From Chryseobacterium sp. CY350 (GTDB lineage Bacteria > Bacteroidota > Bacteroidia > Flavobacteriales > Weeksellaceae), in NCBI RefSeq assembly GCF_027945075.1, contig NZ_CP116034.1:1488001-1552000 (forward strand): a stretch of DNA of 64,000 nt, in the 5' to 3' direction. A model generated the notes under the pieces. It made no database searches. It worked only from the letters and a program-made list of their open reading frames with translations, and had not been told where the DNA came from. The stretch's first letter is position 1. Each line of letters opens with the position of its first letter. The translations under genes and the position numbers were made by a program. This document shows, piece after piece, positions 1 to 64,000 of the stretch.

Positions 1-909
1 TCCTCCGGTAGCATATTCGACCAATACTTCATCTTTCTCTGCGGAAAGGATAATTCCTATGGGTTCATTATCATCTTCTATATTTTCTTCAGCCTTAAAA
101 TAGTTCAGATAGAGGTTCATTTGCCCGATATCATTGTGCTCAACCTGTTTTATTTTTAGGTCGATTAAAACAAAACATTTTAATATACGGTGGTAGAAAA
201 CCAGATCAATGTAAAAGTGTCTATTCCGAAGTGATATTTTATATTGTCTACCCACAAAAGCAAAACCTTTTCCTAACTCAAGAAGAAACAATTGAAGGTT
301 GTCAATGATTTTTTGTTCTAATGCCTTTTCTGTTACCTGATGGCTCTGGGGAAGTTTAAGAAAATCTAATACATAAGGGTCTTTAATCACTTCTGACGAA
401 TCGGTGATAACATGACCTCGTTCAGCTAATTGCAAAACGCCTTTTTTATCTTTACTCAGTGCCAATCGTTCAAATAACGCTGAATTAATTTGTCGGTCAA
501 GTTCTCTATACCCCCAGTTTTCCAGTACGCTCTGCTTTTCATAAAACTTTCTTGCGTTATCATCTGTGACCCCTAATAGAGTAACTATATGAGTCCAGCT
601 TAATTTGGCAGGCACTGCCTGCCATTTTTGATAGGATAAATAAAATCTACGCATATCAAGGATGTTCCGCCTGCCAAATCCTTTACCGAAACGATGTTTC
701 AGATCCTTGGCAAGCCTCGCTAACAAGCCACTTCCATACTCTGCACGCTCTTGACCAAGTTGCTCAAATTCTACAATGTGCCTGCCAATTTCCCAATTTG
801 CTTAGACAAGCTCACTATTGACAGCTTTTACAGCATTTTGCCTTGCGATTTCAATAGATGAACCAATATTATCGAGAAGTTCATTGTAAGTGGCCTGTGT
901 TGGTATCAT
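1..909 (-). pseudogene. DUF1016/YhcG-type PD-(D/E)XK nuclease gene, interrupted and cut by the window edge
   Basis: Reading the minus strand from the ATG at 909 gives MIPTQATYNELLDNIG, then an in-frame TAA at 804-802, then an unbroken reading frame in the same phase to base 1. The part before the stop ends AVNSELV and the part after starts ANWEIGRHIVEF, which joins exactly as in DUF1016 (YhcG) family proteins, so a sense codon has become a stop. The conserved body follows: GYRELDRQINSALFERL, then HFYIDLVFYH and CFVLIDLKIKQ, which hold the PD-(D/E)XK-like acidic and lysine residues. The C-terminus lies beyond the window. Such nucleases are often found on mobile elements next to conjugation genes, as here beside mobC. 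A sequencing error, or translation restarting downstream, would be the alternatives to a true pseudogene. Confidence 0.75.
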
Positions 910-1085
910 TATTCTTTCTTAAGCAAACAAATTTAATCAATATTCCGAAAAACAGGATGTAAAATCGACACCAAATATTCTTCAGAGCTATTAACAAATG
1001 CCGCCAAATCATGACAGTAAGGACACCATTAAGGATTGCAATGTTGACGTAATTTATATTCGCTCCCAATAATTATAAAGTACTT

Positions 1086-3077
1086 ATGGGAGAAGATGAT
1101 GCGAAAGCACTCGCTAAAATAATGGGGTTCATAAGAGCAATCAGTATTCTGTTAGTATTGATGCATCTGTATTGGTTTTGTCATGGCTTTTTTTTAGAAC
1201 GTGGCTGGACTTTAGATCTTATTAATAAAATATTGTACAATTTTGATCGTACGGCTGGTCTATTTTCAAATCTTTTATATTCCAAAATATTTGCCTTGGT
1301 ACTTCTGGCATTAAGCTGCCTGGGAACTAAAGGAGTCAAAAACGAAAAGATCAAATGGTCCAAAATTTACCGTGCGGCAGGAAATGGATTTGTCTTATTT
1401 TTTTTAAATTTTCATTTATTGACTATCGGATCACCGATTGGTCATTTTCTTTACATTCTGTCAATGGGTTTAGGCTATGTTTCCTTAATGGTTGCAGGAG
1501 TCTGGATGAACCGTATCCTCCGTAGTAATTTAATGGACGATGTTTTTAACAATGAAAACGAAAGCTTTATGCAGGAAACAAAGCTCATGGAAAATGAGTT
1601 TTCGGTGAATCTGCCGACAAAGTTCTATTATAAAGGAAAATGGAATGACGGATATATCAATGTTGTGAATCCTTTTCGAGCGACCATTGTTTTAGGAACA
1701 CCCGGATCCGGTAAATCGTACGCGATTGTCAACAATTATATCAAACAGCATATCGAAAAAGGATTTTCCATGTACATCTATGATTTTAAGTTTGATGACC
1801 TTTCAATGATTGCATATAATCATTTACTAAAGCATACTGCCCAATACGAAGTTCAACCCAAGTTTTATGTCATCAATTTTGATGATCCAAGGAAAAGCCA
1901 TCGCTGTAATCCTTTAAATCCTGCTTTTATGACGGACATCTCAGATGCATATGAAGCAGCCTATACCATTATGCTGAATCTGAACAGGAGCTGGATTCAA
2001 AAGCAGGGCGATTTTTTTGTAGAGTCACCGATTATCCTTTTGGCAGCAATCATCTGGTTTCTGAAGATCTACGAAAATGGAAAATACTGTACATTCCCCC
2101 ATGCCATTGAACTTTTGAATAAAAAGTACTCTGATGTATTCACTATCTTGACTTCGTATGCTGATCTTGAAAACTACCTCTCCCCTTTTATGGATGCATG
2201 GCAGGGCGGTGCACAGGATCAATTGCAGGGTCAGATCGCTTCTGCTAAAATTCCGTTATCACGAATGATCTCCCCGCAGCTTTACTGGGTCATGACAGGG
2301 GACGATTTTACATTGGATATCAACAATCCGAAAGAGCCCAAAATACTGTGCGTCGGAAACAATCCGGACAGGCAAAATATTTATTCAGCTGCATTGGGTC
2401 TTTATAACTCAAGAATTGTAAAGCTGATAAATAAGAAAGGACAACTGAAAAGTTCCGTAATCATTGATGAATTGCCCACCATATATTTCAGGGGATTGGA
2501 TAATTTGATTGCCACAGCGAGGAGTAATAAAGTGGCAGTTTGTCTAGGATTTCAGGATTTTTCACAGCTGACCAGAGATTATGGGGATAAGGAAAGTAAG
2601 GTAATTCAAAATACGGTGGGTAATATTTTCAGCGGTCAGGTTGTTGGTGAAACGGCTAAAAATTTATCTGAACGTTTTGGTAAAGTTTTACAGAAAAGGC
2701 ACAGTATTTCCATTAACAGAAATGATACCTCTACCTCAATCTCTACCCAATTAGACACCCTGATTCCTGCTTCAAAAATATCAACATTAACGCAGGGAGT
2801 TTTTGTCGGAGCAGTTTCCGATAATTTTGATGAAAGAATTGAACAAAAAATGTTTCATGCTGAAATTGTAGTGGATAATGAGGTGGTTGCCAGAGAAACA
2901 AACAACTACAAGAAAATACCGGAGATTTTAAGTTTCGTTGATGAGGATGGAAATGATCAGATGAAAAAGGTAATTGATGAAAATTACCTCAAGATCAAAA
3001 CGGATATTTCAACCGTTATCAATAATGAATTGGAAAGAATAAAAATTGATCCGGATTTACAGCATTTGATTCAATGA
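1086..3077 (+). CDS. mobC: MobC/TraG-type conjugative coupling protein (type IV secretion ATPase)
   Basis: This 663-residue protein is a VirD4/TraG-family coupling ATPase of the MobC type found in Bacteroidota conjugative elements. It would bring the relaxase-DNA complex to the mating channel at the inner membrane. The N-terminal 145 residues hold hydrophobic membrane segments (about 15-35, 65-80, 100-145). The Walker A motif GTPGSGKS is at 204-211, and a Walker B-like VIIDELPTIYF lies near residue 460. The stretch INNPKEPKILCVGNNPDRQ is also typical of the family. Length matches full-length family members. No relaxase or mobB gene is visible upstream; the neighbour on that side is the interrupted DUF1016 gene, so the rest of the mob/tra module is either outside the window or lost. 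Confidence 0.9.
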   Translation: MGEDDAKALAKIMGFIRAISILLVLMHLYWFCHGFFLERGWTLDLINKILYNFDRTAGLFSNLLYSKIFALVLLALSCLGTKGVKNEKIKWSKIYRAAGNGFVLFFLNFHLLTIGSPIGHFLYILSMGLGYVSLMVAGVWMNRILRSNLMDDVFNNENESFMQETKLMENEFSVNLPTKFYYKGKWNDGYINVVNPFRATIVLGTPGSGKSYAIVNNYIKQHIEKGFSMYIYDFKFDDLSMIAYNHLLKHTAQYEVQPKFYVINFDDPRKSHRCNPLNPAFMTDISDAYEAAYTIMLNLNRSWIQKQGDFFVESPIILLAAIIWFLKIYENGKYCTFPHAIELLNKKYSDVFTILTSYADLENYLSPFMDAWQGGAQDQLQGQIASAKIPLSRMISPQLYWVMTGDDFTLDINNPKEPKILCVGNNPDRQNIYSAALGLYNSRIVKLINKKGQLKSSVIIDELPTIYFRGLDNLIATARSNKVAVCLGFQDFSQLTRDYGDKESKVIQNTVGNIFSGQVVGETAKNLSERFGKVLQKRHSISINRNDTSTSISTQLDTLIPASKISTLTQGVFVGAVSDNFDERIEQKMFHAEIVVDNEVVARETNNYKKIPEILSFVDEDGNDQMKKVIDENYLKIKTDISTVINNELERIKIDPDLQHLIQ

Positions 3078-3121
3078 AGATTTCTTAAAGACAGGATCTG
3101 ATGAATTTTCAGTCAAACTTG

Positions 3122-3170
3122 AAGCCTCAAATATATTTTGAGATCAAAACAATTTTTGAGGCTTTACTTT
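3122..3170 (+). terminator. putative terminator after mobC
   Basis: The arms AAGCCTCAAA and TTTTGAGGCTT flank a long loop of about 20 bases and are followed by a T-rich run. It lies 45 bases past the mobC stop and ahead of the convergent rteC-like gene. Confidence 0.5.
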
Positions 3171-3192
3171 ATTACACTACATCTCAAACGTG

Positions 3193-4041
3193 CTACTCCC
3201 CTTCAGTATTACGAAAATGTTGATTGAGATTATCATTGACCATCTGGAGAAATTTCGTGGCTCCAGTTTTCCGATTTCTAATTTCAAAAATGGTTTTATG
3301 ATAATTACCCAAGTTGATGTCCAATGATTTTTCCACAAACTTGATTACCTCGCTCAGCTCTATATTTCCACCGTTAAAACAGTTTAATTTATAAAGACCA
3401 TACACTACTTCTACAAGTGCTACTTTAGATTCGGACCACACGAGTGGGGAATTTAAAGAATTGACTTTATCTTTATTTCGAATTTTTTCAATTTGCAATC
3501 TGAGAAATTCCTCCAGTTTTTGATTTGCTTTGATCTCAGAAATCTGATGATCATGTGAAGTTGTAAAGTTTTCATCATAATCATAGAGTCCTGACGGAAG
3601 ATTCATTTTGAGATCATAACGCTTTCTGACAAAATATTTTTGATCTAAATAGGTGGCTTCACGTCGGTGGTAGCTGTAAAATTCTGCATAATCTTGATAG
3701 TATATGGTAAGCTTATCAATTTCTTTAGTAAAATAGCTACGTTGTGCCTCTTCTCCGGCAGCAGGTTGATAGGTAAGAATTTGAATAATTTGTGAATGAA
3801 AAATAAATTGTGAAATGAATAAAGGTTTGATTTCTTTAAAAAAATGTATTTCGTCTGCAGCCGATTCAAATTCATGAGGAATTACCAGAGCTTTTAAATT
3901 CCTGATAGATTCGTCAATCTTCCATAAACTTAATTCTGAAATTCTGACCAGATCGCTGTGCTCAAATTCAATCAGCTCCAGATCATCCGTTAAACGCGCA
4001 TACAAATGTTGTGCTTTTCTAAAAATTGTTTTGTTAACCAT
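3193..4041 (-). CDS. rteC: RteC domain protein (conjugative-element regulator)
   Basis: The 282-residue sequence fits the RteC family. In Bacteroides conjugative transposons RteC is the last step of a regulatory cascade that switches on excision genes. Family-typical features are the N-terminal segment with LYARLTDDLELIE, the EIHFFKEIKPLFISQFIF helix, IYYQDYAEFYSYHRRE in the middle, and the C-terminal block WSESKVALVEVVYGLYK followed by GNYHKTIFEIRNRK. It converges on mobC and has the TPR-HTH gene behind it, with 42 bases between them. Its presence supports an integrative-conjugative-element origin for this side of the window. Full length; no defects seen. Confidence 0.88.
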   Translation of the reverse strand: MVNKTIFRKAQHLYARLTDDLELIEFEHSDLVRISELSLWKIDESIRNLKALVIPHEFESAADEIHFFKEIKPLFISQFIFHSQIIQILTYQPAAGEEAQRSYFTKEIDKLTIYYQDYAEFYSYHRREATYLDQKYFVRKRYDLKMNLPSGLYDYDENFTTSHDHQISEIKANQKLEEFLRLQIEKIRNKDKVNSLNSPLVWSESKVALVEVVYGLYKLNCFNGGNIELSEVIKFVEKSLDINLGNYHKTIFEIRNRKTGATKFLQMVNDNLNQHFRNTEGE

Positions 4042-4083
4042 GTCCTTTTTTTTAGAAAATTACAAACTTCCTGTGGTATTCTG

Positions 4084-5799
4084 CTAAAGCTCCCGTTCAT
4101 TATCTTTGAGTTTCATCTTTATAAAGTCAGCAATTCCTATCCCATTGATTGATTTAAAATGGGCTGTAAAATTATTTCGCGAAGCAATTCCGCACATTTC
4201 AGACAACGCTTGTATTGTAAACTTAGGATAATTTTTATCTGAATTCAGTTTATGGGTGATATAATTAATTCTTAATTGCATTAGATAGACAGAAAAATTG
4301 ACGCCTTTATGTTCATGAATAAATGCTGACAAATAAGTGGGATTCGTTTTGAAACGTGTCGCAAGTTTGACAACTGTTATTCCAGCTTCAAGAAATTGAT
4401 TTTTATCTTCAAAAAATTGAATCTTCATTTTGAGCATTTCGACTAAATCATCTGGCAACTCACCTTTAGTCTTTACGGAAGATTGCTCCTTTCCGGGCAA
4501 TGCTTCTTCTGGTTTCTTTATCCCATTGAGTCGATCGATGAGCTCGGCATATCTCTTTTTTAAATTTTGCTCTCGTTGCTGGTATCTCCAAATCAGGAAA
4601 AGCACAAGAATTACAGAAAAAATGATAACAAGCACTATGGTCACCTGCTGTGTATTGATCGATTTTTCCAATTTATATTTTTCTTTAATCAGTCCCGCTA
4701 TTTCAACGTCTTCGTAGATCTTTTCAGCCAAGTAGGCAAAGTCTTTCCTTATACCTTGGTTTACCTCCAAGAGTTGATTGGTATAATACAACTGCTCTTT
4801 TTCATTCTTACTTTTTTTATAGTAGTCAATTAGACACATATAAGCTTCTGTTGCTTCAGGCAAAATGAATTGATGTTTATTGTAAATAGAATCCACTTTC
4901 TTTAATTCCAAGATTCCTTTTTTCTCATCATCATTCTTTAGGTAAATATTTCCAAGGTAAAAGTGGATTACAGATGCCCAAGTAAAATCATTTTTCTGAT
5001 TGAGAATAGGTAAAGCCTTTTTCAAATAATACAGTGCATCATTGTATTGATTGTTCTTATAATAGATAATTCCCGCACATTTGAGAAAATAGGCGCGCTC
5101 AAGTGTGAATTCTGATTTATTTTTTGTTGCTGCTAAACCTACTGTTAATAAACTGTCAGCCTTAGCATCTTGATTAAGATTCCGTTGGCATATTATCATC
5201 TGGTGCAAACTGTTCAGGTAGCCTCTGCAATAATTATAACGCAAATTCGCATTCACCTCATCTTTTACCTTATTTTCATTGAAGTCGATGGATTTATTAA
5301 AAAGCTGCAGTGCCTTGTTATAATAACCAAGATAGCTTTTTACAACTCCCAGATGATAAATGATTTTATTTTGAAGATATTCATCATCAGTTTTTATCGC
5401 ATACTGGTGTGCTTTAACGTATTCATTAGAAGCTAACTGAAATTTTCTCAAATTGAAATAGTAAATGATACCTTTCCCCAAATAAGCATCACTGATCAAT
5501 TCATCTTTTTTAGACTTGAATGCAGCAGCTATTGTACTATCAGCATAAGAAAGCTTAGCATCTGTATCCTGTGAGAAATATACAGCGTCTTTGTACCCTA
5601 AACAGAGTTTTTCTAGGTTATTCTCTTTTTTCGCTTTCTCAATAAATGCACTGACATAAGGCAGGGCATTATGGTCTTCTTTTTCTAGATTTTCATATTT
5701 ATTTCTTATATCAGCGTAGGACGGACTGACAGTTTTTTGTGACAGCAGCATCTTTCCGACAGTTAAAAGAAAAAAAGTTATTACTGTTTTTTTTGACAT
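4084..5799 (-). CDS. TPR-repeat membrane-anchored AraC-type regulator
   Basis: A signal sequence or first membrane segment (MSKKTVITFFLLTVG) is followed by tetratricopeptide-like repeats over roughly 60-370, for example LFNKSIDFNENK and DALYYLKKALPILNQ. One membrane helix (VTIVLVIIFSVILVLFLIW) comes next, then a cytoplasmic C-terminal AraC-type helix-turn-helix (about 480-565, with IQALSEMCGIASRNNFTAHFKS). This architecture is common in Flavobacteriia and is thought to couple a periplasmic signal to transcription. An ATG 27 bases upstream (5826) would add nine residues; I prefer the inner start because it gives a normal signal sequence. It is divergent from the lipoprotein/MauE genes at 6075 and could control them, which is inference from position. 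Confidence 0.8.
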   Translation of the reverse strand: MSKKTVITFFLLTVGKMLLSQKTVSPSYADIRNKYENLEKEDHNALPYVSAFIEKAKKENNLEKLCLGYKDAVYFSQDTDAKLSYADSTIAAAFKSKKDELISDAYLGKGIIYYFNLRKFQLASNEYVKAHQYAIKTDDEYLQNKIIYHLGVVKSYLGYYNKALQLFNKSIDFNENKVKDEVNANLRYNYCRGYLNSLHQMIICQRNLNQDAKADSLLTVGLAATKNKSEFTLERAYFLKCAGIIYYKNNQYNDALYYLKKALPILNQKNDFTWASVIHFYLGNIYLKNDDEKKGILELKKVDSIYNKHQFILPEATEAYMCLIDYYKKSKNEKEQLYYTNQLLEVNQGIRKDFAYLAEKIYEDVEIAGLIKEKYKLEKSINTQQVTIVLVIIFSVILVLFLIWRYQQREQNLKKRYAELIDRLNGIKKPEEALPGKEQSSVKTKGELPDDLVEMLKMKIQFFEDKNQFLEAGITVVKLATRFKTNPTYLSAFIHEHKGVNFSVYLMQLRINYITHKLNSDKNYPKFTIQALSEMCGIASRNNFTAHFKSINGIGIADFIKMKLKDNEREL

Positions 5800-6013
5800 C
5801 AAGTAAATGTGATTGGTATTTTTCAAAAATAAATAAAAATATGTGAATTATCTTGAGTTTATAATGGAGATAATGGACTTTAAATGCAAAATGAAGAAAT
5901 ACGGTGACGTGGTGCTTGTTTTTGGAATTTTTTATCTGCACCAATATTGAAATAAGGGCATCCTAATTTTAATATCTGCTCCGTAAACCCTTTTATCAGG
6001 CACTTCTACCACA

Positions 6014-6021
6014 TACCTTTG
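6014..6021 (+). promoter_or_regulatory. candidate flavobacterial promoter -7 box
   Basis: TACCTTTG matches the Bacteroidota -7 consensus TAnnTTTG. It sits 54 bases before the lipoprotein ATG, with a T-rich stretch about 20 bases upstream at the -33 position. Confidence 0.4.
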
Positions 6022-6074
6022 GCTTAAGAATTCTAAATAATCCGGCCGGGACTAACCACAAAAATTTTATTAAA

Positions 6075-6302
6075 ATGAAAAAGTTAATCCCAATAGTAAG
6101 TTTAATAAGTGTAAGTTTTGTACTTCACAATTGCACCAATGAAGATCATGAATATTCGGTTACAGAAGAGGTTTATCATGAAGTTTCTGATCATCCCCCA
6201 ATTAGTAATTCAAGTAGGATCGATTCAACCCAATCTGAAGATGATGAATTGTATCCTGACCCTCCCGTTAAAGACACCCATGATTGGAGAACAAAACCTT
6301 AA
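6075..6302 (+). CDS. small lipoprotein of unknown function
   Basis: 75 residues with a lipoprotein signal: MKKLIPIVSLISVSFVLHNC, with the lipidation Cys at residue 20 (lipobox-like VLHNC). The rest is short, acidic and Pro/Ser/Asp-rich, ending DPPVKDTHDWRTKP. No domain is recognised. It is the first gene of a same-strand run with the CPxSGxW small protein (10 bases downstream), a MauE-like membrane protein and a DUF6520-type peptide. A frameshift joining it to the next ORF is conceivable because that frame overlaps it, but both have their own ATG and plausible composition. Confidence 0.65.
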   Translation: MKKLIPIVSLISVSFVLHNCTNEDHEYSVTEEVYHEVSDHPPISNSSRIDSTQSEDDELYPDPPVKDTHDWRTKP

Positions 6303-6312
6303 TCGAAATATC

Positions 6313-6486
6313 ATGAAAACCAATCCCCATATCTCTGTACAACGAACTTCGGGTCAATCATGTCCGACCAGCGGAACGTGGCAGTGTATGGGGAGTTTTG
6401 TAACAACAATCACTATTGCAAAAGGTTCGAAACTTCCTGATTACTGCGGAATCCAAGTTCGATGGATACTAATCAGTATAAATTAA
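6313..6486 (+). CDS. 57-residue CPxSGxW small protein
   Basis: This small gene starts at ATG 6313, 10 bases after the lipoprotein stop. It contains SGQSCPTSGTWQCMG, then ITIAKGSKLPDYCG, then QVRWILI. The pattern CPxSGxW ... KGxxMPxxxGxxVxW resembles a small domain I recall from several Bacteroidota secreted or secretion-associated proteins; I cannot check this by search. It has three Cys residues and no signal peptide of its own. If it is the C-terminal part of the lipoprotein, a frameshift near 6300 would explain the missing signal. It sits directly ahead of the MauE-like gene. Confidence 0.5.
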   Translation: MKTNPHISVQRTSGQSCPTSGTWQCMGSFVTTITIAKGSKLPDYCGIQVRWILISIN

Positions 6487-6503
6487 CGATAAAAAACATT
6501 CCC

Positions 6504-8024
6504 ATGAAAAAGTTAATCAGCCATATTCCTGTCTCAGTAAGTTATTTTTTTGTCTTGCTTTTCTGTTATGCAGCTATCAGCAAAATGCTGGATTTTGAAA
6601 ACTTTCAGGTACAGATCGGACAGTCGCCTTTGCTCAGCGCTTATGCAGGATTTATATCTTATGCAGTTATTATTTTAGAAATAGTAATCGTAATACTGCT
6701 TATTTTTCCAAGAAGCAATCTATTTGGATTGTACGCATCAACAGCACTCATGTCTGCATTTACAATCTACATATTCCTCATATTAAACTACAGCGAATTC
6801 GTTCCGTGCTCATGTGGAGGAATTTTAGAAAAAATGGGATGGACTGAACATTTTATTTTTAATATTCTGTGTGTAATTATGGGAGGTTTATCCGTTTTTA
6901 TCACTGAAAGAGCAGGTCATATGACCAACCTTAAAACATCATTAATCTTGGGAATGTCCAATATTTTGAGTTGTATTCTTGTCATTGTATTGTTTTTTAA
7001 GTCAGAACACGTTATAAAACAGGAGAATAATTTTACAAGAAGGTTCCTGATGCATCCTATTTTAAAAATAAAAAGTATGGACTTGGATAGCCATTCATTT
7101 TATTTTGCCGGTGCTAAAAATGAGGAGTTGTACTTAGCTAACCGAAATCTCCCTCAAAATATATTAGCAGTTGATTCCCTTTTAAATAAAGTTAAAAACA
7201 CCAAAATTGATCTGGAACTTAGCAAATATCCATTTAAAAAAATAGAGATTAAAGTTAAAAATAACGACTATTATATCTATGATGGAAATGTTCCCATTAT
7301 ATTAAAAGGCAAATTAGGTGATGCACAAAATAAAATAATAAGTTTAAACGATGCATTCTTTAGCCAGCTTGAAATTATTGACAGTACTCAAATTGCAATT
7401 CGAACTCTTTCATCTGAAACCAAGAATTTAACGCTGGGAACCATCTTCATCAATAACAGTGGTAAAAATCAGGTAAAATTACATTCTGATTTACTTGAGA
7501 AGCAATTGGACGGTATTTTTGATTCTGACGGTTATCTGTCATCTGATCCAAAAACACAGACAGTCAGCTATATTTACAGTTATAGAAACCAGTTTCTTGT
7601 AATGAACCATTCAATGCAGATTAGTCACAGATTGAGAACTATTGACACGACTAAAACCGCACAAATCAAAGTATCCCCGATGTCCAATGGAAAATTTAAA
7701 ATGTCTCAACCGGCATTAAAAGTAAATGGACATGCGATTGTATACCGAGGTCTGTTATTTAATCCCGCGCAGTTAAGAGGAAAACATGAATCTTCAAACA
7801 GATGGAAGGAAAGCAAAGTTATCGACATCTATAATACCGCATCTCAGGAATATATTGGCAGCATGTACATCGACAATATTAAAAACAACAGCATGTCAGA
7901 TTTTAGAGTTACCGATGAGTATTTGTACGCAATTGTTGGAAATCAGCTGGTACAATATAGAATTACCCAGCCCTTGAAAAAACATTTTAAAAACGGGGAA
8001 GCCGAAAACCGTGTTTCAGAGTAG
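6504..8024 (+). CDS. MauE/DoxX-type membrane protein with a long extracytoplasmic C-terminal domain
   Basis: The first 150 residues hold four hydrophobic helices like MauE (methylamine utilisation, disulfide-related) membrane proteins. They include SYFFVLLFCYAAISKMLDF and the signature EFVPCSCGGILEKMGW, whose Cys pair is typical of flavobacterial MauE-type proteins. A fifth helix (ILGMSNILSCILVIVLFF) leads to about 320 residues that look extracytoplasmic and may form a beta-propeller-like repeat (inference). I chose ATG 6504 over an upstream in-frame ATG at 6462, because the latter overlaps the previous gene and adds a hydrophilic leader. Its place among Cys-bearing small exported proteins suggests a role in their redox maturation or sensing, which is inference. 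Confidence 0.75.
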   Translation: MKKLISHIPVSVSYFFVLLFCYAAISKMLDFENFQVQIGQSPLLSAYAGFISYAVIILEIVIVILLIFPRSNLFGLYASTALMSAFTIYIFLILNYSEFVPCSCGGILEKMGWTEHFIFNILCVIMGGLSVFITERAGHMTNLKTSLILGMSNILSCILVIVLFFKSEHVIKQENNFTRRFLMHPILKIKSMDLDSHSFYFAGAKNEELYLANRNLPQNILAVDSLLNKVKNTKIDLELSKYPFKKIEIKVKNNDYYIYDGNVPIILKGKLGDAQNKIISLNDAFFSQLEIIDSTQIAIRTLSSETKNLTLGTIFINNSGKNQVKLHSDLLEKQLDGIFDSDGYLSSDPKTQTVSYIYSYRNQFLVMNHSMQISHRLRTIDTTKTAQIKVSPMSNGKFKMSQPALKVNGHAIVYRGLLFNPAQLRGKHESSNRWKESKVIDIYNTASQEYIGSMYIDNIKNNSMSDFRVTDEYLYAIVGNQLVQYRITQPLKKHFKNGEAENRVSE

Positions 8025-8049
8025 GCAACAAATCAAATATTTTTTTATT

Positions 8050-8322
8050 ATGAAAAAAATTCTTTTTCCTGTCATCCTGGTAGCACTGGGAACAGGGTCA
8101 GCGTTTGCCACCATGTTGGCAAAGAAGAGTACACGAGCTTTAGAGCCCGCTTACAGAATTGTAAGCTTGGGTGGAGGTCAGTTCCAATGTGAGGATGCTG
8201 ATCAGGAATGCAGCAATATCGTTTCAGGTGATGCCTGTGAATGGGCATTGGATACCAATGTTGAACTGCATAGAATCGGTTCAGACACGATGTGTGGAAC
8301 ACCGCTTTATAAAATTCCTTAG
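8050..8322 (+). CDS. DUF6520-type secreted Cys-containing peptide
   Basis: 90 residues with a clean signal peptide (MKKILFPVILVALGTGSAFA), a short linker ending in ALEPAYRIV, and a compact region with four Cys: FQCEDADQEC, GDACEW, DTMCG. I recognise the general pattern of the DUF6520 small exported proteins of Flavobacteriia, whose function is unknown to me. An upstream in-frame ATG at 8011 would give an unlikely extra leader. It is 25 bases downstream of the MauE-like gene and is followed by a strong terminator. The four Cys next to a MauE-type protein suggest disulfide-dependent folding. Confidence 0.75.
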   Translation: MKKILFPVILVALGTGSAFATMLAKKSTRALEPAYRIVSLGGGQFQCEDADQECSNIVSGDACEWALDTNVELHRIGSDTMCGTPLYKIP

Positions 8323-8346
8323 TGCTTTGTAGTAGGTACAAAGTTA

Positions 8347-8370
8347 GGGACGCTATTCAGCGTCCCTTTT
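8347..8370 (+). terminator. strong hairpin terminator between convergent genes
   Basis: A perfect 8-bp stem (GGGACGCT / AGCGTCCC) with a 4-base loop is followed by TTTT. It ends the peptide operon and overlaps the last codons of the convergent S9 peptidase gene, whose stop is at 8353-8355. Confidence 0.8.
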
Positions 8371-10845
8371 CATTTCTTTATCAATCCATTTCATATCCTT
8401 CATGCTTTTCAGATGATAGTCCCACCACTCTATGATTTTAGTATTAAGATCCTTGATGTCATCAGAATTTTTCTTTATTGTGTGTTCCTGATCTGAATAC
8501 ATCAGTACCACCACCCTTTTTTTGTTTCTTAATAATCCCATGTAAAAACTCATGGTTTGCGTTGGTGGAATATTAGTATCCTTCTTGCCTGCCCAAAGCA
8601 ATACCGGTGCACTCACTTTTTCAATAAAATTGATAGGATTATTTTTATAATACAAATCCTTATCTTCTGAAAAAGGAACTCCCATTGAAAACTGTCCGGT
8701 TTCAAATCTGGAATAGTCTGCGATTTTAAACAGTTCATTAAATGAAAAGTAAGTATTCACGATATCACTAAGACCTGCACCCGAGACATAGGCTGCAAAC
8801 CTCTCTGAATGGGTAGCAATAAAGTTCGTCTCATAACCTCCGAATGAGTGTCCTGTCAAACCGATACGCTTGAAGTCAATATTTACATTTCCTTGAATCG
8901 CATCTAGTCCGGAATGAATACAATCAAGCGCTGAAATTCCAGGACCCCTGCCATCTGAAACAATATCGGGTTGAAAGACCATATAACCATTCTGAAGCAG
9001 CAGGCGGATATTGAAGCCACTGGATCCCCAGACAGGATACAGATATTTGTTGGATTCATCATGCTGAATACTGTAAACCTGTACTACCATAGGATATTTT
9101 TTTGTGCTGTCGAATTTGATAGGATAATAAAGAACTCCTTTCAGATGCTTACCTCCACTGTTGGTATAAGAGATAACATCCTGTCGTAGGTTTACAGTCT
9201 CTTTATCATGACAGTTGGTATTATAAAGTATTTGCTTTTGATCTGAAGACTTACTCTTGCTGTACAACTGTGGTGACAGGTTGTAGTTTTCTTCAATCGC
9301 ATAAATCAAATCCTGCTTGTCCTTAGAAAAGAACATTTTGATCCTGTTGCTGCTGTACGGCATTATCTCTTTGAGTTTACCTTTATAATAAGAATAATAT
9401 CCTGAATCATTACGGTCTTCTCTCCTGATATGCAGTGCCAACGGCTGAGACATTTCAGCAGTTCGCCGAGTTATCTTAAAAGATTCCATTTGATGAACCA
9501 TTTTTCCACTATATTCATAAAAGCTCACTTTGCTGTTCTCTTGCTCGAATACAGTTTTTAAAATACTTGTTTTCAGATGATAATTGATCAGGCGGTTTTC
9601 TCCTGTAAAGAGTAAGCTCCCATCTGGCATAAAGATCGGATAGCTCAGTGTTTTATTATAGTCGATAATTTTAGTCTTCTCTAGAAGATGATCATACACC
9701 ATCCATTGATTCCTGTACATCAGAAATCCAATAGTGTAACGGCCATCCTTTCCTACTACCATTTCTGAAGTATTCTCAAAAATAAGTTCAGATTTGTTTT
9801 TCAAAATATCATAGCGATATATATTGAGGCTTCGAAATCCCCGGTAATCATTTTCTTCCTTAATATTATACGTCCAAAAATAACGTGGATTTTCTGTCGC
9901 TAGAAATACCTGCCGTGCTTTGAAAGGGATTGAATAAACCTCATTATTTTTAATATTCCATACGATATATTGATGCTCAACCCATCCCTGATCTTTGTTC
10001 CGCAGATACTCATCACCTCCATACCATATATCAAGTTTTCGTACTTTCTTAGGAGCTTTCTTTACAACAATATCAATCAAAAAACTTTCAGAATGACCTG
10101 CTTCGGTTACTTTCACGTTTTGGTCTTTTCCGAGGCTGATCTGATTGTTATTAAACAACTGCCCGTCTGATATCCTTAACAATGTTATCCTGATCTTTCC
10201 ATTGGGATCTGTTTTTTCTTTTTCCTTTAAGACAATAAATCTGCCTGATTCTAAAAGATCCATCGCAATAATTTTTGTTGCAGTAGAATAAAGTAGTTTC
10301 ATGCTGCTGCCATTCCATCTCAATATTTTATGAATCCCTCCACTTTCGGCAAGGATATAAACTTGTCCTTGCTCTGAAATAGTATAGTTCAATGTTCCTG
10401 CCTCATGGTGAAGCACTTTTCCTTTAGCATTATAAACTTTCAGGTTTTTATTAATACCCAATATTACATATTGCTTTAGGGATTCATTGACATTACATCG
10501 CTGTATGCTACTGTAAATTTCTCTTTTTTTGGTCTCCAAATCAATCATTTTTGCCCCGCCCTCTCCTGAAGCAAAAACAGTATGATTATTCAGAAAACTG
10601 ATGTTGCTGTTTTTTAAAATGGTATCGGATGGACTTATTGCTGATTGACGGTCAAACACAAAAACTGAATCAGAGTTATTTGCATACATTTTGGTCAGCA
10701 AAACGAATCGCTGATCATCCGATACTTTCATCTGACCAATCATCGTTGAAAAGTGAGACATCCACTGATCCAATTCACTAATCGTCTTCTGCGCTTTATA
10801 GCAACTCACAAAAAACAGCATAATAATACAACAATATACTCTCAT
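8353..10845 (-). CDS. S9 (prolyl-oligopeptidase family) peptidase, probable lipoprotein
   Basis: 830 residues from ATG 10845. The start MRVYCCIIMLFFVSC gives a lipoprotein-type signal. The central part resembles the beta-propeller of S9 peptidases. The C-terminal alpha/beta-hydrolase has the nucleophile motif GHSFGGYE (Ser about 667), Asp about 756 in GKKDTNIPP, and His about 788 in DQEHTI. These enzymes cleave short peptides after Pro or Ala. The ATG overlaps the stop codon of the SusD-like gene (TAATG), which implies translational coupling. A longer frame to 10911 exists but lies inside susD. Together with SusC/SusD it suggests import and digestion of peptides, possibly related to the small Cys peptides encoded convergently. 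Confidence 0.85.
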   Translation of the reverse strand: MRVYCCIIMLFFVSCYKAQKTISELDQWMSHFSTMIGQMKVSDDQRFVLLTKMYANNSDSVFVFDRQSAISPSDTILKNSNISFLNNHTVFASGEGGAKMIDLETKKREIYSSIQRCNVNESLKQYVILGINKNLKVYNAKGKVLHHEAGTLNYTISEQGQVYILAESGGIHKILRWNGSSMKLLYSTATKIIAMDLLESGRFIVLKEKEKTDPNGKIRITLLRISDGQLFNNNQISLGKDQNVKVTEAGHSESFLIDIVVKKAPKKVRKLDIWYGGDEYLRNKDQGWVEHQYIVWNIKNNEVYSIPFKARQVFLATENPRYFWTYNIKEENDYRGFRSLNIYRYDILKNKSELIFENTSEMVVGKDGRYTIGFLMYRNQWMVYDHLLEKTKIIDYNKTLSYPIFMPDGSLLFTGENRLINYHLKTSILKTVFEQENSKVSFYEYSGKMVHQMESFKITRRTAEMSQPLALHIRREDRNDSGYYSYYKGKLKEIMPYSSNRIKMFFSKDKQDLIYAIEENYNLSPQLYSKSKSSDQKQILYNTNCHDKETVNLRQDVISYTNSGGKHLKGVLYYPIKFDSTKKYPMVVQVYSIQHDESNKYLYPVWGSSGFNIRLLLQNGYMVFQPDIVSDGRGPGISALDCIHSGLDAIQGNVNIDFKRIGLTGHSFGGYETNFIATHSERFAAYVSGAGLSDIVNTYFSFNELFKIADYSRFETGQFSMGVPFSEDKDLYYKNNPINFIEKVSAPVLLWAGKKDTNIPPTQTMSFYMGLLRNKKRVVVLMYSDQEHTIKKNSDDIKDLNTKIIEWWDYHLKSMKDMKWIDKEMKRDAE

Positions 10846-12221
10846 TAATAGCCTACATTTTGGGGATTCAAATTGGAATTGAGCTGCAGCTCCTGTTGTG
10901 GAAGAGGCCATACTTTATGGTTATCTTTCCAGTTGGGTTTGGTCTGCTGTAGTTGATTAAGCTTTCCTGCTCTTTTCAAATCAAGAAAGCGATGTCCCAT
11001 TTCTGTAAAAAACTCTTTTCTGTTTTCATTAAGGATTTCTTCGAGAAGCTGCTGTTGTGTAACAGAACTGCCAAGCAATGGCTGTCCTGCCCTCTGTCTG
11101 ATAGGATTAATAAACGGTATAGCCTCAGCCATTTTATTTTGCTGTGTCAGAGCCTCAGCCAAAAGCAGATAGGCTTCTTCCAGTCTGAAGACAATGGAAT
11201 TCTCTGTGGAGTTGGCAGACCTTGCTTTGTATTTTTCTGCTCTGTACCAGGTACTCCCTCCTACCGTAACCGTTCCCATCCAATATTGCTTGCGAAGGTC
11301 ACCATTCTGAAATGAGCTGACCAAAGATGAGGAAAGTGCCATGGAGGTCGGAGCAACATTAACAAAATAATAAATAGTTGCTTCCCTTACCGCGTCACCA
11401 TTATTCTTAGGTCTGAGCTGCCAGATAATATGGCTGCCGTTTTTAAGAAAGACTTTAGTGATATCATTTTGAAATTGATACAGCGGGCTCTGAACAACTG
11501 TTTTTAATGTTGCTTCTGCCTCCGCCCATTTCAGCTGTTGCATCTGAATCTTGCTTAGCAGAAGCTGTGCTGCTTTTTTATTGATATAAATGCGTTCATT
11601 ATGACGATAAGTATCGGAAAGCAGTTCTATCGCTTCTTTAACATCAGATTCAATTCTCATCAACACTTCTACAGAAGGGGTTTTTGAAATGCTCTGATTG
11701 ATCATGTAATTGGTCGTCACAGGATACGGAATATCTCCGTACACCTGATGAACATAGAAAAAGAGTAAAGAACGGATAACCAATGCTTCCCCTTTTATCC
11801 TTGCTTTATCTGCTGCCGGAATATTATTTGCTCCTTCGAGTCCTTCGAGTATCGAATTGCTGACATATATTTTCTGATACGCAGCATTCCAAAACGAACT
11901 GACAAATTGATTGGAATCAATCTGGGTATTATTGGATAATTCAGGCAGTCCGTTTGTTGCATTGAGTGCATAGTAGGTCAGATCATCGGTATAAAGACCT
12001 AGAAGCCTTCCGCTTTGATCACCTGTGACAGGCGATGACTCCCATAATCCGGCATACAATCCTGATAGTACCGCGTTAGCAGTCTGAGTATCACTGAAGA
12101 CTGTTTCTGACAACATTTGGTTGTCGGGCAGTTCCACTTCCAGCATTTTTTCACACGATATGGCTGTACTCATCAGATAAATGAGCGCAGCCATTATTAT
12201 AATATTGAATATTGATTTCAT
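10845..12221 (-). CDS. RagB/SusD family outer-membrane nutrient-binding lipoprotein
   Basis: 458 residues with signal MKSIFNIIIMAALIYLMSTA ending in the lipobox ISC, then the SusD N-terminus (PDNQMLSETVFSDTQTANAV). TPR-like helices follow, with RLEEAYLLLAEALTQQNKM and ILNENRKEFFTEMGHRFLDL, which are hallmark C-terminal motifs. SusD proteins sit on the cell surface as a lid on the SusC channel and bind substrate. The gene is 53 bases downstream of susC and overlaps the S9 peptidase start by one base, so the three form an operon. The substrate is not deducible; a peptide is likely from the peptidase partner. Confidence 0.93.
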   Translation of the reverse strand: MKSIFNIIIMAALIYLMSTAISCEKMLEVELPDNQMLSETVFSDTQTANAVLSGLYAGLWESSPVTGDQSGRLLGLYTDDLTYYALNATNGLPELSNNTQIDSNQFVSSFWNAAYQKIYVSNSILEGLEGANNIPAADKARIKGEALVIRSLLFFYVHQVYGDIPYPVTTNYMINQSISKTPSVEVLMRIESDVKEAIELLSDTYRHNERIYINKKAAQLLLSKIQMQQLKWAEAEATLKTVVQSPLYQFQNDITKVFLKNGSHIIWQLRPKNNGDAVREATIYYFVNVAPTSMALSSSLVSSFQNGDLRKQYWMGTVTVGGSTWYRAEKYKARSANSTENSIVFRLEEAYLLLAEALTQQNKMAEAIPFINPIRQRAGQPLLGSSVTQQQLLEEILNENRKEFFTEMGHRFLDLKRAGKLNQLQQTKPNWKDNHKVWPLPQQELQLNSNLNPQNVGY

Positions 12222-12274
12222 TGTTTTTTGAATTAGATTAAATGATAATAGTCCCTTTCCCCGTTATACATTCA

Positions 12275-15268
12275 TCATAGCGTAAGCTGAACGCCGAAGG
12301 AATAGGTTTTCAAAGGAGGCAGAAATCCAAAAGTGGTCATCTCGGGATCAATTCCAAAGAACTTCGTCCATGTCAGAAGGTTCTGCCCCTGAAAATAAAG
12401 CTTAACTTCCCTGAAAACCCCTGAATTTAAACTAAGATTGTAGGTAAGCTGCACATTTTTTAGCCGTATAAATGAGGCATCAGAAACACTGGCATCACTG
12501 TTTTGAAACAGGCTGTGAGAAGAATTAGACGTTGAGCGGTAAGGCATATAAAGACCGTTCGGATTTGAAGGTGACCATACATTCAGTGCCTCCACAGGAA
12601 GATTCGCCATGATTCCCGGAGAAGACATCGCTGAATTGTAGTTTCTGCTCTGCTGTTTTACAAACTGCAGCAGAAAAGAAAAGTTCCAGTTTCGGTAGCG
12701 TAATTCATTGCTTAACCCTCCGTAAAACTGCTGTCCAAGGTTTCTGATCACCTGTCTGTCATCCGGTGATGCGATCTTTCCGTCGCCATTGAAATCGGTA
12801 AAATCATAGACCATACTATTGGGATTAACACCCTGAAGTTGGTAAAGCTTAACAATATTAACTGGTTCTCCGATGACGTAGGTATTGGCGTAGGACGAGC
12901 CTTCAAGTCCCGGAAATGAAATCAGCTTATTTCTGGGAATGGTGATATTGAATGAACTGCTCCATGAAAAATTTCCTTTATTGATAACTTCTCCACGAGC
13001 CTCCAATTCAAGACCTGTGTTTTGAATAACTGCATCCAAATTGGCCAGTACACTGCTGAATCCAGTTACTGAGGAAAGCTGATAACCTACCAATTGATTT
13101 CCTGAACGGTTTCGGTAATACGCAGCACTTAGGTTAAGCTTGTTGTTGAACAATCCCAGTTCAAGAGCAGCTTCTGTCTTGACGGTTCTTTCCCAGCTGA
13201 AATCAGGATTGTACAATTTCGTAGGAGCCAATCCTGTACTGCCATTATAGATGAGGTTAGCAGTGGCAAAAGTATCGAGGTACTGATAGTCCCCGATATT
13301 ATCACTTCCCGAGGAACCATAACTTCCTCTCAGTTTTCCAAAACTGAGCCATGAAATGTTCTTCATAAAGTCCTCTTCCGAAAACAACCATGCGGCTCCA
13401 ATGGCACCAAACATTGCATATTTATTATTGGGACCGAATCTGCTGCTTCCGTCCCTCCTTCCCGTGATGTTTAGAATATATTTTTTGTCATATTGATAGT
13501 TGATTCTCCCGAAAAAAGCACCGTATCGGTATTCGGTACTGATCTGGTCAAGAACTACTTTATTCATTGCAGCACCTATATTGTAGATAAATGCATTACT
13601 TTCAAACCCTGATCCCTGAATTTCACCTCTGTCTGAAATATCTCTTTGATAAGTGCCTCCTGCCAGGACATCAAATTTGTGATTATTAACTTTATGCATC
13701 CAGCTTATCTGTGGTTCTATCACCATAGACAATCGGTTCTGATTGGATTTTGAAGCCAAGGAATTAAGAGGTGTTGCTCCTGCGGAAGGACTATACGCCG
13801 TACTCGGACGAAGTGACCATTCTTCAAAGGTCTGATAGGTTAAACCTCCGTTGAGCTTGAGCTTAAAATTTTTAAAAGCTTCGTACTCCATACTGAGATT
13901 GTTAAGGAATTGAATATTATCATTGGAATAAGAATTCTCAAAGGCTGCCGCAGGATTGGTGAAGGTGTTGTTTTCCCAGTTAAGGTTACCTTCTGCATCA
14001 TAAAGAGCCGGAGCATTTGGAGCCAGAATATACGACTGCCTCGTTGCATCAGAGGTAATCAGATTATTGTCTGTTGCTGTAATGATATTGGATGAGTTGA
14101 AACTGAATTTTCTGTCGGCAGACCTGTGACTGATGTTTCCTGAAACGGTATTAGTTCTGTACCTGAAATCCCTACTGAAAACCGTTGTTTGCTCGTTGTG
14201 ACCAAGACTTACTAAGAAATTGGTGTTTTCACTTCCTCCACTTAGTGACAGTTGGGTATTAGACAAAGCAGCGTTATTACCAATCAGTTCCTTTCGCCAA
14301 TCGGTATAACGGTTGGGATCCCAGGTTCCGTTGATGTCGTAGGCGTTGGCTGGATAGACAGAAATATTGCTGTTGGCAAATGCCTGTTGTCTCATATCAA
14401 GATACTGAGCAGTATTCATCATTTTGAGGTTTGAAACGGCATGGCTCAGACCGTACGAAGAATTCAGGGTCAGCTTTACCTTTCCTTTTTTTCCTTTTTT
14501 AGTGGTAACCAACACCACTCCATTTGCACCTCTTGAACCATAGATAGCGGTCGCATCAGCATCTTTCAGAATCTCGAAACTTTCAATATCGTTAGGATTA
14601 ATATTGTTTAGCGGATTAATATCTGCATTGGGAAGAATACTTCCAGCATAGGATGAACTGATTCCTGTACCAACCGGAACTCCATCAATAATATAGAGCG
14701 GCTGATTCCCATCAATCACGGAATTGCTTCGTGTTCTCAAACTGTTTCTGCCTCTGATCTGAATATCAAATCCACCTCCCGGTGTTCCCGAGTTCTGTGT
14801 AATCGAGACCCCTGCCATCCTACCCTGCGCCGAAGCAAGGACATTGGTGACGGGTTGGTTTTCGATATCCTTCGCGGAGATCTTGGCGATGCTTCCGGTT
14901 CTTTCTTTGTCTTTGACTTTGTAGTAGCCCGCATTGAGAATAACTTCTTCGATGCCTTTGACTTTTTGGTCAAGGATGAGGTTGATGACAGATTGGTTGT
15001 TGACGGAGATTCTTTGTTCTGCATATTCAGGATGTCTGAAGATGAGGCATTGGTTTTCTCCCGTGATCTGTAGCTGGTAGCTGCCTTGGGTATTGGTGAC
15101 AGCGGTCTGGTCACTTCCTTCCTGGGAGACAGAGACTCCTGAAAGGGGCTGGTCATTCACGGCTACTTTGCCCGTGACGGTTTTGGTCTGAGCCTTTAGG
15201 TTGCCGCAAAAAAGGGTCAATATAAAGGCAAAGCCAATACTTCCTATAGTATTATAGGATTTTTTCAT
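12275..15268 (-). CDS. SusC/RagA family TonB-dependent transporter
   Basis: 997 residues. The signal peptide is about residues 1-27 (ending GNLKAQ), followed by a carboxypeptidase-D-like beta-sandwich (about 30-105, with GVSVSQEGSDQTAVTN), then the plug. The plug has NVLASAQGRMAGVSITQN, the SusC signature GFDIQIRGRNS and LYIIDGVPVG, and ILKDADATAIYGSRGANGVV. The large 22-strand type barrel ends with SFGVQLTL, a typical outer-membrane C-terminus. It is the first gene of the susC-susD-peptidase operon. The translation starts MKKSYNTIG at 15268. The upstream kilobase carries no regulator such as an anti-sigma/sigma pair. Confidence 0.95.
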   Translation of the reverse strand: MKKSYNTIGSIGFAFILTLFCGNLKAQTKTVTGKVAVNDQPLSGVSVSQEGSDQTAVTNTQGSYQLQITGENQCLIFRHPEYAEQRISVNNQSVINLILDQKVKGIEEVILNAGYYKVKDKERTGSIAKISAKDIENQPVTNVLASAQGRMAGVSITQNSGTPGGGFDIQIRGRNSLRTRSNSVIDGNQPLYIIDGVPVGTGISSSYAGSILPNADINPLNNINPNDIESFEILKDADATAIYGSRGANGVVLVTTKKGKKGKVKLTLNSSYGLSHAVSNLKMMNTAQYLDMRQQAFANSNISVYPANAYDINGTWDPNRYTDWRKELIGNNAALSNTQLSLSGGSENTNFLVSLGHNEQTTVFSRDFRYRTNTVSGNISHRSADRKFSFNSSNIITATDNNLITSDATRQSYILAPNAPALYDAEGNLNWENNTFTNPAAAFENSYSNDNIQFLNNLSMEYEAFKNFKLKLNGGLTYQTFEEWSLRPSTAYSPSAGATPLNSLASKSNQNRLSMVIEPQISWMHKVNNHKFDVLAGGTYQRDISDRGEIQGSGFESNAFIYNIGAAMNKVVLDQISTEYRYGAFFGRINYQYDKKYILNITGRRDGSSRFGPNNKYAMFGAIGAAWLFSEEDFMKNISWLSFGKLRGSYGSSGSDNIGDYQYLDTFATANLIYNGSTGLAPTKLYNPDFSWERTVKTEAALELGLFNNKLNLSAAYYRNRSGNQLVGYQLSSVTGFSSVLANLDAVIQNTGLELEARGEVINKGNFSWSSSFNITIPRNKLISFPGLEGSSYANTYVIGEPVNIVKLYQLQGVNPNSMVYDFTDFNGDGKIASPDDRQVIRNLGQQFYGGLSNELRYRNWNFSFLLQFVKQQSRNYNSAMSSPGIMANLPVEALNVWSPSNPNGLYMPYRSTSNSSHSLFQNSDASVSDASFIRLKNVQLTYNLSLNSGVFREVKLYFQGQNLLTWTKFFGIDPEMTTFGFLPPLKTYSFGVQLTL

Positions 15269-15368
15269 AGTTTTGTAATGTTTTTAATTAAACAGTTCAA
15301 TAATCATTGCTCCTTCCAATTGTTTTCGACGACGTATGGGAAGGGGCTTTTTTATTGAATACTTTTTT

Positions 15369-15448
15369 TGTCAGGCTGAGCCTGATGTGCTATTTCATTT
15401 TTCTTTAATTTATAGGCTAGGGATTGTCAGGCTGAGCCTGCCGAAGCC
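15369..15448. repeat. two copies of a TGTCAGGCTGAGCCTG palindromic repeat
   Basis: TGTCAGGCTGAGCCTG occurs at 15369-15384 and at 15425-15440, the second followed by CCGAAGCC. The core CAGGCT-G-AGCCTG is an inverted repeat. Similar dispersed elements are familiar from flavobacterial intergenic regions. Confidence 0.6.
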
Positions 15449-15782
15449 ATTTCTACCGAATTCATGTATTTGAAAACAAAACTTTCCTAAGTGCCTTTTG
15501 GTTTGAAAAAGGACATGGTGAGGTCTTTGAGCAGTGACCAAAAGACACCGGAAAGCATTAATTAATATGAATGAAAATTTGTCCCGTGTAAGCTATTTAA
15601 AGCCGCAATAGGTTGTACACCCTATTGTATCGTGCATTACTCAATGAGAAAACATTTTACTGAAATTTAAAACAGCTCTTACCATCTGACCCATGCAGAC
15701 CGTTCACATTTATTATTTTTTTGTATTAAATTCCCTTCGTGCTGAAAAATTATTTGGAAAATTGAAAGAAAGCCTGTACTTT

Positions 15783-16070
15783 TAAGGTGTGAGTTTAAAG
15801 CGTAGTCTGACTTTCCTTTTACTATTAAAGGAATTTCGGAGTGTGGCGGTTATTAGTGAGGCTATACCTCATCTTCCTGCTTTATTGCGGGCAGTGTTGA
15901 TATAGAGCTGTAAGTTTTTTTATCTGCAATGCTTACGGACTACTCCGGTGGGCAAATAAGCAGCATGGTTGAAAATGTCGTCCTCATAAAATATTGTTTA
16001 ATATTTGGAACGATGCTGTAAGAATGAGTGGATTACATGCAAAAATAGCATGGAACGGTCTCACACTTTA
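15783..16070 (+). ncRNA. candidate structured RNA or MITE-like element
   Basis: The ends TAAGGTGTGAG (15783-15793) and CTCACACTTTA (16060-16070) can pair over 11 bp with one G-U. Inside are further hairpins: TTCCTTT/AAAGGAA (15813-15833), TGAGG/CCTCA (15857-15871), CCTGC/GCGGG (15876-15891), CTGTAAG/CTTACGG (15908-15938) and CATGC/GCATG (16036-16052). I do not recognise RNase P, tmRNA, 6S or SRP signatures. Complementary ends would equally suit a small inverted-repeat transposable element. The strand is a guess. Confidence 0.3.
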
Positions 16071-16298
16071 GAACCAAGGACGACCAAGCCCTATTACATT
16101 ATTACTAATGCTTTCACCTAAAGATACGTGAGAACCGCCCACATGCCCTATACAAAAGTAAGAAACTTTTAGACATGGAGCGATTTCACGATAATCTCGG
16201 TGAAAAATTGGTCGTTTTGGTTCGAGATACATCGTTTTATTAAACCATTGTAGGTTAATAATCAATTCGCTTTCACAAATATACAAAATTAATTATAA

Positions 16299-16314
16299 CT
16301 CCAACATATTGGAG
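16299..16314. promoter_or_regulatory. inverted repeat upstream of the XRE gene (candidate operator)
   Basis: CTCCAA-CATA-TTGGAG, a perfect 6-bp inverted repeat, ends 16 bases before the ATG of the XRE regulator. That position suits autoregulation. Confidence 0.4.
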
Positions 16315-16330
16315 TAAAAAAATATTAAAT

Positions 16331-16699
16331 ATGAACAAAATATTTATTTTTGAAACCACTCATTTTGATCATGATTTTATCAATCACGTTAAAAATTTGC
16401 GCCAGCAAAAACGTTGGTCTCAAGAAGAATTAAGTATAAGAATGGGAGTTACCAAAACTTTTGTTGGTAATGTAGAGTCTTACACGCAACGTCACAAATA
16501 TTCTACACGTCATATTGTGTTATTAGCTAAAGCTTTCGGCTACACAAATGTTTCTGAATTGATGGATTTTCCTACTCCAGAATATGACAGGATAAAAGTT
16601 ACAGTGAAGAAGATTTATAATGAATGCGAAACAAAGATTATGGATAGTGAAATACTGAAAATAGAAGATATTACCAATAATAAAAATCTTAAACAATGA
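16331..16699 (+). CDS. XRE-family helix-turn-helix regulator
   Basis: 122 residues. A classic HTH_3 domain covers about 17-78: INHVKNLRQQKRWSQEELS, then GVTKTFVGNVES, with RHIVLLAKAFGYTNVSELMD as the final helices. The C-terminal 45 residues are polar and unassigned. The start follows an inverted repeat that may be its operator. It converges on the four-gene Mrr/AbiTii/HEPN operon, with 68 bases between the stops. Single XRE proteins commonly accompany defence islands, but no direct link to those genes is shown. Confidence 0.85.
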   Translation: MNKIFIFETTHFDHDFINHVKNLRQQKRWSQEELSIRMGVTKTFVGNVESYTQRHKYSTRHIVLLAKAFGYTNVSELMDFPTPEYDRIKVTVKKIYNECETKIMDSEILKIEDITNNKNLKQ

Positions 16700-16767
16700 C
16701 ATGTTAAGTTCAACCTTGAAAGCATTGACAGTAAACAGCCATTAGTAATAAAAGATTTAACAATATT

Positions 16768-17610
16768 TTAATCTTTGGACTTATGTTCTTTAATTTTACC
16801 GTTATTTAGTACTTTTAAAGTTTTGTCTTCAAACATTGCTTTCAATATCATATATACGTCCTCTCTACCCACAAAATTAAATTCATGAGATTGATATAAG
16901 AATTCAACTTTTAGTTTGAATCCTAAAAAAGGTATTTCTTCATTGGTTTTATTATATATCATATATGCATTGTCATAATTAACTTCTTTTTCGAAAATAC
17001 CTACTTCTTTTTTATCAAATATTTCTTTTCGAAAATCTTCAAATACTGTATGAAAATTATAAACCTCATCATCTGATGTTCTAAATTCTGTAATATCTTT
17101 AGTGATTTCAGCATTCAATCCCATTAAGTATTCCAAATTTTCAGGTTTAGTATATGTTTTCAGATCATTAACTAAAGTAACGGGTAAATCCTTTTTGATA
17201 TTTATTGGAATAGAAATATCTTTCCAATCCTTATCATTAGGTTCTCTTAACTCGATTAATCCTATTTTATGAAACTTTGCTACTTTAATAGCATCTGGCG
17301 TAAAACCTAATTTTGAAACTATTATGCCTTTATTTGCATCTGTTTCATCTACAATAACTTTGACTTTCATTATGATGTCCTTGTTAATGTTTTCATTCCA
17401 ATATTTGCATTCAATAATGGTTTTGTATTCATGTAGCCCATCAGAATGAGAAGTTAAGACATCAACTTGATGTTCCACACCGGATTGCCCCATTATTTTA
17501 CAAGAGTTACCGTAGCATTCAACTTTTACGCCTGTTCTTTGACCTAACGTTTCATATATTGTTTTAGTAATTTTTTCATATTCTTTCCAATCAATTTCTT
17601 CTGGTTTCAT
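16768..17610 (-). CDS. Mrr-like PD-(D/E)XK restriction endonuclease
   Basis: 280 residues. The N-terminal 130 residues fit the Mrr/restriction-endonuclease-like fold: GVEHQVDVLTS supplies Asp50, and TIIECKYW supplies Glu67 and Lys69, forming D-x16-ExK. The later KGIIVSKLGFTPDAIKVAKF is the typical strand-helix after the catalytic core. The C-terminal half is unassigned and may be specificity- or partner-related. It is the last gene of an operon after an unknown gene (21-base gap), AbiTii and a HEPN-type protein, so it is probably a nuclease component of a defence locus. No methyltransferase is nearby, so it may act on modified or otherwise distinguishable DNA (inference). Confidence 0.75.
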   Translation of the reverse strand: MKPEEIDWKEYEKITKTIYETLGQRTGVKVECYGNSCKIMGQSGVEHQVDVLTSHSDGLHEYKTIIECKYWNENINKDIIMKVKVIVDETDANKGIIVSKLGFTPDAIKVAKFHKIGLIELREPNDKDWKDISIPINIKKDLPVTLVNDLKTYTKPENLEYLMGLNAEITKDITEFRTSDDEVYNFHTVFEDFRKEIFDKKEVGIFEKEVNYDNAYMIYNKTNEEIPFLGFKLKVEFLYQSHEFNFVGREDVYMILKAMFEDKTLKVLNNGKIKEHKSKD

Positions 17611-17631
17611 AAAAATGAATTTTAAAAGTTA

Positions 17632-18324
17632 TTATAAATTTTGTTTAGAATGTTTCTTTCTGATTTCCTCCATAATATCAACTTCTAGCCATAGTTTTTT
17701 TTCTTTATCGAAAATATAAAAATCAGCGGGATATGATAATTTATGAGACATTTCTTGTTCGTCAGATTTATTTGATTCTCTAATTATATTAAGGGATTGA
17801 TCTAATGCTGTTGCTATTGTATTTTCTGATAATTCACTATCAAGGTTCAAACTAATACTTTTACCTTCTTTTGTCTTGATTCTCAATCCAAAATTAATCT
17901 TATGTTTTTTAGCCTCCTCAGTATCCCAATGACGTTTTTTTATTGTTTTCCAGATAAAAATACTCGTTTTTTTGATTGACTCCCAAACAATGTTTCCTGC
18001 TACACCGAGCAAAACATTTTGGACAATAGTGTTATTGAGATACAACGAAACTTGCAATGTAAAATCATCTATAGAATTATATGCAAATCCATTTTTATCA
18101 AATCTACTTAATTCCAATTTACCATCTCCAAGCAAATTTTCGATTTCAGATATTTCATTTCTAATTATTAATCCTTCAAAATAATCAAGGTGTATAACAT
18201 TATCTCCTTGTTTGACAGTTAACATCTTATTATACATCTTCGTTGCATAATTGATGATCTCTTCCTCAGACCAGTTAGGATAATCCTCTTTGAAACGTTC
18301 TATGTATTCTTGAAGTGATTTCAT
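17632..18324 (-). CDS. unknown protein in the HEPN-AbiTii-Mrr operon
   Basis: 230 residues from ATG 18324 (MKSLQEYIERF). The frame extends upstream to 18399, but that would overlap AbiTii and add an unlikely leader. An N-terminal helical segment (WSEEEIINYATKMYNKML) is followed by a hydrophobic stretch (about 95-125: NTIVQNVLLGVAGNIVWES) that could touch a membrane or a partner, and then a polar C-terminus. I do not recognise a family. It lies 31 bases after AbiTii and 21 before the Mrr-like nuclease, so it is clearly part of the operon. Confidence 0.7.
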   Translation of the reverse strand: MKSLQEYIERFKEDYPNWSEEEIINYATKMYNKMLTVKQGDNVIHLDYFEGLIIRNEISEIENLLGDGKLELSRFDKNGFAYNSIDDFTLQVSLYLNNTIVQNVLLGVAGNIVWESIKKTSIFIWKTIKKRHWDTEEAKKHKINFGLRIKTKEGKSISLNLDSELSENTIATALDQSLNIIRESNKSDEQEMSHKLSYPADFYIFDKEKKLWLEVDIMEEIRKKHSKQNL

Positions 18325-18355
18325 TTTATTATAAATAGATTTGATTATTACGTTT

Positions 18356-19282
18356 TTACATTCCGTAGTAAGATTGAATTGCGGTAGCAAGTAAACCACC
18401 TGCGGCTCCTATTGCTACATCCCAACCTCCCTCAGCTGTTTTTGTGACCATTTTTGCTATCCATCCATTTACTCTATTTCCAAACTTATTCTCATTATAA
18501 TTAGGTTGCTCTTCCTGAACTAATTGAATAATTTCCGAAATATCCTGTTCAGGAACTTTTATTTCTCGCAATTGCTTTTCAAAATTTTCAATACTGTTTT
18601 TTTGAATTTTGGGTCTGTTTTCAATAGAATTACTGTTTCCAGTGTTTAAAACATTTCCATCGCCATTGTTATTAATTATCGTATTATTCACAATCTTAGA
18701 TATTTCATTTTGTTTATTTCGTAGTTCTTTAATTTCTGTTATGTTTCCAAATTCTTCATCAACTTTAAGCATGAAATCCAGAAGTTTATTTCTTACATTT
18801 GATAAAATTCCTTCAATAAAGGATTTAGACAAAATCCGATTAACTCCTTGAATGCTCAAATAAGGATTTCCAATGTTTATCCAATTTGCTTCTATCACAG
18901 CTACGTGCTCCGGTCGAATAGGTGAACTAAGTGTTGAACCTTCCGTTGAACATAAATTCTCTAACTCTGTTACACTGTTTGGAAAATCCATGTATCTTAA
19001 GAAATGTTCTAAATCTTCACTCAAACCCATAGTCGGAATCTCGTGATTTTTATACATCATGTGACCGTTCATATAATTACCTTGCAATCCATTAACAATT
19101 CTTTTTCGATATTCAGGCATTGTCTCCATATCCTCATATCCTGTCAATTCAGAATTGACCCATTCCAATAACTCTCTATTTTGAATCCGAGTTGCTAAAA
19201 CTTTAGTTTTTAACAATGCTGAATTTAGGCTATAATCTTTTGTATTGATTAATTCATTAATAATTTGCTCAAGTAGTTCCAT
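18356..19282 (-). CDS. AbiTii-domain protein (abortive-infection type)
   Basis: 308 residues. The N-terminal about 190 residues match the AbiTii domain: MELLEQIINELINTKDYSLN, then ALLKTKVLATRIQNRELLEW and VNSELTGYED. The Asn/Gly-rich linker (TIINNNGDGNVLNTGNSNS) is typical of this family. The C-terminus ends in a glycine-rich, possibly membrane-seeking helix (DVAIGAAGGLLATAIQSYYG). AbiTii proteins are associated with phage resistance, with mechanism poorly known. It is second in an operon, 17 bases after the HEPN-type gene and 31 before the unknown gene. Confidence 0.8.
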   Translation of the reverse strand: MELLEQIINELINTKDYSLNSALLKTKVLATRIQNRELLEWVNSELTGYEDMETMPEYRKRIVNGLQGNYMNGHMMYKNHEIPTMGLSEDLEHFLRYMDFPNSVTELENLCSTEGSTLSSPIRPEHVAVIEANWINIGNPYLSIQGVNRILSKSFIEGILSNVRNKLLDFMLKVDEEFGNITEIKELRNKQNEISKIVNNTIINNNGDGNVLNTGNSNSIENRPKIQKNSIENFEKQLREIKVPEQDISEIIQLVQEEQPNYNENKFGNRVNGWIAKMVTKTAEGGWDVAIGAAGGLLATAIQSYYGM

Positions 19283-19299
19283 GGAATTATAATTTGATG

Positions 19300-20124
19300 T
19301 TAAACAGACAATCTTTCGAATGAAAATCCATTTTGTTCTGTATGATAAAGAATATTTACTTCCCTTAAACTTGTTTCATCCTTGGAGGGATATTTTATTT
19401 TGAATCTGTCTGTTCCGGTTAATGCTATGATATTTTTTCTATCATTATAAGATTCTTTTAATAAATAATAACACAATAATATGCTATAACAAAATCTTTC
19501 GCTCCAATCATCAAACGAAATTTCTTGGATGTCCCATGATTGTCCTTTATATGTATCTAAGTGAATAATATTTTCTAAAATGTGAAATTCTGAATGTGCA
19601 AATGCATTTCTTAACGAAGTATGAAATCCTTTTCGAATAATGTTTGCCAAGTCATTTGAAGAATCAGTAAATTTTGTCCTAATATTATTTCTAATAAAAT
19701 CATGTTTACTCATCTCCGGAACTTCAACCTTCCAGTCGTAATCTTCATTGTTTGCCAGAAGAGCAAAACGATATAATTTTCGTAAATAAGGCTTAGATTC
19801 CCATACATGACAATAAACCATTAACTCCATATAGATTCTATATTCATCATCAGTAACCTCCTCAACATCAGGTGGGAAGCTGTAAAAAGTAGTCATGAAC
19901 CTTGTTAAAAAATTTATCCTTGTATCATCTTTATATAAATCTATTCGATTATCAATTATATAGGGAGAAAATTTAGGATGAGTTGCAAAATCATCATTAT
20001 AGTCTCCATCTGCTATATAAAGTATATAATTTTCAAAATTATTTAGTCTTATTTCATCTAAAGTTTTTCTTATTAATGATTTTATTTCATTGTCAATTTC
20101 TCTAAATCTCGTTCTGGTTATCAT
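19300..20124 (-). CDS. HEPN-like putative ribonuclease, first gene of the operon
   Basis: 274 residues with no named family that I recognise. Near residues 165-180 it has FHTSLRNAFAHSEFH, with Arg172-Asn173 and His177. This is the R-N-x3-H signature of HEPN domains, which are often RNA-cleaving toxins or effectors in defence systems, and it is embedded in predicted helices. Upstream helices (LMVYCHVWESKPYLRKLYRF) and a downstream helix (FCYSILLCYYLLKES) fit an all-alpha fold. It leads the operon with AbiTii, the unknown protein and the Mrr-like nuclease. The HEPN call is from the motif only. Confidence 0.6.
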   Translation of the reverse strand: MITRTRFREIDNEIKSLIRKTLDEIRLNNFENYILYIADGDYNDDFATHPKFSPYIIDNRIDLYKDDTRINFLTRFMTTFYSFPPDVEEVTDDEYRIYMELMVYCHVWESKPYLRKLYRFALLANNEDYDWKVEVPEMSKHDFIRNNIRTKFTDSSNDLANIIRKGFHTSLRNAFAHSEFHILENIIHLDTYKGQSWDIQEISFDDWSERFCYSILLCYYLLKESYNDRKNIIALTGTDRFKIKYPSKDETSLREVNILYHTEQNGFSFERLSV

Positions 20125-20378
20125 TTTATTTATAATTATAATTTAAGTAATTTATAGCACTTTACTTCCAAGTCTCTAGACTTTGAAATTTTTACTTGCT
20201 GACGTATAAATGATCAAATAGCGGATAATTAGAAAAGCTGCTTTCTAAAATCCCGATATATAGTGACGATCAGGACAGAAACTATAAGATTAAATCGTAT
20301 TCTGACAAGGATTGTAAATTTTTGTAACATTCTTTCAATGTATTTCACAAATGTGGTACTTACATAGTTTTTTAAACC

Positions 20379-21260
20379 TTATAACTGATCAAAATACAAT
20401 AGGTTTTCTTCCAACTTATCAAAATAATATCTAAATTTTCCCATAATAATAGTTATTAAGCTTTGGTCTGCGGTATTATTATCAATTCTGTATCTTCCAT
20501 GATTAATTTCATCAAATTGATTAAGATTTATTTGAATGCCATAATGGCAAACCAGTAACATATGCAAATTGGCACCACCATTTTCTGTACGATGAAAATT
20601 AATAAATTCATTTCCAAATGCATGTGGAATTCTACTCCAGGCTTCACATTGAATATTAATTTCCCTTTTTGCCTTGAAATCGTCATTAGGCCAATATTTA
20701 TACGCTAGCTCAGAAATCCATTTAAAAACAGTTTTATTAACTTCTTGAATATGTCTTGAATATGGCATCAAACCATCATCTACCTGAAAATTTGTTAAAA
20801 TACCATCTTTAAAATATAGATAAGTTTTAATCTTTTCAGAGTAGAACATTCCATTTCTAGATATATCTTTTAAATGTAAAACTTTTGATAAAAATTCTGC
20901 CGTAAAACTTCCGTTTTCTACTGCACTAGTTAAGATTTCATCTGTTCGAAGGGCATTAAATTCTTTAGTGGCAGAAAATTTTTTTAAATATTTGTTAATA
21001 TCTTTCTCAGTAATAAAGGTCACATTAGCATCTGCTAAAACAAAAGCAATTTTACGAGTAAAAACTTCAAGTTCAATTGAAAAAATTTTAGGCTTTATAT
21101 ACACAGAAAAATATTCAGAATGTAATTGATCACTATGATATCCTAAAGAATTGGCAATCGACATCATTGATCCATCTCCAGTATCTCCTGTGTATTCAAC
21201 AAATCCATTTCCACTAGGTATGAAAATCCCACTTGATTTACGTTTATTAAAATACGACAT
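20379..21260 (-). CDS. unknown protein B of a divergent three-gene cassette
   Basis: 293 residues, no recognised family. The N-terminus is glycine-rich (SSGIFIPSGNGFVEYTGDTG), and the rest is mixed alpha/beta with no clear enzymatic motif or membrane helix. Its ATG follows the stop codon of the upstream gene with no gap (21261/21260), so the two are translationally coupled and probably act together. The 254 bases downstream separate it from the HEPN operon and contain only a weak palindrome (AAGTCT-CT-AGACTT at 20170-20183). Confidence 0.7.
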   Translation of the reverse strand: MSYFNKRKSSGIFIPSGNGFVEYTGDTGDGSMMSIANSLGYHSDQLHSEYFSVYIKPKIFSIELEVFTRKIAFVLADANVTFITEKDINKYLKKFSATKEFNALRTDEILTSAVENGSFTAEFLSKVLHLKDISRNGMFYSEKIKTYLYFKDGILTNFQVDDGLMPYSRHIQEVNKTVFKWISELAYKYWPNDDFKAKREINIQCEAWSRIPHAFGNEFINFHRTENGGANLHMLLVCHYGIQINLNQFDEINHGRYRIDNNTADQSLITIIMGKFRYYFDKLEENLLYFDQL

Positions 21261-22526
21261 CTAATTATTAATCTCTTTAGTTATATTATTAAGTTTTTGG
21301 CTCACAAAATCATGAACGTTATTGATTTCTGAGTTTGTGAAATTCACTCCAAAAAGACGCTCAAAATGCTTTAATTGCTGATTTATAGCATTACTGTTTT
21401 CGAATAACTCCCAAATATTTGTTATACCTTTAAATCTATTAATAACTTTTCTATCACTATACCAAGAATAACCTTTTGTTATTACGTTACCTAAAATTTT
21501 ACCAAAATTTAAATCTTTTACAGAATCTGTAAAAGTGCTTCCATCAATAAAAGTATCTATACCTTTATCTAGGTCAGAATTTGTTGTAAAATCAAAATCA
21601 CCGTACATAATCCTATGTTTACTTTCTACATATTTATTATTAAATATATTCCAAAAGTCTTTAAACTTCCTAAAGGCTTCCAGCTGTTGTTTCATAGTTG
21701 CTGATTCATTAATATCAATTTCAAGTTGAACAAATTGATCTCTCAATTCTTGAAAATCTAATCGAAGTTGTCCAAGTTTATGTGGAATTTCACTAACAGA
21801 GGTCACACTGCTAAGTAGTATATTAGTAAAAGATGGAATAGGTAAGTATTGATAATTTAAGCTACTTTTCAAATCTTCAACTTTGGCATTATGGATTTTA
21901 GCTACCATTTCTAAAGACTGTATGGAATAAGGAGTTCTATTTAGACTTCGAATTTGCTTTCCATAAAGTGATAGTGGTAAAGATGTTTGTATACTTGAAG
22001 ACCTAGATACATTCATCAAATTTGATACAAGTTCATCTAAAGAATTTTGTGTTTCAGATACTACAAAACAATCATCCTCAAATTTTGATGTAGCCAAAGG
22101 AATTGTTTCTAAGACTAGATTAATATCATTTTTAATAAAATATTTTTCTTGAATTTTTTGGCCATATTCTAAGACAAAATCTTGCTGTGCTTCTCTCTTG
22201 CTTCTTACAAGAATATTACCTCTATAAATCTCCGAACCTGGATTGTCAACGATTCCATTGACAAATTTCAGCCCTCCATGACGTGCTATCAAATTTAAAA
22301 TAGGTCTCCCATTTGGGAACAAAACAGGTGTTGTTAAATTGAGATGATTCAGTTCATCTAAAGAGGTGTAAAATTCGGAAGATGCAATAAAAGTCTCTAC
22401 AAATGTATTCAAGGAGAATAAAAATTCAACAGTTGGCTTTCCGTAGCCCCCTAGACAATAGTCTAAGTCATCAATTAGGTTAAGATTTACATAAGCACTG
22501 TTATGTCCTATTTTGTCATCTATCAT
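21261..22526 (-). CDS. unknown protein A of a divergent three-gene cassette
   Basis: 421 residues, unrecognised. There are no signal peptide and no membrane helices. A predicted coiled-coil or helical segment covers about 240-290 (LGQLRLDFQELRDQFVQLEI, then TMKQQLEAFRKFKDFW). Ahead of it is a mixed region with LNLIARHGGLKFVNGIVDN. It is the first gene of a two-gene operon with the 293-residue protein, and is divergent from the small gene at 22588 with only 61 bases between starts, so the three share one control region. The setting inside a defence-like island suggests, but does not prove, an antiviral or toxin role. Confidence 0.7.
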   Translation of the reverse strand: MIDDKIGHNSAYVNLNLIDDLDYCLGGYGKPTVEFLFSLNTFVETFIASSEFYTSLDELNHLNLTTPVLFPNGRPILNLIARHGGLKFVNGIVDNPGSEIYRGNILVRSKREAQQDFVLEYGQKIQEKYFIKNDINLVLETIPLATSKFEDDCFVVSETQNSLDELVSNLMNVSRSSSIQTSLPLSLYGKQIRSLNRTPYSIQSLEMVAKIHNAKVEDLKSSLNYQYLPIPSFTNILLSSVTSVSEIPHKLGQLRLDFQELRDQFVQLEIDINESATMKQQLEAFRKFKDFWNIFNNKYVESKHRIMYGDFDFTTNSDLDKGIDTFIDGSTFTDSVKDLNFGKILGNVITKGYSWYSDRKVINRFKGITNIWELFENSNAINQQLKHFERLFGVNFTNSEINNVHDFVSQKLNNITKEINN

Positions 22527-22587
22527 TTAAGTAATAAATTAGTTTTTTATAAATTTAGCAAATCATAACAACAAAAGATATAATATT

Positions 22588-23025
22588 TTGAAAAAAACTG
22601 AAATTACTGACGAAGATATTGATCAAATAAGCAATAATTCACTTGGTCATTTATATTGGGAATTTCAACTGGGGGTTGGCTTGAAATATGAAAATGTATC
22701 TAATGATATTAGATTTCATGCACCATATCCAGAACTGGGTAAAAAATTATGGAAGGCTTTTCGTTATGAATTGTACATTTTTTTATGCGATAGCAAATCA
22801 AAGGAGCCCCAAGAATGGCTGAATGATTTAATTTCTGGAGATATAAGAAATTTAGTCGTAGGTATATGCTCAATAATAACAACAAAATATGACGTTTCAT
22901 TGGGAATTGCTTTACCGGCGGCGGCACTCGTAATTAAGCAAGGAACTCTAAAGTATTGTTATAATAAACCAAAAAAGTCAAAAAAAACAGTTTTGCAAAT
23001 TCTTGGAGAAATGAGAAGACTATAA
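22588..23025 (+). CDS. unknown 145-residue protein divergent from the two-gene cassette
   Basis: The frame opens at a TTG (KKTEITDEDIDQISNNSLGH follows); no ATG lies near, so the start is uncertain. The sequence has a hydrophobic glycine/alanine stretch (VSLGIALPAAALVIKQGTL, about 103-121) and a basic C-terminus (KPKKSKKTVLQILGEMRRL). Hydrophobic segment plus basic tail might indicate a membrane-active or small effector protein, but this is inference. No family recognised. Confidence 0.55.
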   Translation: MKKTEITDEDIDQISNNSLGHLYWEFQLGVGLKYENVSNDIRFHAPYPELGKKLWKAFRYELYIFLCDSKSKEPQEWLNDLISGDIRNLVVGICSIITTKYDVSLGIALPAAALVIKQGTLKYCYNKPKKSKKTVLQILGEMRRL

Positions 23026-23212
23026 TTTTATACAACTATACATTTAAACCCTATGATATAATCTAATCTTCAATAGAATTGCGAATTTATAAAATCGCTA
23101 GTTTTCTTTTCAATATCTCTGGAATCACTTGGTACTCATTTAACCCTTGAGAAAATAGTAAAAAAAAGATAAGGTTAGATATTGCAACATAATAATAATT
23201 CAAAATTATTGT

Positions 23213-23226
23213 AAAATACGTATTTT
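23213..23226. promoter_or_regulatory. 14-bp perfect palindrome before the NA37-like gene
   Basis: AAAATACGTATTTT reads the same on both strands and ends 13 bases before the ATG at 23240. It could be an operator at the promoter of the two-gene operon. Confidence 0.35.
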
Positions 23227-23239
23227 TATAAAAAAAACC

Positions 23240-24220
23240 ATGAAACTTAAAAATATTATATTACACCAAATTATTAGGGAGAATGAGGATGAACCAGAAT
23301 TGAATTGTTCTGACCATAATTTAGTTCAAAATGAAACTGTTGATGAATTTGTTGAAAAACTCGTTAAAATTTATTCTTCCAAAAACCCGACTTTTGGATC
23401 ATTTGAAGATGATTCTGTAAATTATCCATTTCAGAAAAAGGTTAGAGAATATCTAAAAAAAACCGATTTTTTAAGTTTTTCTGTAGAATCAATGAATATT
23501 CTAAAGAAAGAAATTAAGACACCAAAAGCTACAGGTGGATATGTCGTTTTCGTACATTACGAAGAAAAAAAAGTAGATTTTATAATAACTGCGATGTTAG
23601 ATAAATCAACTCAATTTGCAGTTGATGATACCAGTCTAGGAATTGAAAAATTGAAAACACTTGACATTGATAAACTTGCTAGAGCAAATAGAATTAACAT
23701 TAAAAAATGGAATGATAAAGAATCTCAATACTTGACATTTATTAAAGGTACAAGAGATGTTTCGAAATATTTTCAAAAATTCATTGGCTCCACAGACATA
23801 ACTTCAGCAAAGATTAATTCGAGAATCATTGATAATGCAGTGAATAGGTATCTGAGAGACAAAAAAATTGTAGGTGAAAGAAAGAACTACGTCAAAGAAA
23901 GAATTTCTAATTATTTTGAATCACAATTTGCATGTGGCGAAGACATCTATCTTGATGCCATTTCTTCGCTCATTAATGCAGAAAATCCGACAGCCTTTAC
24001 TGAATATTTGACAGTAAATGATATTGAGGTTAGTGCCAATTTTAGTCTTTCAAAAAAAGATGATTTTATCCTTTTCAGAAAAAGCAATGTTAAAGAAAAA
24101 GGATATAATTTTAATTTTGAGAAAGAATTAGCCAAAAATGGTAAGATAGTTAGGGATGGGAATGATATTATAATTAGAGACGTTCCAACTGAACAACTTG
24201 ATTCTGCATTTGACGTATGA
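23240..24220 (+). CDS. NA37/NdpA (YejK)-like nucleoid-associated protein
   Basis: 326 residues. The middle part follows the 37-kDa nucleoid-associated family: GGYVVFVHYEEKKVDFIITA, then LDIDKLARANRINIKKW, then YLTFIKGTRDVSKYFQKFIG. These correspond to the well-conserved central block of YejK-type proteins. In E. coli YejK is a nucleoid protein; homologues also occur beside defence genes, where they may recognise DNA or nucleoid changes (inference). Its TGA is 10 bases before the ATG of a membrane protein, so the pair is an operon. A palindrome lies just upstream and a terminator ends the operon. Confidence 0.75.
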   Translation: MKLKNIILHQIIRENEDEPELNCSDHNLVQNETVDEFVEKLVKIYSSKNPTFGSFEDDSVNYPFQKKVREYLKKTDFLSFSVESMNILKKEIKTPKATGGYVVFVHYEEKKVDFIITAMLDKSTQFAVDDTSLGIEKLKTLDIDKLARANRINIKKWNDKESQYLTFIKGTRDVSKYFQKFIGSTDITSAKINSRIIDNAVNRYLRDKKIVGERKNYVKERISNYFESQFACGEDIYLDAISSLINAENPTAFTEYLTVNDIEVSANFSLSKKDDFILFRKSNVKEKGYNFNFEKELAKNGKIVRDGNDIIIRDVPTEQLDSAFDV

Positions 24221-24230
24221 TTTAAATAGT

Positions 24231-25451
24231 ATGGCTGATCTTCTTAAAAATATAATCCTGCTAAAACACAGACTGTCTGACTCACAGACGGCTGAGTTCG
24301 GAATTAAGGGCAATATTGAAAATTTAAATCCATCAGATATAAGTGTTATCAAGAAAATATGGGAATTCATTGATGAGTTTTATAACATTGTCGATAATGA
24401 AACAATCTACATAGAAGATATAAATAATTATATATCGGCAAATGTCAGAATAGAGATTAAAACAGGGAATGTCCCAGGTTATTATAATACTTCAAAAGAT
24501 TTTTTGTCTGGTAATAAAATTAAATGTGTTTCCACTAAATTTTACATCGAAGAACTTAACTATATAGAAGGTTCTGGTACAATAATTCCTCCCATTATAC
24601 AAGCATACAAACTTAACATTGAAATTATTGCACTACTTTCTGAAATTGCCGATTATAAAAAAGAACAGGGAAACAAATTAGAATTATTTTTTTATAAATC
24701 AGAAAAAGGGGTTTCATTAAATATCGATTATAATGAAGATGATTTGCAGAACTTGAAAGCAGTCAAAATACTAGATTTAAAAGCACAACTATTAGATAGT
24801 ATCGACTCCATTGAACGGAAGCAATTATTTGTAAATGAGCTAATTTCTGATTTAGATAAAAATGGTAACACTTATGCAAATCTTCTTAAAGATTGGGAAG
24901 CTATCATTGGAAATTATGAGAAAAGTTTTAAATTATATTTATCAGGATTTTCATTTGACAAGATAAAAACGTCTTCTCTGGAATATTTTCAAAAACTTAC
25001 AGACAGGCTATACGATAGTATCAATAAAGTTTCCAGTTATATATTTGGAATTCCTATTGGCTACATTTTATTGATTAACAATTTTGATTTTAAAGGTGAA
25101 CAAATATTAAAAAATGTTGCGCTTCTAATCTTAGGTATTTTATTTTTTTTGATCATGTGGTTTGTGTTTTTTAAGAATATTGAGGAGTCTATTTCTGCTA
25201 TAGAAGCAGATATTAAGAAATTTAGAGAAAAAATTGACAGCAAAATTGAATTAAAAGAAATTACTTCTGAATTATTACACTTAGAACAAACTTCAATTAA
25301 AAATCAAAAAAATAAATTGCTTTTAGTTAAAATTTTATCTGGACTGATAATGGTAGTAACAATTTTAGTATATCTAATGATCTTTTTTTGCACTAATGGG
25401 AAATTGAATCATACAGACGAAGGATACTTTCATTTTGTAAAAATATATTAG
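24231..25451 (+). CDS. coiled-coil membrane protein paired with the NA37-like protein
   Basis: 406 residues from ATG 24231. A TTG at 24198 would overlap the NA37 gene, so I prefer the ATG. The N-terminal about 270 residues are soluble and helical (IERKQLFVNELISDLDKNG and nearby). Two membrane segments follow (ISSYIFG-type IFGIPIGYILLI about 276-287, and NVALLILGILFFLIMWFVFF about 300-320), then a cytoplasmic coiled coil (DIKKFREKIDSKIELKEITS) and a last helix (ILSGLIMVVTILVYLMIFF). No family recognised. A DNA/nucleoid-binding partner plus a multi-helix membrane protein looks like sensor plus membrane effector, which is inference. Confidence 0.7.
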   Translation: MADLLKNIILLKHRLSDSQTAEFGIKGNIENLNPSDISVIKKIWEFIDEFYNIVDNETIYIEDINNYISANVRIEIKTGNVPGYYNTSKDFLSGNKIKCVSTKFYIEELNYIEGSGTIIPPIIQAYKLNIEIIALLSEIADYKKEQGNKLELFFYKSEKGVSLNIDYNEDDLQNLKAVKILDLKAQLLDSIDSIERKQLFVNELISDLDKNGNTYANLLKDWEAIIGNYEKSFKLYLSGFSFDKIKTSSLEYFQKLTDRLYDSINKVSSYIFGIPIGYILLINNFDFKGEQILKNVALLILGILFFLIMWFVFFKNIEESISAIEADIKKFREKIDSKIELKEITSELLHLEQTSIKNQKNKLLLVKILSGLIMVVTILVYLMIFFCTNGKLNHTDEGYFHFVKIY

Positions 25452-25493
25452 TGGTGTCTACCAAATAAGTACACTTTCTAAAAACACTCCGTT

Positions 25494-25517
25494 CTCCAAA
25501 GTCTATAGACTTTGGAG
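25494..25517 (+). terminator. 24-bp perfect palindrome, terminator of the NA37 operon
   Basis: The arms CTCCAAAGTCTA and TAGACTTTGGAG form a perfect palindrome followed by ATTTTGTTT. It lies 42 bases after the membrane-protein stop. Confidence 0.7.
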
Positions 25518-26114
25518 ATTTTGTTTACTAAAACATTAATATATTGTTATGAAATCCATCGTGAAAATATATTATAAATAGAATGAATCAGAACATTGTA
25601 CTGTTTCTTTTTTCATTGATGATCATCTTTTTATTCTCCCAGAACTTCAACAAAAAATGTACCTAAAGTAGTTATGATATACTCAAAAAACGCAGTGTAG
25701 CTGGTTTTGGTTTAGAAAATTCAATATAGAAGAAACGTAGATTAACTTTGAAAAGTTTGTGTACTATTAGTTGTACTTATTTTATCAATAATTATTTCAT
25801 TTTATATTAAGTAAAATCACTTTATTGTTATCTAAAAAAAATATTTCTTTGCCACTATTTGTTTATATCACGAAATTCTAAATTTCAAACAATATTCTTA
25901 GTTATTGTAATCATGCGTTTCACTACTGAAAATAGATGATAATAACCTGACAAAGTATTAGCACAGGGCGTAGATTTGAGTGTTATCCAAATGTCTAGAG
26001 AATTTTGAGATTATCATAGTTATTTTTTAATTTATGATTTGAATGTTTATATGTGAGTATATTCGTCAGCTTTAAATTTGTAAATTTGACACACTGTATA
26101 CCCAAGCTTTGATT
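25518..26114. other. 600-bp AT-rich gap with only a promoter visible
   Basis: No open frame of convincing composition on either strand. The only recognisable signals are two overlapping-type TAAATTTG boxes at 26073-26088, just ahead of the AlbA_2 gene. Confidence 0.5.
26081..26088 (+). promoter_or_regulatory. candidate -7 box of the AlbA_2 gene
   Basis: TAAATTTG matches TAnnTTTG and is repeated immediately upstream (26073-26080). It lies 27 bases before the ATG. Confidence 0.4.
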
Positions 26115-28037
26115 ATGGCTAAACAATTAGAATTATTTGATCTATTTAACGAATCTTTATATTTAATTCAGTCAGATTTATTTCCAGATACCGAATCAGA
26201 TGAAGTTGAATTTAAATCTGCTGAAGGTGGATTTCCTAAAGATTTTTGGAAATCATATTCTTCTTTCGCTAACACTAATGGCGGAATCATTGTTTTAGGT
26301 GTAAAAGAAAAAAAAGGCATCTTTTTTTATGATGGATTGAGTAAGGAGCAGATTATTAATTATCAAAAAGAATTCTGGAATAACGTCAATAACTCACAAA
26401 AAGCTTCTGTAAATCTTCTTCAAAATAAGGATGTATGCGAGTATGAGTTAGATGGTAATAAAGTTTTGTGTTTTAATATTCCTCCAGCTGAAAGAAAACT
26501 CAAACCTGTTCATTTAACGCCTAATCCATTTGGTAATACTTACAAAAGGAATTACGAAGGTGATTATGTTTGTCGAGATGAAGAAGTAAGAAGAATGCTG
26601 GCAGATGCAGATTTATCATTTAGTCCTGACAGTCGTATTCTTGATGGATATTCTTTTGACGATGTTGATGCTAATTCACTTAAACAATACAGACAAATTT
26701 TCGCAACAATCCGACCTTCTCATCCTTGGATATCACTGCCAGATATTGAATTTTTAGAGCAAATTGGAGGTTACAAGAAGGATCGAAAATCAAGAAAAGA
26801 AGGCTTTACATTAGCGGGTATATTGATGTTCGGGAAATTTTTGAGCATCACAGATGAAGAATGTTGTCCTAAATTTTTCCCTGATTATAGAGAAGTTTTT
26901 TCTGAAAGTGAAGAAACGAGATGGACTGACAGAATTTATCCTGATGGCACTTGGGAAAGTAATTTATTTCAATTTTATAAATTAGTTTATCCAAAGCTTT
27001 CATCCAGACTACCAAAACCATTTCAATTAGTAAAGGGTCAAAGATTAGAGGATACACCAGCACATACTGCATTAAGAGAAGCTTTTGTTAATGCACTGAT
27101 TCACGGAGACTACAGTGCCCCTGGAAGTATTATTATTAAAAGTTCTTCTAATTCATTTACATTTACTAATCCTGGAACTTTACTCGTTACATTATCTCAG
27201 TTTTATAAAGGCGGTGTTAGCCAATGTCGAAATACCAATCTTCAAAAAATGTTTTTAATGATGGGTACTGCCGAACGAGCCGGAAGTGGTGTTAGCAAAA
27301 TTTTATCGGGTTGGAGCTCATTACATTGGAGAAGACCTTATGTTTTAGCAGAAACAGAACCTGATAGAATTGTTCTTGAGTTACCAATGTTCAGTATTAT
27401 TCCTGATGAAACTCTAAGTGACTTAAAAATGATGTTCGGTGAAAATGTGGAAACTTTAGGTAAAGACGAATTGACTGCTCTTGCTGTTTGTCACATCGAA
27501 GGTGATATTACAAACATTAGACTGCAATATTTAGTTGAACGTCATAAAACTGACATTACAAAGATGCTCCAGAATCTTTGTAAAAATGGATATTTACTAT
27601 CTGAGAACAAAAGTCGATGGACTACTTATCATCTAAATTACGAAGATAATATGGATAGTTCTGCTTCTAATGTGGATAGTTCTGCTTCTAATGTGGATAG
27701 TTCAATTACAACTGTCGTTAATCCTGCAAATGTAGATGTTAGAGATTTTGATAAAAAGAGTCTGGATAGTTCTGCCTCTAATATGGATAGTTCTGATGAT
27801 AATGATGTGGACAGTTCCAGTAGTAAACAAACGAGATTTACATTTGAAGAAATTGAGTCAAAAATTATTGACATCTGTCTAATGGAGTATAAATCTGTAG
27901 CTCGAATTGCTGCGGAGTTAAATAAATCAGAAAAGTATTTGAAAAATAGTATTTTGCCTAAGATGATATTAAACGAAAAATTAACAAAGCTTCACCAAGA
28001 TAATCATCCGAATCAAAAATATATGGCGAAAAAGTAA
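26115..28037 (+). CDS. AlbA_2 (Schlafen-type) domain plus GHKL-like ATPase protein
   Basis: 640 residues from ATG 26115; an upstream TTG at 26109 adds two residues. The AlbA_2 domain spans about 28-150, with ESDEVEFKSAEG and SYSSFANTNGGIIVLGVKEK, the usual start of the putative nucleic-acid-binding Schlafen/AlbA_2 fold. Residues about 310-430 carry a HATPase_c_4-like segment (AHTALREAFVNALIHGDYS, FTNPGTLLV). The rest includes a winged-helix-like part (LQYLVERHKTDITKMLQNL), then a low-complexity linker of DSSASN repeats, and a short C-terminal HTH-like tail. Such proteins (COG2865 type) are transcription regulators or defence components. It stands alone on its strand, after its own promoter. 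Confidence 0.8.
   Translation: MAKQLELFDLFNESLYLIQSDLFPDTESDEVEFKSAEGGFPKDFWKSYSSFANTNGGIIVLGVKEKKGIFFYDGLSKEQIINYQKEFWNNVNNSQKASVNLLQNKDVCEYELDGNKVLCFNIPPAERKLKPVHLTPNPFGNTYKRNYEGDYVCRDEEVRRMLADADLSFSPDSRILDGYSFDDVDANSLKQYRQIFATIRPSHPWISLPDIEFLEQIGGYKKDRKSRKEGFTLAGILMFGKFLSITDEECCPKFFPDYREVFSESEETRWTDRIYPDGTWESNLFQFYKLVYPKLSSRLPKPFQLVKGQRLEDTPAHTALREAFVNALIHGDYSAPGSIIIKSSSNSFTFTNPGTLLVTLSQFYKGGVSQCRNTNLQKMFLMMGTAERAGSGVSKILSGWSSLHWRRPYVLAETEPDRIVLELPMFSIIPDETLSDLKMMFGENVETLGKDELTALAVCHIEGDITNIRLQYLVERHKTDITKMLQNLCKNGYLLSENKSRWTTYHLNYEDNMDSSASNVDSSASNVDSSITTVVNPANVDVRDFDKKSLDSSASNMDSSDDNDVDSSSSKQTRFTFEEIESKIIDICLMEYKSVARIAAELNKSEKYLKNSILPKMILNEKLTKLHQDNHPNQKYMAKK
27651..27820 (+). repeat. in-frame 21-bp repeats coding a DSSASN linker
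   Basis: The unit GATAGTTCTGCTTCTAATGT is repeated directly at the start, then again in diverged form near 27764 and 27783. It codes for VDSSASN-type repeats in the linker of the AlbA_2 protein. Copy-number change here would keep the frame. Confidence 0.7.
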
Positions 28038-28329
28038 TATATCTCATTACGTGAATTAAAAGCAAAGTTTGAACTGTGTGACCAACCCTGCAAAATCAGA
28101 AAGTATTTTCAGTTATATAAAAAAGGTGCGTAAAAATTGTTTAAATAAAACAGAGATAATCCATTGTACTATTGCGGACAGTTACGAAAGAATATATTTT
28201 TTTTCAATACTATCAACTCTCTCTAAGAATGTGAAATCGGTACATAACTTTTTCAAATTGTGGTATTTTTGATAAGACATTAAGAGTTTGTAAAGCTTAT
28301 AAAACTATCAAATTATTAATCCTTTAATT

Positions 28330-28848
28330 ATGACATCATCAGATTTAGTTGCAATATTAACTGTACTAATTTCATTATGTGCACTTCTTGTTGCAACTCT
28401 TAGTTTCAGGCGGGATCGTAATAAATCAAACCAAGATTTTCTATTTCAGGAAAAAATTTTGATCTATAAGGAATTGATCTTTCACGTAAATTATATTTTT
28501 GAATCATTTTACGATCTCATCGAAGATCTTCAAGATCATAATGGGTCTGCGAAAAAATGGGATAAATATTTGGATAAAGAAGCAGTAGTATATGATAATT
28601 TAGTAACAGAATTTCAAAATTGCATCTATAAAGCGTTACCAATGATTCCCAGCGAAATTTACAAGCAGCTAATAGAATTTGGTTTGGAGTCCAGACATTT
28701 CATTACTTCTGCTTTCAATAAGGACGAAGCGCTAACAATTGAAGCTCATAAAAAACTTGAAATGAGTTTAAGAAATGTTATTAATATGGTCAGAAAAGAC
28801 TTAAATGTTGATAAACTAAATATTGAATTATCACATAGATTGAAATAA
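28330..28848 (+). CDS. small membrane-anchored protein of unknown function
   Basis: 172 residues. One N-terminal membrane helix (LVAILTVLISLCALLVATLSF, then the basic RRDRNK stop-transfer) is followed by a soluble helical domain (LIYKELIFHVNYIFESFYDL and LIEFGLESRHFITSAFN). This one-helix-plus-alpha-domain layout occurs widely in defence islands and prophages, but I do not recognise a named family. It starts 292 bases after the AlbA_2 gene; nothing convincing lies in between apart from a TTG-started 67-codon frame. Confidence 0.65.
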   Translation: MTSSDLVAILTVLISLCALLVATLSFRRDRNKSNQDFLFQEKILIYKELIFHVNYIFESFYDLIEDLQDHNGSAKKWDKYLDKEAVVYDNLVTEFQNCIYKALPMIPSEIYKQLIEFGLESRHFITSAFNKDEALTIEAHKKLEMSLRNVINMVRKDLNVDKLNIELSHRLK

Positions 28849-28938
28849 TTTAAATCCACGACCATTAATTTCGATAACTAATTGGTAATCATTAAATAAC
28901 ACGATAACCTTATTCTCATGATTTTTCCTTAACAATTT

Positions 28939-29193
28939 TTAACCTGCTGTCAAATTAAGAGGTTTCTTTAATTGATCTAAAACTTCATCGAATCGATTAT
29001 CTAGAAAAGATATAGTTTCTTTTTCTTTGATAATTTTAATAACATTATGTGAAACATGAATCTCCACATTTCTAATCTCAAATATAAAATAGTCATATTC
29101 ATATCTATGTGACCATTTTACAGCTCTTTCTTGTAGCATTGAACCTATTAAATCCAAATTAGACTTTCTGTCTTTGTTTTTCTGTGTTGCCAT
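28939..29193 (-). CDS. small hypothetical protein
   Basis: 84 residues with a basic start (MATQKNKDRKSNLD) and a small alpha/beta body (YDYFIFEIRNVEIHVSHNVI). Composition and ATG context are plausible for a gene, but there is no recognised family. It lies just upstream of the mobile-element backbone genes on the same strand. Confidence 0.5.
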   Translation of the reverse strand: MATQKNKDRKSNLDLIGSMLQERAVKWSHRYEYDYFIFEIRNVEIHVSHNVIKIIKEKETISFLDNRFDEVLDQLKKPLNLTAG

Positions 29194-29375
29194 TTTAAAA
29201 AAAATTTATATTGACAAATATATGTTATCTTATATTTTTTCACGGTTTGCTAAAGGATGGCTGTAGAAGAGCCTAAAGTATATATTTACATTAAACTCAG
29301 CTGCCAAATCCCATAGGAAGCAAGAAAAGGATAAGGAACATATCTTGAATGCAAGAATAATTAAGAGATATAAAA

Positions 29376-29406
29376 AAAATACCCTTCATAAGATGATGGG
29401 TATTTT
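29376..29406 (-). terminator. terminator of the H1-like gene
   Basis: AAAATACCC / GGGTATTTT stem; on the minus strand it is followed by a T-run. It lies 15 bases past the stop of the H1-like gene. Confidence 0.75.
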
Positions 29407-29420
29407 GCGGTAAGAGAATA

Positions 29421-29597
29421 TTACTTTTTTGATTCCTCAACAGAAACTTTTCTGAAATCCTTAAAAAGTTTGCTTAGTTCTAACGCTGATTTTCTGGCTC
29501 TTGTTCCGGCAGCTTTATTTCCTTTTTCAGATTGCTGATTTGCTTCAGTTGAAAATGCTTCAAATTCAGCGTTGATTTTTTCGATAAGTTCTTTCAT
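29421..29597 (-). CDS. histone H1-like small DNA-binding protein
   Basis: 58 residues, read as MKELIEKINAEFEAFSTEAN, then GNKAAGTRARKSALEL, then FKDFRKVSVEESKK. This is the pattern of the short histone-H1-like proteins that are common in Bacteroidota genomes and conjugative elements: an N-terminal acidic helix, an AAGTRARK basic segment, and a C-terminal RKVSVEESKK tail. Start and stop are clear, and a strong terminator follows. It sits with the DUF4099/DUF3945 gene (84 bases upstream on the same strand) as the right-hand mobile-element backbone. Probable role: nucleoid or element DNA compaction. Confidence 0.8.
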   Translation of the reverse strand: MKELIEKINAEFEAFSTEANQQSEKGNKAAGTRARKSALELSKLFKDFRKVSVEESKK

Positions 29598-29681
29598 AAC
29601 GTGATTATATAAAATTTAATTGGATGACAAATATATTATTTTTTTTAAGTTTCACATGGGTTTCACCCTTGTTTAGAAAGT

Positions 29682-31034
29682 TTACATTTTGCGACCTTTA
29701 GATTTAACAATAGTATTTTTATTGCCTTCACTTAGTTTATTCGGATTCTTAAACGAGAACTCAAATTTTCCTACGTTCTTATCATAACTGATGTAGCCTT
29801 GGTAATTCTTTCCTTTGCTGTCGGTGAGTCCGTTGATGTAGGCGGTATCCCCTGCTTTAAGTTTTTCGATCTGCCATTCGTGGAGGGGTTTGCCTCTGAA
29901 GTTGTTGGGTACTTCTGCTTTGAGGATGGTTTGGAGGGTTTTGTTTAGTAAATGGTTTTGTAAGCTATTGATGCTTTTGTTGATGTTTCTGTTGAATAGG
30001 AATTCTACATATCTTTTGTCTGCATTGAATTGGACGGTGGCATTGAAGAGGGTTCCTTTTTTGGAGATCATGTTTTCGATGTATAAAGGTTTGCCTTCTT
30101 TGAGGGTTTTGTTTTGTTGTTCGTTGAGGGTCACTCCGCAAATGACTAATGGGATTCTGATATGTTCTGTTCTTAATGCGATGAGCTCATTGGTCAGTCG
30201 GTCTCTGCTGATGACGGATGGGGTCGGTTCATCGGTCATGGGATTGATCAGGTTGACGACCCTGCCCATGTTTCCGGTTTCAAGGAGATTGATCTGGTCT
30301 TCTTTAGTGAACTCATGACCGAAGAGTTTTGTTGTGAAATCGGGTTCTTTTCTGATGGGATGGATGCGGACTTCTAAATATCCGACATCGTTGAGTCTTA
30401 AAGAAAGTCTGACATCCATGGTCGTTTTGATGGTTCCCTGATTGAAGGTGATGGGGACTAAAGTATTTGTTTTATGACCTTTGAGTAGATCGTCTAAGAC
30501 CTTGAGTTGTTCGAGTTTCTCCTGATTGACATTGAGCTTGCTCATGATGTTCCAGTCGATCTGTTCCGGAAGATAGCGAAATTGTTGATCGGTAATAGTT
30601 GGGGTATGGGATTTGGTTTGCTCATTTTGCTGGCTCTGTTGGTCTAATTGCGCCTTAACGGTATCGATGGAAACTGCGTAATATTTGAGTTGGTCGATCT
30701 CTTCTACGGTTGCCTGATCGATGTAGTTCTGGAGGTCTTGGGCGGTTTCTTTGGCTTCGTATTCGGTGACTTTGAAAAAAGTGAATTCTTCAGGGTTTTT
30801 TAGCTGGTGGTAGAAGTCTGAATAGAATTGGAAGAAACTGTCTTCTTTTGGGTTGATCTTGAGGATTTGATCTGAATGTTCTTGATTGGGTGACGTTTGG
30901 TTGATGGTACCGTCCGGGTTGATGTTCTGGATGATGCCGATGGTATTGCTGGTATTGTGGAGAACCAAGAGCGTGTTGGAGGACTGGAGATCTTTATTGG
31001 GTTGTTGTGATTGAGGTTTTTTAGTCTTTTCCAT
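29682..31034 (-). CDS. DUF4099/DUF3945 mobile-element protein
   Basis: 450 residues. The central part (about 145-240) matches DUF4099 (FRYLPEQIDWNIMSKLNVNQ, then LKVLDDLLKGHKT), and two DUF3945-like repeats follow (LLETGNMGRVVNLI; and LKEGKPLYIENMISKKG and LKAGDTAYINGLTDSKGK with FNADKRYVEFLFNR). Proteins of this kind are standard cargo-independent genes of Bacteroidota conjugative elements, usually next to topoisomerase and helicase genes; their function is unknown. The N-terminal 140 residues are Gln/Asn-rich. Here no topoisomerase follows upstream, so the element is probably incomplete at this end. Confidence 0.85.
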   Translation of the reverse strand: MEKTKKPQSQQPNKDLQSSNTLLVLHNTSNTIGIIQNINPDGTINQTSPNQEHSDQILKINPKEDSFFQFYSDFYHQLKNPEEFTFFKVTEYEAKETAQDLQNYIDQATVEEIDQLKYYAVSIDTVKAQLDQQSQQNEQTKSHTPTITDQQFRYLPEQIDWNIMSKLNVNQEKLEQLKVLDDLLKGHKTNTLVPITFNQGTIKTTMDVRLSLRLNDVGYLEVRIHPIRKEPDFTTKLFGHEFTKEDQINLLETGNMGRVVNLINPMTDEPTPSVISRDRLTNELIALRTEHIRIPLVICGVTLNEQQNKTLKEGKPLYIENMISKKGTLFNATVQFNADKRYVEFLFNRNINKSINSLQNHLLNKTLQTILKAEVPNNFRGKPLHEWQIEKLKAGDTAYINGLTDSKGKNYQGYISYDKNVGKFEFSFKNPNKLSEGNKNTIVKSKGRKM

Positions 31035-31313
31035 AACTTTTTACTGTTTAATGTTTAAGATACAGGATTTAAGCAAGAGATATGGAGCAGATGATTTGGC
31101 TGGCACTCGTTGACACTGTATGGCTTTAGTAACTTGAATTAATAGATCTTGCAACTGAATCAACGGTATGAGGATGCAATTATTTATGTATATTTGATTA
31201 AATAGTAATTCTGAACTTCAAGCTGTGAAAAAGTGTGGATCTATAGAACTGATTTGATCAATTTTTAATACGCCTACTCATTGAACCTAACAAAGACCTT
31301 TTTTTACCGAGCC

Positions 31314-32006
31314 ATGAGCAATTCAGTCGAGCTGGAATCGATGAACGTTGTATTTTTGAAATACATCAGTTCAAAGAAAAAATATATTTTCAAACTGGTT
31401 AATGAGCAGAGTGAAAAAATTGATTTTCTGGAAATAAGGGTCTATTTTAATCGGAAGTGTATGATTTGTACTTTAAAATCAGTACATGACCAGTCTTTGT
31501 ATGAAAAGGATCTGCCATTTCATTCAGATGGCTTTTTCAACAGACATACTTTTTTGTTCAATTCAAAACCTATTGATAGTTGGTTTCCTGAATCTGTTAC
31601 CTATAGATTTGATCATACTGTGGAATCTTTGACAGCATCCCTCAATCAGATGAGTCAGGATCTTACAAACCAGGGAAGATCATTCTTTGAGGCAGATGCA
31701 GAACTCAATCCGGTCTTTTTATTTGGTAGGAATTATATCAATGACCTGCAAGTAGACAAAGATGAACTGGCCAATGAACTACAGCAAGAGACAGATAGCG
31801 GACGATTTTTCAAAATGATCGAAAATGAAACGTTTAAGGATTTAATAGAGCATCTTTCTGAAGTTTGGATATTTCCGAAGGAAGATGATCTGAGAGATTA
31901 TTCGCTGGAAGACAAAAAGTATTATTTTGCATTTAATTTACTGTACTACTACATTAATCAGGGGATAAAAAAAGTAATAAGAAATTCGATCTATCAAGAC
32001 CAATAG
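31314..32006 (+). CDS. hypothetical protein beside the mobile-element backbone
   Basis: 230 residues from ATG 31314; the open frame begins at a TTG 33 bases earlier. The N-terminal half is beta-rich (YIFKLVNEQSEKIDFLEIRV), the C-terminal half helical and acidic (DLIEHLSEVWIFPKEDDLRD, YYFAFNLLYYYINQGIKK). No domain, signal or membrane segment is recognised. It is divergent from the DUF4099 gene, with about 280 bases between that hold no visible gene. Confidence 0.6.
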   Translation: MSNSVELESMNVVFLKYISSKKKYIFKLVNEQSEKIDFLEIRVYFNRKCMICTLKSVHDQSLYEKDLPFHSDGFFNRHTFLFNSKPIDSWFPESVTYRFDHTVESLTASLNQMSQDLTNQGRSFFEADAELNPVFLFGRNYINDLQVDKDELANELQQETDSGRFFKMIENETFKDLIEHLSEVWIFPKEDDLRDYSLEDKKYYFAFNLLYYYINQGIKKVIRNSIYQDQ

Positions 32007-32354
32007 AGAATAATCCAGCAGCTATAATAGGATTAGGAAAAGATTTGAAAGCAGACGAAAAAAGAAGACATAACTGCAATCAATTCCTTAAATACAATAA
32101 GAAAGGACATTGATAAAGTTTGAAATATTTTTGCGGAGGGTTTGGAACGCTCCGTTTCAGGATATCCAAAAAGATTTTTCCGCAGGGACAACGGAATATA
32201 TTAGCCATAGCAAATCGGCTACCCTCGTAAGTAATGTTGAACTTTAAATTATGATTTCAATATGACGGAATGAAGTAAATAACACAGATGTTGTCGATAC
32301 TATTTTATGAGTATATTGGCTTCCTGACTTTTTTCTTTAGTAGTAAAAGATTTA
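32007..32354. other. 348-bp gap without a gene
   Basis: No credible frame. A small GC-rich hairpin (CGGAG/CTCCG around 32140-32160) is the only local structure noticed. Confidence 0.4.
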
Positions 32355-32639
32355 TTAATAAAATGAGATTTCTTTAAACTCTGGGTTTTTTCCTTCAAAA
32401 TAAAAGATATTTTTCACTTCAATCGCCAAGAAGTATTCGTAAATACAGATATCTACGACAATATCTTCTTCAAAGATGAATATCGTTTCGTAATTAATTG
32501 GACTTAATTTAAAGTTTCTGTAAAACCAGATAGAATGTTCTGATTTCTTCGTTGGACTACCAAATCTTTTTTGGATATCACTTTTAGATTCGTAAAGATT
32601 TTCATTGATTAATTTCCTGAGTCTTTCTACTTGCTTCAT
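32355..32639 (-). CDS. small hypothetical protein
   Basis: 94 residues: a helical start (MKQVERLRKLINENLYES) and a beta-rich remainder (SIWFYRNFKLSPINYETIFI, EDIVVDICIYEYFLAI). The IWFYR ... FEEDIVVDI pattern looks like a compact beta-sheet domain, but I do not recognise a family. It stands alone, with 350-bp gene-free gaps on both sides; the upstream one (32640-32987) shows nothing recognisable. Confidence 0.5.
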   Translation of the reverse strand: MKQVERLRKLINENLYESKSDIQKRFGSPTKKSEHSIWFYRNFKLSPINYETIFIFEEDIVVDICIYEYFLAIEVKNIFYFEGKNPEFKEISFY

Positions 32640-32987
32640 AATTTATTTTTCTAATTGTTTTTGACTAATTGTTATCGTGCGTAGGGAATGATAAAAAAAA
32701 ATAATTTTTAGTATTAGTAAAATTTGCACTGATTGAGGTTCTGAGGTTCAAATATGTAAATATTATATTCTCTTAAATTTGAAAAGTTAAAGTACAACTT
32801 TTTTACAAGTTGACGATTAATGTAAAGAGTTGGATGTGTAAATTAAAATTAGAGATATTTGGAAACAGCAAAAAAAGAAGAAACAGTGATGCAAGAATGT
32901 ATGATTTTGAAGGTTCACAATTATGGTATATCTTCACTTAAAAGGTCACGGTATAATATTATTACCAAGAAAATGTGGGCAATGATT

Positions 32988-33263
32988 TTAATAATTATCA
33001 TGGTAAGGAGACTGTATTAATTCAGCTTTTTTGCACAACAGATGGGTATAGTAAGATTTCCGACCACTTTGTGGATCGATCTGGATTTCACTTTCTATTT
33101 TAATGTTCAAAAGCCAAAGATCTGATTTTTTCATTTCCATATAAAATGGGCTGAATAAACACAGCACTTTAAACTGTTGTTTTTTTACATCACCTACAAA
33201 ATCGACAATGATCCATTGGTCTGTTGTTTTAATATCTTCGCGAATAATTGCCTTTAACTTCAT
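32988..33263 (-). CDS. small hypothetical protein
   Basis: 91 residues, beta-rich (QWIIVDFVGDVKKQQFKVLC, KSDLWLLNIKIES), without signal or membrane segment. No recognised family. The start MKLKAIIRED is the only good ATG. The surrounding sequence is gene-poor, and a fragment of a decayed gene lies just past its start. Confidence 0.5.
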   Translation of the reverse strand: MKLKAIIREDIKTTDQWIIVDFVGDVKKQQFKVLCLFSPFYMEMKKSDLWLLNIKIESEIQIDPQSGRKSYYTHLLCKKAELIQSPYHDNY

Positions 33264-33362
33264 AGTTGAAAATCACTAAATTCATATCATAAATGTACTC
33301 ATTTTATTAGCACAAAATTTGTATCTGTTTCAGCACGAGATTCAACCTATTAAATATTTCTT

Positions 33363-33491
33363 ACAACGACCAAGGAAGATACATTAACACTTTTACAGGA
33401 AGCAGCCGAAGGATTTGCAGGTGAGCCTACTTTACTCTTTGAGCACGCAATTGGTTTACTTCAGTACGCAGCGGTACAGAAAAATATTGTG
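33363..33491 (+). pseudogene. fragment of the 121-residue paralogous family (see 39954)
   Basis: The reading TTKEDTLTLLQEAAEG, then LFEHAIGLLQYAAVQKNIVD, aligns with the start of the intact protein at 39954 (TLTLLRQISEDYK, then MYDEAVALLQYAAVQKNIEF). The initiator codon is gone (codon before is CTT) and the match ends after about 43 codons, so this is a decayed copy just upstream of the histidine kinase gene. Confidence 0.65.
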
Positions 33492-33668
33492 GACTCATGC
33501 CGAAAACTAAGAATGAAGTTTGTCACTTATCATTCGTTCTTTGCGATTGAAGATTTGCTTTGTACTTCATAAAAATATCATTCCAATAAAGCTTTTTGTA
33601 ACACGTATTCCCGAACATTTATAGAATTTCATCTACCCTATTTGGAGGAAAATAAAAGGACTTTTATT

Positions 33669-33676
33669 TATCTTTG
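33669..33676 (+). promoter_or_regulatory. candidate -7 box of the histidine kinase gene
   Basis: TATCTTTG matches TAnnTTTG, 8 bases before the ATG, with TTTG at 33641-33644 near the -33 position. The transcript would have almost no leader. Confidence 0.45.
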
Positions 33677-33684
33677 TAAGAGTT

Positions 33685-35664
33685 ATGATTACCGAAGAAA
33701 ATTTGTCCGATAAAAATTTCAGCCCTGATTTAATCATCCAGGCACTAGTTACATCTCCTGCACCGACATCCATCTATTCGGGAGAAAATATGGTCATACG
33801 TTTTGCAAATGAGGGCATGCTGGCTCTATGGGGCAGAGACTCATCAGTCATAGGCAAACCTTTGATGGAAGCAATTCCGGAACTTGAAGGACAACCCTTT
33901 TTAGAGTTGTTGCGGGAGGTTTGGCGCACGGGTAAAACCTATTCCGTTCATGAGGCTCCCGCAAAACTGATCAAGAACGGCGTGGAAACACTTGATTATT
34001 TTGATTACGAGTATAAGGCACTGTCCGATCACAACAATAAAACGTGGTGCATTCTAAATACTGCGCTGGAGGTAACTTCGCGCCGGGATTTTTTACAACA
34101 GATAAAACAAAAGGAGGAAATTGAAAAAGCACTTAACGAGGAAATGGCCGCCACCCTTGAAGAGCTTACAGCTACGAACGAAGAACTCAACAACTCGCTG
34201 CAGCAGCTGGCAGAAAGCAGAGAATACATCAGGACAATCATTGAACAAGCCCCTGTCGGAATTGCCATGTTGAAAGGTCCTGAACATATTATTGAGATCG
34301 CAAATCCAGCAATTCTTACCATCTGGGGGCGTAAAGAATCGGAAATCATTGGCTATCCGCATGAGACAGCAAGACCGGAAATGCTCAACCAACCTGTCAA
34401 TACCTGGCTAAAAGAAGTATACCGAAGCGGAAAGCCCAAGATCAATACTGAATTTACGGTCAATTTATACCATAATGGGGCTTTGAGGGAAGCCATCGTT
34501 AATTCCATTTACCAACCGATCTTTAATGATCGCGGTGATATTACAGGTGTTCTTATGATTATCGAAGAAATTACTGAGCAGGTTTTGGCGCGCCGGAAGA
34601 ATGAAAATGATCAGCAGATGCTGGCTCTTGCCATAGATGCCGGTCAACTTGCCACCTTCTATTACCAGCCTGCTACAAACCTATTTTCAGGTAATAATCT
34701 GCTGAAATCATGGTTCGGCTTGTCTTCGGATGAACATTTAGACCTTTCCATTGCGTTGGCGGCGATCTTGCCGGAAGACCGTGACCGTGTTGCTACAGCA
34801 ATCACAGATGCGCTTGACAGAGACTCTGACGGCCATTATTCTATAGAATACAGAATCCAAAATAAAAAAGACAAACAGATCAGGCTGCTTCAGGCAAACG
34901 GACGAGCTTTCTATGATCAGGACGGCAATCCGATGAGTCTTAATGGTACTCTTAGGGATATTACGATACAAAAAAAAGAGGAAGAACGAAAAGATGATTT
35001 TATGGGCATGGTCAGCCATGAACTCAAAACCCCATTGACATCACTAAAGGCATATATCCAGATTTTACAACGAATAGGACTAAAAGAAGAAAACACCCAG
35101 CAGCAAAATATACTCGAAAAATGTTTGAAGCAGACTGATTATATGAACAGTATGATCAATGGTTTTCTTAATGTATCCAGACTCGATACCGGACAAATGC
35201 ATATAGAGAAGAAAGCTTTTGATTTTCAGGCATTGTTCTCGGAGATCGAGGACGAAGTAATTTCAACTAACCATTCCCGTGATTTTGTTTTTAAATATTC
35301 CGGGCAGACGATGATTCTTGCAGATCGGGAAAAAATAGCGCAGGTGCTCCACAATCTTATTGGAAATGCGGTCAAGTATTCTCCGTCGGGCACTTTGATT
35401 ACTGTAGAGTATCACATATATAAGCATACCAATTTGATCATTACCATTCAAGACCAGGGAATAGGAATACCCACAGAAGATCTAGACCGAATATTCGACC
35501 GTTATTACCGCGTAAAAGATATAAAAAGCAGATCCATAGCAGGATTTGGTATAGGCCTTTACCTTTCTAAAGAGATTATTGAACTGCACGACGGTATTAT
35601 TCAAGTGGAAAGTTCAAAAAATGAAGGAACCGTATTCTCAGTGGTCATTCCAGTTATGACATAA
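33685..35664 (+). CDS. PAS-domain sensor histidine kinase
   Basis: 659 residues, cytosolic (no membrane helix). There are three PAS domains: about 18-130 (ALVTSPAPTSIYSGENMVIR), about 185-300 (IEQAPVGIAMLKGPEHIIEI) and about 310-430 (NGTLRDITIQKK). A coiled coil (MAATLEELTATNEELNNSLQ) links the first two. The HisKA box FMGMVSHELKTPLTSL carries His445, followed by the HATPase domain with NLIGNAVKYSP (N box), DQGIGIP (G1) and GFGIGLYLSKEI (G2). No response regulator is adjacent, so the partner lies elsewhere. It is preceded by a good promoter. The downstream gene is convergent. Confidence 0.92.
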   Translation: MITEENLSDKNFSPDLIIQALVTSPAPTSIYSGENMVIRFANEGMLALWGRDSSVIGKPLMEAIPELEGQPFLELLREVWRTGKTYSVHEAPAKLIKNGVETLDYFDYEYKALSDHNNKTWCILNTALEVTSRRDFLQQIKQKEEIEKALNEEMAATLEELTATNEELNNSLQQLAESREYIRTIIEQAPVGIAMLKGPEHIIEIANPAILTIWGRKESEIIGYPHETARPEMLNQPVNTWLKEVYRSGKPKINTEFTVNLYHNGALREAIVNSIYQPIFNDRGDITGVLMIIEEITEQVLARRKNENDQQMLALAIDAGQLATFYYQPATNLFSGNNLLKSWFGLSSDEHLDLSIALAAILPEDRDRVATAITDALDRDSDGHYSIEYRIQNKKDKQIRLLQANGRAFYDQDGNPMSLNGTLRDITIQKKEEERKDDFMGMVSHELKTPLTSLKAYIQILQRIGLKEENTQQQNILEKCLKQTDYMNSMINGFLNVSRLDTGQMHIEKKAFDFQALFSEIEDEVISTNHSRDFVFKYSGQTMILADREKIAQVLHNLIGNAVKYSPSGTLITVEYHIYKHTNLIITIQDQGIGIPTEDLDRIFDRYYRVKDIKSRSIAGFGIGLYLSKEIIELHDGIIQVESSKNEGTVFSVVIPVMT

Positions 35665-35670
35665 AAATAA

Positions 35671-36264
35671 TCAATTAAATGTCTTTCTGAACTCCAGAGG
35701 CGATACGTTTGTCTTTGACTTGAAAAGTTTGCTAAAAGATTGTGAATGTTCAAAGACCAATCCATATGCAATTTCCGAAAAGAATAGATTCGTCGTTGAT
35801 AATTTTTCTTCAGCTTTTCTATGAATGTATTGCTGTGTGTTTAAGCCTGTCAGTGAACTCAACATGTCACTTACATAGCGTTGGGATAGATTTAATTCCG
35901 TATAGAATATTACCGATGGCATACCATTTTTCAAACTATTTTCTTCTTTAAAATAGTTGGTTAAAAGTTTGTCCAAAGAAGTGATAATGTCGTGATTGAC
36001 CGCTTTCCCTGTAATACATTGACTATTGTAAAAAAGATTGCTGTAATTCAACAACAGCACTAATTGCGACACCCTAACATCCTGGCTGAAAACGTCAATA
36101 TTGTTTTCTAATTCATTTGCTACAGTAACAAATAAATTGGCTGTAATTTCTTTTTCCTTTGCTGATAAAAACAAGGCTTCTGAAACATCATAAGAGAAAA
36201 ATCCAAATTGATTGATTGTTTTTCCCAATAGATAATTTCGGATAAAGTCGGGATGGAAATACAA
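35671..36264 (-). pseudogene. truncated AraC-family regulator
   Basis: The reading FHPDFIRNYLLGKTI ... FFSYDVSEALFLSAKEKEI and the end FKSKTNVSPLEFRKTFN match the middle and C-terminal parts of the common flavobacterial AraC regulators of about 290-300 residues. The N-terminal ligand-binding half is missing: an in-frame TAA (36276-36274) stops the frame just before LYFHPDF, and only a TTG is available as start. The first helix-turn-helix also looks shortened (HRKAEEKLSTTN where I expect a longer EKAKE-type helix). I read it as a decaying gene; a functional short form is less likely. Confidence 0.55.
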
Positions 36265-36634
36265 AGCGATCCCTTATTTAACTTTTTAGATAGTACACCA
36301 TCTGACAGGTTAGAATTAAATTTAAATTACGACACCAACGATAATATAGTGTTTGTCTTAAAAAAGTTGTCGTTAGCACATTTAATTAATGATTCATATG
36401 GTATTCATCATAATCAAGTATCATTATGTGCAAATAAGAACTTTACAGTGGCTATTTTCAAACCAGGCCCACTGCCATTAAAGACTGTTCACAGAATCAA
36501 AATGCAAACAAAAATAAAGTAATAGGCCCTTCACAATAGTTTTTTAGCGATATTGCAACAGAATGAAATATAATTATCATATTCCAATTTTCCAATCATT
36601 GACGTAACTTCATTAGGGTTATATTATATCACCT

Positions 36635-36642
36635 TAATTTTG
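36635..36642 (+). promoter_or_regulatory. candidate -7 box before the second histidine kinase
   Basis: TAATTTTG matches TAnnTTTG and lies 19 bases before ATG 36661. Confidence 0.4.
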
Positions 36643-36660
36643 TACTTTAGTAATGTAGTA

Positions 36661-37770
36661 ATGCTAAATACTTTCTTTATGCAGAATAAAAGTCAACAAA
36701 TAATCTCGTTAATTGAACTCAATGAAGAGCTGGAAAACTATTTTAGCAATACGATCATCCCTCAGCTTTTCGTAGATGCCAATCTGGTACTACGAAAATT
36801 CACCCCTCCTGCGATGAAGCATTTTAAACTGAAAGATGAGTTTATCGGAAGGCCACTGGAAGAAGTAGAAGAAAATTTTCGTTACCACTCTATCATTGAT
36901 AATATCCAAGTAGTGATTGCTACAGGAAAAATTTTGGAAAAAGAGATACAGACAACGGATCTTCGCTGGTATCAGATGAACATTCTACCTTATATTGTTC
37001 GTAAAGAAAGTAAAACGAATGGGGTCATTATCACTTTTATTGATATCACTTCCCGTATACGTGATCTGAAAGAGCAGGAAAGTATGATTGCTGAACACGA
37101 GCTCTTACTCGATACCGTTGCCCATGACTTAAAAAATCCGATTCATGGAATTGGAATGGTTACCGAGCTGCTGAGAAGATTGCAGGAAAAGAAAAACATG
37201 GAAAAGCTTCCGGTTTTACTCCATAATATAGAGAACAGTTTGGAGTCTATGAAGAAAGTTATTGGTGATTTGATGGATTTCCGTTGGAAGGAACCTAACA
37301 AGGTGGCAGCTGCGGAATTGATTGACCTGGAGAGTATACTGGAAGATGTAAGGTTGACCCTTGCCCCGCAGATTCAGGAATCACAAGCTGTGATTACCGT
37401 GAATCTCGAATGCTCAGAAGTCACATTTGTCAGACGAAAGCTGCGCAGCATTGTTTATAATCTTGTGAGTAATGCGATCAAATATACACGTGCAGACCAT
37501 CATCCGGAAATTACGATCACAAGTGTCAGAGAAGAAGATTATGTTGTATTCAGTGTTGCTGATAAGGGGATTGGCATGAATGAAAATGAGTGCACGCTTA
37601 TTTTTGAGAAGTTTCAAAGGGTAAAAAGTACGTTCGAAGGTTCTGGCGTCGGTTTATATTTGGTAAAAGCTATGGTAAATGCTGCAGGTGGCAAAATTGA
37701 ATTGGAAAGCAAACCCGGGAAAGGCTCTGTTTTTAAAGTATTCATAAAGATGGAACCATCTCTGATTTAG
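36661..37770 (+). CDS. PAS-type sensor histidine kinase (short)
   Basis: 369 residues from ATG 36661; a further ATG at 36679 is equally possible. A PAS domain of the CheR-linked type covers about 20-130 (IPQLFVDANLVLRKFTPPAM, DLRWYQMNILPY, GVIITFIDITSR). It is followed by HisKA (LLDTVAHDLKNPIHGIGM, phospho-His within AHDLKNP) and HATPase (NLVSNAIKYTR, ADKGIGM, GSGVGLYLVKAM). No membrane helices. No regulator gene is adjacent. The PAS_10-like sensor in front of a kinase suggests redox or small-ligand sensing in the cytoplasm, unspecific from sequence. Confidence 0.9.
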   Translation: MLNTFFMQNKSQQIISLIELNEELENYFSNTIIPQLFVDANLVLRKFTPPAMKHFKLKDEFIGRPLEEVEENFRYHSIIDNIQVVIATGKILEKEIQTTDLRWYQMNILPYIVRKESKTNGVIITFIDITSRIRDLKEQESMIAEHELLLDTVAHDLKNPIHGIGMVTELLRRLQEKKNMEKLPVLLHNIENSLESMKKVIGDLMDFRWKEPNKVAAAELIDLESILEDVRLTLAPQIQESQAVITVNLECSEVTFVRRKLRSIVYNLVSNAIKYTRADHHPEITITSVREEDYVVFSVADKGIGMNENECTLIFEKFQRVKSTFEGSGVGLYLVKAMVNAAGGKIELESKPGKGSVFKVFIKMEPSLI

Positions 37771-38311
37771 ATATCCAACCTTATTTAGCACATATTCCAA
37801 AAGTCTGCCGCACATTTGATCTTGTTTGTTCCGTGTTTATGCGTTCCTGGCTTTATGAAATATTACTAGAAAATCCATCATCAATGATTCGCTAACTTCC
37901 TTTTATTCATTAAAATATGCACAGGGGGGACAAGCGTATAAATTCAGCTCTATTCAAGTTGTTTGAAAGTTTAATATTTAATCCATGCTTTTAATATAGA
38001 ATCAAAATCATTTTATAATACATCTAATTTAAAAATATTCTAGACACATTTCTACTACACAAGTTTTTAACGTACCTAATTATTTTTAATTAACATTATT
38101 TATTTCTTCATTTTTTATAATTGTAAAAAATTTACGAATACCTTTTATTACCACTAGAGAAATTATTTCAACAGTATAACTCTTAATTATCAGCTACCCA
38201 TAGCTCCACTGAAAATTTTATGACAATAATCATAATTTCAACTTAATCCTTTTTTTTAAATTCGAAGAATTTTAAAAGATTTGAACAAAACGAAGAGCTT
38301 AAATATATATC
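37771..38311. other. 540-bp regulatory gap before the ketosynthase gene
   Basis: No gene-like frame. It contains the TATGA-N6-TCATA palindrome at 38218-38235; nothing else was recognised. Confidence 0.5.
38218..38235. promoter_or_regulatory. CRP-like palindrome TTATGA-N6-TCATAA
   Basis: TTATGA-CAATAA-TCATAA, perfect in both arms, 77 bases before the ketosynthase ATG. Copies occur before several other genes in this half of the window. Confidence 0.55.
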
Positions 38312-39370
38312 ATGACAAGTAAAATTATTGGTGTGGGAAGCTATCTACCCTCTGAAATCATACCCAATTCATTTTTTCAGAATCATCATTTCCTCGATGA
38401 AAATGGCAAAGAGCTCATGCAGAATAATGCTGTTATTGCAGAAAAACTTACAGAAATAACTGGAATACACGAACGGAGATATGCCTCCGAAAATTTGGTT
38501 GCTTCAGATTTAGGATTTTTTGCAGCTCGGGAGGCGATAAAAGATGCTCAGATCGATCCTGAATCAATCGACTATATCATATTTGCTCAGAATTTCGGCG
38601 ATATTTGCTACGGCAAAATACAGTCCGACGCAGTTCCTAGTTTGGCAGCACGAGTTAAACATCAACTTAGGATTAAAAATAATTACTGTGTTGCCTACGA
38701 TGTTTTGTTCGGATGCCCTGGATGGATAGAGGGTGTTATTCAAGGTCATGCATTTATTAGAGCTGGTATAGCCAAAACCTGTCTTATTATCGGCGCAGAA
38801 ACGTTATCAAGGGTTGTTGATGCTCATGACAGAGACAGCATGATCTTTGCAGATGGTGCAGGAGCTGTTATCATTCAGGCTTCCCGCGGCGAGGCGGGCA
38901 TTCAATCTCATACCTCGGCGTCTTTTACTCTTAATGAAAAAAACTATCTTGATTTTAGAAATTCTTATAATCGAGAAGATCGGTCGGCTACAAAATTCAT
39001 GAAGATGAATGGACGAAAAATCTACGAGTTTGCTCTTTCAAAAGTACCACAGGCTATGAAAAAATGCCTTGACGACAGTGGCTTTGCAATTCACAACCTA
39101 AATAAGATATTAATCCATCAGGCTAATGAGAAGATGGATGAGGAAATTATCAAGCGTTTTTACAAATTATATGATATACCCGTACCGGATGATATCATGC
39201 CAATGATCATAAGTAAGACTGGAAATAGCAGTGTAGCAACCATTCCTACTCTGCTCTCAATGATTTTAAATAACGAATTACCCAATCATCAATTAAGAGA
39301 AAATGATATTGTGTTATTTGCATCAGTAGGAGCAGGAATGAATATTAATGCTTTTGTTTATAAATTTTAG
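38312..39370 (+). CDS. KAS III (FabH)-like beta-ketoacyl synthase
   Basis: 352 residues, a thiolase-fold condensing enzyme. The Cys-His-Asn triad is complete: Cys135 in VLFGCPGW, His269 in ILIHQANEKM, Asn305 in KTGNSSVATIP. FabH-type enzymes start acyl chains by condensing acyl-CoA with malonyl-ACP; paralogues outside the fatty-acid operon often serve special lipids or secondary metabolites. The insert DENGKELMQNNAVIAEKLTE at the front is typical of these FabH-like paralogues. The gene is alone, without acpP or other fatty-acid genes, and is preceded by a CRP-like site. Its place among stress genes suggests membrane-lipid adaptation (inference). Confidence 0.85.
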   Translation: MTSKIIGVGSYLPSEIIPNSFFQNHHFLDENGKELMQNNAVIAEKLTEITGIHERRYASENLVASDLGFFAAREAIKDAQIDPESIDYIIFAQNFGDICYGKIQSDAVPSLAARVKHQLRIKNNYCVAYDVLFGCPGWIEGVIQGHAFIRAGIAKTCLIIGAETLSRVVDAHDRDSMIFADGAGAVIIQASRGEAGIQSHTSASFTLNEKNYLDFRNSYNREDRSATKFMKMNGRKIYEFALSKVPQAMKKCLDDSGFAIHNLNKILIHQANEKMDEEIIKRFYKLYDIPVPDDIMPMIISKTGNSSVATIPTLLSMILNNELPNHQLRENDIVLFASVGAGMNINAFVYKF

Positions 39371-39540
39371 TAATAAATCTGCAGATTGAAGATTAAGTAA
39401 ATTTTGTTGTTCTATCCAAAAATGATACGTTGATTATACGCAATAATGTATGTCAAAAAAAATTTCATTTGGAATTATTTTTGATTGTATCCATGAAGTG
39501 ATGTTTATTTCATATCCCACAATAAAAAAAATACTGAAAT

Positions 39541-39810
39541 ATGTTTAAAAAGACAATTAAAGAACTTTTGCTACAGGATTTGATAGAGACTAAACAGATG
39601 CTGATAGATGCATTTGACGACAAAGACGTTCCCTTTATCAAAGGTGGAGCAATTGACCAGTTTTTTACGAGTAAAGCTTTGGAATTTCAACGAAATGTCA
39701 TTTTTTACAATTCTATAAGTTCAGGATCTTTAGAGGAGAATGAAGAAAATAAATCTGAGATTTCACCACCTGTAGAAAAGATTGCGAACGATCTGACAGA
39801 TATCAAGTAA
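39541..39810 (+). CDS. small hypothetical protein
   Basis: 89 residues: helical start (MFKKTIKELLLQDLIETKQM), conserved-looking centre (DKDVPFIKGGAIDQFFTSKA), acidic end. No signal or membrane segment and no known family. It is followed after 143 bases by the 121-residue paralogue gene on the same strand, and may share its transcript. Confidence 0.5.
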   Translation: MFKKTIKELLLQDLIETKQMLIDAFDDKDVPFIKGGAIDQFFTSKALEFQRNVIFYNSISSGSLEENEENKSEISPPVEKIANDLTDIK

Positions 39811-39953
39811 AAACTCGTCTATTGATCTTATGCAGCGAGACCAAAATAAATAAAAACAGAACAGATCAAAGAAGACCTAATTTTTCAATAATTACTTTTT
39901 GTTACAGGTTAATTTGTGAAATTACTCAGTCACAATTTCAAAACAATAGATAT

Positions 39954-40319
39954 ATGACTCAGGCAGCTACATTGACATTGCTTCGTCAAATTTCAGAAGA
40001 TTACAAAGATAATCCTGAGCATATGTACGATGAAGCCGTCGCATTGTTACAATATGCAGCGGTACAGAAGAACATAGAATTTGACGGCTATTTTCGGACA
40101 AAGTGGGAAATTGAAGAGGATCATCCTATGACTTTTGGAGATGAATATTTTGAGAATGAAAACCGAAGTGAATTGTATGTTTATTTGGCTGCTGATGCGA
40201 GTAAAGAAATCTATGAATGTCTGGAATTCGCTTACAATTTAACCCATCAGCCAAACTTGTCAAAAGAACGATTACATCAGGAGATTAATTTGTTAAGAGA
40301 AGAAGGTGTAACCTTCTGA
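39954..40319 (+). CDS. 121-residue protein of a local paralogous family
   Basis: ATG 39954 starts MTQAATLTLLRQISED; the open frame extends upstream to 39822 with unlikely composition. The body has MYDEAVALLQYAAVQKNIEF, FRTKWEIEEDHPMTFGDEYF and ELYVYLAADASKEIYECLEF. The same layout recurs in the gene at 51691-52059 (GMQLVQARAIEKNISFDKFF, EWGLEAENVMTFDSEYFDDP, MYVFLSAVQDNDIFVALEYI) and, decayed, at 33363. All-helical acidic protein, no known family. Three copies in one window suggest a stress-linked expanded family (inference). Confidence 0.65.
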   Translation: MTQAATLTLLRQISEDYKDNPEHMYDEAVALLQYAAVQKNIEFDGYFRTKWEIEEDHPMTFGDEYFENENRSELYVYLAADASKEIYECLEFAYNLTHQPNLSKERLHQEINLLREEGVTF

Positions 40320-40403
40320 ATTGGCAAGCGGTCTTCACTACATTTAAATACGTTTCTATAATCGTAACCCACTTTTTTACTATCTTAGAGAAAACTGATC
40401 ACC

Positions 40404-40779
40404 ATGAAAAAACTTCTATTTTTTCTCATGCTTTTTCCTGCTTTTCTATTTGCTCAAAGTGACTGGGAATACGTGGGTACCGATTCCGAAAATGCTAAAT
40501 ATTATATTAAGGACATTAATAAGAAAAAATATTCGACAAAAATTACAGTTTGGATTAAGATTGTAGACTCTGACAAAACTGTTAAATCGAAGAAGGGCAA
40601 TATTATAATAAAAGGATTGTAGAATGCGATGATAAAACGATTGAAATAACCTCAATAACAAATATAATTTTGAAGGAAAAGTAATATTAAGTGATAGAGG
40701 AAGCTACAGACCCCAAGCGGTTGTTCCCGATTCCATTGGAAAAGCAGTAGTTATTCAAGCTTGTGCTCATCAGGATTAA
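40404..40779 (+). pseudogene. decayed secreted protein gene with two frameshifts
   Basis: The start is intact: signal peptide MKKLLFFLMLFPAFLFAQ, then SDWEYVGTDSENAKYYIKDI. The first frame stops at 40622. Sequence in the next frame continues sensibly (IVECDDKTIEITSITN), and a second shift is needed to read FEGKVILSDRGSYRPQAV, then VPDSIGKAVVIQACAHQD and the stop at 40777-40779. The composite resembles short exported flavobacterial proteins beginning SDWEYVGTD with a C-terminal PDSIG motif. Two indels within 100 bases point to a pseudogene, although sequencing errors are possible. Confidence 0.6.
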
Positions 40780-40826
40780 AAAAGAATCTGAACTTAGTTA
40801 TCTAAATGGAATTATTGATCAAAAAA

Positions 40827-40857
40827 AACTCCTAAAAGACTTCGCTTTCAGGAGTTA
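40827..40857 (-). terminator. terminator of the DUF2383 gene
   Basis: AACTCCT...AGGAGTT stem, read on the minus strand, ends in a seven-T run 22 bases past the DUF2383 stop. Confidence 0.75.
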
Positions 40858-40878
40858 ACCAAATGATAACTATATATA

Positions 40879-41331
40879 TTAATCTACATTCGTGTTAAGT
40901 GTTTCAAATTTCGCATAAGAAGATTTTAATTGTTCCAACTGATGGGCAACTACGCTCGTGCTCAGAGGGCATAAATTACCATCTTCCAATGCTTCTTCAT
41001 ATGCATCGATCGCAGCGCTTTCACCAAATACTACATTTTCTAATGTAGATTCCGCATGGTCTCCACTGAATGCATTTTTAACATCGATCCATGTTCTATG
41101 CAATGCACCTGCCGTTGTAGATGTATCATCCACTTCACCTCCCTTTTCACTGATTAATGCTATCAAATCGGATTTCATGGTCTGTGATTCTCTCACCATC
41201 TGATCATAATCATTTTTCAAAGATGAATACGTTTCCCATACTTTGTCTTCTACCTTACTAAATCCCTTGATTCGGTCGTTTGTAATATTCAACAAATCGT
41301 TTAAAGTTGAAACTGTTTTGCTGTTGTCCAT
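40879..41331 (-). CDS. PA2169/DUF2383-type four-helix-bundle protein
   Basis: 150 residues from ATG 41331 (MDNSKTVSTLNDLLNITNDR); a longer frame to 41358 adds nine residues. It matches the DUF2383 pattern of ferritin-like four-helix proteins: LNDLLNITNDRIKGFSK, ALHRTWIDVKNAFSGDHAES, ENVVFGESAAIDAYEEAL, HQLEQLKSSYAKFETL. Family members are stress-induced and of unknown biochemistry. It is monocistronic, with its own terminator, and is divergent from the small gene at 41758, which is preceded by a CRP-like site. Confidence 0.85.
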   Translation of the reverse strand: MDNSKTVSTLNDLLNITNDRIKGFSKVEDKVWETYSSLKNDYDQMVRESQTMKSDLIALISEKGGEVDDTSTTAGALHRTWIDVKNAFSGDHAESTLENVVFGESAAIDAYEEALEDGNLCPLSTSVVAHQLEQLKSSYAKFETLNTNVD

Positions 41332-41656
41332 AATAATATTTTTTGTTAGTGTACTCACATATTTGCAATAGCCGTACCATGTGGTATCTGTACAAATGCT
41401 AAATTTTTCATAAAAAATATAGAGGTATTATAAGCTGTTTTATAGTTCCTAAAACATTTTAGTGAAACATAGCCACTGTTTCCTAAACACTAAAAAACTT
41501 AATTTTTCTTGTACGTCGAAAAAGATTTCCATTTAAAAAGTAATAATAAAGGATACTACTAAGGGTTATCATTTAGTTATTAAAATCTGCGTTTGATCGT
41601 ATCAAGCTAAATGTTCCTGTACTTTCAAATATTTTTAAATAAATTTAGAAGACCAT

Positions 41657-41674
41657 TTATGACAATAACGATAA
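41657..41674. promoter_or_regulatory. CRP-like palindrome, one arm degenerate
   Basis: TTATGA-CAATAA-CGATAA, with the same first twelve bases as the site at 38218. It lies 84 bases before the ATG at 41758. Confidence 0.4.
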
Positions 41675-41757
41675 TCTAGTATGTTTAGCTGTACTATATT
41701 TAACATCCAGAACATTATCAGCAAGATGCTGATAATCCTACCAAATCTAAAGAAGAT

Positions 41758-42051
41758 ATGAAGAACAACACATCTTATAGCTTGACAAAAATTATATCAG
41801 CAGTTAATAATCAATTTGCAATATTAACTGAAGAGGAAGTCGAATTGTGTATTAGTAATGAAAGTGTATTATATATAAAACTAGGTAGTCTTACTTATCC
41901 GATTAATCATGAAACACTCTCCAGCTATTTGAAAAAAAATAATTATGATCAAAATAGTGAGGATGAAAATGAAGTCATAAGCAAATATTTAGTCAACAAA
42001 TTAATGACGTTGGTGAATGAAATGAGCTATGCGCATTCGCAAAAAAACTGA
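41758..42051 (+). CDS. small hypothetical protein
   Basis: 97 residues with no signal or membrane segment: LTKIISAVNNQFAILTEEEV, SVLYIKLGSLTYPINHETL, and a polar helical end. No recognised family. The upstream CRP-like palindrome and a TATGTTTA box (41680-41687, one mismatch to the -7 consensus) support expression of a real gene. Confidence 0.5.
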   Translation: MKNNTSYSLTKIISAVNNQFAILTEEEVELCISNESVLYIKLGSLTYPINHETLSSYLKKNNYDQNSEDENEVISKYLVNKLMTLVNEMSYAHSQKN

Positions 42052-42428
42052 TACTGCGAATAAGAAAGTGAAATTAAGTAAACTTATTTATGCGGACCAT
42101 TAGATGACCATTTAGTGGTCAACATGTACAAAACCCATCTAATTTAAACCATTTTTCGATCAATAGTTTAAATCAAGTTACATGTTCAAAAGGAGTCCTA
42201 TGGAATTATTTTATTTAATAATCACCGATTATCTTTGAAAGCGGTTTTGCATACGATCAACACAAAATAAGTTAAGTTGATCGTCCTTCATTATCGAGCA
42301 ATTTATTATTACAACAAGAAAAAGATAGTATAAAAAGTCAATTAATGTAAAAAGAGCCAATATCTAACTCGTTTTTACATTAAATTTGAAGACCTACTTA
42401 TCTGTAAAATTTTTTTACAATAATTGTA
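42052..42428. other. gap between convergent genes
   Basis: No gene. It holds a small hairpin (GACCA/TGGTC, about 42107-42121) and a 12-bp inverted repeat near the YihY stop, listed separately. Confidence 0.4.
42342..42383 (-). terminator. inverted repeat after yihY, probable terminator
   Basis: TTAATGTAAAAA and TTTTTACATTAA form perfect 12-bp arms, with GAG/CTC extending inwards, 46 bases past the stop of the YihY gene. Confidence 0.55.
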
Positions 42429-43391
42429 CTAATTAATAGTTTTGCCAGCTTTACTTCCAGCAGGCTCCGCACCAGGTACTATTTCCTTAGCGTCTTCTGC
42501 CGGAATGATTTGCGGACTCCATTTAGCATGTTTTGCGGGTTTAAGTTGATAACCCATTGTTTTAGTATAGACTTTTGTAAATTCCGCCCCGAAGAAAATA
42601 ATCTGGCAGGTATAGTTGATCCAGAGGAGCAGTAAAATAATGGTTCCTGCGGCGCCAAACGATGAACTAGGATTGAACTTATCAAAATAGAAAGTCAAAA
42701 TATATTTTCCAAGCGTAAAAAGCACAGCTGTTACTGCCGCTCCTACCCAAACAGACTTCCATTGGATCTGAATATCAGGCAAAATTTTAAACATAGCTGA
42801 AAAAAGAACTAAAGTCACTAAGAAGCCTACTGATAGGTTAATAATATTTACAAAAACAAGAGTCTCAAAACCAAACCTTCGGATAACCCAATCATTTGTC
42901 AGACCGATAAAAGAACTTAACAGCAGAGTAATTAGTAAAAGAAAAGCTATGACAATGATCATTCCTAACGAATTGGCACGGTCCAGCAAATATTTTTCCC
43001 ATGCCTTCTTAGGGGCGGCTACTACATCCCAAAGTTTATTCAAAGTTTTTTGAAATTGAAAAAACAACGAGGTTGCACCAAAAACAAGCGTTACAATCCC
43101 GACAATCTTCATGATTACATTTTTTTTGTCAATCATTCCACCTATAACCATATCCTCAAGACTTTTTCCGACATCCTTGCCCATCATGCTGCCGATTAGT
43201 TTAGTTATTTCGCCTTGTACAGCTTCTGCACCAAAGAATATTCCTGTAATCCAAATAACAATAATCAGAAGTCCAGGTATTGAAAAAATTGCACTGTACG
43301 CTAAACTCGCTGCTTCTGTACCTAGATCGCGTGCGCTCCAATCTTTATAAGTATCCTTTAAAATGTTCCAAAAGTTTTTTAGTTTTATCAT
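42429..43391 (-). CDS. YihY/BrkB-family inner-membrane protein
   Basis: 320 residues with six hydrophobic segments. Family motifs include SLAYSAIFSIPGLLIIVIWI, TLVFGATSLFFQFQKTLNKL, LFTLGKYILTFYFDKFNPSS and FGAAGTIILLLLWINYTCQI with FFGAEFTKVY. YihY/BrkB proteins are widespread integral membrane proteins of poorly known function, once misnamed RNase BN. The C-terminus is basic and Ala-rich. Monocistronic, between the HK/cyanophycin operon and a gene-free gap. Confidence 0.9.
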   Translation of the reverse strand: MIKLKNFWNILKDTYKDWSARDLGTEAASLAYSAIFSIPGLLIIVIWITGIFFGAEAVQGEITKLIGSMMGKDVGKSLEDMVIGGMIDKKNVIMKIVGIVTLVFGATSLFFQFQKTLNKLWDVVAAPKKAWEKYLLDRANSLGMIIVIAFLLLITLLLSSFIGLTNDWVIRRFGFETLVFVNIINLSVGFLVTLVLFSAMFKILPDIQIQWKSVWVGAAVTAVLFTLGKYILTFYFDKFNPSSSFGAAGTIILLLLWINYTCQIIFFGAEFTKVYTKTMGYQLKPAKHAKWSPQIIPAEDAKEIVPGAEPAGSKAGKTIN

Positions 43392-43963
43392 AATTAAGTT
43401 TTTATTTGCAAATCAATAATGGTCTAATACTACAGATTTATCATTCAATTTAAAGACCTTCAAATTCCGTACCTTGGATTGTTTTGAACAGCCATGGATT
43501 GATTTATTCATTTGGATAGGGTTAAGAATTACCAATTCCAGGAAGCTCTCCCTAAAGAAATATACCATGACGATTATAAGAACTCTATAACGGAGAAATG
43601 AATTTCGATTTCTGGATACCGGTCTATGAACAATTGTCCAGCATGATATGGTTGTTCCAATTTCGCAGAAAGAAGAATTTACCATACCCATTATGAAGAA
43701 AAGACACTTCGTGGAAATCTAGAGATTCCAAGGCCATTGCTCACATCAAAGTTTTAATCAAGAAGTTTATCTGACACTTCCTCAAGTAATGTGATTCAGT
43801 ATATAGTGCATACAATTATTTATTCCAAACAACTTAATGGTAGTTTGAATAACTTCTGAAGTAAATTCATTAGGATACGAGATATAAAATGTCGCGTCAT
43901 AAACTTTAAGGCAATACAGGAATTTTATAATTAAGAATTTATCAAAATTTATATACCCAAAGA
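43392..43963. other. 570-bp gap with no convincing gene
   Basis: A minus-strand 92-codon frame (43691-43413) has poor composition and was not accepted. On the plus strand a short protein-like run (FDFWIPVYEQLSSMIWLF near 43600) lacks start and continuity; it may be debris. Confidence 0.4.
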
Positions 43964-45820
43964 CTAAAGGTGTTGATCCAGATAAAATCGAAAAATAGTC
44001 CCTATGCCCTTTTGACTTTTCACTTCTATTTCCGTATTATGGCTGCGTAGAATTTCTGCTACGATATATAGACCTATCCCAAATCCTGAAATGGTTCCTA
44101 ATTCTTGGCTTTCAGCTCTAAAAAAACGATCAAATAAATTTTTCTGGTCATTTTTGCTTATTCCGATACCTTCATCACTGACATATACCAAAATCCTCCC
44201 CTCTTTTTCTTTACATCCTATATTGATCGTACCACCGGAAGGCGAATATTTTATAGCGTTAGACAACAAGTTGGTGAATACCTGCCCCATTTTATCCCGA
44301 TCCGCAAAAATTTTCATGGTCTCGCTGCAAGATATTTTTATGCTGTGATTTGAGCTTATAAGCTCTGCCTCAGTTCTAGCCTCTTCAAATAATTCTTTTA
44401 TGTCGAAGACTTCCTTCCGTATATGTAATTTTCCTTCTTCAATTCGAGCCAAGCTTAGAAAATCGTGAACCATAGAAACCATTTTCTGGGTTTGAGTTTC
44501 AATTTTGGCACTGATTTGATAAGCAATCTCCTCAGGCTTCATTTTGTATTTTGTTTGCAAGACCTGAGAATATAATAAAATTGAAGTTAAAGGTGTTCTG
44601 AGCTCATGACTGACTATGGACACAAAATCATTCTTCCTTCTTTCTTCCTGTTTTTTTTCAGTGATATTACGCGCAATCTTTGAAACACCCAATATTTCAC
44701 CTTCATCATTTTTGATTGGTGAAATCGTTAGCGAAACATCAATCAGCTTATTGTCTTTGGTAAGACGTTTCGTTTCAAAATGTTTAATAGATTCTTTCGC
44801 TTTTATTCTTTCAATGATGTAGTCCTCCTCATTTTTACGGTCTTCAGGAATAAGCTGTAACACGGACTTACCGATAATTTCATCCGCTGTATAGCCGAAC
44901 AGTTCTTCTGCAGCATAGTTCCAACTTGTGATTACTCCATTCAATGTTTTTCCTACTATGGCATCATTGGAAGAATTAATTATGGCTACCAATTCAGCAT
45001 TTTTTGTTTCTGTTTTTTTAAATTCCGTAATATCAACCATCGTACCGATGATTCTTCGAAGGCTTTTTGCGTGAGTAAAATACGTTGAGCCCTGAACTTT
45101 TAACCAAGCTATCGACTGATCAGATTTAAGAATGCGACATTCAAAGTCGAAATGGCTGTCACTTTTACTTTCCATTAAATTTCTGAATGTCTGATTGACA
45201 TTTGCAAGGTCATCTATATGAATTAAGTTTAAAATCGATTCGTTATTAAATCGGTCTAAAGTAAGATTCATGATTTTCATTGATTGATCGGAAAACAGTA
45301 TTTTACCTTCCTCAAAATCCCAGTCCCAAGTTCCTAATTGGGTAGCTTGAATAGCCAACCTTAGGCGTTCCTCACTTTCTTCCAATAAAAGCAGAAGTTT
45401 GTTTTTCCTTTCTTCTTCTTTGATCAAAGGCGTCACATCTTTCGTAAAACACCTAGAATGTACAAATGTCCCGTCTTTAAATAATGCATTTGAGCTTATG
45501 GTGACATATTTTATACCTCCATTTTTACATTTAAGTTTCGCCGGAAAATCGTTTAAGATTTCATTATGTGTTAACCGATGGAGAATTTCATGAATAACAT
45601 CAGCATCATTATGAAACTGACTGATTGGTAAGCCCACATACTCATCTTTGCTATACCCTAGCAAATCAAGTTCGGCTTGATTAGCCCAAATGATAATGCC
45701 GTCACCATTTACCCTATGTAAGGGTACTGAACCATTCTCGATAAAATCAGAAAGCTCCTCAAGTCTCTCTCTGAGTTTTTCATTTTCTTTTTCTATCATT
45801 ATTGCCTTCTGGTTATTCAT
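43964..45820 (-). CDS. multi-PAS sensor histidine kinase
   Basis: 618 residues, soluble. An N-terminal coiled coil is followed by three PAS domains: about 20-125 (HRVNGDGIIIWANQAELDLL), about 145-270 (PAS_3 type, LGTWDWDFEEGKILFSD) and about 275-395 (INSSNDAIVGKTLNGVITSW). Then HisKA with FVSIVSHELRTPLTSI and HATPase with NLLSNAIKYSPSGG, DEGIGIS and GFGIGLYIVAEI. It is the last gene of the cyanophycin operon (33-base gap after cyanophycinase), which is unusual and suggests that it senses a signal tied to that pathway. No adjacent response regulator. Confidence 0.92.
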   Translation of the reverse strand: MNNQKAIMIEKENEKLRERLEELSDFIENGSVPLHRVNGDGIIIWANQAELDLLGYSKDEYVGLPISQFHNDADVIHEILHRLTHNEILNDFPAKLKCKNGGIKYVTISSNALFKDGTFVHSRCFTKDVTPLIKEEERKNKLLLLLEESEERLRLAIQATQLGTWDWDFEEGKILFSDQSMKIMNLTLDRFNNESILNLIHIDDLANVNQTFRNLMESKSDSHFDFECRILKSDQSIAWLKVQGSTYFTHAKSLRRIIGTMVDITEFKKTETKNAELVAIINSSNDAIVGKTLNGVITSWNYAAEELFGYTADEIIGKSVLQLIPEDRKNEEDYIIERIKAKESIKHFETKRLTKDNKLIDVSLTISPIKNDEGEILGVSKIARNITEKKQEERRKNDFVSIVSHELRTPLTSILLYSQVLQTKYKMKPEEIAYQISAKIETQTQKMVSMVHDFLSLARIEEGKLHIRKEVFDIKELFEEARTEAELISSNHSIKISCSETMKIFADRDKMGQVFTNLLSNAIKYSPSGGTINIGCKEKEGRILVYVSDEGIGISKNDQKNLFDRFFRAESQELGTISGFGIGLYIVAEILRSHNTEIEVKSQKGIGTIFRFYLDQHL

Positions 45821-45853
45821 AACATTCAGTTTAGAAAAAATATTTTTAGAGTC

Positions 45854-46669
45854 TTAATCAGACATTTTAATTTTCCGTTCTGCAATAAGAAATTGTTTAG
45901 AAGGACCCAAGATATGTACTTTTATTCCTTCTACCGTAATCGGTTCGCCATCTTTGATATCTGCAAGATCAGTATAGTCGATATCGTCTCCATCAATGAT
46001 TGTTACCAGCCCGGATCCTACTACTTCCATCATCCCATTCTTAATGATCACACAAGTGTCCTCTCCCAATCCAAGACCTAAAATACCCGGATTACAAGCG
46101 ACCATTTGAATAAGCCTTCCGATCCTACCCCGTTGTGTAAAGTGAGTGTCAATAGTAACATTATTGATAAGATCCAGCCCATTGGTCAGCTCTAATGAAC
46201 CTTTGATAAGCGCTTCCGGTGGACTTCCGGTAATAATCATTGTATTCGACATTGCGGAAGCTCCGGCACTGGTCCCCGCAAGAACAAATTTAGGCTCATC
46301 ATAATACCGCTGTGTAATAAGGGTCAAAAGATCAGTACCTCCTAAAAGGCTGCTCAATTTTAACTGCTTCCCACCACTGAACAAGATCAAGTCGCACTCT
46401 TTTACTTTTTTTAAATTATCCTGATGATCTGCCTCTTTACGACCAGTGTAGTGAATAATAGATATTTTTGAAATGTTCAAGTCACTGAATACTTTGTTAT
46501 ATACTTCTGCAGCTTTTTCCGGTACATCGGTCGCAAGAGTGATCAGGCATATTTTAGGGTTTGTCTTACCGGTTTCACTTATAACTCGGCTCAAGATATC
46601 TTTTGATTCCTTCTTATCCTCTCCTCCTCCTATTGGGATCAATATTCCTTTTGGAATTACATTTTTCAT
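45854..46669 (-). CDS. cphB: cyanophycinase
   Basis: 271 residues, a serine exopeptidase of the S51 family that splits cyanophycin into beta-Asp-Arg dipeptides. The signature GTSAGASAM carries the nucleophile Ser134; PIGGGEDKK at the front and LFSGGKQLKL are also typical. Length agrees with intracellular cyanophycinases, and no signal peptide is present. It lies 28 bases after cphA and 33 before the kinase gene in one operon, pairing polymer synthesis and breakdown. Confidence 0.92.
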   Translation of the reverse strand: MKNVIPKGILIPIGGGEDKKESKDILSRVISETGKTNPKICLITLATDVPEKAAEVYNKVFSDLNISKISIIHYTGRKEADHQDNLKKVKECDLILFSGGKQLKLSSLLGGTDLLTLITQRYYDEPKFVLAGTSAGASAMSNTMIITGSPPEALIKGSLELTNGLDLINNVTIDTHFTQRGRIGRLIQMVACNPGILGLGLGEDTCVIIKNGMMEVVGSGLVTIIDGDDIDYTDLADIKDGEPITVEGIKVHILGPSKQFLIAERKIKMSD

Positions 46670-46697
46670 GATAAAAGTTTAATTAATAATTTGATGT

Positions 46698-49262
46698 TTA
46701 CAGTTTAATTTGGTAATGTGCAGCGACGTTCCTAGTGAGTCCCAACGTATGGATGGCATTATCCGCACAAATAACAACGTAGCTTCCTTTCTCCTCATTG
46801 TCAACAGCATACTGAATAGCAGTTTGCGTATCTGCGATGACTTTGTATTCCAACTCAGACTTAATATCTCGAATGCCCCGTGATAAAAGATCTACGATTG
46901 ATTCCTCGCTTCTGCCTCTGGTATCACGATCAAACCTGATGATAATCTTATCATACATTGAAGCTGCGATCTGACCAAATTCAATAATATCAGCATCCCT
47001 TCGGTCTCCCGGAACCGCGATAATCCCGAGTTTTTTTGCCGGAATATTTTTAAGATAACCAGCAAGTGCTTTTAGTCCGTGCGGATTATGAGCATAGTCA
47101 ACGATTACATTTACACCATTGATTTCAAATTCGTTGATCCGTCCGGGAGTATGTTCTTGGTCAGGAATGAAACTTCTTAATGCAGCTAATATTTGTTCCA
47201 GTTGAATCCCTGAAAAATAGGAGGCTAGAATTACAGGCAGTATATTCTCTGTCATAAAATTTGCTTTTCCTTTACGGGTAATTGGCGCATCTGCAGCATT
47301 AAACATGAAAATGTTACCTGTTCCGTTATAAAAGAAAATATCTTGATTGCTGTCTGCATAGACCGCATAACCGCCATCACTCATATGATTCTGAAGGTGA
47401 GTATTATTTTCATCATAACAAAATAAAGCCACATTACATGTCACCTTATCTTTCATCGCATATGCATAATCATCAGCAGCATTTAAAATAGCCCAGCCAT
47501 CTTTTCTTACTGCCGCCGGAACCACTGCTTTTACATTTGCAAGATCCTCCACCGTATAAATATCTTTTAAACCCAGATGATCAGCTGCAACATTGGTAAC
47601 AATAGCAATATCACACTGGTCGAATCCAAGACCTGATCTGATAATCCCGCCACGGGCACATTCCAATACTGCAAAATCGACGGTTGTATCTTGTAAAATA
47701 GTGCGCGCACTTTGCGGACCGGAGCAATCTCCTATCTGAATTTTCTCACCACCTACATAAATACCGTCAGTAGAACTAAACCCAACAGTATAACCTGCAG
47801 AAGCAGCCAGATGTGCCATCAACCGGGTGGTTGTTGTTTTACCATTGGTTCCGGTAATTGCAATGAGGGGAATACGACCATCATCTCCTGCGGGGAACAT
47901 TAAATCAACTATCGGTTCACCAACATCACGTGCTGTTCCTTTGGTTGGATACTTATGCATCCTCAGACCTGGCGCAGCATTTACTTCGATAATCGCTCCT
48001 CCATTATCGTTGATGGGCTGACGAATGTCAGAACTCATGACATCAATACCGCAGATATCAAGACCAATTACTCTGGCTACTTTTTCCGCAAGCAATATAT
48101 TGGATGGATGAATTAGGTCTGTAACATCTTCTGCTGTACCTCCTGTACTTAAGTTAGCCGTAGACCTTAAAAATATCTGCTCGCCTCTGGCAGGAATAGA
48201 ATTGAATGTAAGCCCTTTCTTTTGAAGATGTAATTCTGTAGCGTGATCCAGACTGATTTTAGTTAAAATATCCTCGTGACCATGTCCACGCAAAGGATTA
48301 AGGTTTTCTTTTTCCACAAGTTCATAAATCGTTGAAAGACCATCACCAACAATAAAAGCAGGTTGCCGTTTAGAAGCAGCAATAAATTTATTCCCAATCA
48401 CTAATAATCGATAATCTTCACCTTGAATTTCCTTTTCAACAATCACAAGTTTTGATATTTCCGCTGCAAACCGGAATCCTGCGAGAAGTTCTGCATGATC
48501 AGTAATTCCACAAGTTACGTTTCGCCCTTGATTACCATTAAAAGGTTTCGTGACCAATGGAAATCCCAGCTGTTCAATAATCAGTAAAAGTTCATTTTCA
48601 TCGTGCACCAATTTACCTTTCGGGACCGGTAAATTGGCATTTCCCAAAAACTTCTTAGTATCTTCTTTATCACACGCAATATTTACTGCAATACAAGAAG
48701 TGTTGTGAGACATTGCTGCACTAATCCTTTTTTGGTTTTTGCCGTACCCTAAGATCGTATATCCCGCAGGACCCTTATTTACAGGAATATTTCTTCTCCT
48801 GGCAGCCTCGATAATCATAGAGGTTGAAGGCCCTTCACGATATTTTAGAGAAACTGCCTCTACTTTCACCCTGGCTTGATTAATTTTCAAAGGGATGTCT
48901 TTTAGAAATGATGATTCCATAATTTCTGATGCCAGGGTGAAAGCTTCTAAACCAACTTCCTCAATTTCATATTGCAGAAGTCCGTAAAAAATTCCCGGAG
49001 AGGGTAAAACTACATCATGGTAAAATGATGATCCCTGAAGAATAGCAGCTAAATGTAAAGTATATTCGAACACACACAACTTCATGTCTTCGTAAGAAGA
49101 TTCAATTTGATAAGTGGTCTGGAAAAAATCGCTTATCAACTGCTGCTGTTTCCTTTTTATTTCCGCAATAGCCAAAGAATCATATTTAATAGCAATAAGA
49201 CGGTGATGAGTGCGTGACCACATATTGGGTCCGCGCATAATTCTTATCTCATTCGTAATCAT
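46698..49262 (-). CDS. cphA: cyanophycin synthetase
   Basis: 854 residues, the usual CphA length. The N-terminal domain begins MITNEIRIMRGPNMWS. The ATP-grasp domain is about 215-465 (NLPVPKGKLVHDENELLLII, PLVTKPFNGNQGRNVT), and the Mur-ligase-like domain follows with P-loop ITGTNGKTTTTRL (about 475) and VDYAHNPHGLKAL. CphA polymerises Asp and Arg, one ATP-dependent step for each domain, into the storage polymer cyanophycin. The start at 49262 agrees with family N-termini. Its operon also holds cphB and, upstream, DUF1989 and GntA-like genes, which points to use of arginine or guanidino nitrogen. Confidence 0.95.
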   Translation of the reverse strand: MITNEIRIMRGPNMWSRTHHRLIAIKYDSLAIAEIKRKQQQLISDFFQTTYQIESSYEDMKLCVFEYTLHLAAILQGSSFYHDVVLPSPGIFYGLLQYEIEEVGLEAFTLASEIMESSFLKDIPLKINQARVKVEAVSLKYREGPSTSMIIEAARRRNIPVNKGPAGYTILGYGKNQKRISAAMSHNTSCIAVNIACDKEDTKKFLGNANLPVPKGKLVHDENELLLIIEQLGFPLVTKPFNGNQGRNVTCGITDHAELLAGFRFAAEISKLVIVEKEIQGEDYRLLVIGNKFIAASKRQPAFIVGDGLSTIYELVEKENLNPLRGHGHEDILTKISLDHATELHLQKKGLTFNSIPARGEQIFLRSTANLSTGGTAEDVTDLIHPSNILLAEKVARVIGLDICGIDVMSSDIRQPINDNGGAIIEVNAAPGLRMHKYPTKGTARDVGEPIVDLMFPAGDDGRIPLIAITGTNGKTTTTRLMAHLAASAGYTVGFSSTDGIYVGGEKIQIGDCSGPQSARTILQDTTVDFAVLECARGGIIRSGLGFDQCDIAIVTNVAADHLGLKDIYTVEDLANVKAVVPAAVRKDGWAILNAADDYAYAMKDKVTCNVALFCYDENNTHLQNHMSDGGYAVYADSNQDIFFYNGTGNIFMFNAADAPITRKGKANFMTENILPVILASYFSGIQLEQILAALRSFIPDQEHTPGRINEFEINGVNVIVDYAHNPHGLKALAGYLKNIPAKKLGIIAVPGDRRDADIIEFGQIAASMYDKIIIRFDRDTRGRSEESIVDLLSRGIRDIKSELEYKVIADTQTAIQYAVDNEEKGSYVVICADNAIHTLGLTRNVAAHYQIKL

Positions 49263-49360
49263 AGGGTGTTGTTTTTAATAAACAGAAAAAAAAGTAATCA
49301 CTAAAATATCAGCCTCAAGATCTTGACTGCATTTTCTAAGCAGAAGAGAAGTATAATAAA

Positions 49361-49945
49361 TTATTCTATCTTATATTGTATTGGTTTAAAAGACCCGCCA
49401 TTACTGTCTTCTGCAGAACACGCCGTTAAGCAAACAAGTAAATCCATCTGTGCCCTAAATCTTATGAAGTCACCAGCTGTAGAGGTTGGCGGCAAGACGG
49501 TTAGCTTCCCTTGATTATCAAACTGCACATTCATAAATATATTAAAGGCCGTTGGGATGTCATCTTGTTTGATCCCTTTCGGTTCTAAATTTTTAGATAG
49601 ATTTTCCAAACAGCTTGGGTGATAGCCCTCATAATCATACATGATTTCGAAAGTTTCTTTACTGCATGGTGCTAAAAGAAAATCATTTCTACCATTTGTA
49701 TCTTCCAATATTTCCATCATCTTTCTGGATCTGTTGCTCCAAAGAAAGTTGCCGGTCGTAATAAGAATTGATTCTTCAAAATCAAGAGTTTTCCCCGACG
49801 AGAGCTTTTCGCCGAAATCTTTACTGTTGAAGAGAACCATGTCACTCACCTGCATTCCCTGCGGATCAATGACCGTTAAAATTTCATTTTTTTTTAAATA
49901 AAATGCTTTACCGCTCTGTCTTTCAATCGTTTTAATGTTACTCAT
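49361..49945 (-). CDS. DUF1989 (urea carboxylase-associated) protein
   Basis: 194 residues. It matches DUF1989: AFYLKKNEILTVIDPQGMQV, DEESILITTGNFLW-like core LDFEESILITTGNFLWSNRS, HPSCLENLSKNL, and the end FNIFMNVQFDNQGKLTVLPP, then DFIRFRAQMDLLVCLTACS. In other bacteria two DUF1989 proteins form carboxyguanidine deiminase, which works with guanidine/urea carboxylase. Only one such gene is present here, without a carboxylase, so its reaction is open. It starts 3 bases after the GntA-like gene and precedes cphA by 98 bases. Confidence 0.85.
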   Translation of the reverse strand: MSNIKTIERQSGKAFYLKKNEILTVIDPQGMQVSDMVLFNSKDFGEKLSSGKTLDFEESILITTGNFLWSNRSRKMMEILEDTNGRNDFLLAPCSKETFEIMYDYEGYHPSCLENLSKNLEPKGIKQDDIPTAFNIFMNVQFDNQGKLTVLPPTSTAGDFIRFRAQMDLLVCLTACSAEDSNGGSFKPIQYKIE

Positions 49946-49948
49946 TAA

Positions 49949-50626
49949 TTAATTTGTTTTTTTGTGAAAAGGGCATTTCCATTGTGCTTCTACATTACGG
50001 CCACTGTACTGCCGAGTTTCAGAATCATCTCCGAAATCTTTTAATACCGGATTAATACTCCCTTGCAAAACTTGATCATTTTTACGGATGGTATCCCGGA
50101 CTGCGTGATAAGTTCCCATTTCTCTCAGTTTGTCAAACTGCCAATGAAGATTAAATACCAGCGTTGTATATGGCGCCTTTCTAGCTATTCTCGAACTCGA
50201 AGGATGCATACCTATGATATAAAAAGCACGACCTTTTAAACTGAAACTAAAATAAGGATTATCCGGATCGTCACTTACTCTTTCATCCCATTCACAGTCG
50301 TCGAGTTCATGTAGTTTTTGAAGGGTAATCCAAAGATTTTTTTCAAAACTAATCTCATCCTTAAAATGATTATTAGGAAAAACTGCTAAGAATGACTCGA
50401 AGCTATTTCCTTCAAAATTATATTGGCTGATGTAATGATATAGATTAGCAATGAGCAATTCCAAACTTCCGGGATTGTGCATATCATCATAAACGTGCAG
50501 ATGATATTTATCCATCTTAAACATTGCTTTCGCCATTATACAGGGATGCTGGCCATTTAAAATAAAGTCTTTATATTGATTCTCTATATTTTCAACTTCA
50601 GCTTCTGCTTGTACTATTGCTTTCAT
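49949..50626 (-). CDS. YqcI/YcgG-family (GntA-like) haem N-hydroxylase
   Basis: 225 residues from ATG 50626 (MKAIVQAEAEVEN); an in-frame ATG at 50674 exists. Family features: PCIMAKAMFKMDKYHLHVYD, DPDNPYFSFSLKGRAFYIIG, HPSSSRIARKAPYTTLVFN and a C-terminal KCPFHKK. One characterised member, GntA of guanitoxin biosynthesis, is a haem-dependent oxygenase that N-hydroxylates a guanidino amino acid. Here the neighbours make and break an arginine-rich polymer, so an arginine-like substrate is plausible (inference). It opens the operon; a perfect 9-bp-arm palindrome lies about 270 bases upstream. Confidence 0.8.
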   Translation of the reverse strand: MKAIVQAEAEVENIENQYKDFILNGQHPCIMAKAMFKMDKYHLHVYDDMHNPGSLELLIANLYHYISQYNFEGNSFESFLAVFPNNHFKDEISFEKNLWITLQKLHELDDCEWDERVSDDPDNPYFSFSLKGRAFYIIGMHPSSSRIARKAPYTTLVFNLHWQFDKLREMGTYHAVRDTIRKNDQVLQGSINPVLKDFGDDSETRQYSGRNVEAQWKCPFHKKTN

Positions 50627-50894
50627 ATCTACTCTATCTTTTAATGTATTAAGCCTAAAAGGAATTCTTAGCATCTATTTTATGAGTGTACACTCGCCAT
50701 TGCACAACGTTTGCTGCTGTCTTTAACCGTACAAAATCAGCTGTGGCGAACAGGAAACCTATTATTTGCAAAATCCATACTCTAATTAAATTCTCCTTAT
50801 GATGCAACTATGTGTTGAAAATTCTTGTAATCTTCATACCATAATTTCTGTTGTGAAAAGGTAATGAGTAAAACTAGCCATTCGACGATGTATA

Positions 50895-50918
50895 ACTTTA
50901 TGATAAAAATCATAAAGT
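50895..50918. promoter_or_regulatory. CRP-like palindrome with 9-bp perfect arms
   Basis: ACTTTATGA-N6-TCATAAAGT, the most complete copy of the TATGA-N6-TCATA motif. It lies upstream of the GntA-cyanophycin operon (269 bases from the preferred start). Confidence 0.55.
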
Positions 50919-50961
50919 ATCTGCAACATAAAATATTTTCACCTCTAGAACAAGGCAATGA

Positions 50962-51290
50962 TCATATTATAACTGGAGAGCAATTTTGAAAGGGCATTTC
51001 GTAAAATTTTCTAGTATTTTGGAATGACAGTAAAAAGCTATTTCTGCAAATCTGCATACTCACACACACTTGATTGATAAGCTCTGAAAACTCGAAATAT
51101 AATTTTTCATTGTTTACTTTACCAGATTCCAGACGTGACACATCAAGGAAACCGTTGATCATATCACACATACGTTTGATTTGTTGCAGAGACTGAGTAT
51201 AAGCCTACTTCAAAAATTGATCATCTGTATTCTCCGCTTTTCTTAAAAGAAGTTGTAAGTAAGAAAGTCAATTGGGTTGTGGGTCAACGT
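50962..51290 (-). pseudogene. remnant of a histidine kinase gene
   Basis: On the minus strand LQLLLRKAENTDDQFLK, then a TAG, then AYTQSLQQIKRMCDMINGFL followed by DVSRLESGKVNNEKL reproduces the HisKA region of PAS kinases, close to MNSMINGFLNVSRLDTGQ in the kinase at 33685. The upstream part is out of frame (LTSL motif shifted) and the ATPase domain is absent after about residue 70 of the fragment. Confidence 0.65.
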
Positions 51291-51690
51291 TTTATTTTGA
51301 AATACCTGTAAATAATTATTAGTCTACACAACAGAATGGAAGTAAGACTAAGCGACGAAAGTCCTCAAGCTCTACTCCTGTTGAAACTTCATACAGTCCT
51401 TTGTATTTGTAATCGACTTATACCTTTATAAGCACATGATATATAAGATATCCCAAAATACTATTTAAATTTGGCTATAGAATTGTTTCGACCATTAACC
51501 TTACACAAACTCTTATAAATTGTATCGAAAAAAAATTATTATCAGTTATTGAAGATGAGTTAAACCCTTTGAGGTCTTAGATCTTTTTTGAAGCATTACT
51601 GCTTTGACATTTAATAAACTTTGGTACTTCTAGAAAGACTATCGCTAGTCATTTTCTTTAGAGCTTCTGTTTATGACTTAATCCTTATGA

Positions 51691-52059
51691 TTAAAATCTT
51701 ATTCCTATGTCCTTAAATCGAAAAATTTCCCTGCGTAGAACATTTTCCGTGAGAACTTCCCCATGGACCGCAAGCCAAATATATTCCAGAGCCACGAAGA
51801 TATCATTATCCTGAACTGCGGAAAGAAACACATACATATCACGTCGATCAGGATCATCAAAGTATTCCGAGTCAAACGTCATCACATTTTCAGCTTCCAA
51901 ACCCCATTCGTCTCTAAAAAACTTATCGAAACTAATATTCTTTTCGATTGCTCTAGCCTGTACAAGTTGCATCCCGTCATTATAAAACTTCACCATATCA
52001 GTCGGCTCATCCATTAAATAATCAACTAATATTTCAATAGTGTAATCTGTATTTTTCAT
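51691..52059 (-). CDS. 122-residue protein, paralogue of the gene at 39954
   Basis: Acidic, all-helical protein: DEPTDMVKFYNDGMQLVQAR, EKNISFDKFFRDEWGLEAEN, VMTFDSEYFDDPDRRDMYVF, then VLRREIFRFKDIGIRF. The spacing of the Phe/Trp/Glu motifs equals that of the 39954 protein, with clear sequence divergence, so the duplication is old. No known family. It is monocistronic; a degenerate CRP-like site lies about 200 bases upstream. Confidence 0.65.
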   Translation of the reverse strand: MKNTDYTIEILVDYLMDEPTDMVKFYNDGMQLVQARAIEKNISFDKFFRDEWGLEAENVMTFDSEYFDDPDRRDMYVFLSAVQDNDIFVALEYIWLAVHGEVLTENVLRREIFRFKDIGIRF

Positions 52060-52876
52060 AAATTAATATAATGTTAAATTGTGTAGTCCAACAACATTGC
52101 TAATCCCAAGGTTCTTTACATCGATTAAAACCACGATCACTCACACACCGCTTTATTATATAATCCATATAATTTCTATAAAACTAGTCTATGGAACCTT
52201 GAGCACATCTACTGAATGTTACCGATGATGAATATACCAATACAAAATGACTATGTTTTATGACTATAGTCGCATGCGATCGCGTTAATTTCATAGTTAT
52301 CAATCATGAATAATTTCTTTTAATTGTACTGACAAGGAATCAAAGTCATCTCAACAATATAAAAAATGTCAATACTGCTAATACATATACATTAAGTCAA
52401 GTATCTTTATTCAACGCTATCGTCAAAATCCCCCAATAAATAACGGTAGATCCTGAGAGATTCATCGTTAGTTTTAAATTTTTATGATCGCATCCTTAAA
52501 ATATTAGCGGTTAATTCTAATATTTTAGTTTCTATTTTGACCATGACACAATGCTGATAAGTTAAGGAAAAGTCTATCATAAATTATCTTCACCTTACCC
52601 GAAAGTAAATTTCCCTTAAAGAATAGCAATTCAAAATTATTTTCTAGATCTGATCCATCATTAAATATGATTTGGTTGTTCATGTTTCAGCACAGATGGC
52701 GTAAAGCTCCTGGCAAAAGGGCGACAACTAGTAATTCACTGGAATATAATATTTTAGATGATTCAGGTCATACTCAAATTTTTCAACAATGATTATTTTT
52801 GCACCGTCAAAATCACTATAGAATTTAGATGTTCTAATCTTGATAGGAGCTTTTGACTATAACTAAATTTATTCTT
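52060..52876. other. 800-bp gap with a degenerate CRP-like site
   Basis: No gene with a start codon. TTATGA-CTATAG-TCGCAT (52258-52275) is a weak copy of the regional palindrome. A minus-strand open stretch near 52855-52727 reads SDFDGAKIIIVEKFEYDLNH but has no start codon and may be debris. Confidence 0.35.
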
Positions 52877-54349
52877 ATGAACAAAATTTTTATTTTATTA
52901 CTAATCATGTTAGCGGTACTGCTAAAGTCACAGGTGGGAATCAATACTATCCTACCTCATCAGTCTTCAGCATTGGATGTTCAGTCAGGGGTTGCTCCAA
53001 AAGGTTTTTTAGCTCCGCGAATGAGTTCTACTGAGAGAATTGCAATCTCAGCACCGGCGGAAAGCTTGCTTGTATTTGATACAACAGAAAAAGCATTTTT
53101 CTTCTACAACACAGCAAGCAGTTCATGGATCAAGCTTGCAACTGATATCGGTAGCACACGGAATAACTACAGACTGATTAAATCCGCATCCGATCTTTCG
53201 GCCGAACTTACAGCTGGAGGAGGTAACTCTTATCTTCTTACATCCAATACCTACTACGAGATCAACGGAACGGTAACACTTTCTAACTCTATTAATATTA
53301 ACAATGCATACGTCTCAGGTTTGGATGCGAATGAGGACATTCTATCGTTCCCGGGAGGAGTCGTTTTTAGAGGTAATACGGGAGGTAGTATAAGAAATTT
53401 AACAATCACCGGAGGAAAAGCTTTTGAAATTACAGGTCCAGGTGTATCTTCTAGTTCATCCCTTTTAATCCAAAACACAATTGTTCAGAACACGACCATT
53501 GGGGTTGGATCTATTACTGGTTTAGGACTTTATTTTGGAAATATTGTAAATTTTATCAATAATGCAAACGGTATAATATATTCCAATATCGGAAATTTGC
53601 TTCTGAATAGTCAGGCATGGCTTGATTCTAACAATGGCACATTTGAAACGTTTTCAGGAACTTTTGGATCTATCCAGAAAGCTAGTGGTTTTAGTACAGT
53701 GAATAATGCAGATGTAGCACTAGATGTAAGTAATGCCAATCTGGTTGTTGGGACAGGTGTTATTGAGGGAACTGTTTTTTCTGGAACGTCAACAACTCAG
53801 CCTGGTTACATAAAGGGCTACACTAGCGGATCATATCCTGGTTTTAACTTCAGCAATGCCTGGACGATTGACGCTCCTGGTATACCGCGTGAAAGTGACA
53901 GTGAGGCTACAGGAGATATAAATTTAAGTGCAGAAGTAGGTGTCGGACAATCTACAACTTTCGTAGGAACTGGTACACCCAGTCGAATGAAAGTAAATGG
54001 CACAACAACTTCCAACAACCTTTTTCGATTCTCTACCGATAATTTAAATAACCGAATTACTTACAGAGGTAACAAAACAAGATATTTTCAGGTTGCTGCT
54101 TCTCTTTCTTATCAGGGTAATAATGATCTGACCGTCATTGTCTACATTGCACGAAACGGTACCGTTATCAACCAAACTAAAGTCTACGGCAGAGGAACAA
54201 CTGGTTTTCTGGTAACTTCAGGGATTATAGCACTCCCCGTAGTTGGAACAATACAATTAAAAAAAGATGAATACATTGAAATATGGGCAGAACGTTATGC
54301 CGGTTCCGGGGATATGCAGACAGTATCACTTAACTTAACAGCAAGATAA
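52877..54349 (+). CDS. exported beta-rich surface or fibre-like protein
   Basis: 490 residues from ATG 52877; the frame opens at a TTG 24 bases earlier. A signal peptide (MNKIFILLLIMLAVLLKS) is followed by a short conserved flavobacterial motif (QVGINTILPHQSSALDVQSG, then KGFLAPRMSSTER and LLVFDTTEKAFFFYN), common at the start of exported adhesin-like proteins. The middle is Gly/Ser/Asn-rich and beta-helix-like (GGSIRNLTITGGKAFEITG). The C-terminal about 130 residues (FRFSTDNLNNRITYRGNKTR and IELWAERYAG-type YIEIWAERYAG) resemble a C1q/TNF-like trimeric head of phage or adhesin fibres. Surface exposure and trimerisation are inferred. Confidence 0.75.
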   Translation: MNKIFILLLIMLAVLLKSQVGINTILPHQSSALDVQSGVAPKGFLAPRMSSTERIAISAPAESLLVFDTTEKAFFFYNTASSSWIKLATDIGSTRNNYRLIKSASDLSAELTAGGGNSYLLTSNTYYEINGTVTLSNSININNAYVSGLDANEDILSFPGGVVFRGNTGGSIRNLTITGGKAFEITGPGVSSSSSLLIQNTIVQNTTIGVGSITGLGLYFGNIVNFINNANGIIYSNIGNLLLNSQAWLDSNNGTFETFSGTFGSIQKASGFSTVNNADVALDVSNANLVVGTGVIEGTVFSGTSTTQPGYIKGYTSGSYPGFNFSNAWTIDAPGIPRESDSEATGDINLSAEVGVGQSTTFVGTGTPSRMKVNGTTTSNNLFRFSTDNLNNRITYRGNKTRYFQVAASLSYQGNNDLTVIVYIARNGTVINQTKVYGRGTTGFLVTSGIIALPVVGTIQLKKDEYIEIWAERYAGSGDMQTVSLNLTAR

Positions 54350-54553
54350 CAGATTAGAACTTTAGAACCACCGATAAAGTTATTATATTGATATAGAATT
54401 AAGCAATATTTAGGGAAGAAACTATAGATCTAAGTAAAATTTGGCCGGTAATTTTAAAATATTTTTGATCATTTTTTAAGTTCACTATTATAAATTTGAA
54501 AAATTAGCTGTAAATTGTCATAAATAATAAATCATATTTTTAATTAGGTTTAA

Positions 54554-54584
54554 GCGGCTATCGTAATCGGTGGCCGTTTTTTTT
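54554..54584 (+). terminator. terminator downstream of the fibre-like gene
   Basis: CGGCTATCG / CGGTGGCCG stem with G-U pairs, followed by eight T. It lies about 200 bases past the stop. Confidence 0.65.
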
Positions 54585-54954
54585 ATTATTTGATGTTGAA
54601 AAACAGAACCATAAACTGTATTTATTACTTATGTACTTCTCTTTAATTAGTGATTAAACATAACCACATATAAAAATCACCATTACAGATATCTAGCCCA
54701 AGTCTTAAGTGTAAATCCTTAAAATTAATCTTTATTGCTACCCCTAACTATTTATGGCAAAAGCAACAAATAAGCTGGCAATAGTTGTTCAGTTAGAGAT
54801 TCCAAAGCTGTCAGTCACAGCATACATTATTTTTTTAAATAAGAGTATGATTTAAGTCGTAAACCTATTAATTATCAGACAATTAAACACCTTAATCATC
54901 AACGAAATGGCACGATCTTAGTTCCTTCTAGATTACACCTAAAAAATTAAAGTT
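54585..54954. other. upstream region of Mn-catalase
   Basis: No gene. It carries the degenerate CRP-like site at 54845-54862; nothing else was recognised. Confidence 0.4.
54845..54862. promoter_or_regulatory. degenerate CRP-like site before Mn-catalase
   Basis: GTATGA-TTTAAG-TCGTAA keeps TATGA and TC-TA at the right spacing. It is 93 bases before the ATG, the same distance as for the sites at 38218, 41657 and 63039. Confidence 0.35.
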
Positions 54955-55908
54955 ATGTTTTACCATTCACAAAATTTGATTAATCCAATTGTACCTGATG
55001 AACCGGATCCGTCTGCTGCCAATGCATTGCAAGAAGGACTTGGAGGTCAATTCGGTGAAATGCGCACAATGATGCAGTATCTTTTTCAAAGCTTCAATTT
55101 CCGTGGAAAGGCTACCCCTTACATGGATTTGATTCAAGGCGTAGGAATTGAAGAAATTTCACATGTAGAGTTGATTACTAAAACTATTTCCCAGCTGTTA
55201 GACGGGTCACCAAGATATCAAGGTGACAAATATGAAGCTCCAAGTGCAGGCGGAGGAATTGCGCTTGAGATGGCGAAAGAACAACAAAACCCACATCATT
55301 ACATTGTTGGGGCCCAAGCAGCACTCCCTGTTGATGCTGCAGGAAATCCATGGAGTGGAAGCTACGTACATAATCACGGAAATCTTGTTCTAGATTTGAT
55401 GGACAATTTAGTTGTGGAGGCTACCGGAAGAATCCAGAAATGTCGTATCTATCAGATGAGCAGTAATAAAACATTGCGAGCTACTGTAGCATTTTTGATA
55501 GTTCGTGATGAAGCTCACCAAGCTGCTTTCGCAAAAGCATTGGAAACATTGGGAGTTGATTGGGGAAAGGTTTTGCCAGTACCAAAATTTGATTCTTCTC
55601 AATTTCCGGAAGTTAAAAGATTACTGGATTTAGGGCTGCATCGGGAGCAGTATACCTTCCGTATGGATGGCTCGTTGATGGAACAAATTTTCAGTGGCCC
55701 ATCCCCTTTTAATGATGGTACAGAGTTGACCACTCTCAAAGAGCCGAGAGAATCTTATCCAATACCCGAGGCACCGGAAAGGCCTGAAGAATTTGCGCCA
55801 GGTTTAGATGAAGAAATGCAGGCCTTGGCAGATGCATTTAATGAATTTAAGGAATCTGGAGGAAAAGTCAAAAAGAACGTTGCGATAAAAGGTAAAAAGA
55901 AAAAATAA
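54955..55908 (+). CDS. manganese catalase
   Basis: 317 residues of the non-haem dimanganese catalase family, which breaks down hydrogen peroxide in the cytoplasm. Ferritin-like helices carry the metal ligands: the front helix with GLGGQFGEMRTMMQYLFQS, GIEEISHVELITKTI, and YVHNHGNLVLDLMDN plus RDEAHQAAFAKALETLG. The C-terminus has a Pro/Glu-rich tail (PEAPERPEEFAPGL) and a basic end (KGKKKK). It is monocistronic or followed by a start-less small frame; a CRP-like site lies upstream. Confidence 0.93.
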   Translation: MFYHSQNLINPIVPDEPDPSAANALQEGLGGQFGEMRTMMQYLFQSFNFRGKATPYMDLIQGVGIEEISHVELITKTISQLLDGSPRYQGDKYEAPSAGGGIALEMAKEQQNPHHYIVGAQAALPVDAAGNPWSGSYVHNHGNLVLDLMDNLVVEATGRIQKCRIYQMSSNKTLRATVAFLIVRDEAHQAAFAKALETLGVDWGKVLPVPKFDSSQFPEVKRLLDLGLHREQYTFRMDGSLMEQIFSGPSPFNDGTELTTLKEPRESYPIPEAPERPEEFAPGLDEEMQALADAFNEFKESGGKVKKNVAIKGKKKK

Positions 55909-55918
55909 CCCTCTCTGA

Positions 55919-56152
55919 AAAATATTTATTATACAATTTATTGATTTCAAAAAAGAACATTTTGTTCAAGCAGGCGACACAGGTATTTTCTATCTTCAAA
56001 TATCCAAGAATGAGGTCGGATATAGAGAAGTTAGCGTATTAGTAAAACAAGATAATGATACTTACAAAAAAGCAGAGTACAAACTTGTTGATGAGAATAC
56101 AACAGTAATAATTAAAATGGAAGATCCTGCTGACATCAGAGTAAATTTTTAA
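55919..56152 (+). pseudogene. start-less small reading frame after Mn-catalase
   Basis: A 77-codon open frame with coding-like composition (FKKEHFVQAGDTGIFYLQIS, GYREVSVLVKQDNDTYKKAE, then IIKMEDPADIRVNF) begins right after a TGA at 55916-55918 and has no ATG, GTG or TTG before residue 60. Either it is the remnant of a larger gene or it uses an unusual start such as ATT or ATA. A good terminator follows directly, as for a transcribed gene. Confidence 0.35.
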
Positions 56153-56154
56153 AT

Positions 56155-56187
56155 TAAAACTCCAACGTGCATAACGTTGGAGTTTTA
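56155..56187 (+). terminator. terminator after the Mn-catalase transcript
   Basis: AACTCCAACG / CGTTGGAGTT stem followed by TTAATATTATT, immediately after the start-less frame. Confidence 0.75.
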
Positions 56188-56267
56188 ATATTATTACTAA
56201 TTTTTTGATTTGACTTTGCGTTGGCATTCTTATGACCCTTTTCCAGTTAATTCCAGGACATTATATT

Positions 56268-56462
56268 CTATTTCTTAAATGATGATTCTTCTGCACCATC
56301 ATCTTCCAGTGGCGCCCTTATTTCATCTTTACTATATTTTTTGATAAAAACATAAATCACAAAAGCTAAAAGCAGCAGCATGATTGCGATGACAGAAAGT
56401 ACTTCATATGGCAAAGCACTGTCCTTCTGCCTAAAAAGTAGAGTAATGACTTTAAGTTTCAT
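56268..56462 (-). CDS. small membrane protein in the cbb3 position of CcoQ
   Basis: 64 residues with one membrane helix (VLSVIAIMLLLLAFVIYVFI) followed by KKYSKDEIRAPLEDD, which resembles the cytoplasmic tail of CcoQ (basic, then DE..PLED). It starts 10 bases after the ccoNO stop. CcoQ stabilises the cbb3 oxidase complex. The N-terminus is longer than usual, so the assignment is from position and tail only. Confidence 0.5.
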   Translation of the reverse strand: MKLKVITLLFRQKDSALPYEVLSVIAIMLLLLAFVIYVFIKKYSKDEIRAPLEDDGAEESSFKK

Positions 56463-56472
56463 AATAGAACAT

Positions 56473-58734
56473 TTATTGATTTGAAGCTGTTTTTATTTCA
56501 TTGGTTCTTATATCTGTTCCTAATCTTTGGAGATAGGAAATTAAAGCGACAATCTCTTTTTTCTCCAGGTCACTTGAGGGTCTTGCTGAATACGCAGCTT
56601 TCAGATCAGGAGCTTCGCTGAAAATATCACGCACAATTGCTGCGGCCTGATGATCTGCCCACTGATTTGCGGAATCAATCTGACTTTTGGTGTAAGGAAC
56701 GTCAAATGTCTTTTGTAAGAGCTTAATTTTATCCACCATGAGAGAACGGTCTAGATTATTGGAGATCAACCATGGATATCTAGGCATAATGGAACCGGCA
56801 GAGGTACTTCGTGGATTGTACATATGCTTATAATGCCATGAACTTGGATTACGTCCGCCTTCTCGATGCAAATCCGGTCCAGTTCTTTTAGACCCCCACA
56901 GAAATGGACGGTCATAGATAAATTCACCTGCTTTTGAATATTGACCATTTTTTCCATTGAATCTTATAATTTCATCTCTGAACGGTCGAACCATTTGAGT
57001 ATGGCAGGCATTGCATCCTTCCCTGATATACAAGTCCCTCCCCTCGAGCTCCAAAGGAGAATAAGGTTTCACCGCTGATATGGTGGGAACGGATTTTTCC
57101 ATTGACAACGTTGGAACGATTTCAACAATACTACCTACCGAAATAGCAAATAAAGATAAAAAGCCCAGTAATACAGGCATTCGTTCCAACCAGAGATGAG
57201 CACCTTCTCCTTCTTTACGTTTATTGCTAATATCTGCAAGCGCATGGGCTTCAGCAGGAACATTTTTTTGAAAAGATCCGGTTCTAATCGTTGCGACCAA
57301 ATTAATCACCATCAGTATGCCTCCAGAGAAATAAAATAATCCGCCGACAAATCTTAACTGAAAATAAGGTATAATAGCAGTAACGGTGTCAAGCCAGTTT
57401 TTCCATAAAAGCGTTCCATCCGGATTAAACTGTTTCCACATTAAGCCTTGTGTAAAACCTGATATATACATCGGCACAACATAAAAAATAATCCCCAAAG
57501 TACCTAGCCAAAAATGATAATTGGCAAGTCTCACTGAATAAAGTTTAGTCCGCCATAAAATCGGAATCAGATAATAAATAACACCGAAGGCCATAAAACC
57601 ATTCCATCCTAATGCACCAACATGTACGTGACCAATGACCCAATCAGTAAAGTGACCAATTTTATTGATATTTTTAGTTGCCAACAATGGCCCTTCAAAA
57701 GTAGCCATACCATAGCATGTTACTGCGACTACGAAAAATTTTAAAATAGGATTGATTCTGACCTTATCCCAAGAGCCTCTTAAAGTAAGAAGACCATTCA
57801 ACATACCACCCCACGATGGAGCGATCAACATGATTGAAAAGCCAGTTCCGACAGCTTGCGCCCAAGCAGGAATTGATGTATATTGTAAATGATGCGGACC
57901 TGCCCAGATGTAAACAAAGATCAAAGACCAGAAATGAATGATGGATAGTTTGTACGAAAAGACAGGACGATCTGCAGCCTTGGGCAGAAAATAGTACATA
58001 AGTCCAAGTACAGGAGTTGTCAGAATAAACGCTACGGCATTATGTCCGTACCACCACTGAACAACTGCATCTTTAACCCCAGCATAAGCTGAGTATGATT
58101 TCCAACCCGTAAAACTTAACGGGACTTCCAGATTATTGAAAATATGTAACATAACAAACGCAATCCAGGTTCCGGTATAAAACCAGATTGCCACGTACAA
58201 ATGTCTGACCCTTCTGATCGTAATAGTCAGGAACATATTGAGTCCGAAAACAATCCATGAAAATCCTATTAAAATATCGATCGGCCATTCGTGCTCAGCA
58301 TATTCTTTAGAAGTATTAATTCCCATAAAAAAGCTGATATATGTAGCGATAATCATTAACTGCCACGACCAAAAATGGATCCATGAAAGTACATCACTAT
58401 ACATTCTCGTTTTCAATAATCTTTGCAGGGAATAATAAACCCCTACAAAAACATTATTACATACAAACGCAAAAATGACACTTGTTGTATGGAGCATTCT
58501 TATCCGACCAAATCCAAACGCGCCCTGGGTATTCATAAGGCCCTGTATATTTTGCACGGACAGAGACTTAATTGTTGAATCATCCGTTCCAAACAAAAAT
58601 TCGGGAAGTTCCGGATAGAACAGCAAGAGCGCTGCAGTTAAGCCGAAGATGAATCCAAATAATGAAAATACAACGGTAGCATATAAAAATGCTTTAACGA
58701 TTGAGTTATCATAACTAAACTTTTGAGGTTCCAT
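56473..58734 (-). CDS. ccoNO: cbb3-type cytochrome c oxidase, fused subunits I and II
   Basis: 753 residues, the CcoN-CcoO fusion usual in Bacteroidota. The CcoN part (1 to about 490) has about 12 membrane helices and His ligands of haem b and the haem b3-CuB centre (for example MLHTTSVIFAF, WWYGHNAVAFIL, AGPHHLQYTS, WVIGHVHVGALGW). The CcoO part is a periplasmic cytochrome c with CNACH at 574-578 and the axial Met in SIMPRYPW. It is a high-affinity terminal oxidase for low oxygen. No ccoP, ccoG or ccoS genes are adjacent: only a small CcoQ-like gene, and a GlsB-like gene ahead. That suggests a second, stress-linked copy that borrows CcoP from elsewhere. Confidence 0.93.
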   Translation of the reverse strand: MEPQKFSYDNSIVKAFLYATVVFSLFGFIFGLTAALLLFYPELPEFLFGTDDSTIKSLSVQNIQGLMNTQGAFGFGRIRMLHTTSVIFAFVCNNVFVGVYYSLQRLLKTRMYSDVLSWIHFWSWQLMIIATYISFFMGINTSKEYAEHEWPIDILIGFSWIVFGLNMFLTITIRRVRHLYVAIWFYTGTWIAFVMLHIFNNLEVPLSFTGWKSYSAYAGVKDAVVQWWYGHNAVAFILTTPVLGLMYYFLPKAADRPVFSYKLSIIHFWSLIFVYIWAGPHHLQYTSIPAWAQAVGTGFSIMLIAPSWGGMLNGLLTLRGSWDKVRINPILKFFVVAVTCYGMATFEGPLLATKNINKIGHFTDWVIGHVHVGALGWNGFMAFGVIYYLIPILWRTKLYSVRLANYHFWLGTLGIIFYVVPMYISGFTQGLMWKQFNPDGTLLWKNWLDTVTAIIPYFQLRFVGGLFYFSGGILMVINLVATIRTGSFQKNVPAEAHALADISNKRKEGEGAHLWLERMPVLLGFLSLFAISVGSIVEIVPTLSMEKSVPTISAVKPYSPLELEGRDLYIREGCNACHTQMVRPFRDEIIRFNGKNGQYSKAGEFIYDRPFLWGSKRTGPDLHREGGRNPSSWHYKHMYNPRSTSAGSIMPRYPWLISNNLDRSLMVDKIKLLQKTFDVPYTKSQIDSANQWADHQAAAIVRDIFSEAPDLKAAYSARPSSDLEKKEIVALISYLQRLGTDIRTNEIKTASNQ

Positions 58735-58795
58735 ACAAATTTGTTTATTTTATAATTAGGAGTAATGATGCTGTAAACTTAAATGAGTTATTGTA

Positions 58796-59044
58796 TTATT
58801 TAACGGAAATTTGATAAAGTAGTAAAACTCCTACTGCTCCTGAGATCAAACTGCCAACAGGGTATATTTCAGAAGTGATTTCAGTATTTAAGGATATGAT
58901 GTAATTAATAAGACCTCCACCTATCGCACCAGTAACAGCAAGCAAAATAGTATCTCTCCATGAAACTTGCGAAAAGTCTTTCAAAATAAGCTTGGCTAAT
59001 GTACCAACGATAACTCCGACTAAAATCCATGCTGAAACCTCCAT
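58796..59044 (-). CDS. GlsB/YeaQ/YmgE-family stress membrane protein
   Basis: 82 residues with three short hydrophobic Gly-rich segments: AWILVGVIVGTLAKLIL, AVTGAIGGGLINYIISL and VGSLISGAVGVLLLYQI. This fits the GlsB/YeaQ (transglycosylase-associated) family of small stress-induced membrane proteins. It lies between a secreted protein gene and ccoNO, with gaps of 33 and 61 bases, probably in the same transcript. Confidence 0.75.
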   Translation of the reverse strand: MEVSAWILVGVIVGTLAKLILKDFSQVSWRDTILLAVTGAIGGGLINYIISLNTEITSEIYPVGSLISGAVGVLLLYQISVK

Positions 59045-59077
59045 TTTGCTGTGATTTAAAAAAACTTAAAATTTTAT

Positions 59078-59533
59078 CTATTTGCACATTGACAAGATCT
59101 GAAATGCACCTGTAGGAGTGGTATTATCGGTAATTAAAATATAATCCCTTCCTTTTGAGTATTCGGAAACTACGATTTCTGGTGCAAGCAGTTTCTTTCC
59201 TTGGTATACAAACCCGATCATTGATAAATCTTTTCTTATCTCCAAGGTATTTGCTAAAGATTTAATCACAATACTTGTAATATTGGCACAACTCTTTAAA
59301 TTTTTTATTACAGTAACCACAATCAATTGATCGAGATGCTCACTATCATTTGAATACACCTTTTGATTAACATCTTCCAAATCTTTCAATCTTTTAAAAT
59401 CATATTCAATAACCATCAGATCATCTATATCTTCAAACGAGTAGGTCGAAATCTGATGAACTTGGAAAGCAGTTAGCGATTGTGCATTAACCGAATTGAA
59501 ATATAACGCTAAAATTATGATCAGATATTTCAT
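59078..59533 (-). CDS. secreted hypothetical protein
   Basis: 151 residues with signal peptide MKYLIIILALYFNSVNAQ. The mature part is mixed alpha/beta (DLMVIEYDFKRLKDLEDVNQ; ANTLEIRKDLSMIGFVYQGK) with two Cys. No recognised family. It begins the minus-strand run GlsB-ccoNO-CcoQ-like. Upstream, a single half-site TCATAA and a gene-poor 290 bases are seen. Confidence 0.6.
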   Translation of the reverse strand: MKYLIIILALYFNSVNAQSLTAFQVHQISTYSFEDIDDLMVIEYDFKRLKDLEDVNQKVYSNDSEHLDQLIVVTVIKNLKSCANITSIVIKSLANTLEIRKDLSMIGFVYQGKKLLAPEIVVSEYSKGRDYILITDNTTPTGAFQILSMCK

Positions 59534-59823
59534 AGTTAGTATTTTAGTTAAAAAAACTCTTTATTGAATATCAAGTGGTGACTACTTTTGATCTACTGAG
59601 TCATAAAATTATTTTTTTTCTTTTATGTAGCGAGTAAAATTTTCCAATTTAAATATTGATTATGAGTAAAACTCAATTACAGTGATTCACTACTTCCGCA
59701 GAACTGCATAATTTATAATAAATCAGTACGAATTATGACTAATAATATGTTCCACAACAAGTACTAATGAAGAATATTGAAACTAACATCAATCTAAAAA
59801 AACAAATTAACCACCTACTATGA

Positions 59824-60192
59824 TCACTCAGTTTTTTTTCCACTAGAACTAGTACGACCAGAATTAGCCTCTTTTTTATTTCCCTGAGATCCCTCCTCTT
59901 TTTTGGCAATGATGTCACGAACTTCTTTATTAGTCAAGTCAAAATCTTTTGGGGTTTTGGAATTTTCTGTATATAAAGTTCGAGCCTCTCTGGCCGTTAT
60001 TTTAGAGATATCTCGGCTTGAATTAGAAGCTGCTTCATCAATAAATTCTCCACTGTCGTTAAACTCTTCATCATACTCATGTTGATAATCAAGAAAATAA
60101 TTTTTATATTCTGTTGATTCTTCAACATCAGCAGATTTTTGATCATCAGCAGATCCTTGAGCAGAATCTTTTTGTTTCAAATTTCTTCTCAT
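59824..60192 (-). CDS. acidic low-complexity hypothetical protein
   Basis: 122 residues, rich in Glu, Asp, Ser and Lys, without hydrophobic segments: likely disordered. A conserved-looking core is DISKITAREARTLYTENSKT and DFDLTNKEVRDIIAKKE. The end is low-complexity (SGRTSSSGKKTE). It follows the cNMP-binding gene by 33 bases on the same strand and is probably co-transcribed. Confidence 0.5.
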   Translation of the reverse strand: MRRNLKQKDSAQGSADDQKSADVEESTEYKNYFLDYQHEYDEEFNDSGEFIDEAASNSSRDISKITAREARTLYTENSKTPKDFDLTNKEVRDIIAKKEEGSQGNKKEANSGRTSSSGKKTE

Positions 60193-60225
60193 GATATTTT
60201 CTTTTAATTATATTTTGTGGGTTCT

Positions 60226-60654
60226 TTATAAACAATCAAAAAGTTTCATAAACCTTTGCGCTGAATTTTCAGAATCCATTTCAGCTCTTTCATATTGTTT
60301 ATAACAGTGTCGAGCTAGTTCTTTACATAGTCCATTATACAACTGCGGATATACCTCTAGCATAGAAAAGAAATTATATTTACATAAACGAATAACGTCA
60401 CAAGCTTCAACAGCGAATGCCGTTACAGGATATGGCTTATCAAAAAACAGAAGAGCATCCCCAAAACTCTGTCCCTCACTCACAGAGGATTGATAGAGTG
60501 TACCACCCTTGCTATGACAGCACAATTTTAATTTTCCTTGTATCAATTGATGGTAATAGACCAAAATTTCGCCCTCTTGGAAAATCATATCACCGGATCT
60601 GTATTGTATCAACTCGGCTCCTGCTGAGTATAAAAATTTTTCTTCAATAATCAT
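60226..60654 (-). CDS. cyclic-nucleotide-binding domain protein lacking the DNA-binding domain
   Basis: 142 residues covering the CRP/FNR-type sensor domain: LIQYRSGDMIFQEGEILVYY, GKLKLCCHSKGGTLYQSSV, EGQSFGDALLFFDKPYPVTA, then the long dimerisation helix (LYNGLCKELARHCYKQYERA). The protein ends RFMKLFDCL, just where the helix-turn-helix of a CRP/FNR regulator (about 190-230 residues) should begin, and no HTH is found in other frames before the next gene. It could act as a dominant partner or signal-binding subunit. A CRP-like palindrome lies 165 bases upstream. Confidence 0.75.
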   Translation of the reverse strand: MIIEEKFLYSAGAELIQYRSGDMIFQEGEILVYYHQLIQGKLKLCCHSKGGTLYQSSVSEGQSFGDALLFFDKPYPVTAFAVEACDVIRLCKYNFFSMLEVYPQLYNGLCKELARHCYKQYERAEMDSENSAQRFMKLFDCL

Positions 60655-60964
60655 ATGTCCTTTTTTTTTTGAAAGATGTAGACAATGTTTACCTTGCTTA
60701 TGCCGGCAGTGCCAATCTTCTTATTTCTATAAGAGTTTCATTTTGAATATTGTATAACTATTGCATTTGGTATTTTCAAACTGCTTGAATCAAAGATAAT
60801 TTTCTTTAAATCCACATGTTATGACTTTTATCATAATGAGCAACTTCTTGACATACCAGATTCTTCATTCATGTATAGGAACTACCTGGCGTTTTAAATG
60901 ACAGAAGATTTTATTAAAATGTAGAATGATCTGTTTACCAAATTAAACATTAAGTCTCACTCAA
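60655..60964. other. 310-bp regulatory gap
   Basis: No gene. It contains the palindrome at 60819-60836 between the SDR stop and the cNMP-binding gene start. Confidence 0.4.
60819..60836. promoter_or_regulatory. CRP-like palindrome before the cNMP-binding gene
   Basis: TTATGA-CTTTTA-TCATAA with perfect 6-bp arms, 165 bases upstream of the cNMP-binding protein start. Confidence 0.5.
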
Positions 60965-61726
60965 TCATCCATTGATGATCATGCCGCCATTGGGATGTAG
61001 AACCTGGCCGGTGATTTGAGCTGAACCGTTCGAGACCAGAAAAAGAAAACAAGATGCGATTTCTTCAGTAGAGGCATTGCGTTCAAGCGGAGGTTGATGA
61101 GGATCCTCCTTTTCTTCCCCAAAGGTTTTTTCGGTCAAAGGAGTAGATACAGGGCCAGGTGACACAGCATTAACACGAATCCCTTTAGATTTTGCCTGAA
61201 GTGCCATTGATCTGGTAAAAGAAACTATGGCTCCTTTCGTAGCAGAATAGTCCAATAGTTCTTCATGACCCTGATAAGCTACTGCTGAAGTTGTATTCAC
61301 AATACTGTCACCCATCTTCAAGTGGGGATACACTGCTTTTGTCAGCAATATCATTCCAATAATATTTGAATTAAACGTACGACGCACATTTTCCTCCTTT
61401 AAGTTTTCTATACTAGTTTCCGGAAACTGAATTCCTGCATTATTGATCAATATATCAATGTTTCCCCACAAGTTGATTACTGTTTCACAAATTTCCGTAC
61501 AAAATGCGTCCTCATTAATATCTCCCGAAAACGTCATGCATTTCCTACCAAATTTTAAAATTTGTTCTTCAGTGTCTTTTGCATTTATATTATCCTCCTG
61601 GTCATTATAATTGACAATAGCAATGTGCACTCCATGCTTTGCTAATAGAAGAGCAACCTCTTTCCCAATTCCACTATCTCCTCCTGTTACGATTGCTACT
61701 TTATCTTTCAATTCCGAATATTCCAT
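60965..61726 (-). CDS. SDR-family oxidoreductase (YghA-like)
   Basis: 253 residues from ATG 61726; the frame extends to 61762 with an odd leader. Rossmann fold with cofactor motif VTGGDSGIGKEVA, NNAG in DILINNAGIQFPE, catalytic Ser in NTTSAVAYQG and Tyr-Lys in YSATK; the end HPNGGMIING is typical of stress-type SDRs. The enzymes reduce or oxidise small carbonyl compounds with NAD(P). It follows the CinA-like gene by 46 bases and is probably in one transcript with it and the gene at 62319. Confidence 0.88.
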   Translation of the reverse strand: MEYSELKDKVAIVTGGDSGIGKEVALLLAKHGVHIAIVNYNDQEDNINAKDTEEQILKFGRKCMTFSGDINEDAFCTEICETVINLWGNIDILINNAGIQFPETSIENLKEENVRRTFNSNIIGMILLTKAVYPHLKMGDSIVNTTSAVAYQGHEELLDYSATKGAIVSFTRSMALQAKSKGIRVNAVSPGPVSTPLTEKTFGEEKEDPHQPPLERNASTEEIASCFLFLVSNGSAQITGQVLHPNGGMIING

Positions 61727-61772
61727 TATCTGTTTTTTAAAAATTATATGAATTTGATACAATCAATTTTTT

Positions 61773-62261
61773 TCAGTTGTCTGACTGTATTTCAAGCTGT
61801 TTTTCAAAACTCTTCATTATTGACTCTGCATAAAAGATCTGCGCATCCTCTGCAATTTCTTTCTCACTAGTGATCTTCTCGGATACAATCACTGTATTTC
61901 GGTACACAATAACATAGTATGCAAAAGTCTTAAAATCTGATGTATCAACAGGAGTTGCATATCCTGTAACTCCGATTCCCCAATCTGTTTCAAACATTTG
62001 AGAGACTTCTAATGCCATTGTCTGTGCGATCTTTTGAGAGACACAGTCAGTTTCTTCAGCCTCTTTTTTATTTATACCCAGATGCTTCACTTTTTCCTGT
62101 AGAGTGTATGCTGTAATGCCACCCTTAAAAAATTTAGATGCTTCAGTTATTTGTGAAAGCAGGAACTGTAGATAACCGGATGTGACTCTTTCAGCGACGC
62201 TCACGGTATTCCCTTGAGCATTTAAATATCTGCCAACTGTTTCTATAATACCTTTCTCCAT
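61773..62261 (-). CDS. CinA C-terminal-type amidase
   Basis: 162 residues covering only the CinA/PncC (nicotinamide-nucleotide amidase-like) domain: TVSVAERVTSGYLQFLLSQI, FFKGGITAYTLQEKVKHLGI, then IGVTGYATPVD and TFAYYVIVYRN. The front motif AERVTSG deviates from the AESCTGG of canonical PncC, so activity is uncertain. It is between the unknown gene at 62319 and the SDR gene on the same strand. Confidence 0.75.
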   Translation of the reverse strand: MEKGIIETVGRYLNAQGNTVSVAERVTSGYLQFLLSQITEASKFFKGGITAYTLQEKVKHLGINKKEAEETDCVSQKIAQTMALEVSQMFETDWGIGVTGYATPVDTSDFKTFAYYVIVYRNTVIVSEKITSEKEIAEDAQIFYAESIMKSFEKQLEIQSDN

Positions 62262-62318
62262 CGTTTTTAAAAATATTTTCTGTATTAAAATTTTATATTT
62301 TAGACATTCAATTTCATG

Positions 62319-62945
62319 CTAAACCTTTATCATTGAATTGACAAAATCTTCCCATTGCAGTTTACTCCCACCAAATATTCCGCCTCCTGCTACGAATATA
62401 TTACGGAGCATATCCCAAAGTCTAACATTCGACGTATTTGGAGATTCATTTCTGCCATGAACGCTCAACTGGATATCACTACCTGAACGGATTAGAATAA
62501 AACTATTCGTGGCATTTTGCTCATAAAAATGCGCAATACCACCTCCTTTATTGTCTAAACAAGGGCAAGGACGCATTTGAAGATGTATGTATTCAATGTT
62601 TTCTTCATGATAATTCTCAACTTTTTCTATGACCACCCAATCATAACCATTTCCAGTCTTATTTTTGGGTGCAGGCATTTTAATTTTGACGAAAAGATTT
62701 TCAGCAGCATGAAAATGCCCACCTTTTCCATTGGAATCAACTAAGTCGAATTTCGTAGGTAATTTTCCAGCGTTAATATTCCAATGACTGATGTTAAGGA
62801 GTTGATCCGCAAGTTTTCTATACAAATCCTCTGCGATGCCTTGAGACAGGCAGGGTTTTGTTGCTGCAGCATCGCTAGACGATCCACTATCGTGTTTCGG
62901 AAGAAGATGATCTATGTTAATTAAATATTTTACGGTTTTTGACAT
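62319..62945 (-). CDS. hypothetical protein, first gene of the CinA-SDR run
   Basis: 208 residues, no recognised family: KYLINIDHLLPKHDSGSSSD, then YDWVVIEKVENYHEENIEYI and PCPCLDNKGGGIAHFYEQNA, ending WEDFVNSMIKV. No signal or membrane segment. Two regions with Gly and Cys (RPCPC) may bind a ligand or metal, which is a guess. A CRP-like palindrome lies 94 bases before its ATG, so the three-gene run may belong to the proposed regulon. Confidence 0.6.
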   Translation of the reverse strand: MSKTVKYLINIDHLLPKHDSGSSSDAAATKPCLSQGIAEDLYRKLADQLLNISHWNINAGKLPTKFDLVDSNGKGGHFHAAENLFVKIKMPAPKNKTGNGYDWVVIEKVENYHEENIEYIHLQMRPCPCLDNKGGGIAHFYEQNATNSFILIRSGSDIQLSVHGRNESPNTSNVRLWDMLRNIFVAGGGIFGGSKLQWEDFVNSMIKV

Positions 62946-63038
62946 AACTACATAATTTTAGTACTAACAATTAAGCTGACTTTTTAAGTGTTAAAAAAGT
63001 GGTTGAAGTTCAAAGCTATTACAATCGACGGCGTCATG

Positions 63039-63056
63039 CTATGACATTAATCATAA
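63039..63056. promoter_or_regulatory. CRP-like palindrome before the 62945 gene
   Basis: CTATGA-CATTAA-TCATAA, 94 bases before the start of the unknown gene. Confidence 0.5.
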
Positions 63057-63076
63057 AGCTTTTGGTATAATAAAAA

Positions 63077-63098
63077 GGGTCTCTACTACGAGAGACCC
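63077..63098 (-). terminator. terminator of the zinc alcohol dehydrogenase gene
   Basis: Perfect 8-bp stem GGGTCTCT / AGAGACCC, 6-base loop, followed on the minus strand by TTTTATTAT. It lies 54 bases past the stop. Confidence 0.75.
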
Positions 63099-63152
63099 AT
63101 GATCAAAATAAGAATATAATACTTATCAAAATCCAATATTTTAAGTTCGTTA

Positions 63153-64000
63153 TTATTTCCAGGGATCTAAAACAACCTTCACACAGCCGTCTTCTTTTTT
63201 ATGAAATATCTCGTAGCCTTTTGCCACTTCGTCCAAAGCCAAACGATGCGTGATGATATCATCAAGTTTCACCTGTCCTGTTTCCACATAATTCAAAAGC
63301 TTATCGATAATCGGATGTACAGGAGCCTGACCTGCTTTTATAGTCAAACCTTTGTCAAACAGTTGACCTACTTTAAAATTATCATAATTCATCGGGTATA
63401 CTCCTAATATTGAGACAAAACCTCCTCTTTTCGCTCCACTCATACATGCTTCAAAAACTTTCACAGAACCTTTTTCAAAATTGATCACTGCTTTAGCGCG
63501 ATCAATTAAATCTCTATCTGGTTCGAAACCTACTGCGTCAATGCATACATCTGCACCACGACCATCGGTCATATCGCGGATCTGCTCTACGGTTTGCTCT
63601 GCATCTTCCCACAAAATAGTTTCACAGCCTGTCAATCTTGCGATCTGATCTAATCTGTATTGTTGGGTGTCGATGACAATTACCTTTTTGGCATTGTGTA
63701 AAATTGCACTTTTTACTGCCATTGATCCCACTGGTCCGGCACCGAAGATAGCCACGGTTTCATCCCCTTTCAAATCTGCCCACATTACCCCAGTGTAACC
63801 TGTAGGGAATATATCGGTAAGAAATAAAACCTGTTCATCTGTAAGGGAATCTGACACTTTTCTAGGTCCAAAATTAGCATACGGTACACGAACGTATTGC
63901 GCCTGACCCCCATCATAACCACCGTACAAATCTGCGTAACCAAACATACCGCCACCTTTTTCAGTTAAAATACCTCCCTCTGGACCATAGTTTTGAGGAT
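63153..64000 (-). CDS. zinc-dependent alcohol dehydrogenase, N-terminus beyond the window
   Basis: The visible part is 282 codons of a medium-chain dehydrogenase of the formaldehyde-dehydrogenase-like type. It runs from PQNYGPEGGILTEKGGGMFG at the edge through QAQYVRVPYANFGPRKV, the NAD site VAIFGAGPVGSMAVKSA, and VDTQQYRLDQIARLTGCETI, to the end GCVKVVLDPWK. The zinc-ligand region at the N-terminus lies outside. An internal ATG at 63947 is not the real start, because the family signature continues upstream of it. Confidence 0.88.
   Translation of the reverse strand, partial: PQNYGPEGGILTEKGGGMFGYADLYGGYDGGQAQYVRVPYANFGPRKVSDSLTDEQVLFLTDIFPTGYTGVMWADLKGDETVAIFGAGPVGSMAVKSAILHNAKKVIVIDTQQYRLDQIARLTGCETILWEDAEQTVEQIRDMTDGRGADVCIDAVGFEPDRDLIDRAKAVINFEKGSVKVFEACMSGAKRGGFVSILGVYPMNYDNFKVGQLFDKGLTIKAGQAPVHPIIDKLLNYVETGQVKLDDIITHRLALDEVAKGYEIFHKKEDGCVKVVLDPWK

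Follow-up and report, generated by a model that had tools for sequence, protein, structure and literature searches.

A TATGAY-N4-RTCATA palindrome as candidate operator of CRP/FNR-type paralogues in Chryseobacterium sp. CY350

The palindrome TATGAY-N4-RTCATA, which recurs in a 64,000-nucleotide stretch of the Chryseobacterium sp. CY350 genome (NZ_CP116034.1, positions 1,488,001 to 1,552,000; hereafter the window), is quite likely the operator of a family of ~198-residue activators of the CRP/FNR superfamily (type i), which would act from a class II position in a mutually and self-activating stress network. We have computed the sites, their spacing to a promoter box, their link to the paralogue genes, their co-variation with these genes across genomes, and the protein fold. 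The operator, its promoter position and its regulator family together provide a testable candidate for the control of stress defence in such bacteria.

Occurrence of the palindrome

The initial annotation had proposed that TATGA-N6-TCATA marks a CRP-type regulon of stress genes, had asked for a genome-wide enrichment check and had named equal frequency inside genes as a result that would count against it. The whole genome contained 28 exact copies against 6 of the reversed pattern, and 21 of the refined core TATGAY-N4-RTCATA against 1, so that the enrichment was found. In 21 stretches (375 kb, 79.6% of it inside ORFs of at least 100 aa) the refined core was counted with one mismatch allowed; its copies were far from equally frequent inside genes, 40 being intergenic and 8 coding. 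Since 11 of the 21 stretches had been chosen for holding sites, the site density is biased, whereas the intergenic/coding contrast is unbiased. The palindrome is real and not a chance word.

In the window, exact copies were confirmed at 38219, 50899, 60820 and 63040 (Table 1), their starts having been placed 1–4 bases too low, and the perfect arms at 50899 turned out to be 10 bp instead of 9 bp long. Three of the seven sites of the earlier list are degenerate (41658, 52259, here read as TATGACTATAGTCGCA, and 54846), as had been described, and the site-to-start-codon distances given for four sites (77, 84, 93 and 94 bases) were correct. The absence of copies from the first 36 kb held at up to one mismatch, the earliest site lying at 36397. 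A further site missing from that list, 52757, has a perfect −7 box. Altogether, 12 window sites had at most one mismatch, against a shuffle mean of 5.8 (sd 2.3); as 12 was reached in 1 of 100 shuffles, the one-mismatch count of the window by itself reaches only moderate significance.

Table 1. Candidate operators, promoter boxes and associated genes in the window
Feature	Position	Strand	Remarks
Candidate operator, exact, TATGACAATAATCATA	38219–38234	+	77 bases 5' of ketosynthase-III-like ORF 38312–39370
−7-like box TAAATTCG of 38219 site	38257–38264		gap 22
Candidate operator, degenerate, TATGACAATAACGATA	41658–41673	+	2 mismatches to refined core; sequence read directly; scores under the cut-off of the motif+box scan
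−7-like box TATATTTA of 41658 site	41695–41702		gap 21; 97-aa ORF from 41758
Candidate operator, exact, 10-bp arms	50899–50914	−	5' of GntA-to-cyanophycinase-like run
−7-like box TAGTTTTA of 50899 site	50869–50876	−	gap 22
Candidate operator, degenerate, TGCGACTATAGTCATA (minus-strand reading)	52259–52274	−	199 bases 5' of 122-aa ORF 51691–52059; weak −7 box
Candidate operator, 1 mismatch, GATGATTCAGGTCATA	52757–52772	+	precedes 498-aa ORF 52853–54349
−7 box TATTTTTG of 52757 site	52794–52801		gap 21
Candidate operator, degenerate, TATGATTTAAGTCGTA	54846–54861	+	93 bases 5' of Mn-catalase ORF 54955–55908; good −7 box not found at gap 21–22
Candidate operator, exact, TATGATAAAAGTCATA	60820–60835	−	165 bases 5' of CRP-type ORF 60226–60654
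−7 box, perfect, TATCTTTG of 60820 site	60791–60798		gap 21
Candidate operator, exact, TATGATTAATGTCATA	63040–63055	−	5' of 208-aa ORF 62319–62945, then CinA-like and SDR ORFs
−7 box, perfect, TAGCTTTG of 63040 site	63011–63018		gap 21
Truncated CRP-type paralogue, 142 aa	60226–60654	−	cNMP-binding domain only, without helix-turn-helix
Putative operon, 50899 operator	45854–50674	−	YqcI/YcgG (GntA), DUF1989, Mur-ligase/RimK ATP-grasp (cyanophycin-synthetase-like), peptidase S51 (cyanophycinase-like)
Putative operon, 63040 operator	60965–62945	−	unknown 208 aa, CinA type, short-chain dehydrogenase

Promoter position of the sites

Many of the sites lie at a set distance ahead of a Bacteroidota sigma-A −7 box (TAnnTTTG). 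The exact box TANNTTTG was found on one flank at gap 21 or 22 for 11 of the 21 refined sites, and only 2 boxes in total occurred over 78 other offsets. Allowing up to two mismatches in motif plus box, this genome gave 35 matches at gap 21 (3 for the reversed pattern) and 20 at gap 22 (1 reversed). Across 247 genomes of the phylum, exact motif plus box at gap 21–22 occurred 67 times, 11 of them in this genome, and never with the reversed pattern; at a control gap of 26–27 the counts were 0 and 3, respectively. A flavobacterial start-site map places TAnnTTTG at −12 to −5 (PMC9723704). On that placement, gap 21 sets the operator centre at −41.5, which, as judged from the spacing, corresponds to the position of a class II activator.

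A CRP/FNR-type paralogue family linked to the sites

The initial annotation had also suggested looking for a full-length CRP/FNR protein with a matching recognition helix, and the genome encodes 16 full-length type i proteins, plus one without a DNA-binding domain in the window. We have aligned 12 members (11 with the helix-turn-helix (HTH) and the truncated window ORF), five other own paralogues staying outside the alignment. The cNMP-binding beta-roll PF00027 was present in 12/12 and HTH_Crp_2 in 11/12 at E ≤ 1e-3, the exception being the truncated ORF; in the first member, HTH_Crp_2 scored 25.1 bits, under the Pfam cut-off of 27. The profile match to CRP spans positions 16–196. An AlphaFold2 model of L016:6123-6719 (pLDDT 88.9) contained the HTH helices, and Foldseek ranked CRP structures at the top (TM 0.87 to 3ryp_A). 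Domains and model place type i in the CRP/FNR superfamily, with a predicted overall CRP fold.

The recognition helix retains E181 (11/11) and mostly R185 (10/11; Ser in the paralogue L020:4994-5590), and R180 is replaced in all 11 members by Ile, Leu or Val. A published rule (PMC1274295) ties R180 to the half-site base that is altered in the TATGA operator. The loss of R180 taken with this rule supported the CRP-type reading, and the proposed geometry, a CRP site with the second half-site base changed to A, fits a large resident family whose 11 aligned HTH members are devoid of R180. This operator code (A at that base, R180 lost) may apply to many CRP/FNR proteins that are still unassigned.

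The putative regulon is nevertheless not one of cAMP-CRP, as R180 and the cAMP contacts are missing and the operator base differs. In the profile alignment, type i carries Tyr/Pro and Lys/Tyr at R82/S83 and T127/S128, the cAMP contacts of CRP; since these residues are not conserved, type i is not CRP proper, and cAMP is an unlikely signal. An N-terminal CxxC, the Fe-S cysteine signature of FNR, was absent from the aligned type i proteins of this genome. The cNMP-binding protein that had been placed behind the 60820 site is the truncated ORF 60226–60654. No clear HTH remnant was seen in the DNA neighbouring it, and a search among four candidates for relatives returned only itself.

Of the 17 type i genes of this genome, 13 had a site with no more than one mismatch in the 500 bp upstream, two divergent pairs having a site in common, and 4/17 had none. 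The same test gave 0/4 for other CRP-like genes and 0/21 genes for the reversed pattern. Taking one foreign type i gene per genome, a site was found at 20/40 and a reversed one at 0/40. In 148 related genomes, the number of sites followed that of type i paralogues (rho 0.68, against −0.03 for the reversed pattern). Roughly one FNR-like gene in each genome is included in these paralogue totals, some of which may be too low, as 21 candidates at most were scored per genome. Centring by genus (108 genomes, nine genera) gave r 0.73 (control −0.03), a value that none of 10,000 permutations within genera matched. For genus g21 the motifs summed to 21, not above the control (26), and in g11, g17, g23 and g26, with a nearly constant paralogue number, rho was weak, slightly negative or undefined.

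Among site-linked genes in this genome were those for catalase, DUF892, DUF2383, CinA-type, SDR, cyanophycin-type and Mn-catalase proteins. The label of stress genes suited these, but not the sites preceding ketosynthase-III- and glycosyltransferase-type genes.

Alternative regulators and the proposed network

A single FNR-like regulator (type ii; ~225–240 aa, helix GTATES.IR) might own the sites instead, the stress genes being part of a low-oxygen/NO regulon. We regard this as unlikely, although several observations favour it. In a survey of 118 loci in other Bacteroidota (Pfam for ten downstream genes), the same promoter type preceded respiratory and NO-related genes (CcoNO, NadA, cytochrome c, flavohaemoglobin, ScdA/RIC and Rrf2, with others reading like hemN and narK). 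In Flavobacteriaceae, type ii shares 8-kb loci with ccoNO or CcoI-like genes, and in several of these loci it has a CxxC, which the aligned part of the own copy lacks. Moreover, 56 genomes whose best match, weak at E 1e-20 to 1e-30, is probably type ii held 117 motifs against 64 controls, and the AT-rich centre of several window sites is common among respiratory/NO targets in hand-chosen sets. However, 145 of the 148 genomes of the family have type ii, as a single copy in all but 8 of them, and hence it cannot account for site counts of 0 to 21. Every site in the 500 bp preceding the own type ii ORF has at least three mismatches, and in many genomes sites adjoin type i genes. Type ii was therefore rejected as the sole regulator; it may share some sites.

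Binding by a NarL/LuxR-type response regulator, whose 7-2-7 geometry the palindrome fits, appears highly improbable. Copies such as TATGACTAAAGTCATA, the GACTWWAGTC core of several copies, which resembles the DosR box, and the histidine kinases of the window would suit it. Yet the inner four bases vary across the full site set, the two response regulators beside CRP genes in L019 read as receiver-length only (126 aa), and site counts follow the CRP paralogues across genomes; a DosR/NarL-type site was thus discarded as the main explanation. An origin of the palindromes as random AT-rich words, or as duplication remnants among stress islands, is scarcely credible: the moderate window excess and the repetition of stress genes and paralogues in this genome would allow it, but the reversed-pattern controls in this genome and in 247 genomes, the spacing controls and the presence of the same site at unrelated genes in other genera contradict it.

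Under the preferred type i reading, the proteins would act as dimers, with the helix GL[RCS][VIL]ET.I[RS] of each subunit reading one TATGAY half-site. The bound dimer would be centred near −41.5, replacing the −33 element, and would bring RNA polymerase with sigma-A to the −7 box TAnnTTTG, as in class II activation. We infer binding, activation rather than repression, and cross-regulation. As this operator precedes the majority of the paralogue genes, the family members would activate one another and themselves. Such a network would be a natural case of one site common to many paralogues, and its outputs would be the stress islands (catalases, DUF892 and DUF2383 proteins, SDRs, CinA-like and cyanophycin-type genes).

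Type i resembles Escherichia coli CRP in its full-length fold, E181 and R185 equivalents, half-site spacing and class II-like position, and differs in the operator (TGTGA-N6-TCACA, with G where A stands here), R180, the cAMP contacts and the number of genes (many paralogues against one). The TTGAT-N4-ATCAA-type boxes of FNR, DNR and HcpR share the N4 between TGAY and RTCA, DNR (3dkw) is the best solved-structure sequence match of type i (E 2.3e-22), and the FNR helix also lacks R180. Unlike these regulators, type i reads an outer A instead of T, has no N-terminal CxxC and would serve mainly stress genes. Riemerella anatipestifer, a member of the same family as this bacterium, offers a possible parallel to the truncated 142-aa ORF. 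Its CrpR1a is described as a CRP without HTH (PMC13277301); the abstract of that source mentions no operator.

PhyR-EcfG, RpoS and SigB are general stress systems of other phyla, with catalases, DUF892/DUF2383-type proteins and SDRs among their targets; here, CRP-type activators and a housekeeping −7 box are proposed, and no alternative sigma factor. We know of no general stress regulator described for Bacteroidota. A literature search, with most subscription journals outside its scope, found none, and the operator motif strings had no match in it. More tentatively, and with the odds somewhat against it, the CRP/FNR paralogue burst of Chryseobacterium-like bacteria, mostly under its own shared operator, could constitute a self-wired, multi-input general stress response, in which different sensor domains would converge on the same site and promoter position, a paralogue lacking the DNA-binding domain would be a possible inhibitor, and stress islands would have been recruited to a pre-existing low-oxygen/NO operator of the phylum. 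If true, this would add a third design to those based on alternative sigma factors and on phosphorelays.

A duplicated tRNA-Asp end was sought as a possible mobile-element edge, and the search gave only three tRNA copies. The GC content of the stress region was 0.33–0.40 in 4-kb blocks, the background being 0.343. Histidine kinases are present within the window, and stress genes and CRP-type paralogues recur across this genome.

Palindrome and promoter geometry

The initial annotation had described a recurrent palindrome, TATGA-N6-TCATA, as a CRP-type site, and the palindrome itself was confirmed. The window holds four exact copies (38219, 50899, 60820 and 63040), the weak copies at 41658, 52259 and 54846 were found as annotated, and the distances of 77, 84, 93 and 94 bases from site to start codon were correct. 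Besides the exact copies, eight palindromes carried one mismatch, the first at 36397; the total of 12 was equalled in one of 100 shuffles (shuffle mean 5.8). Over the whole genome (4.09 Mb), 28 exact palindromes were counted versus 6 copies of the reversed pattern, which settles that the palindrome is not a product of chance.

The base composition beside each arm was skewed, and the refined core TATGAY-N4-RTCATA had 21 copies in this genome versus one for the reversed pattern. Placement was mostly intergenic, with 40 refined sites (≤1 mismatch) between genes and 8 in coding sequence, counted over 375 kb of which 79.6% lies within ORFs ≥100 aa. Three genomic clusters contained 18 of the 28 exact copies.

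Coordinates of clusters, genes and flanks (L numbers are other fetched DNA stretches)
Feature	Location	Detail
Cluster of exact palindromes	1.398-1.413 Mb	3 copies
Cluster of exact palindromes	1.526-1.580 Mb	11 copies; window stress region and its continuation
Cluster of exact palindromes	3.817-3.826 Mb	4 copies
Additional cluster	140-152 kb	inexact palindromes
Truncated CRP-type ORF	window 60226-60654 (-)	142 aa, stops before helix-turn-helix
CRP-like outsider gene	L049:2060-2695 (-)	genome 200060; read from sequence
CRP-like outsider gene	L055:4773-5327	
Type ii FNR-like protein	L056:3745-4578 (-)	
Cyanophycin-synthetase-like/cyanophycinase-like genes	window 45854-49262	
Cyanophycin-type gene relatives	L044:11998-15535	
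Cyanophycin-type gene relatives	L016:13210-14945	read from sequence
Fused cbb3 oxidase (CcoNO-like)	window 56473-58734	
Fused cbb3 oxidase (CcoNO-like)	L020:7698-9962	
Left flank	window 1-31034	conjugative coupling protein, DUF3945/DUF4099 protein
Right flank	L017:9680-17932	topoisomerase, DUF3945/DUF4099, HTH_17, RadC-like, tyrosine integrase adjoining three tRNA-Asp genes

Class II CRP sites centre at -41.5. At 11 of the 21 refined sites, the exact -7 box TANNTTTG began on one side, 21 or 22 bases past the palindrome; the remaining 78 tested offsets gave two exact TANNTTTG boxes altogether. With up to two mismatches, motif plus box occurred in the genome 35 times at gap 21 (3 for the reversed pattern) and 20 times at gap 22 (1 reversed). 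The same scan of the window and 26 further stretches gave 54 oriented matches, in which one palindrome may count once per strand; 51 lay outside ORFs ≥100 aa, and seven 20-kb background stretches gave none. Among 247 genomes of the phylum, exact motif plus box at gap 21-22 was found 67 times in 28 genomes (11 in the CY350 genome) and never with the reversed pattern; at the control gap of 26-27 there were 0 matches and 3 reversed. The positive genomes were 4/4 of the genus (CY350 included), 18/26 of the rest of the order, 4/31 of the rest of the class and 2/186 of the rest of the phylum. A Flavobacterium psychrophilum transcription start map places TAnnTTTG at -12 to -5 (PMC9723704), so that, on this placement, gap 21 puts the palindrome centre at -41.5 and gap 22 at -42.5.

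A paralogous CRP-type family as candidate regulator

The palindrome clusters were rich in CRP/FNR-type proteins of ~198 aa (type i). Searching the genome with one of them gave 19 matches at E≤0.001, and the family comprises 16 full-length members and, in the window, the truncated ORF. An outsider set (n = 4) was made up of the two weakest matches together with two genes in L049 and L055 that read as CRP-like. Of the 17 type i genes, 13 had a site (≤1 mismatch) in the 500 bp upstream, exact at 10, and two divergent type i pairs had one palindrome per pair. None of the four outsiders had such a site, and the reversed pattern (≤1 mismatch) preceded none of the 21 genes over the same distance. Elsewhere in the family, 43 genomes had a match below 1e-60, and we took one type i gene from each of 40 of these (G045, G117 and G121 excluded; best-scoring gene used except in G144). 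Sites were present upstream of 17/40 (exact) or 20/40 (≤1 mismatch), the reversed pattern of 0/40.

Among 148 family genomes, those with more CRP-type matches tended to have more sites (Spearman 0.68; reversed pattern -0.03). In the three genera with most copy-number variation over many genomes, rho was 0.65 for g1 (20 genomes; 0.59 without CY350), 0.85 for g9 (20 genomes) and 0.71 for g21 (14 genomes). The genus-centred r over all nine genera with ≥6 genomes (108 genomes) was 0.73 (control -0.03), a value matched in 0/10,000 within-genus permutations. Correlation was weak, slightly negative or absent in g11, g17, g23 and g26, where copy number is nearly constant, and motif counts in g21 and g23 were no higher than control. 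The alternative that the FNR-like type ii protein produced the variation in site number was ruled out, since it is present in 145/148 genomes, in single copy in all but 8. Computational evidence supports the operator and the regulator family well. Searches of an open-access library listed no paper describing either, as judged by title or abstract opening.

Twelve type i members were aligned (11 of the 16 full-length proteins and the truncated ORF); all matched the cNMP-binding domain and 11 matched HTH_Crp_2. The type i profile matched CRP and DNR structures across nearly full length, and CRP was the top match (TM 0.87) of a predicted structure (pLDDT 88.9). CRP contacts cAMP through R82/S83/T127/S128-type positions. 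In the profile alignment these positions hold other residues in type i, and cAMP is therefore an unlikely ligand. The type i recognition helix, GL[RCS][VIL]ET.I[RS], aligned to GCSRETVGR of CRP; in the 11 HTH-bearing members R180 was lost in all, E181 kept in all and R185 kept in 10. Rodionov and colleagues (PMC1274295) reported that, in the half-site wTGTGA, R180 is associated with G3 and E181 is associated with A6. The type i half-site has A instead of G at base 3, R180 being absent, and retains A6, in line with this rule. These data supported the CRP-type interpretation in its refined form, with binding and activation predicted.

The truncated ORF had no clear HTH remnant in adjoining DNA, and a protein search at E≤1e-10 (4 candidates scored) returned only itself; it could be an inhibitor or titrator of its paralogues, or a decaying copy. 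A canonical TGTGACTAATATCACA site with a -7 box at gap 22 precedes the L049 gene, and a CRP-like code may therefore exist alongside the TATGA one. The type ii protein in L056 has no N-terminal CxxC in its aligned part; several Flavobacteriaceae relatives have one.

Genes behind the sites

Operon membership was deduced from strand and spacing. In the window and elsewhere, Pfam assigned site-linked products to catalase, DUF6766, SDRs, a 2Fe-2S succinate-dehydrogenase-type protein, DUF892, DUF2383, CinA-type, Mn-catalase, YqcI/YcgG, DUF1989 and cyanophycin-synthetase-like and cyanophycinase-like proteins; 4/10 proteins in one tested set and 1/10 in another had no family. Ketosynthase-III-type (Pfam) and glycosyltransferase-like (read from sequence) genes also lie behind sites, so not all targets are classical stress genes. 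A gene assigned as FixG-type by Pfam, on its L020 copy, had no site in the motif plus box scan; a gene in L044 reading like FixG-type has one.

Sixteen cluster proteins were searched for in the foreign stretches with a type i gene, and half of these stretches (20/40) contained a relative of one or more; two of the 16 were uninformative, matching nothing even in the CY350 clusters. DUF892 occurred in 16/40 (451 kb) versus 0/7 background stretches of CY350 (140 kb). SDRs occurred in 13/40, yet also in 2/7 background stretches; relatives of GntA, CphA, DUF1989 and Mn-catalase occurred in 0/40.

Other stress clusters also contain relatives of the cyanophycin-synthetase-like and cyanophycinase-like genes present in the window (2/11 and 3/11 CY350 stretches, respectively). 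Two similar fused cbb3 oxidase genes both lie within stress clusters. Mobile-element genes flank the stress region on both sides; a duplicated tRNA end was found nowhere outside the three tRNA-Asp genes.

Sites beyond the family

Scanning genome contigs for motif plus box gave at least 118 stretches, of which, placed by title, 113 are from Bacteroidota or near relatives (Chlorobiota, Kapaibacterium, Ignavibacteria) and four come from elsewhere (Pelagibacteraceae, Lachnospiraceae, Faecalibacillus, Methanobacteriaceae). Among the matches listed, 125/132 sites lay outside ORFs ≥120 aa, and ten downstream genes were checked by Pfam. These encoded a fused CcoN/CcoO oxidase, a radical-SAM protein (reads like HemN), NadA, two cytochromes c (one NorC-like), an MFS transporter (reads like NarK), flavohaemoglobin, ScdA/hemerythrin, DUF983 (below cut-off) and Rrf2. 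Among 80 of these loci, examined for CRP proteins, examples of both type i and type ii adjoined sites; the highest-scoring type i proteins among the matches listed sit on Chryseobacterium contigs, which is the basis of the genus name used here. In hand-chosen sets, site centres were AT-rich before respiratory genes (G+C 0.10), pyrimidine-purine before foreign type i genes (G+C 0.41) and intermediate in the CY350 genome (G+C 0.19). In the simplest history, the phylum would have had an older low-oxygen/NO operator, and the Chryseobacterium-like lineage would have recruited type i paralogues and stress islands to it.

Four Pedobacter loci (L110, L119, L133 and L168) share one order: a type i CRP gene, a site with a -7 box, then a small cysteine-rich gene, which in L133 is DUF983-like (below the Pfam cut-off).
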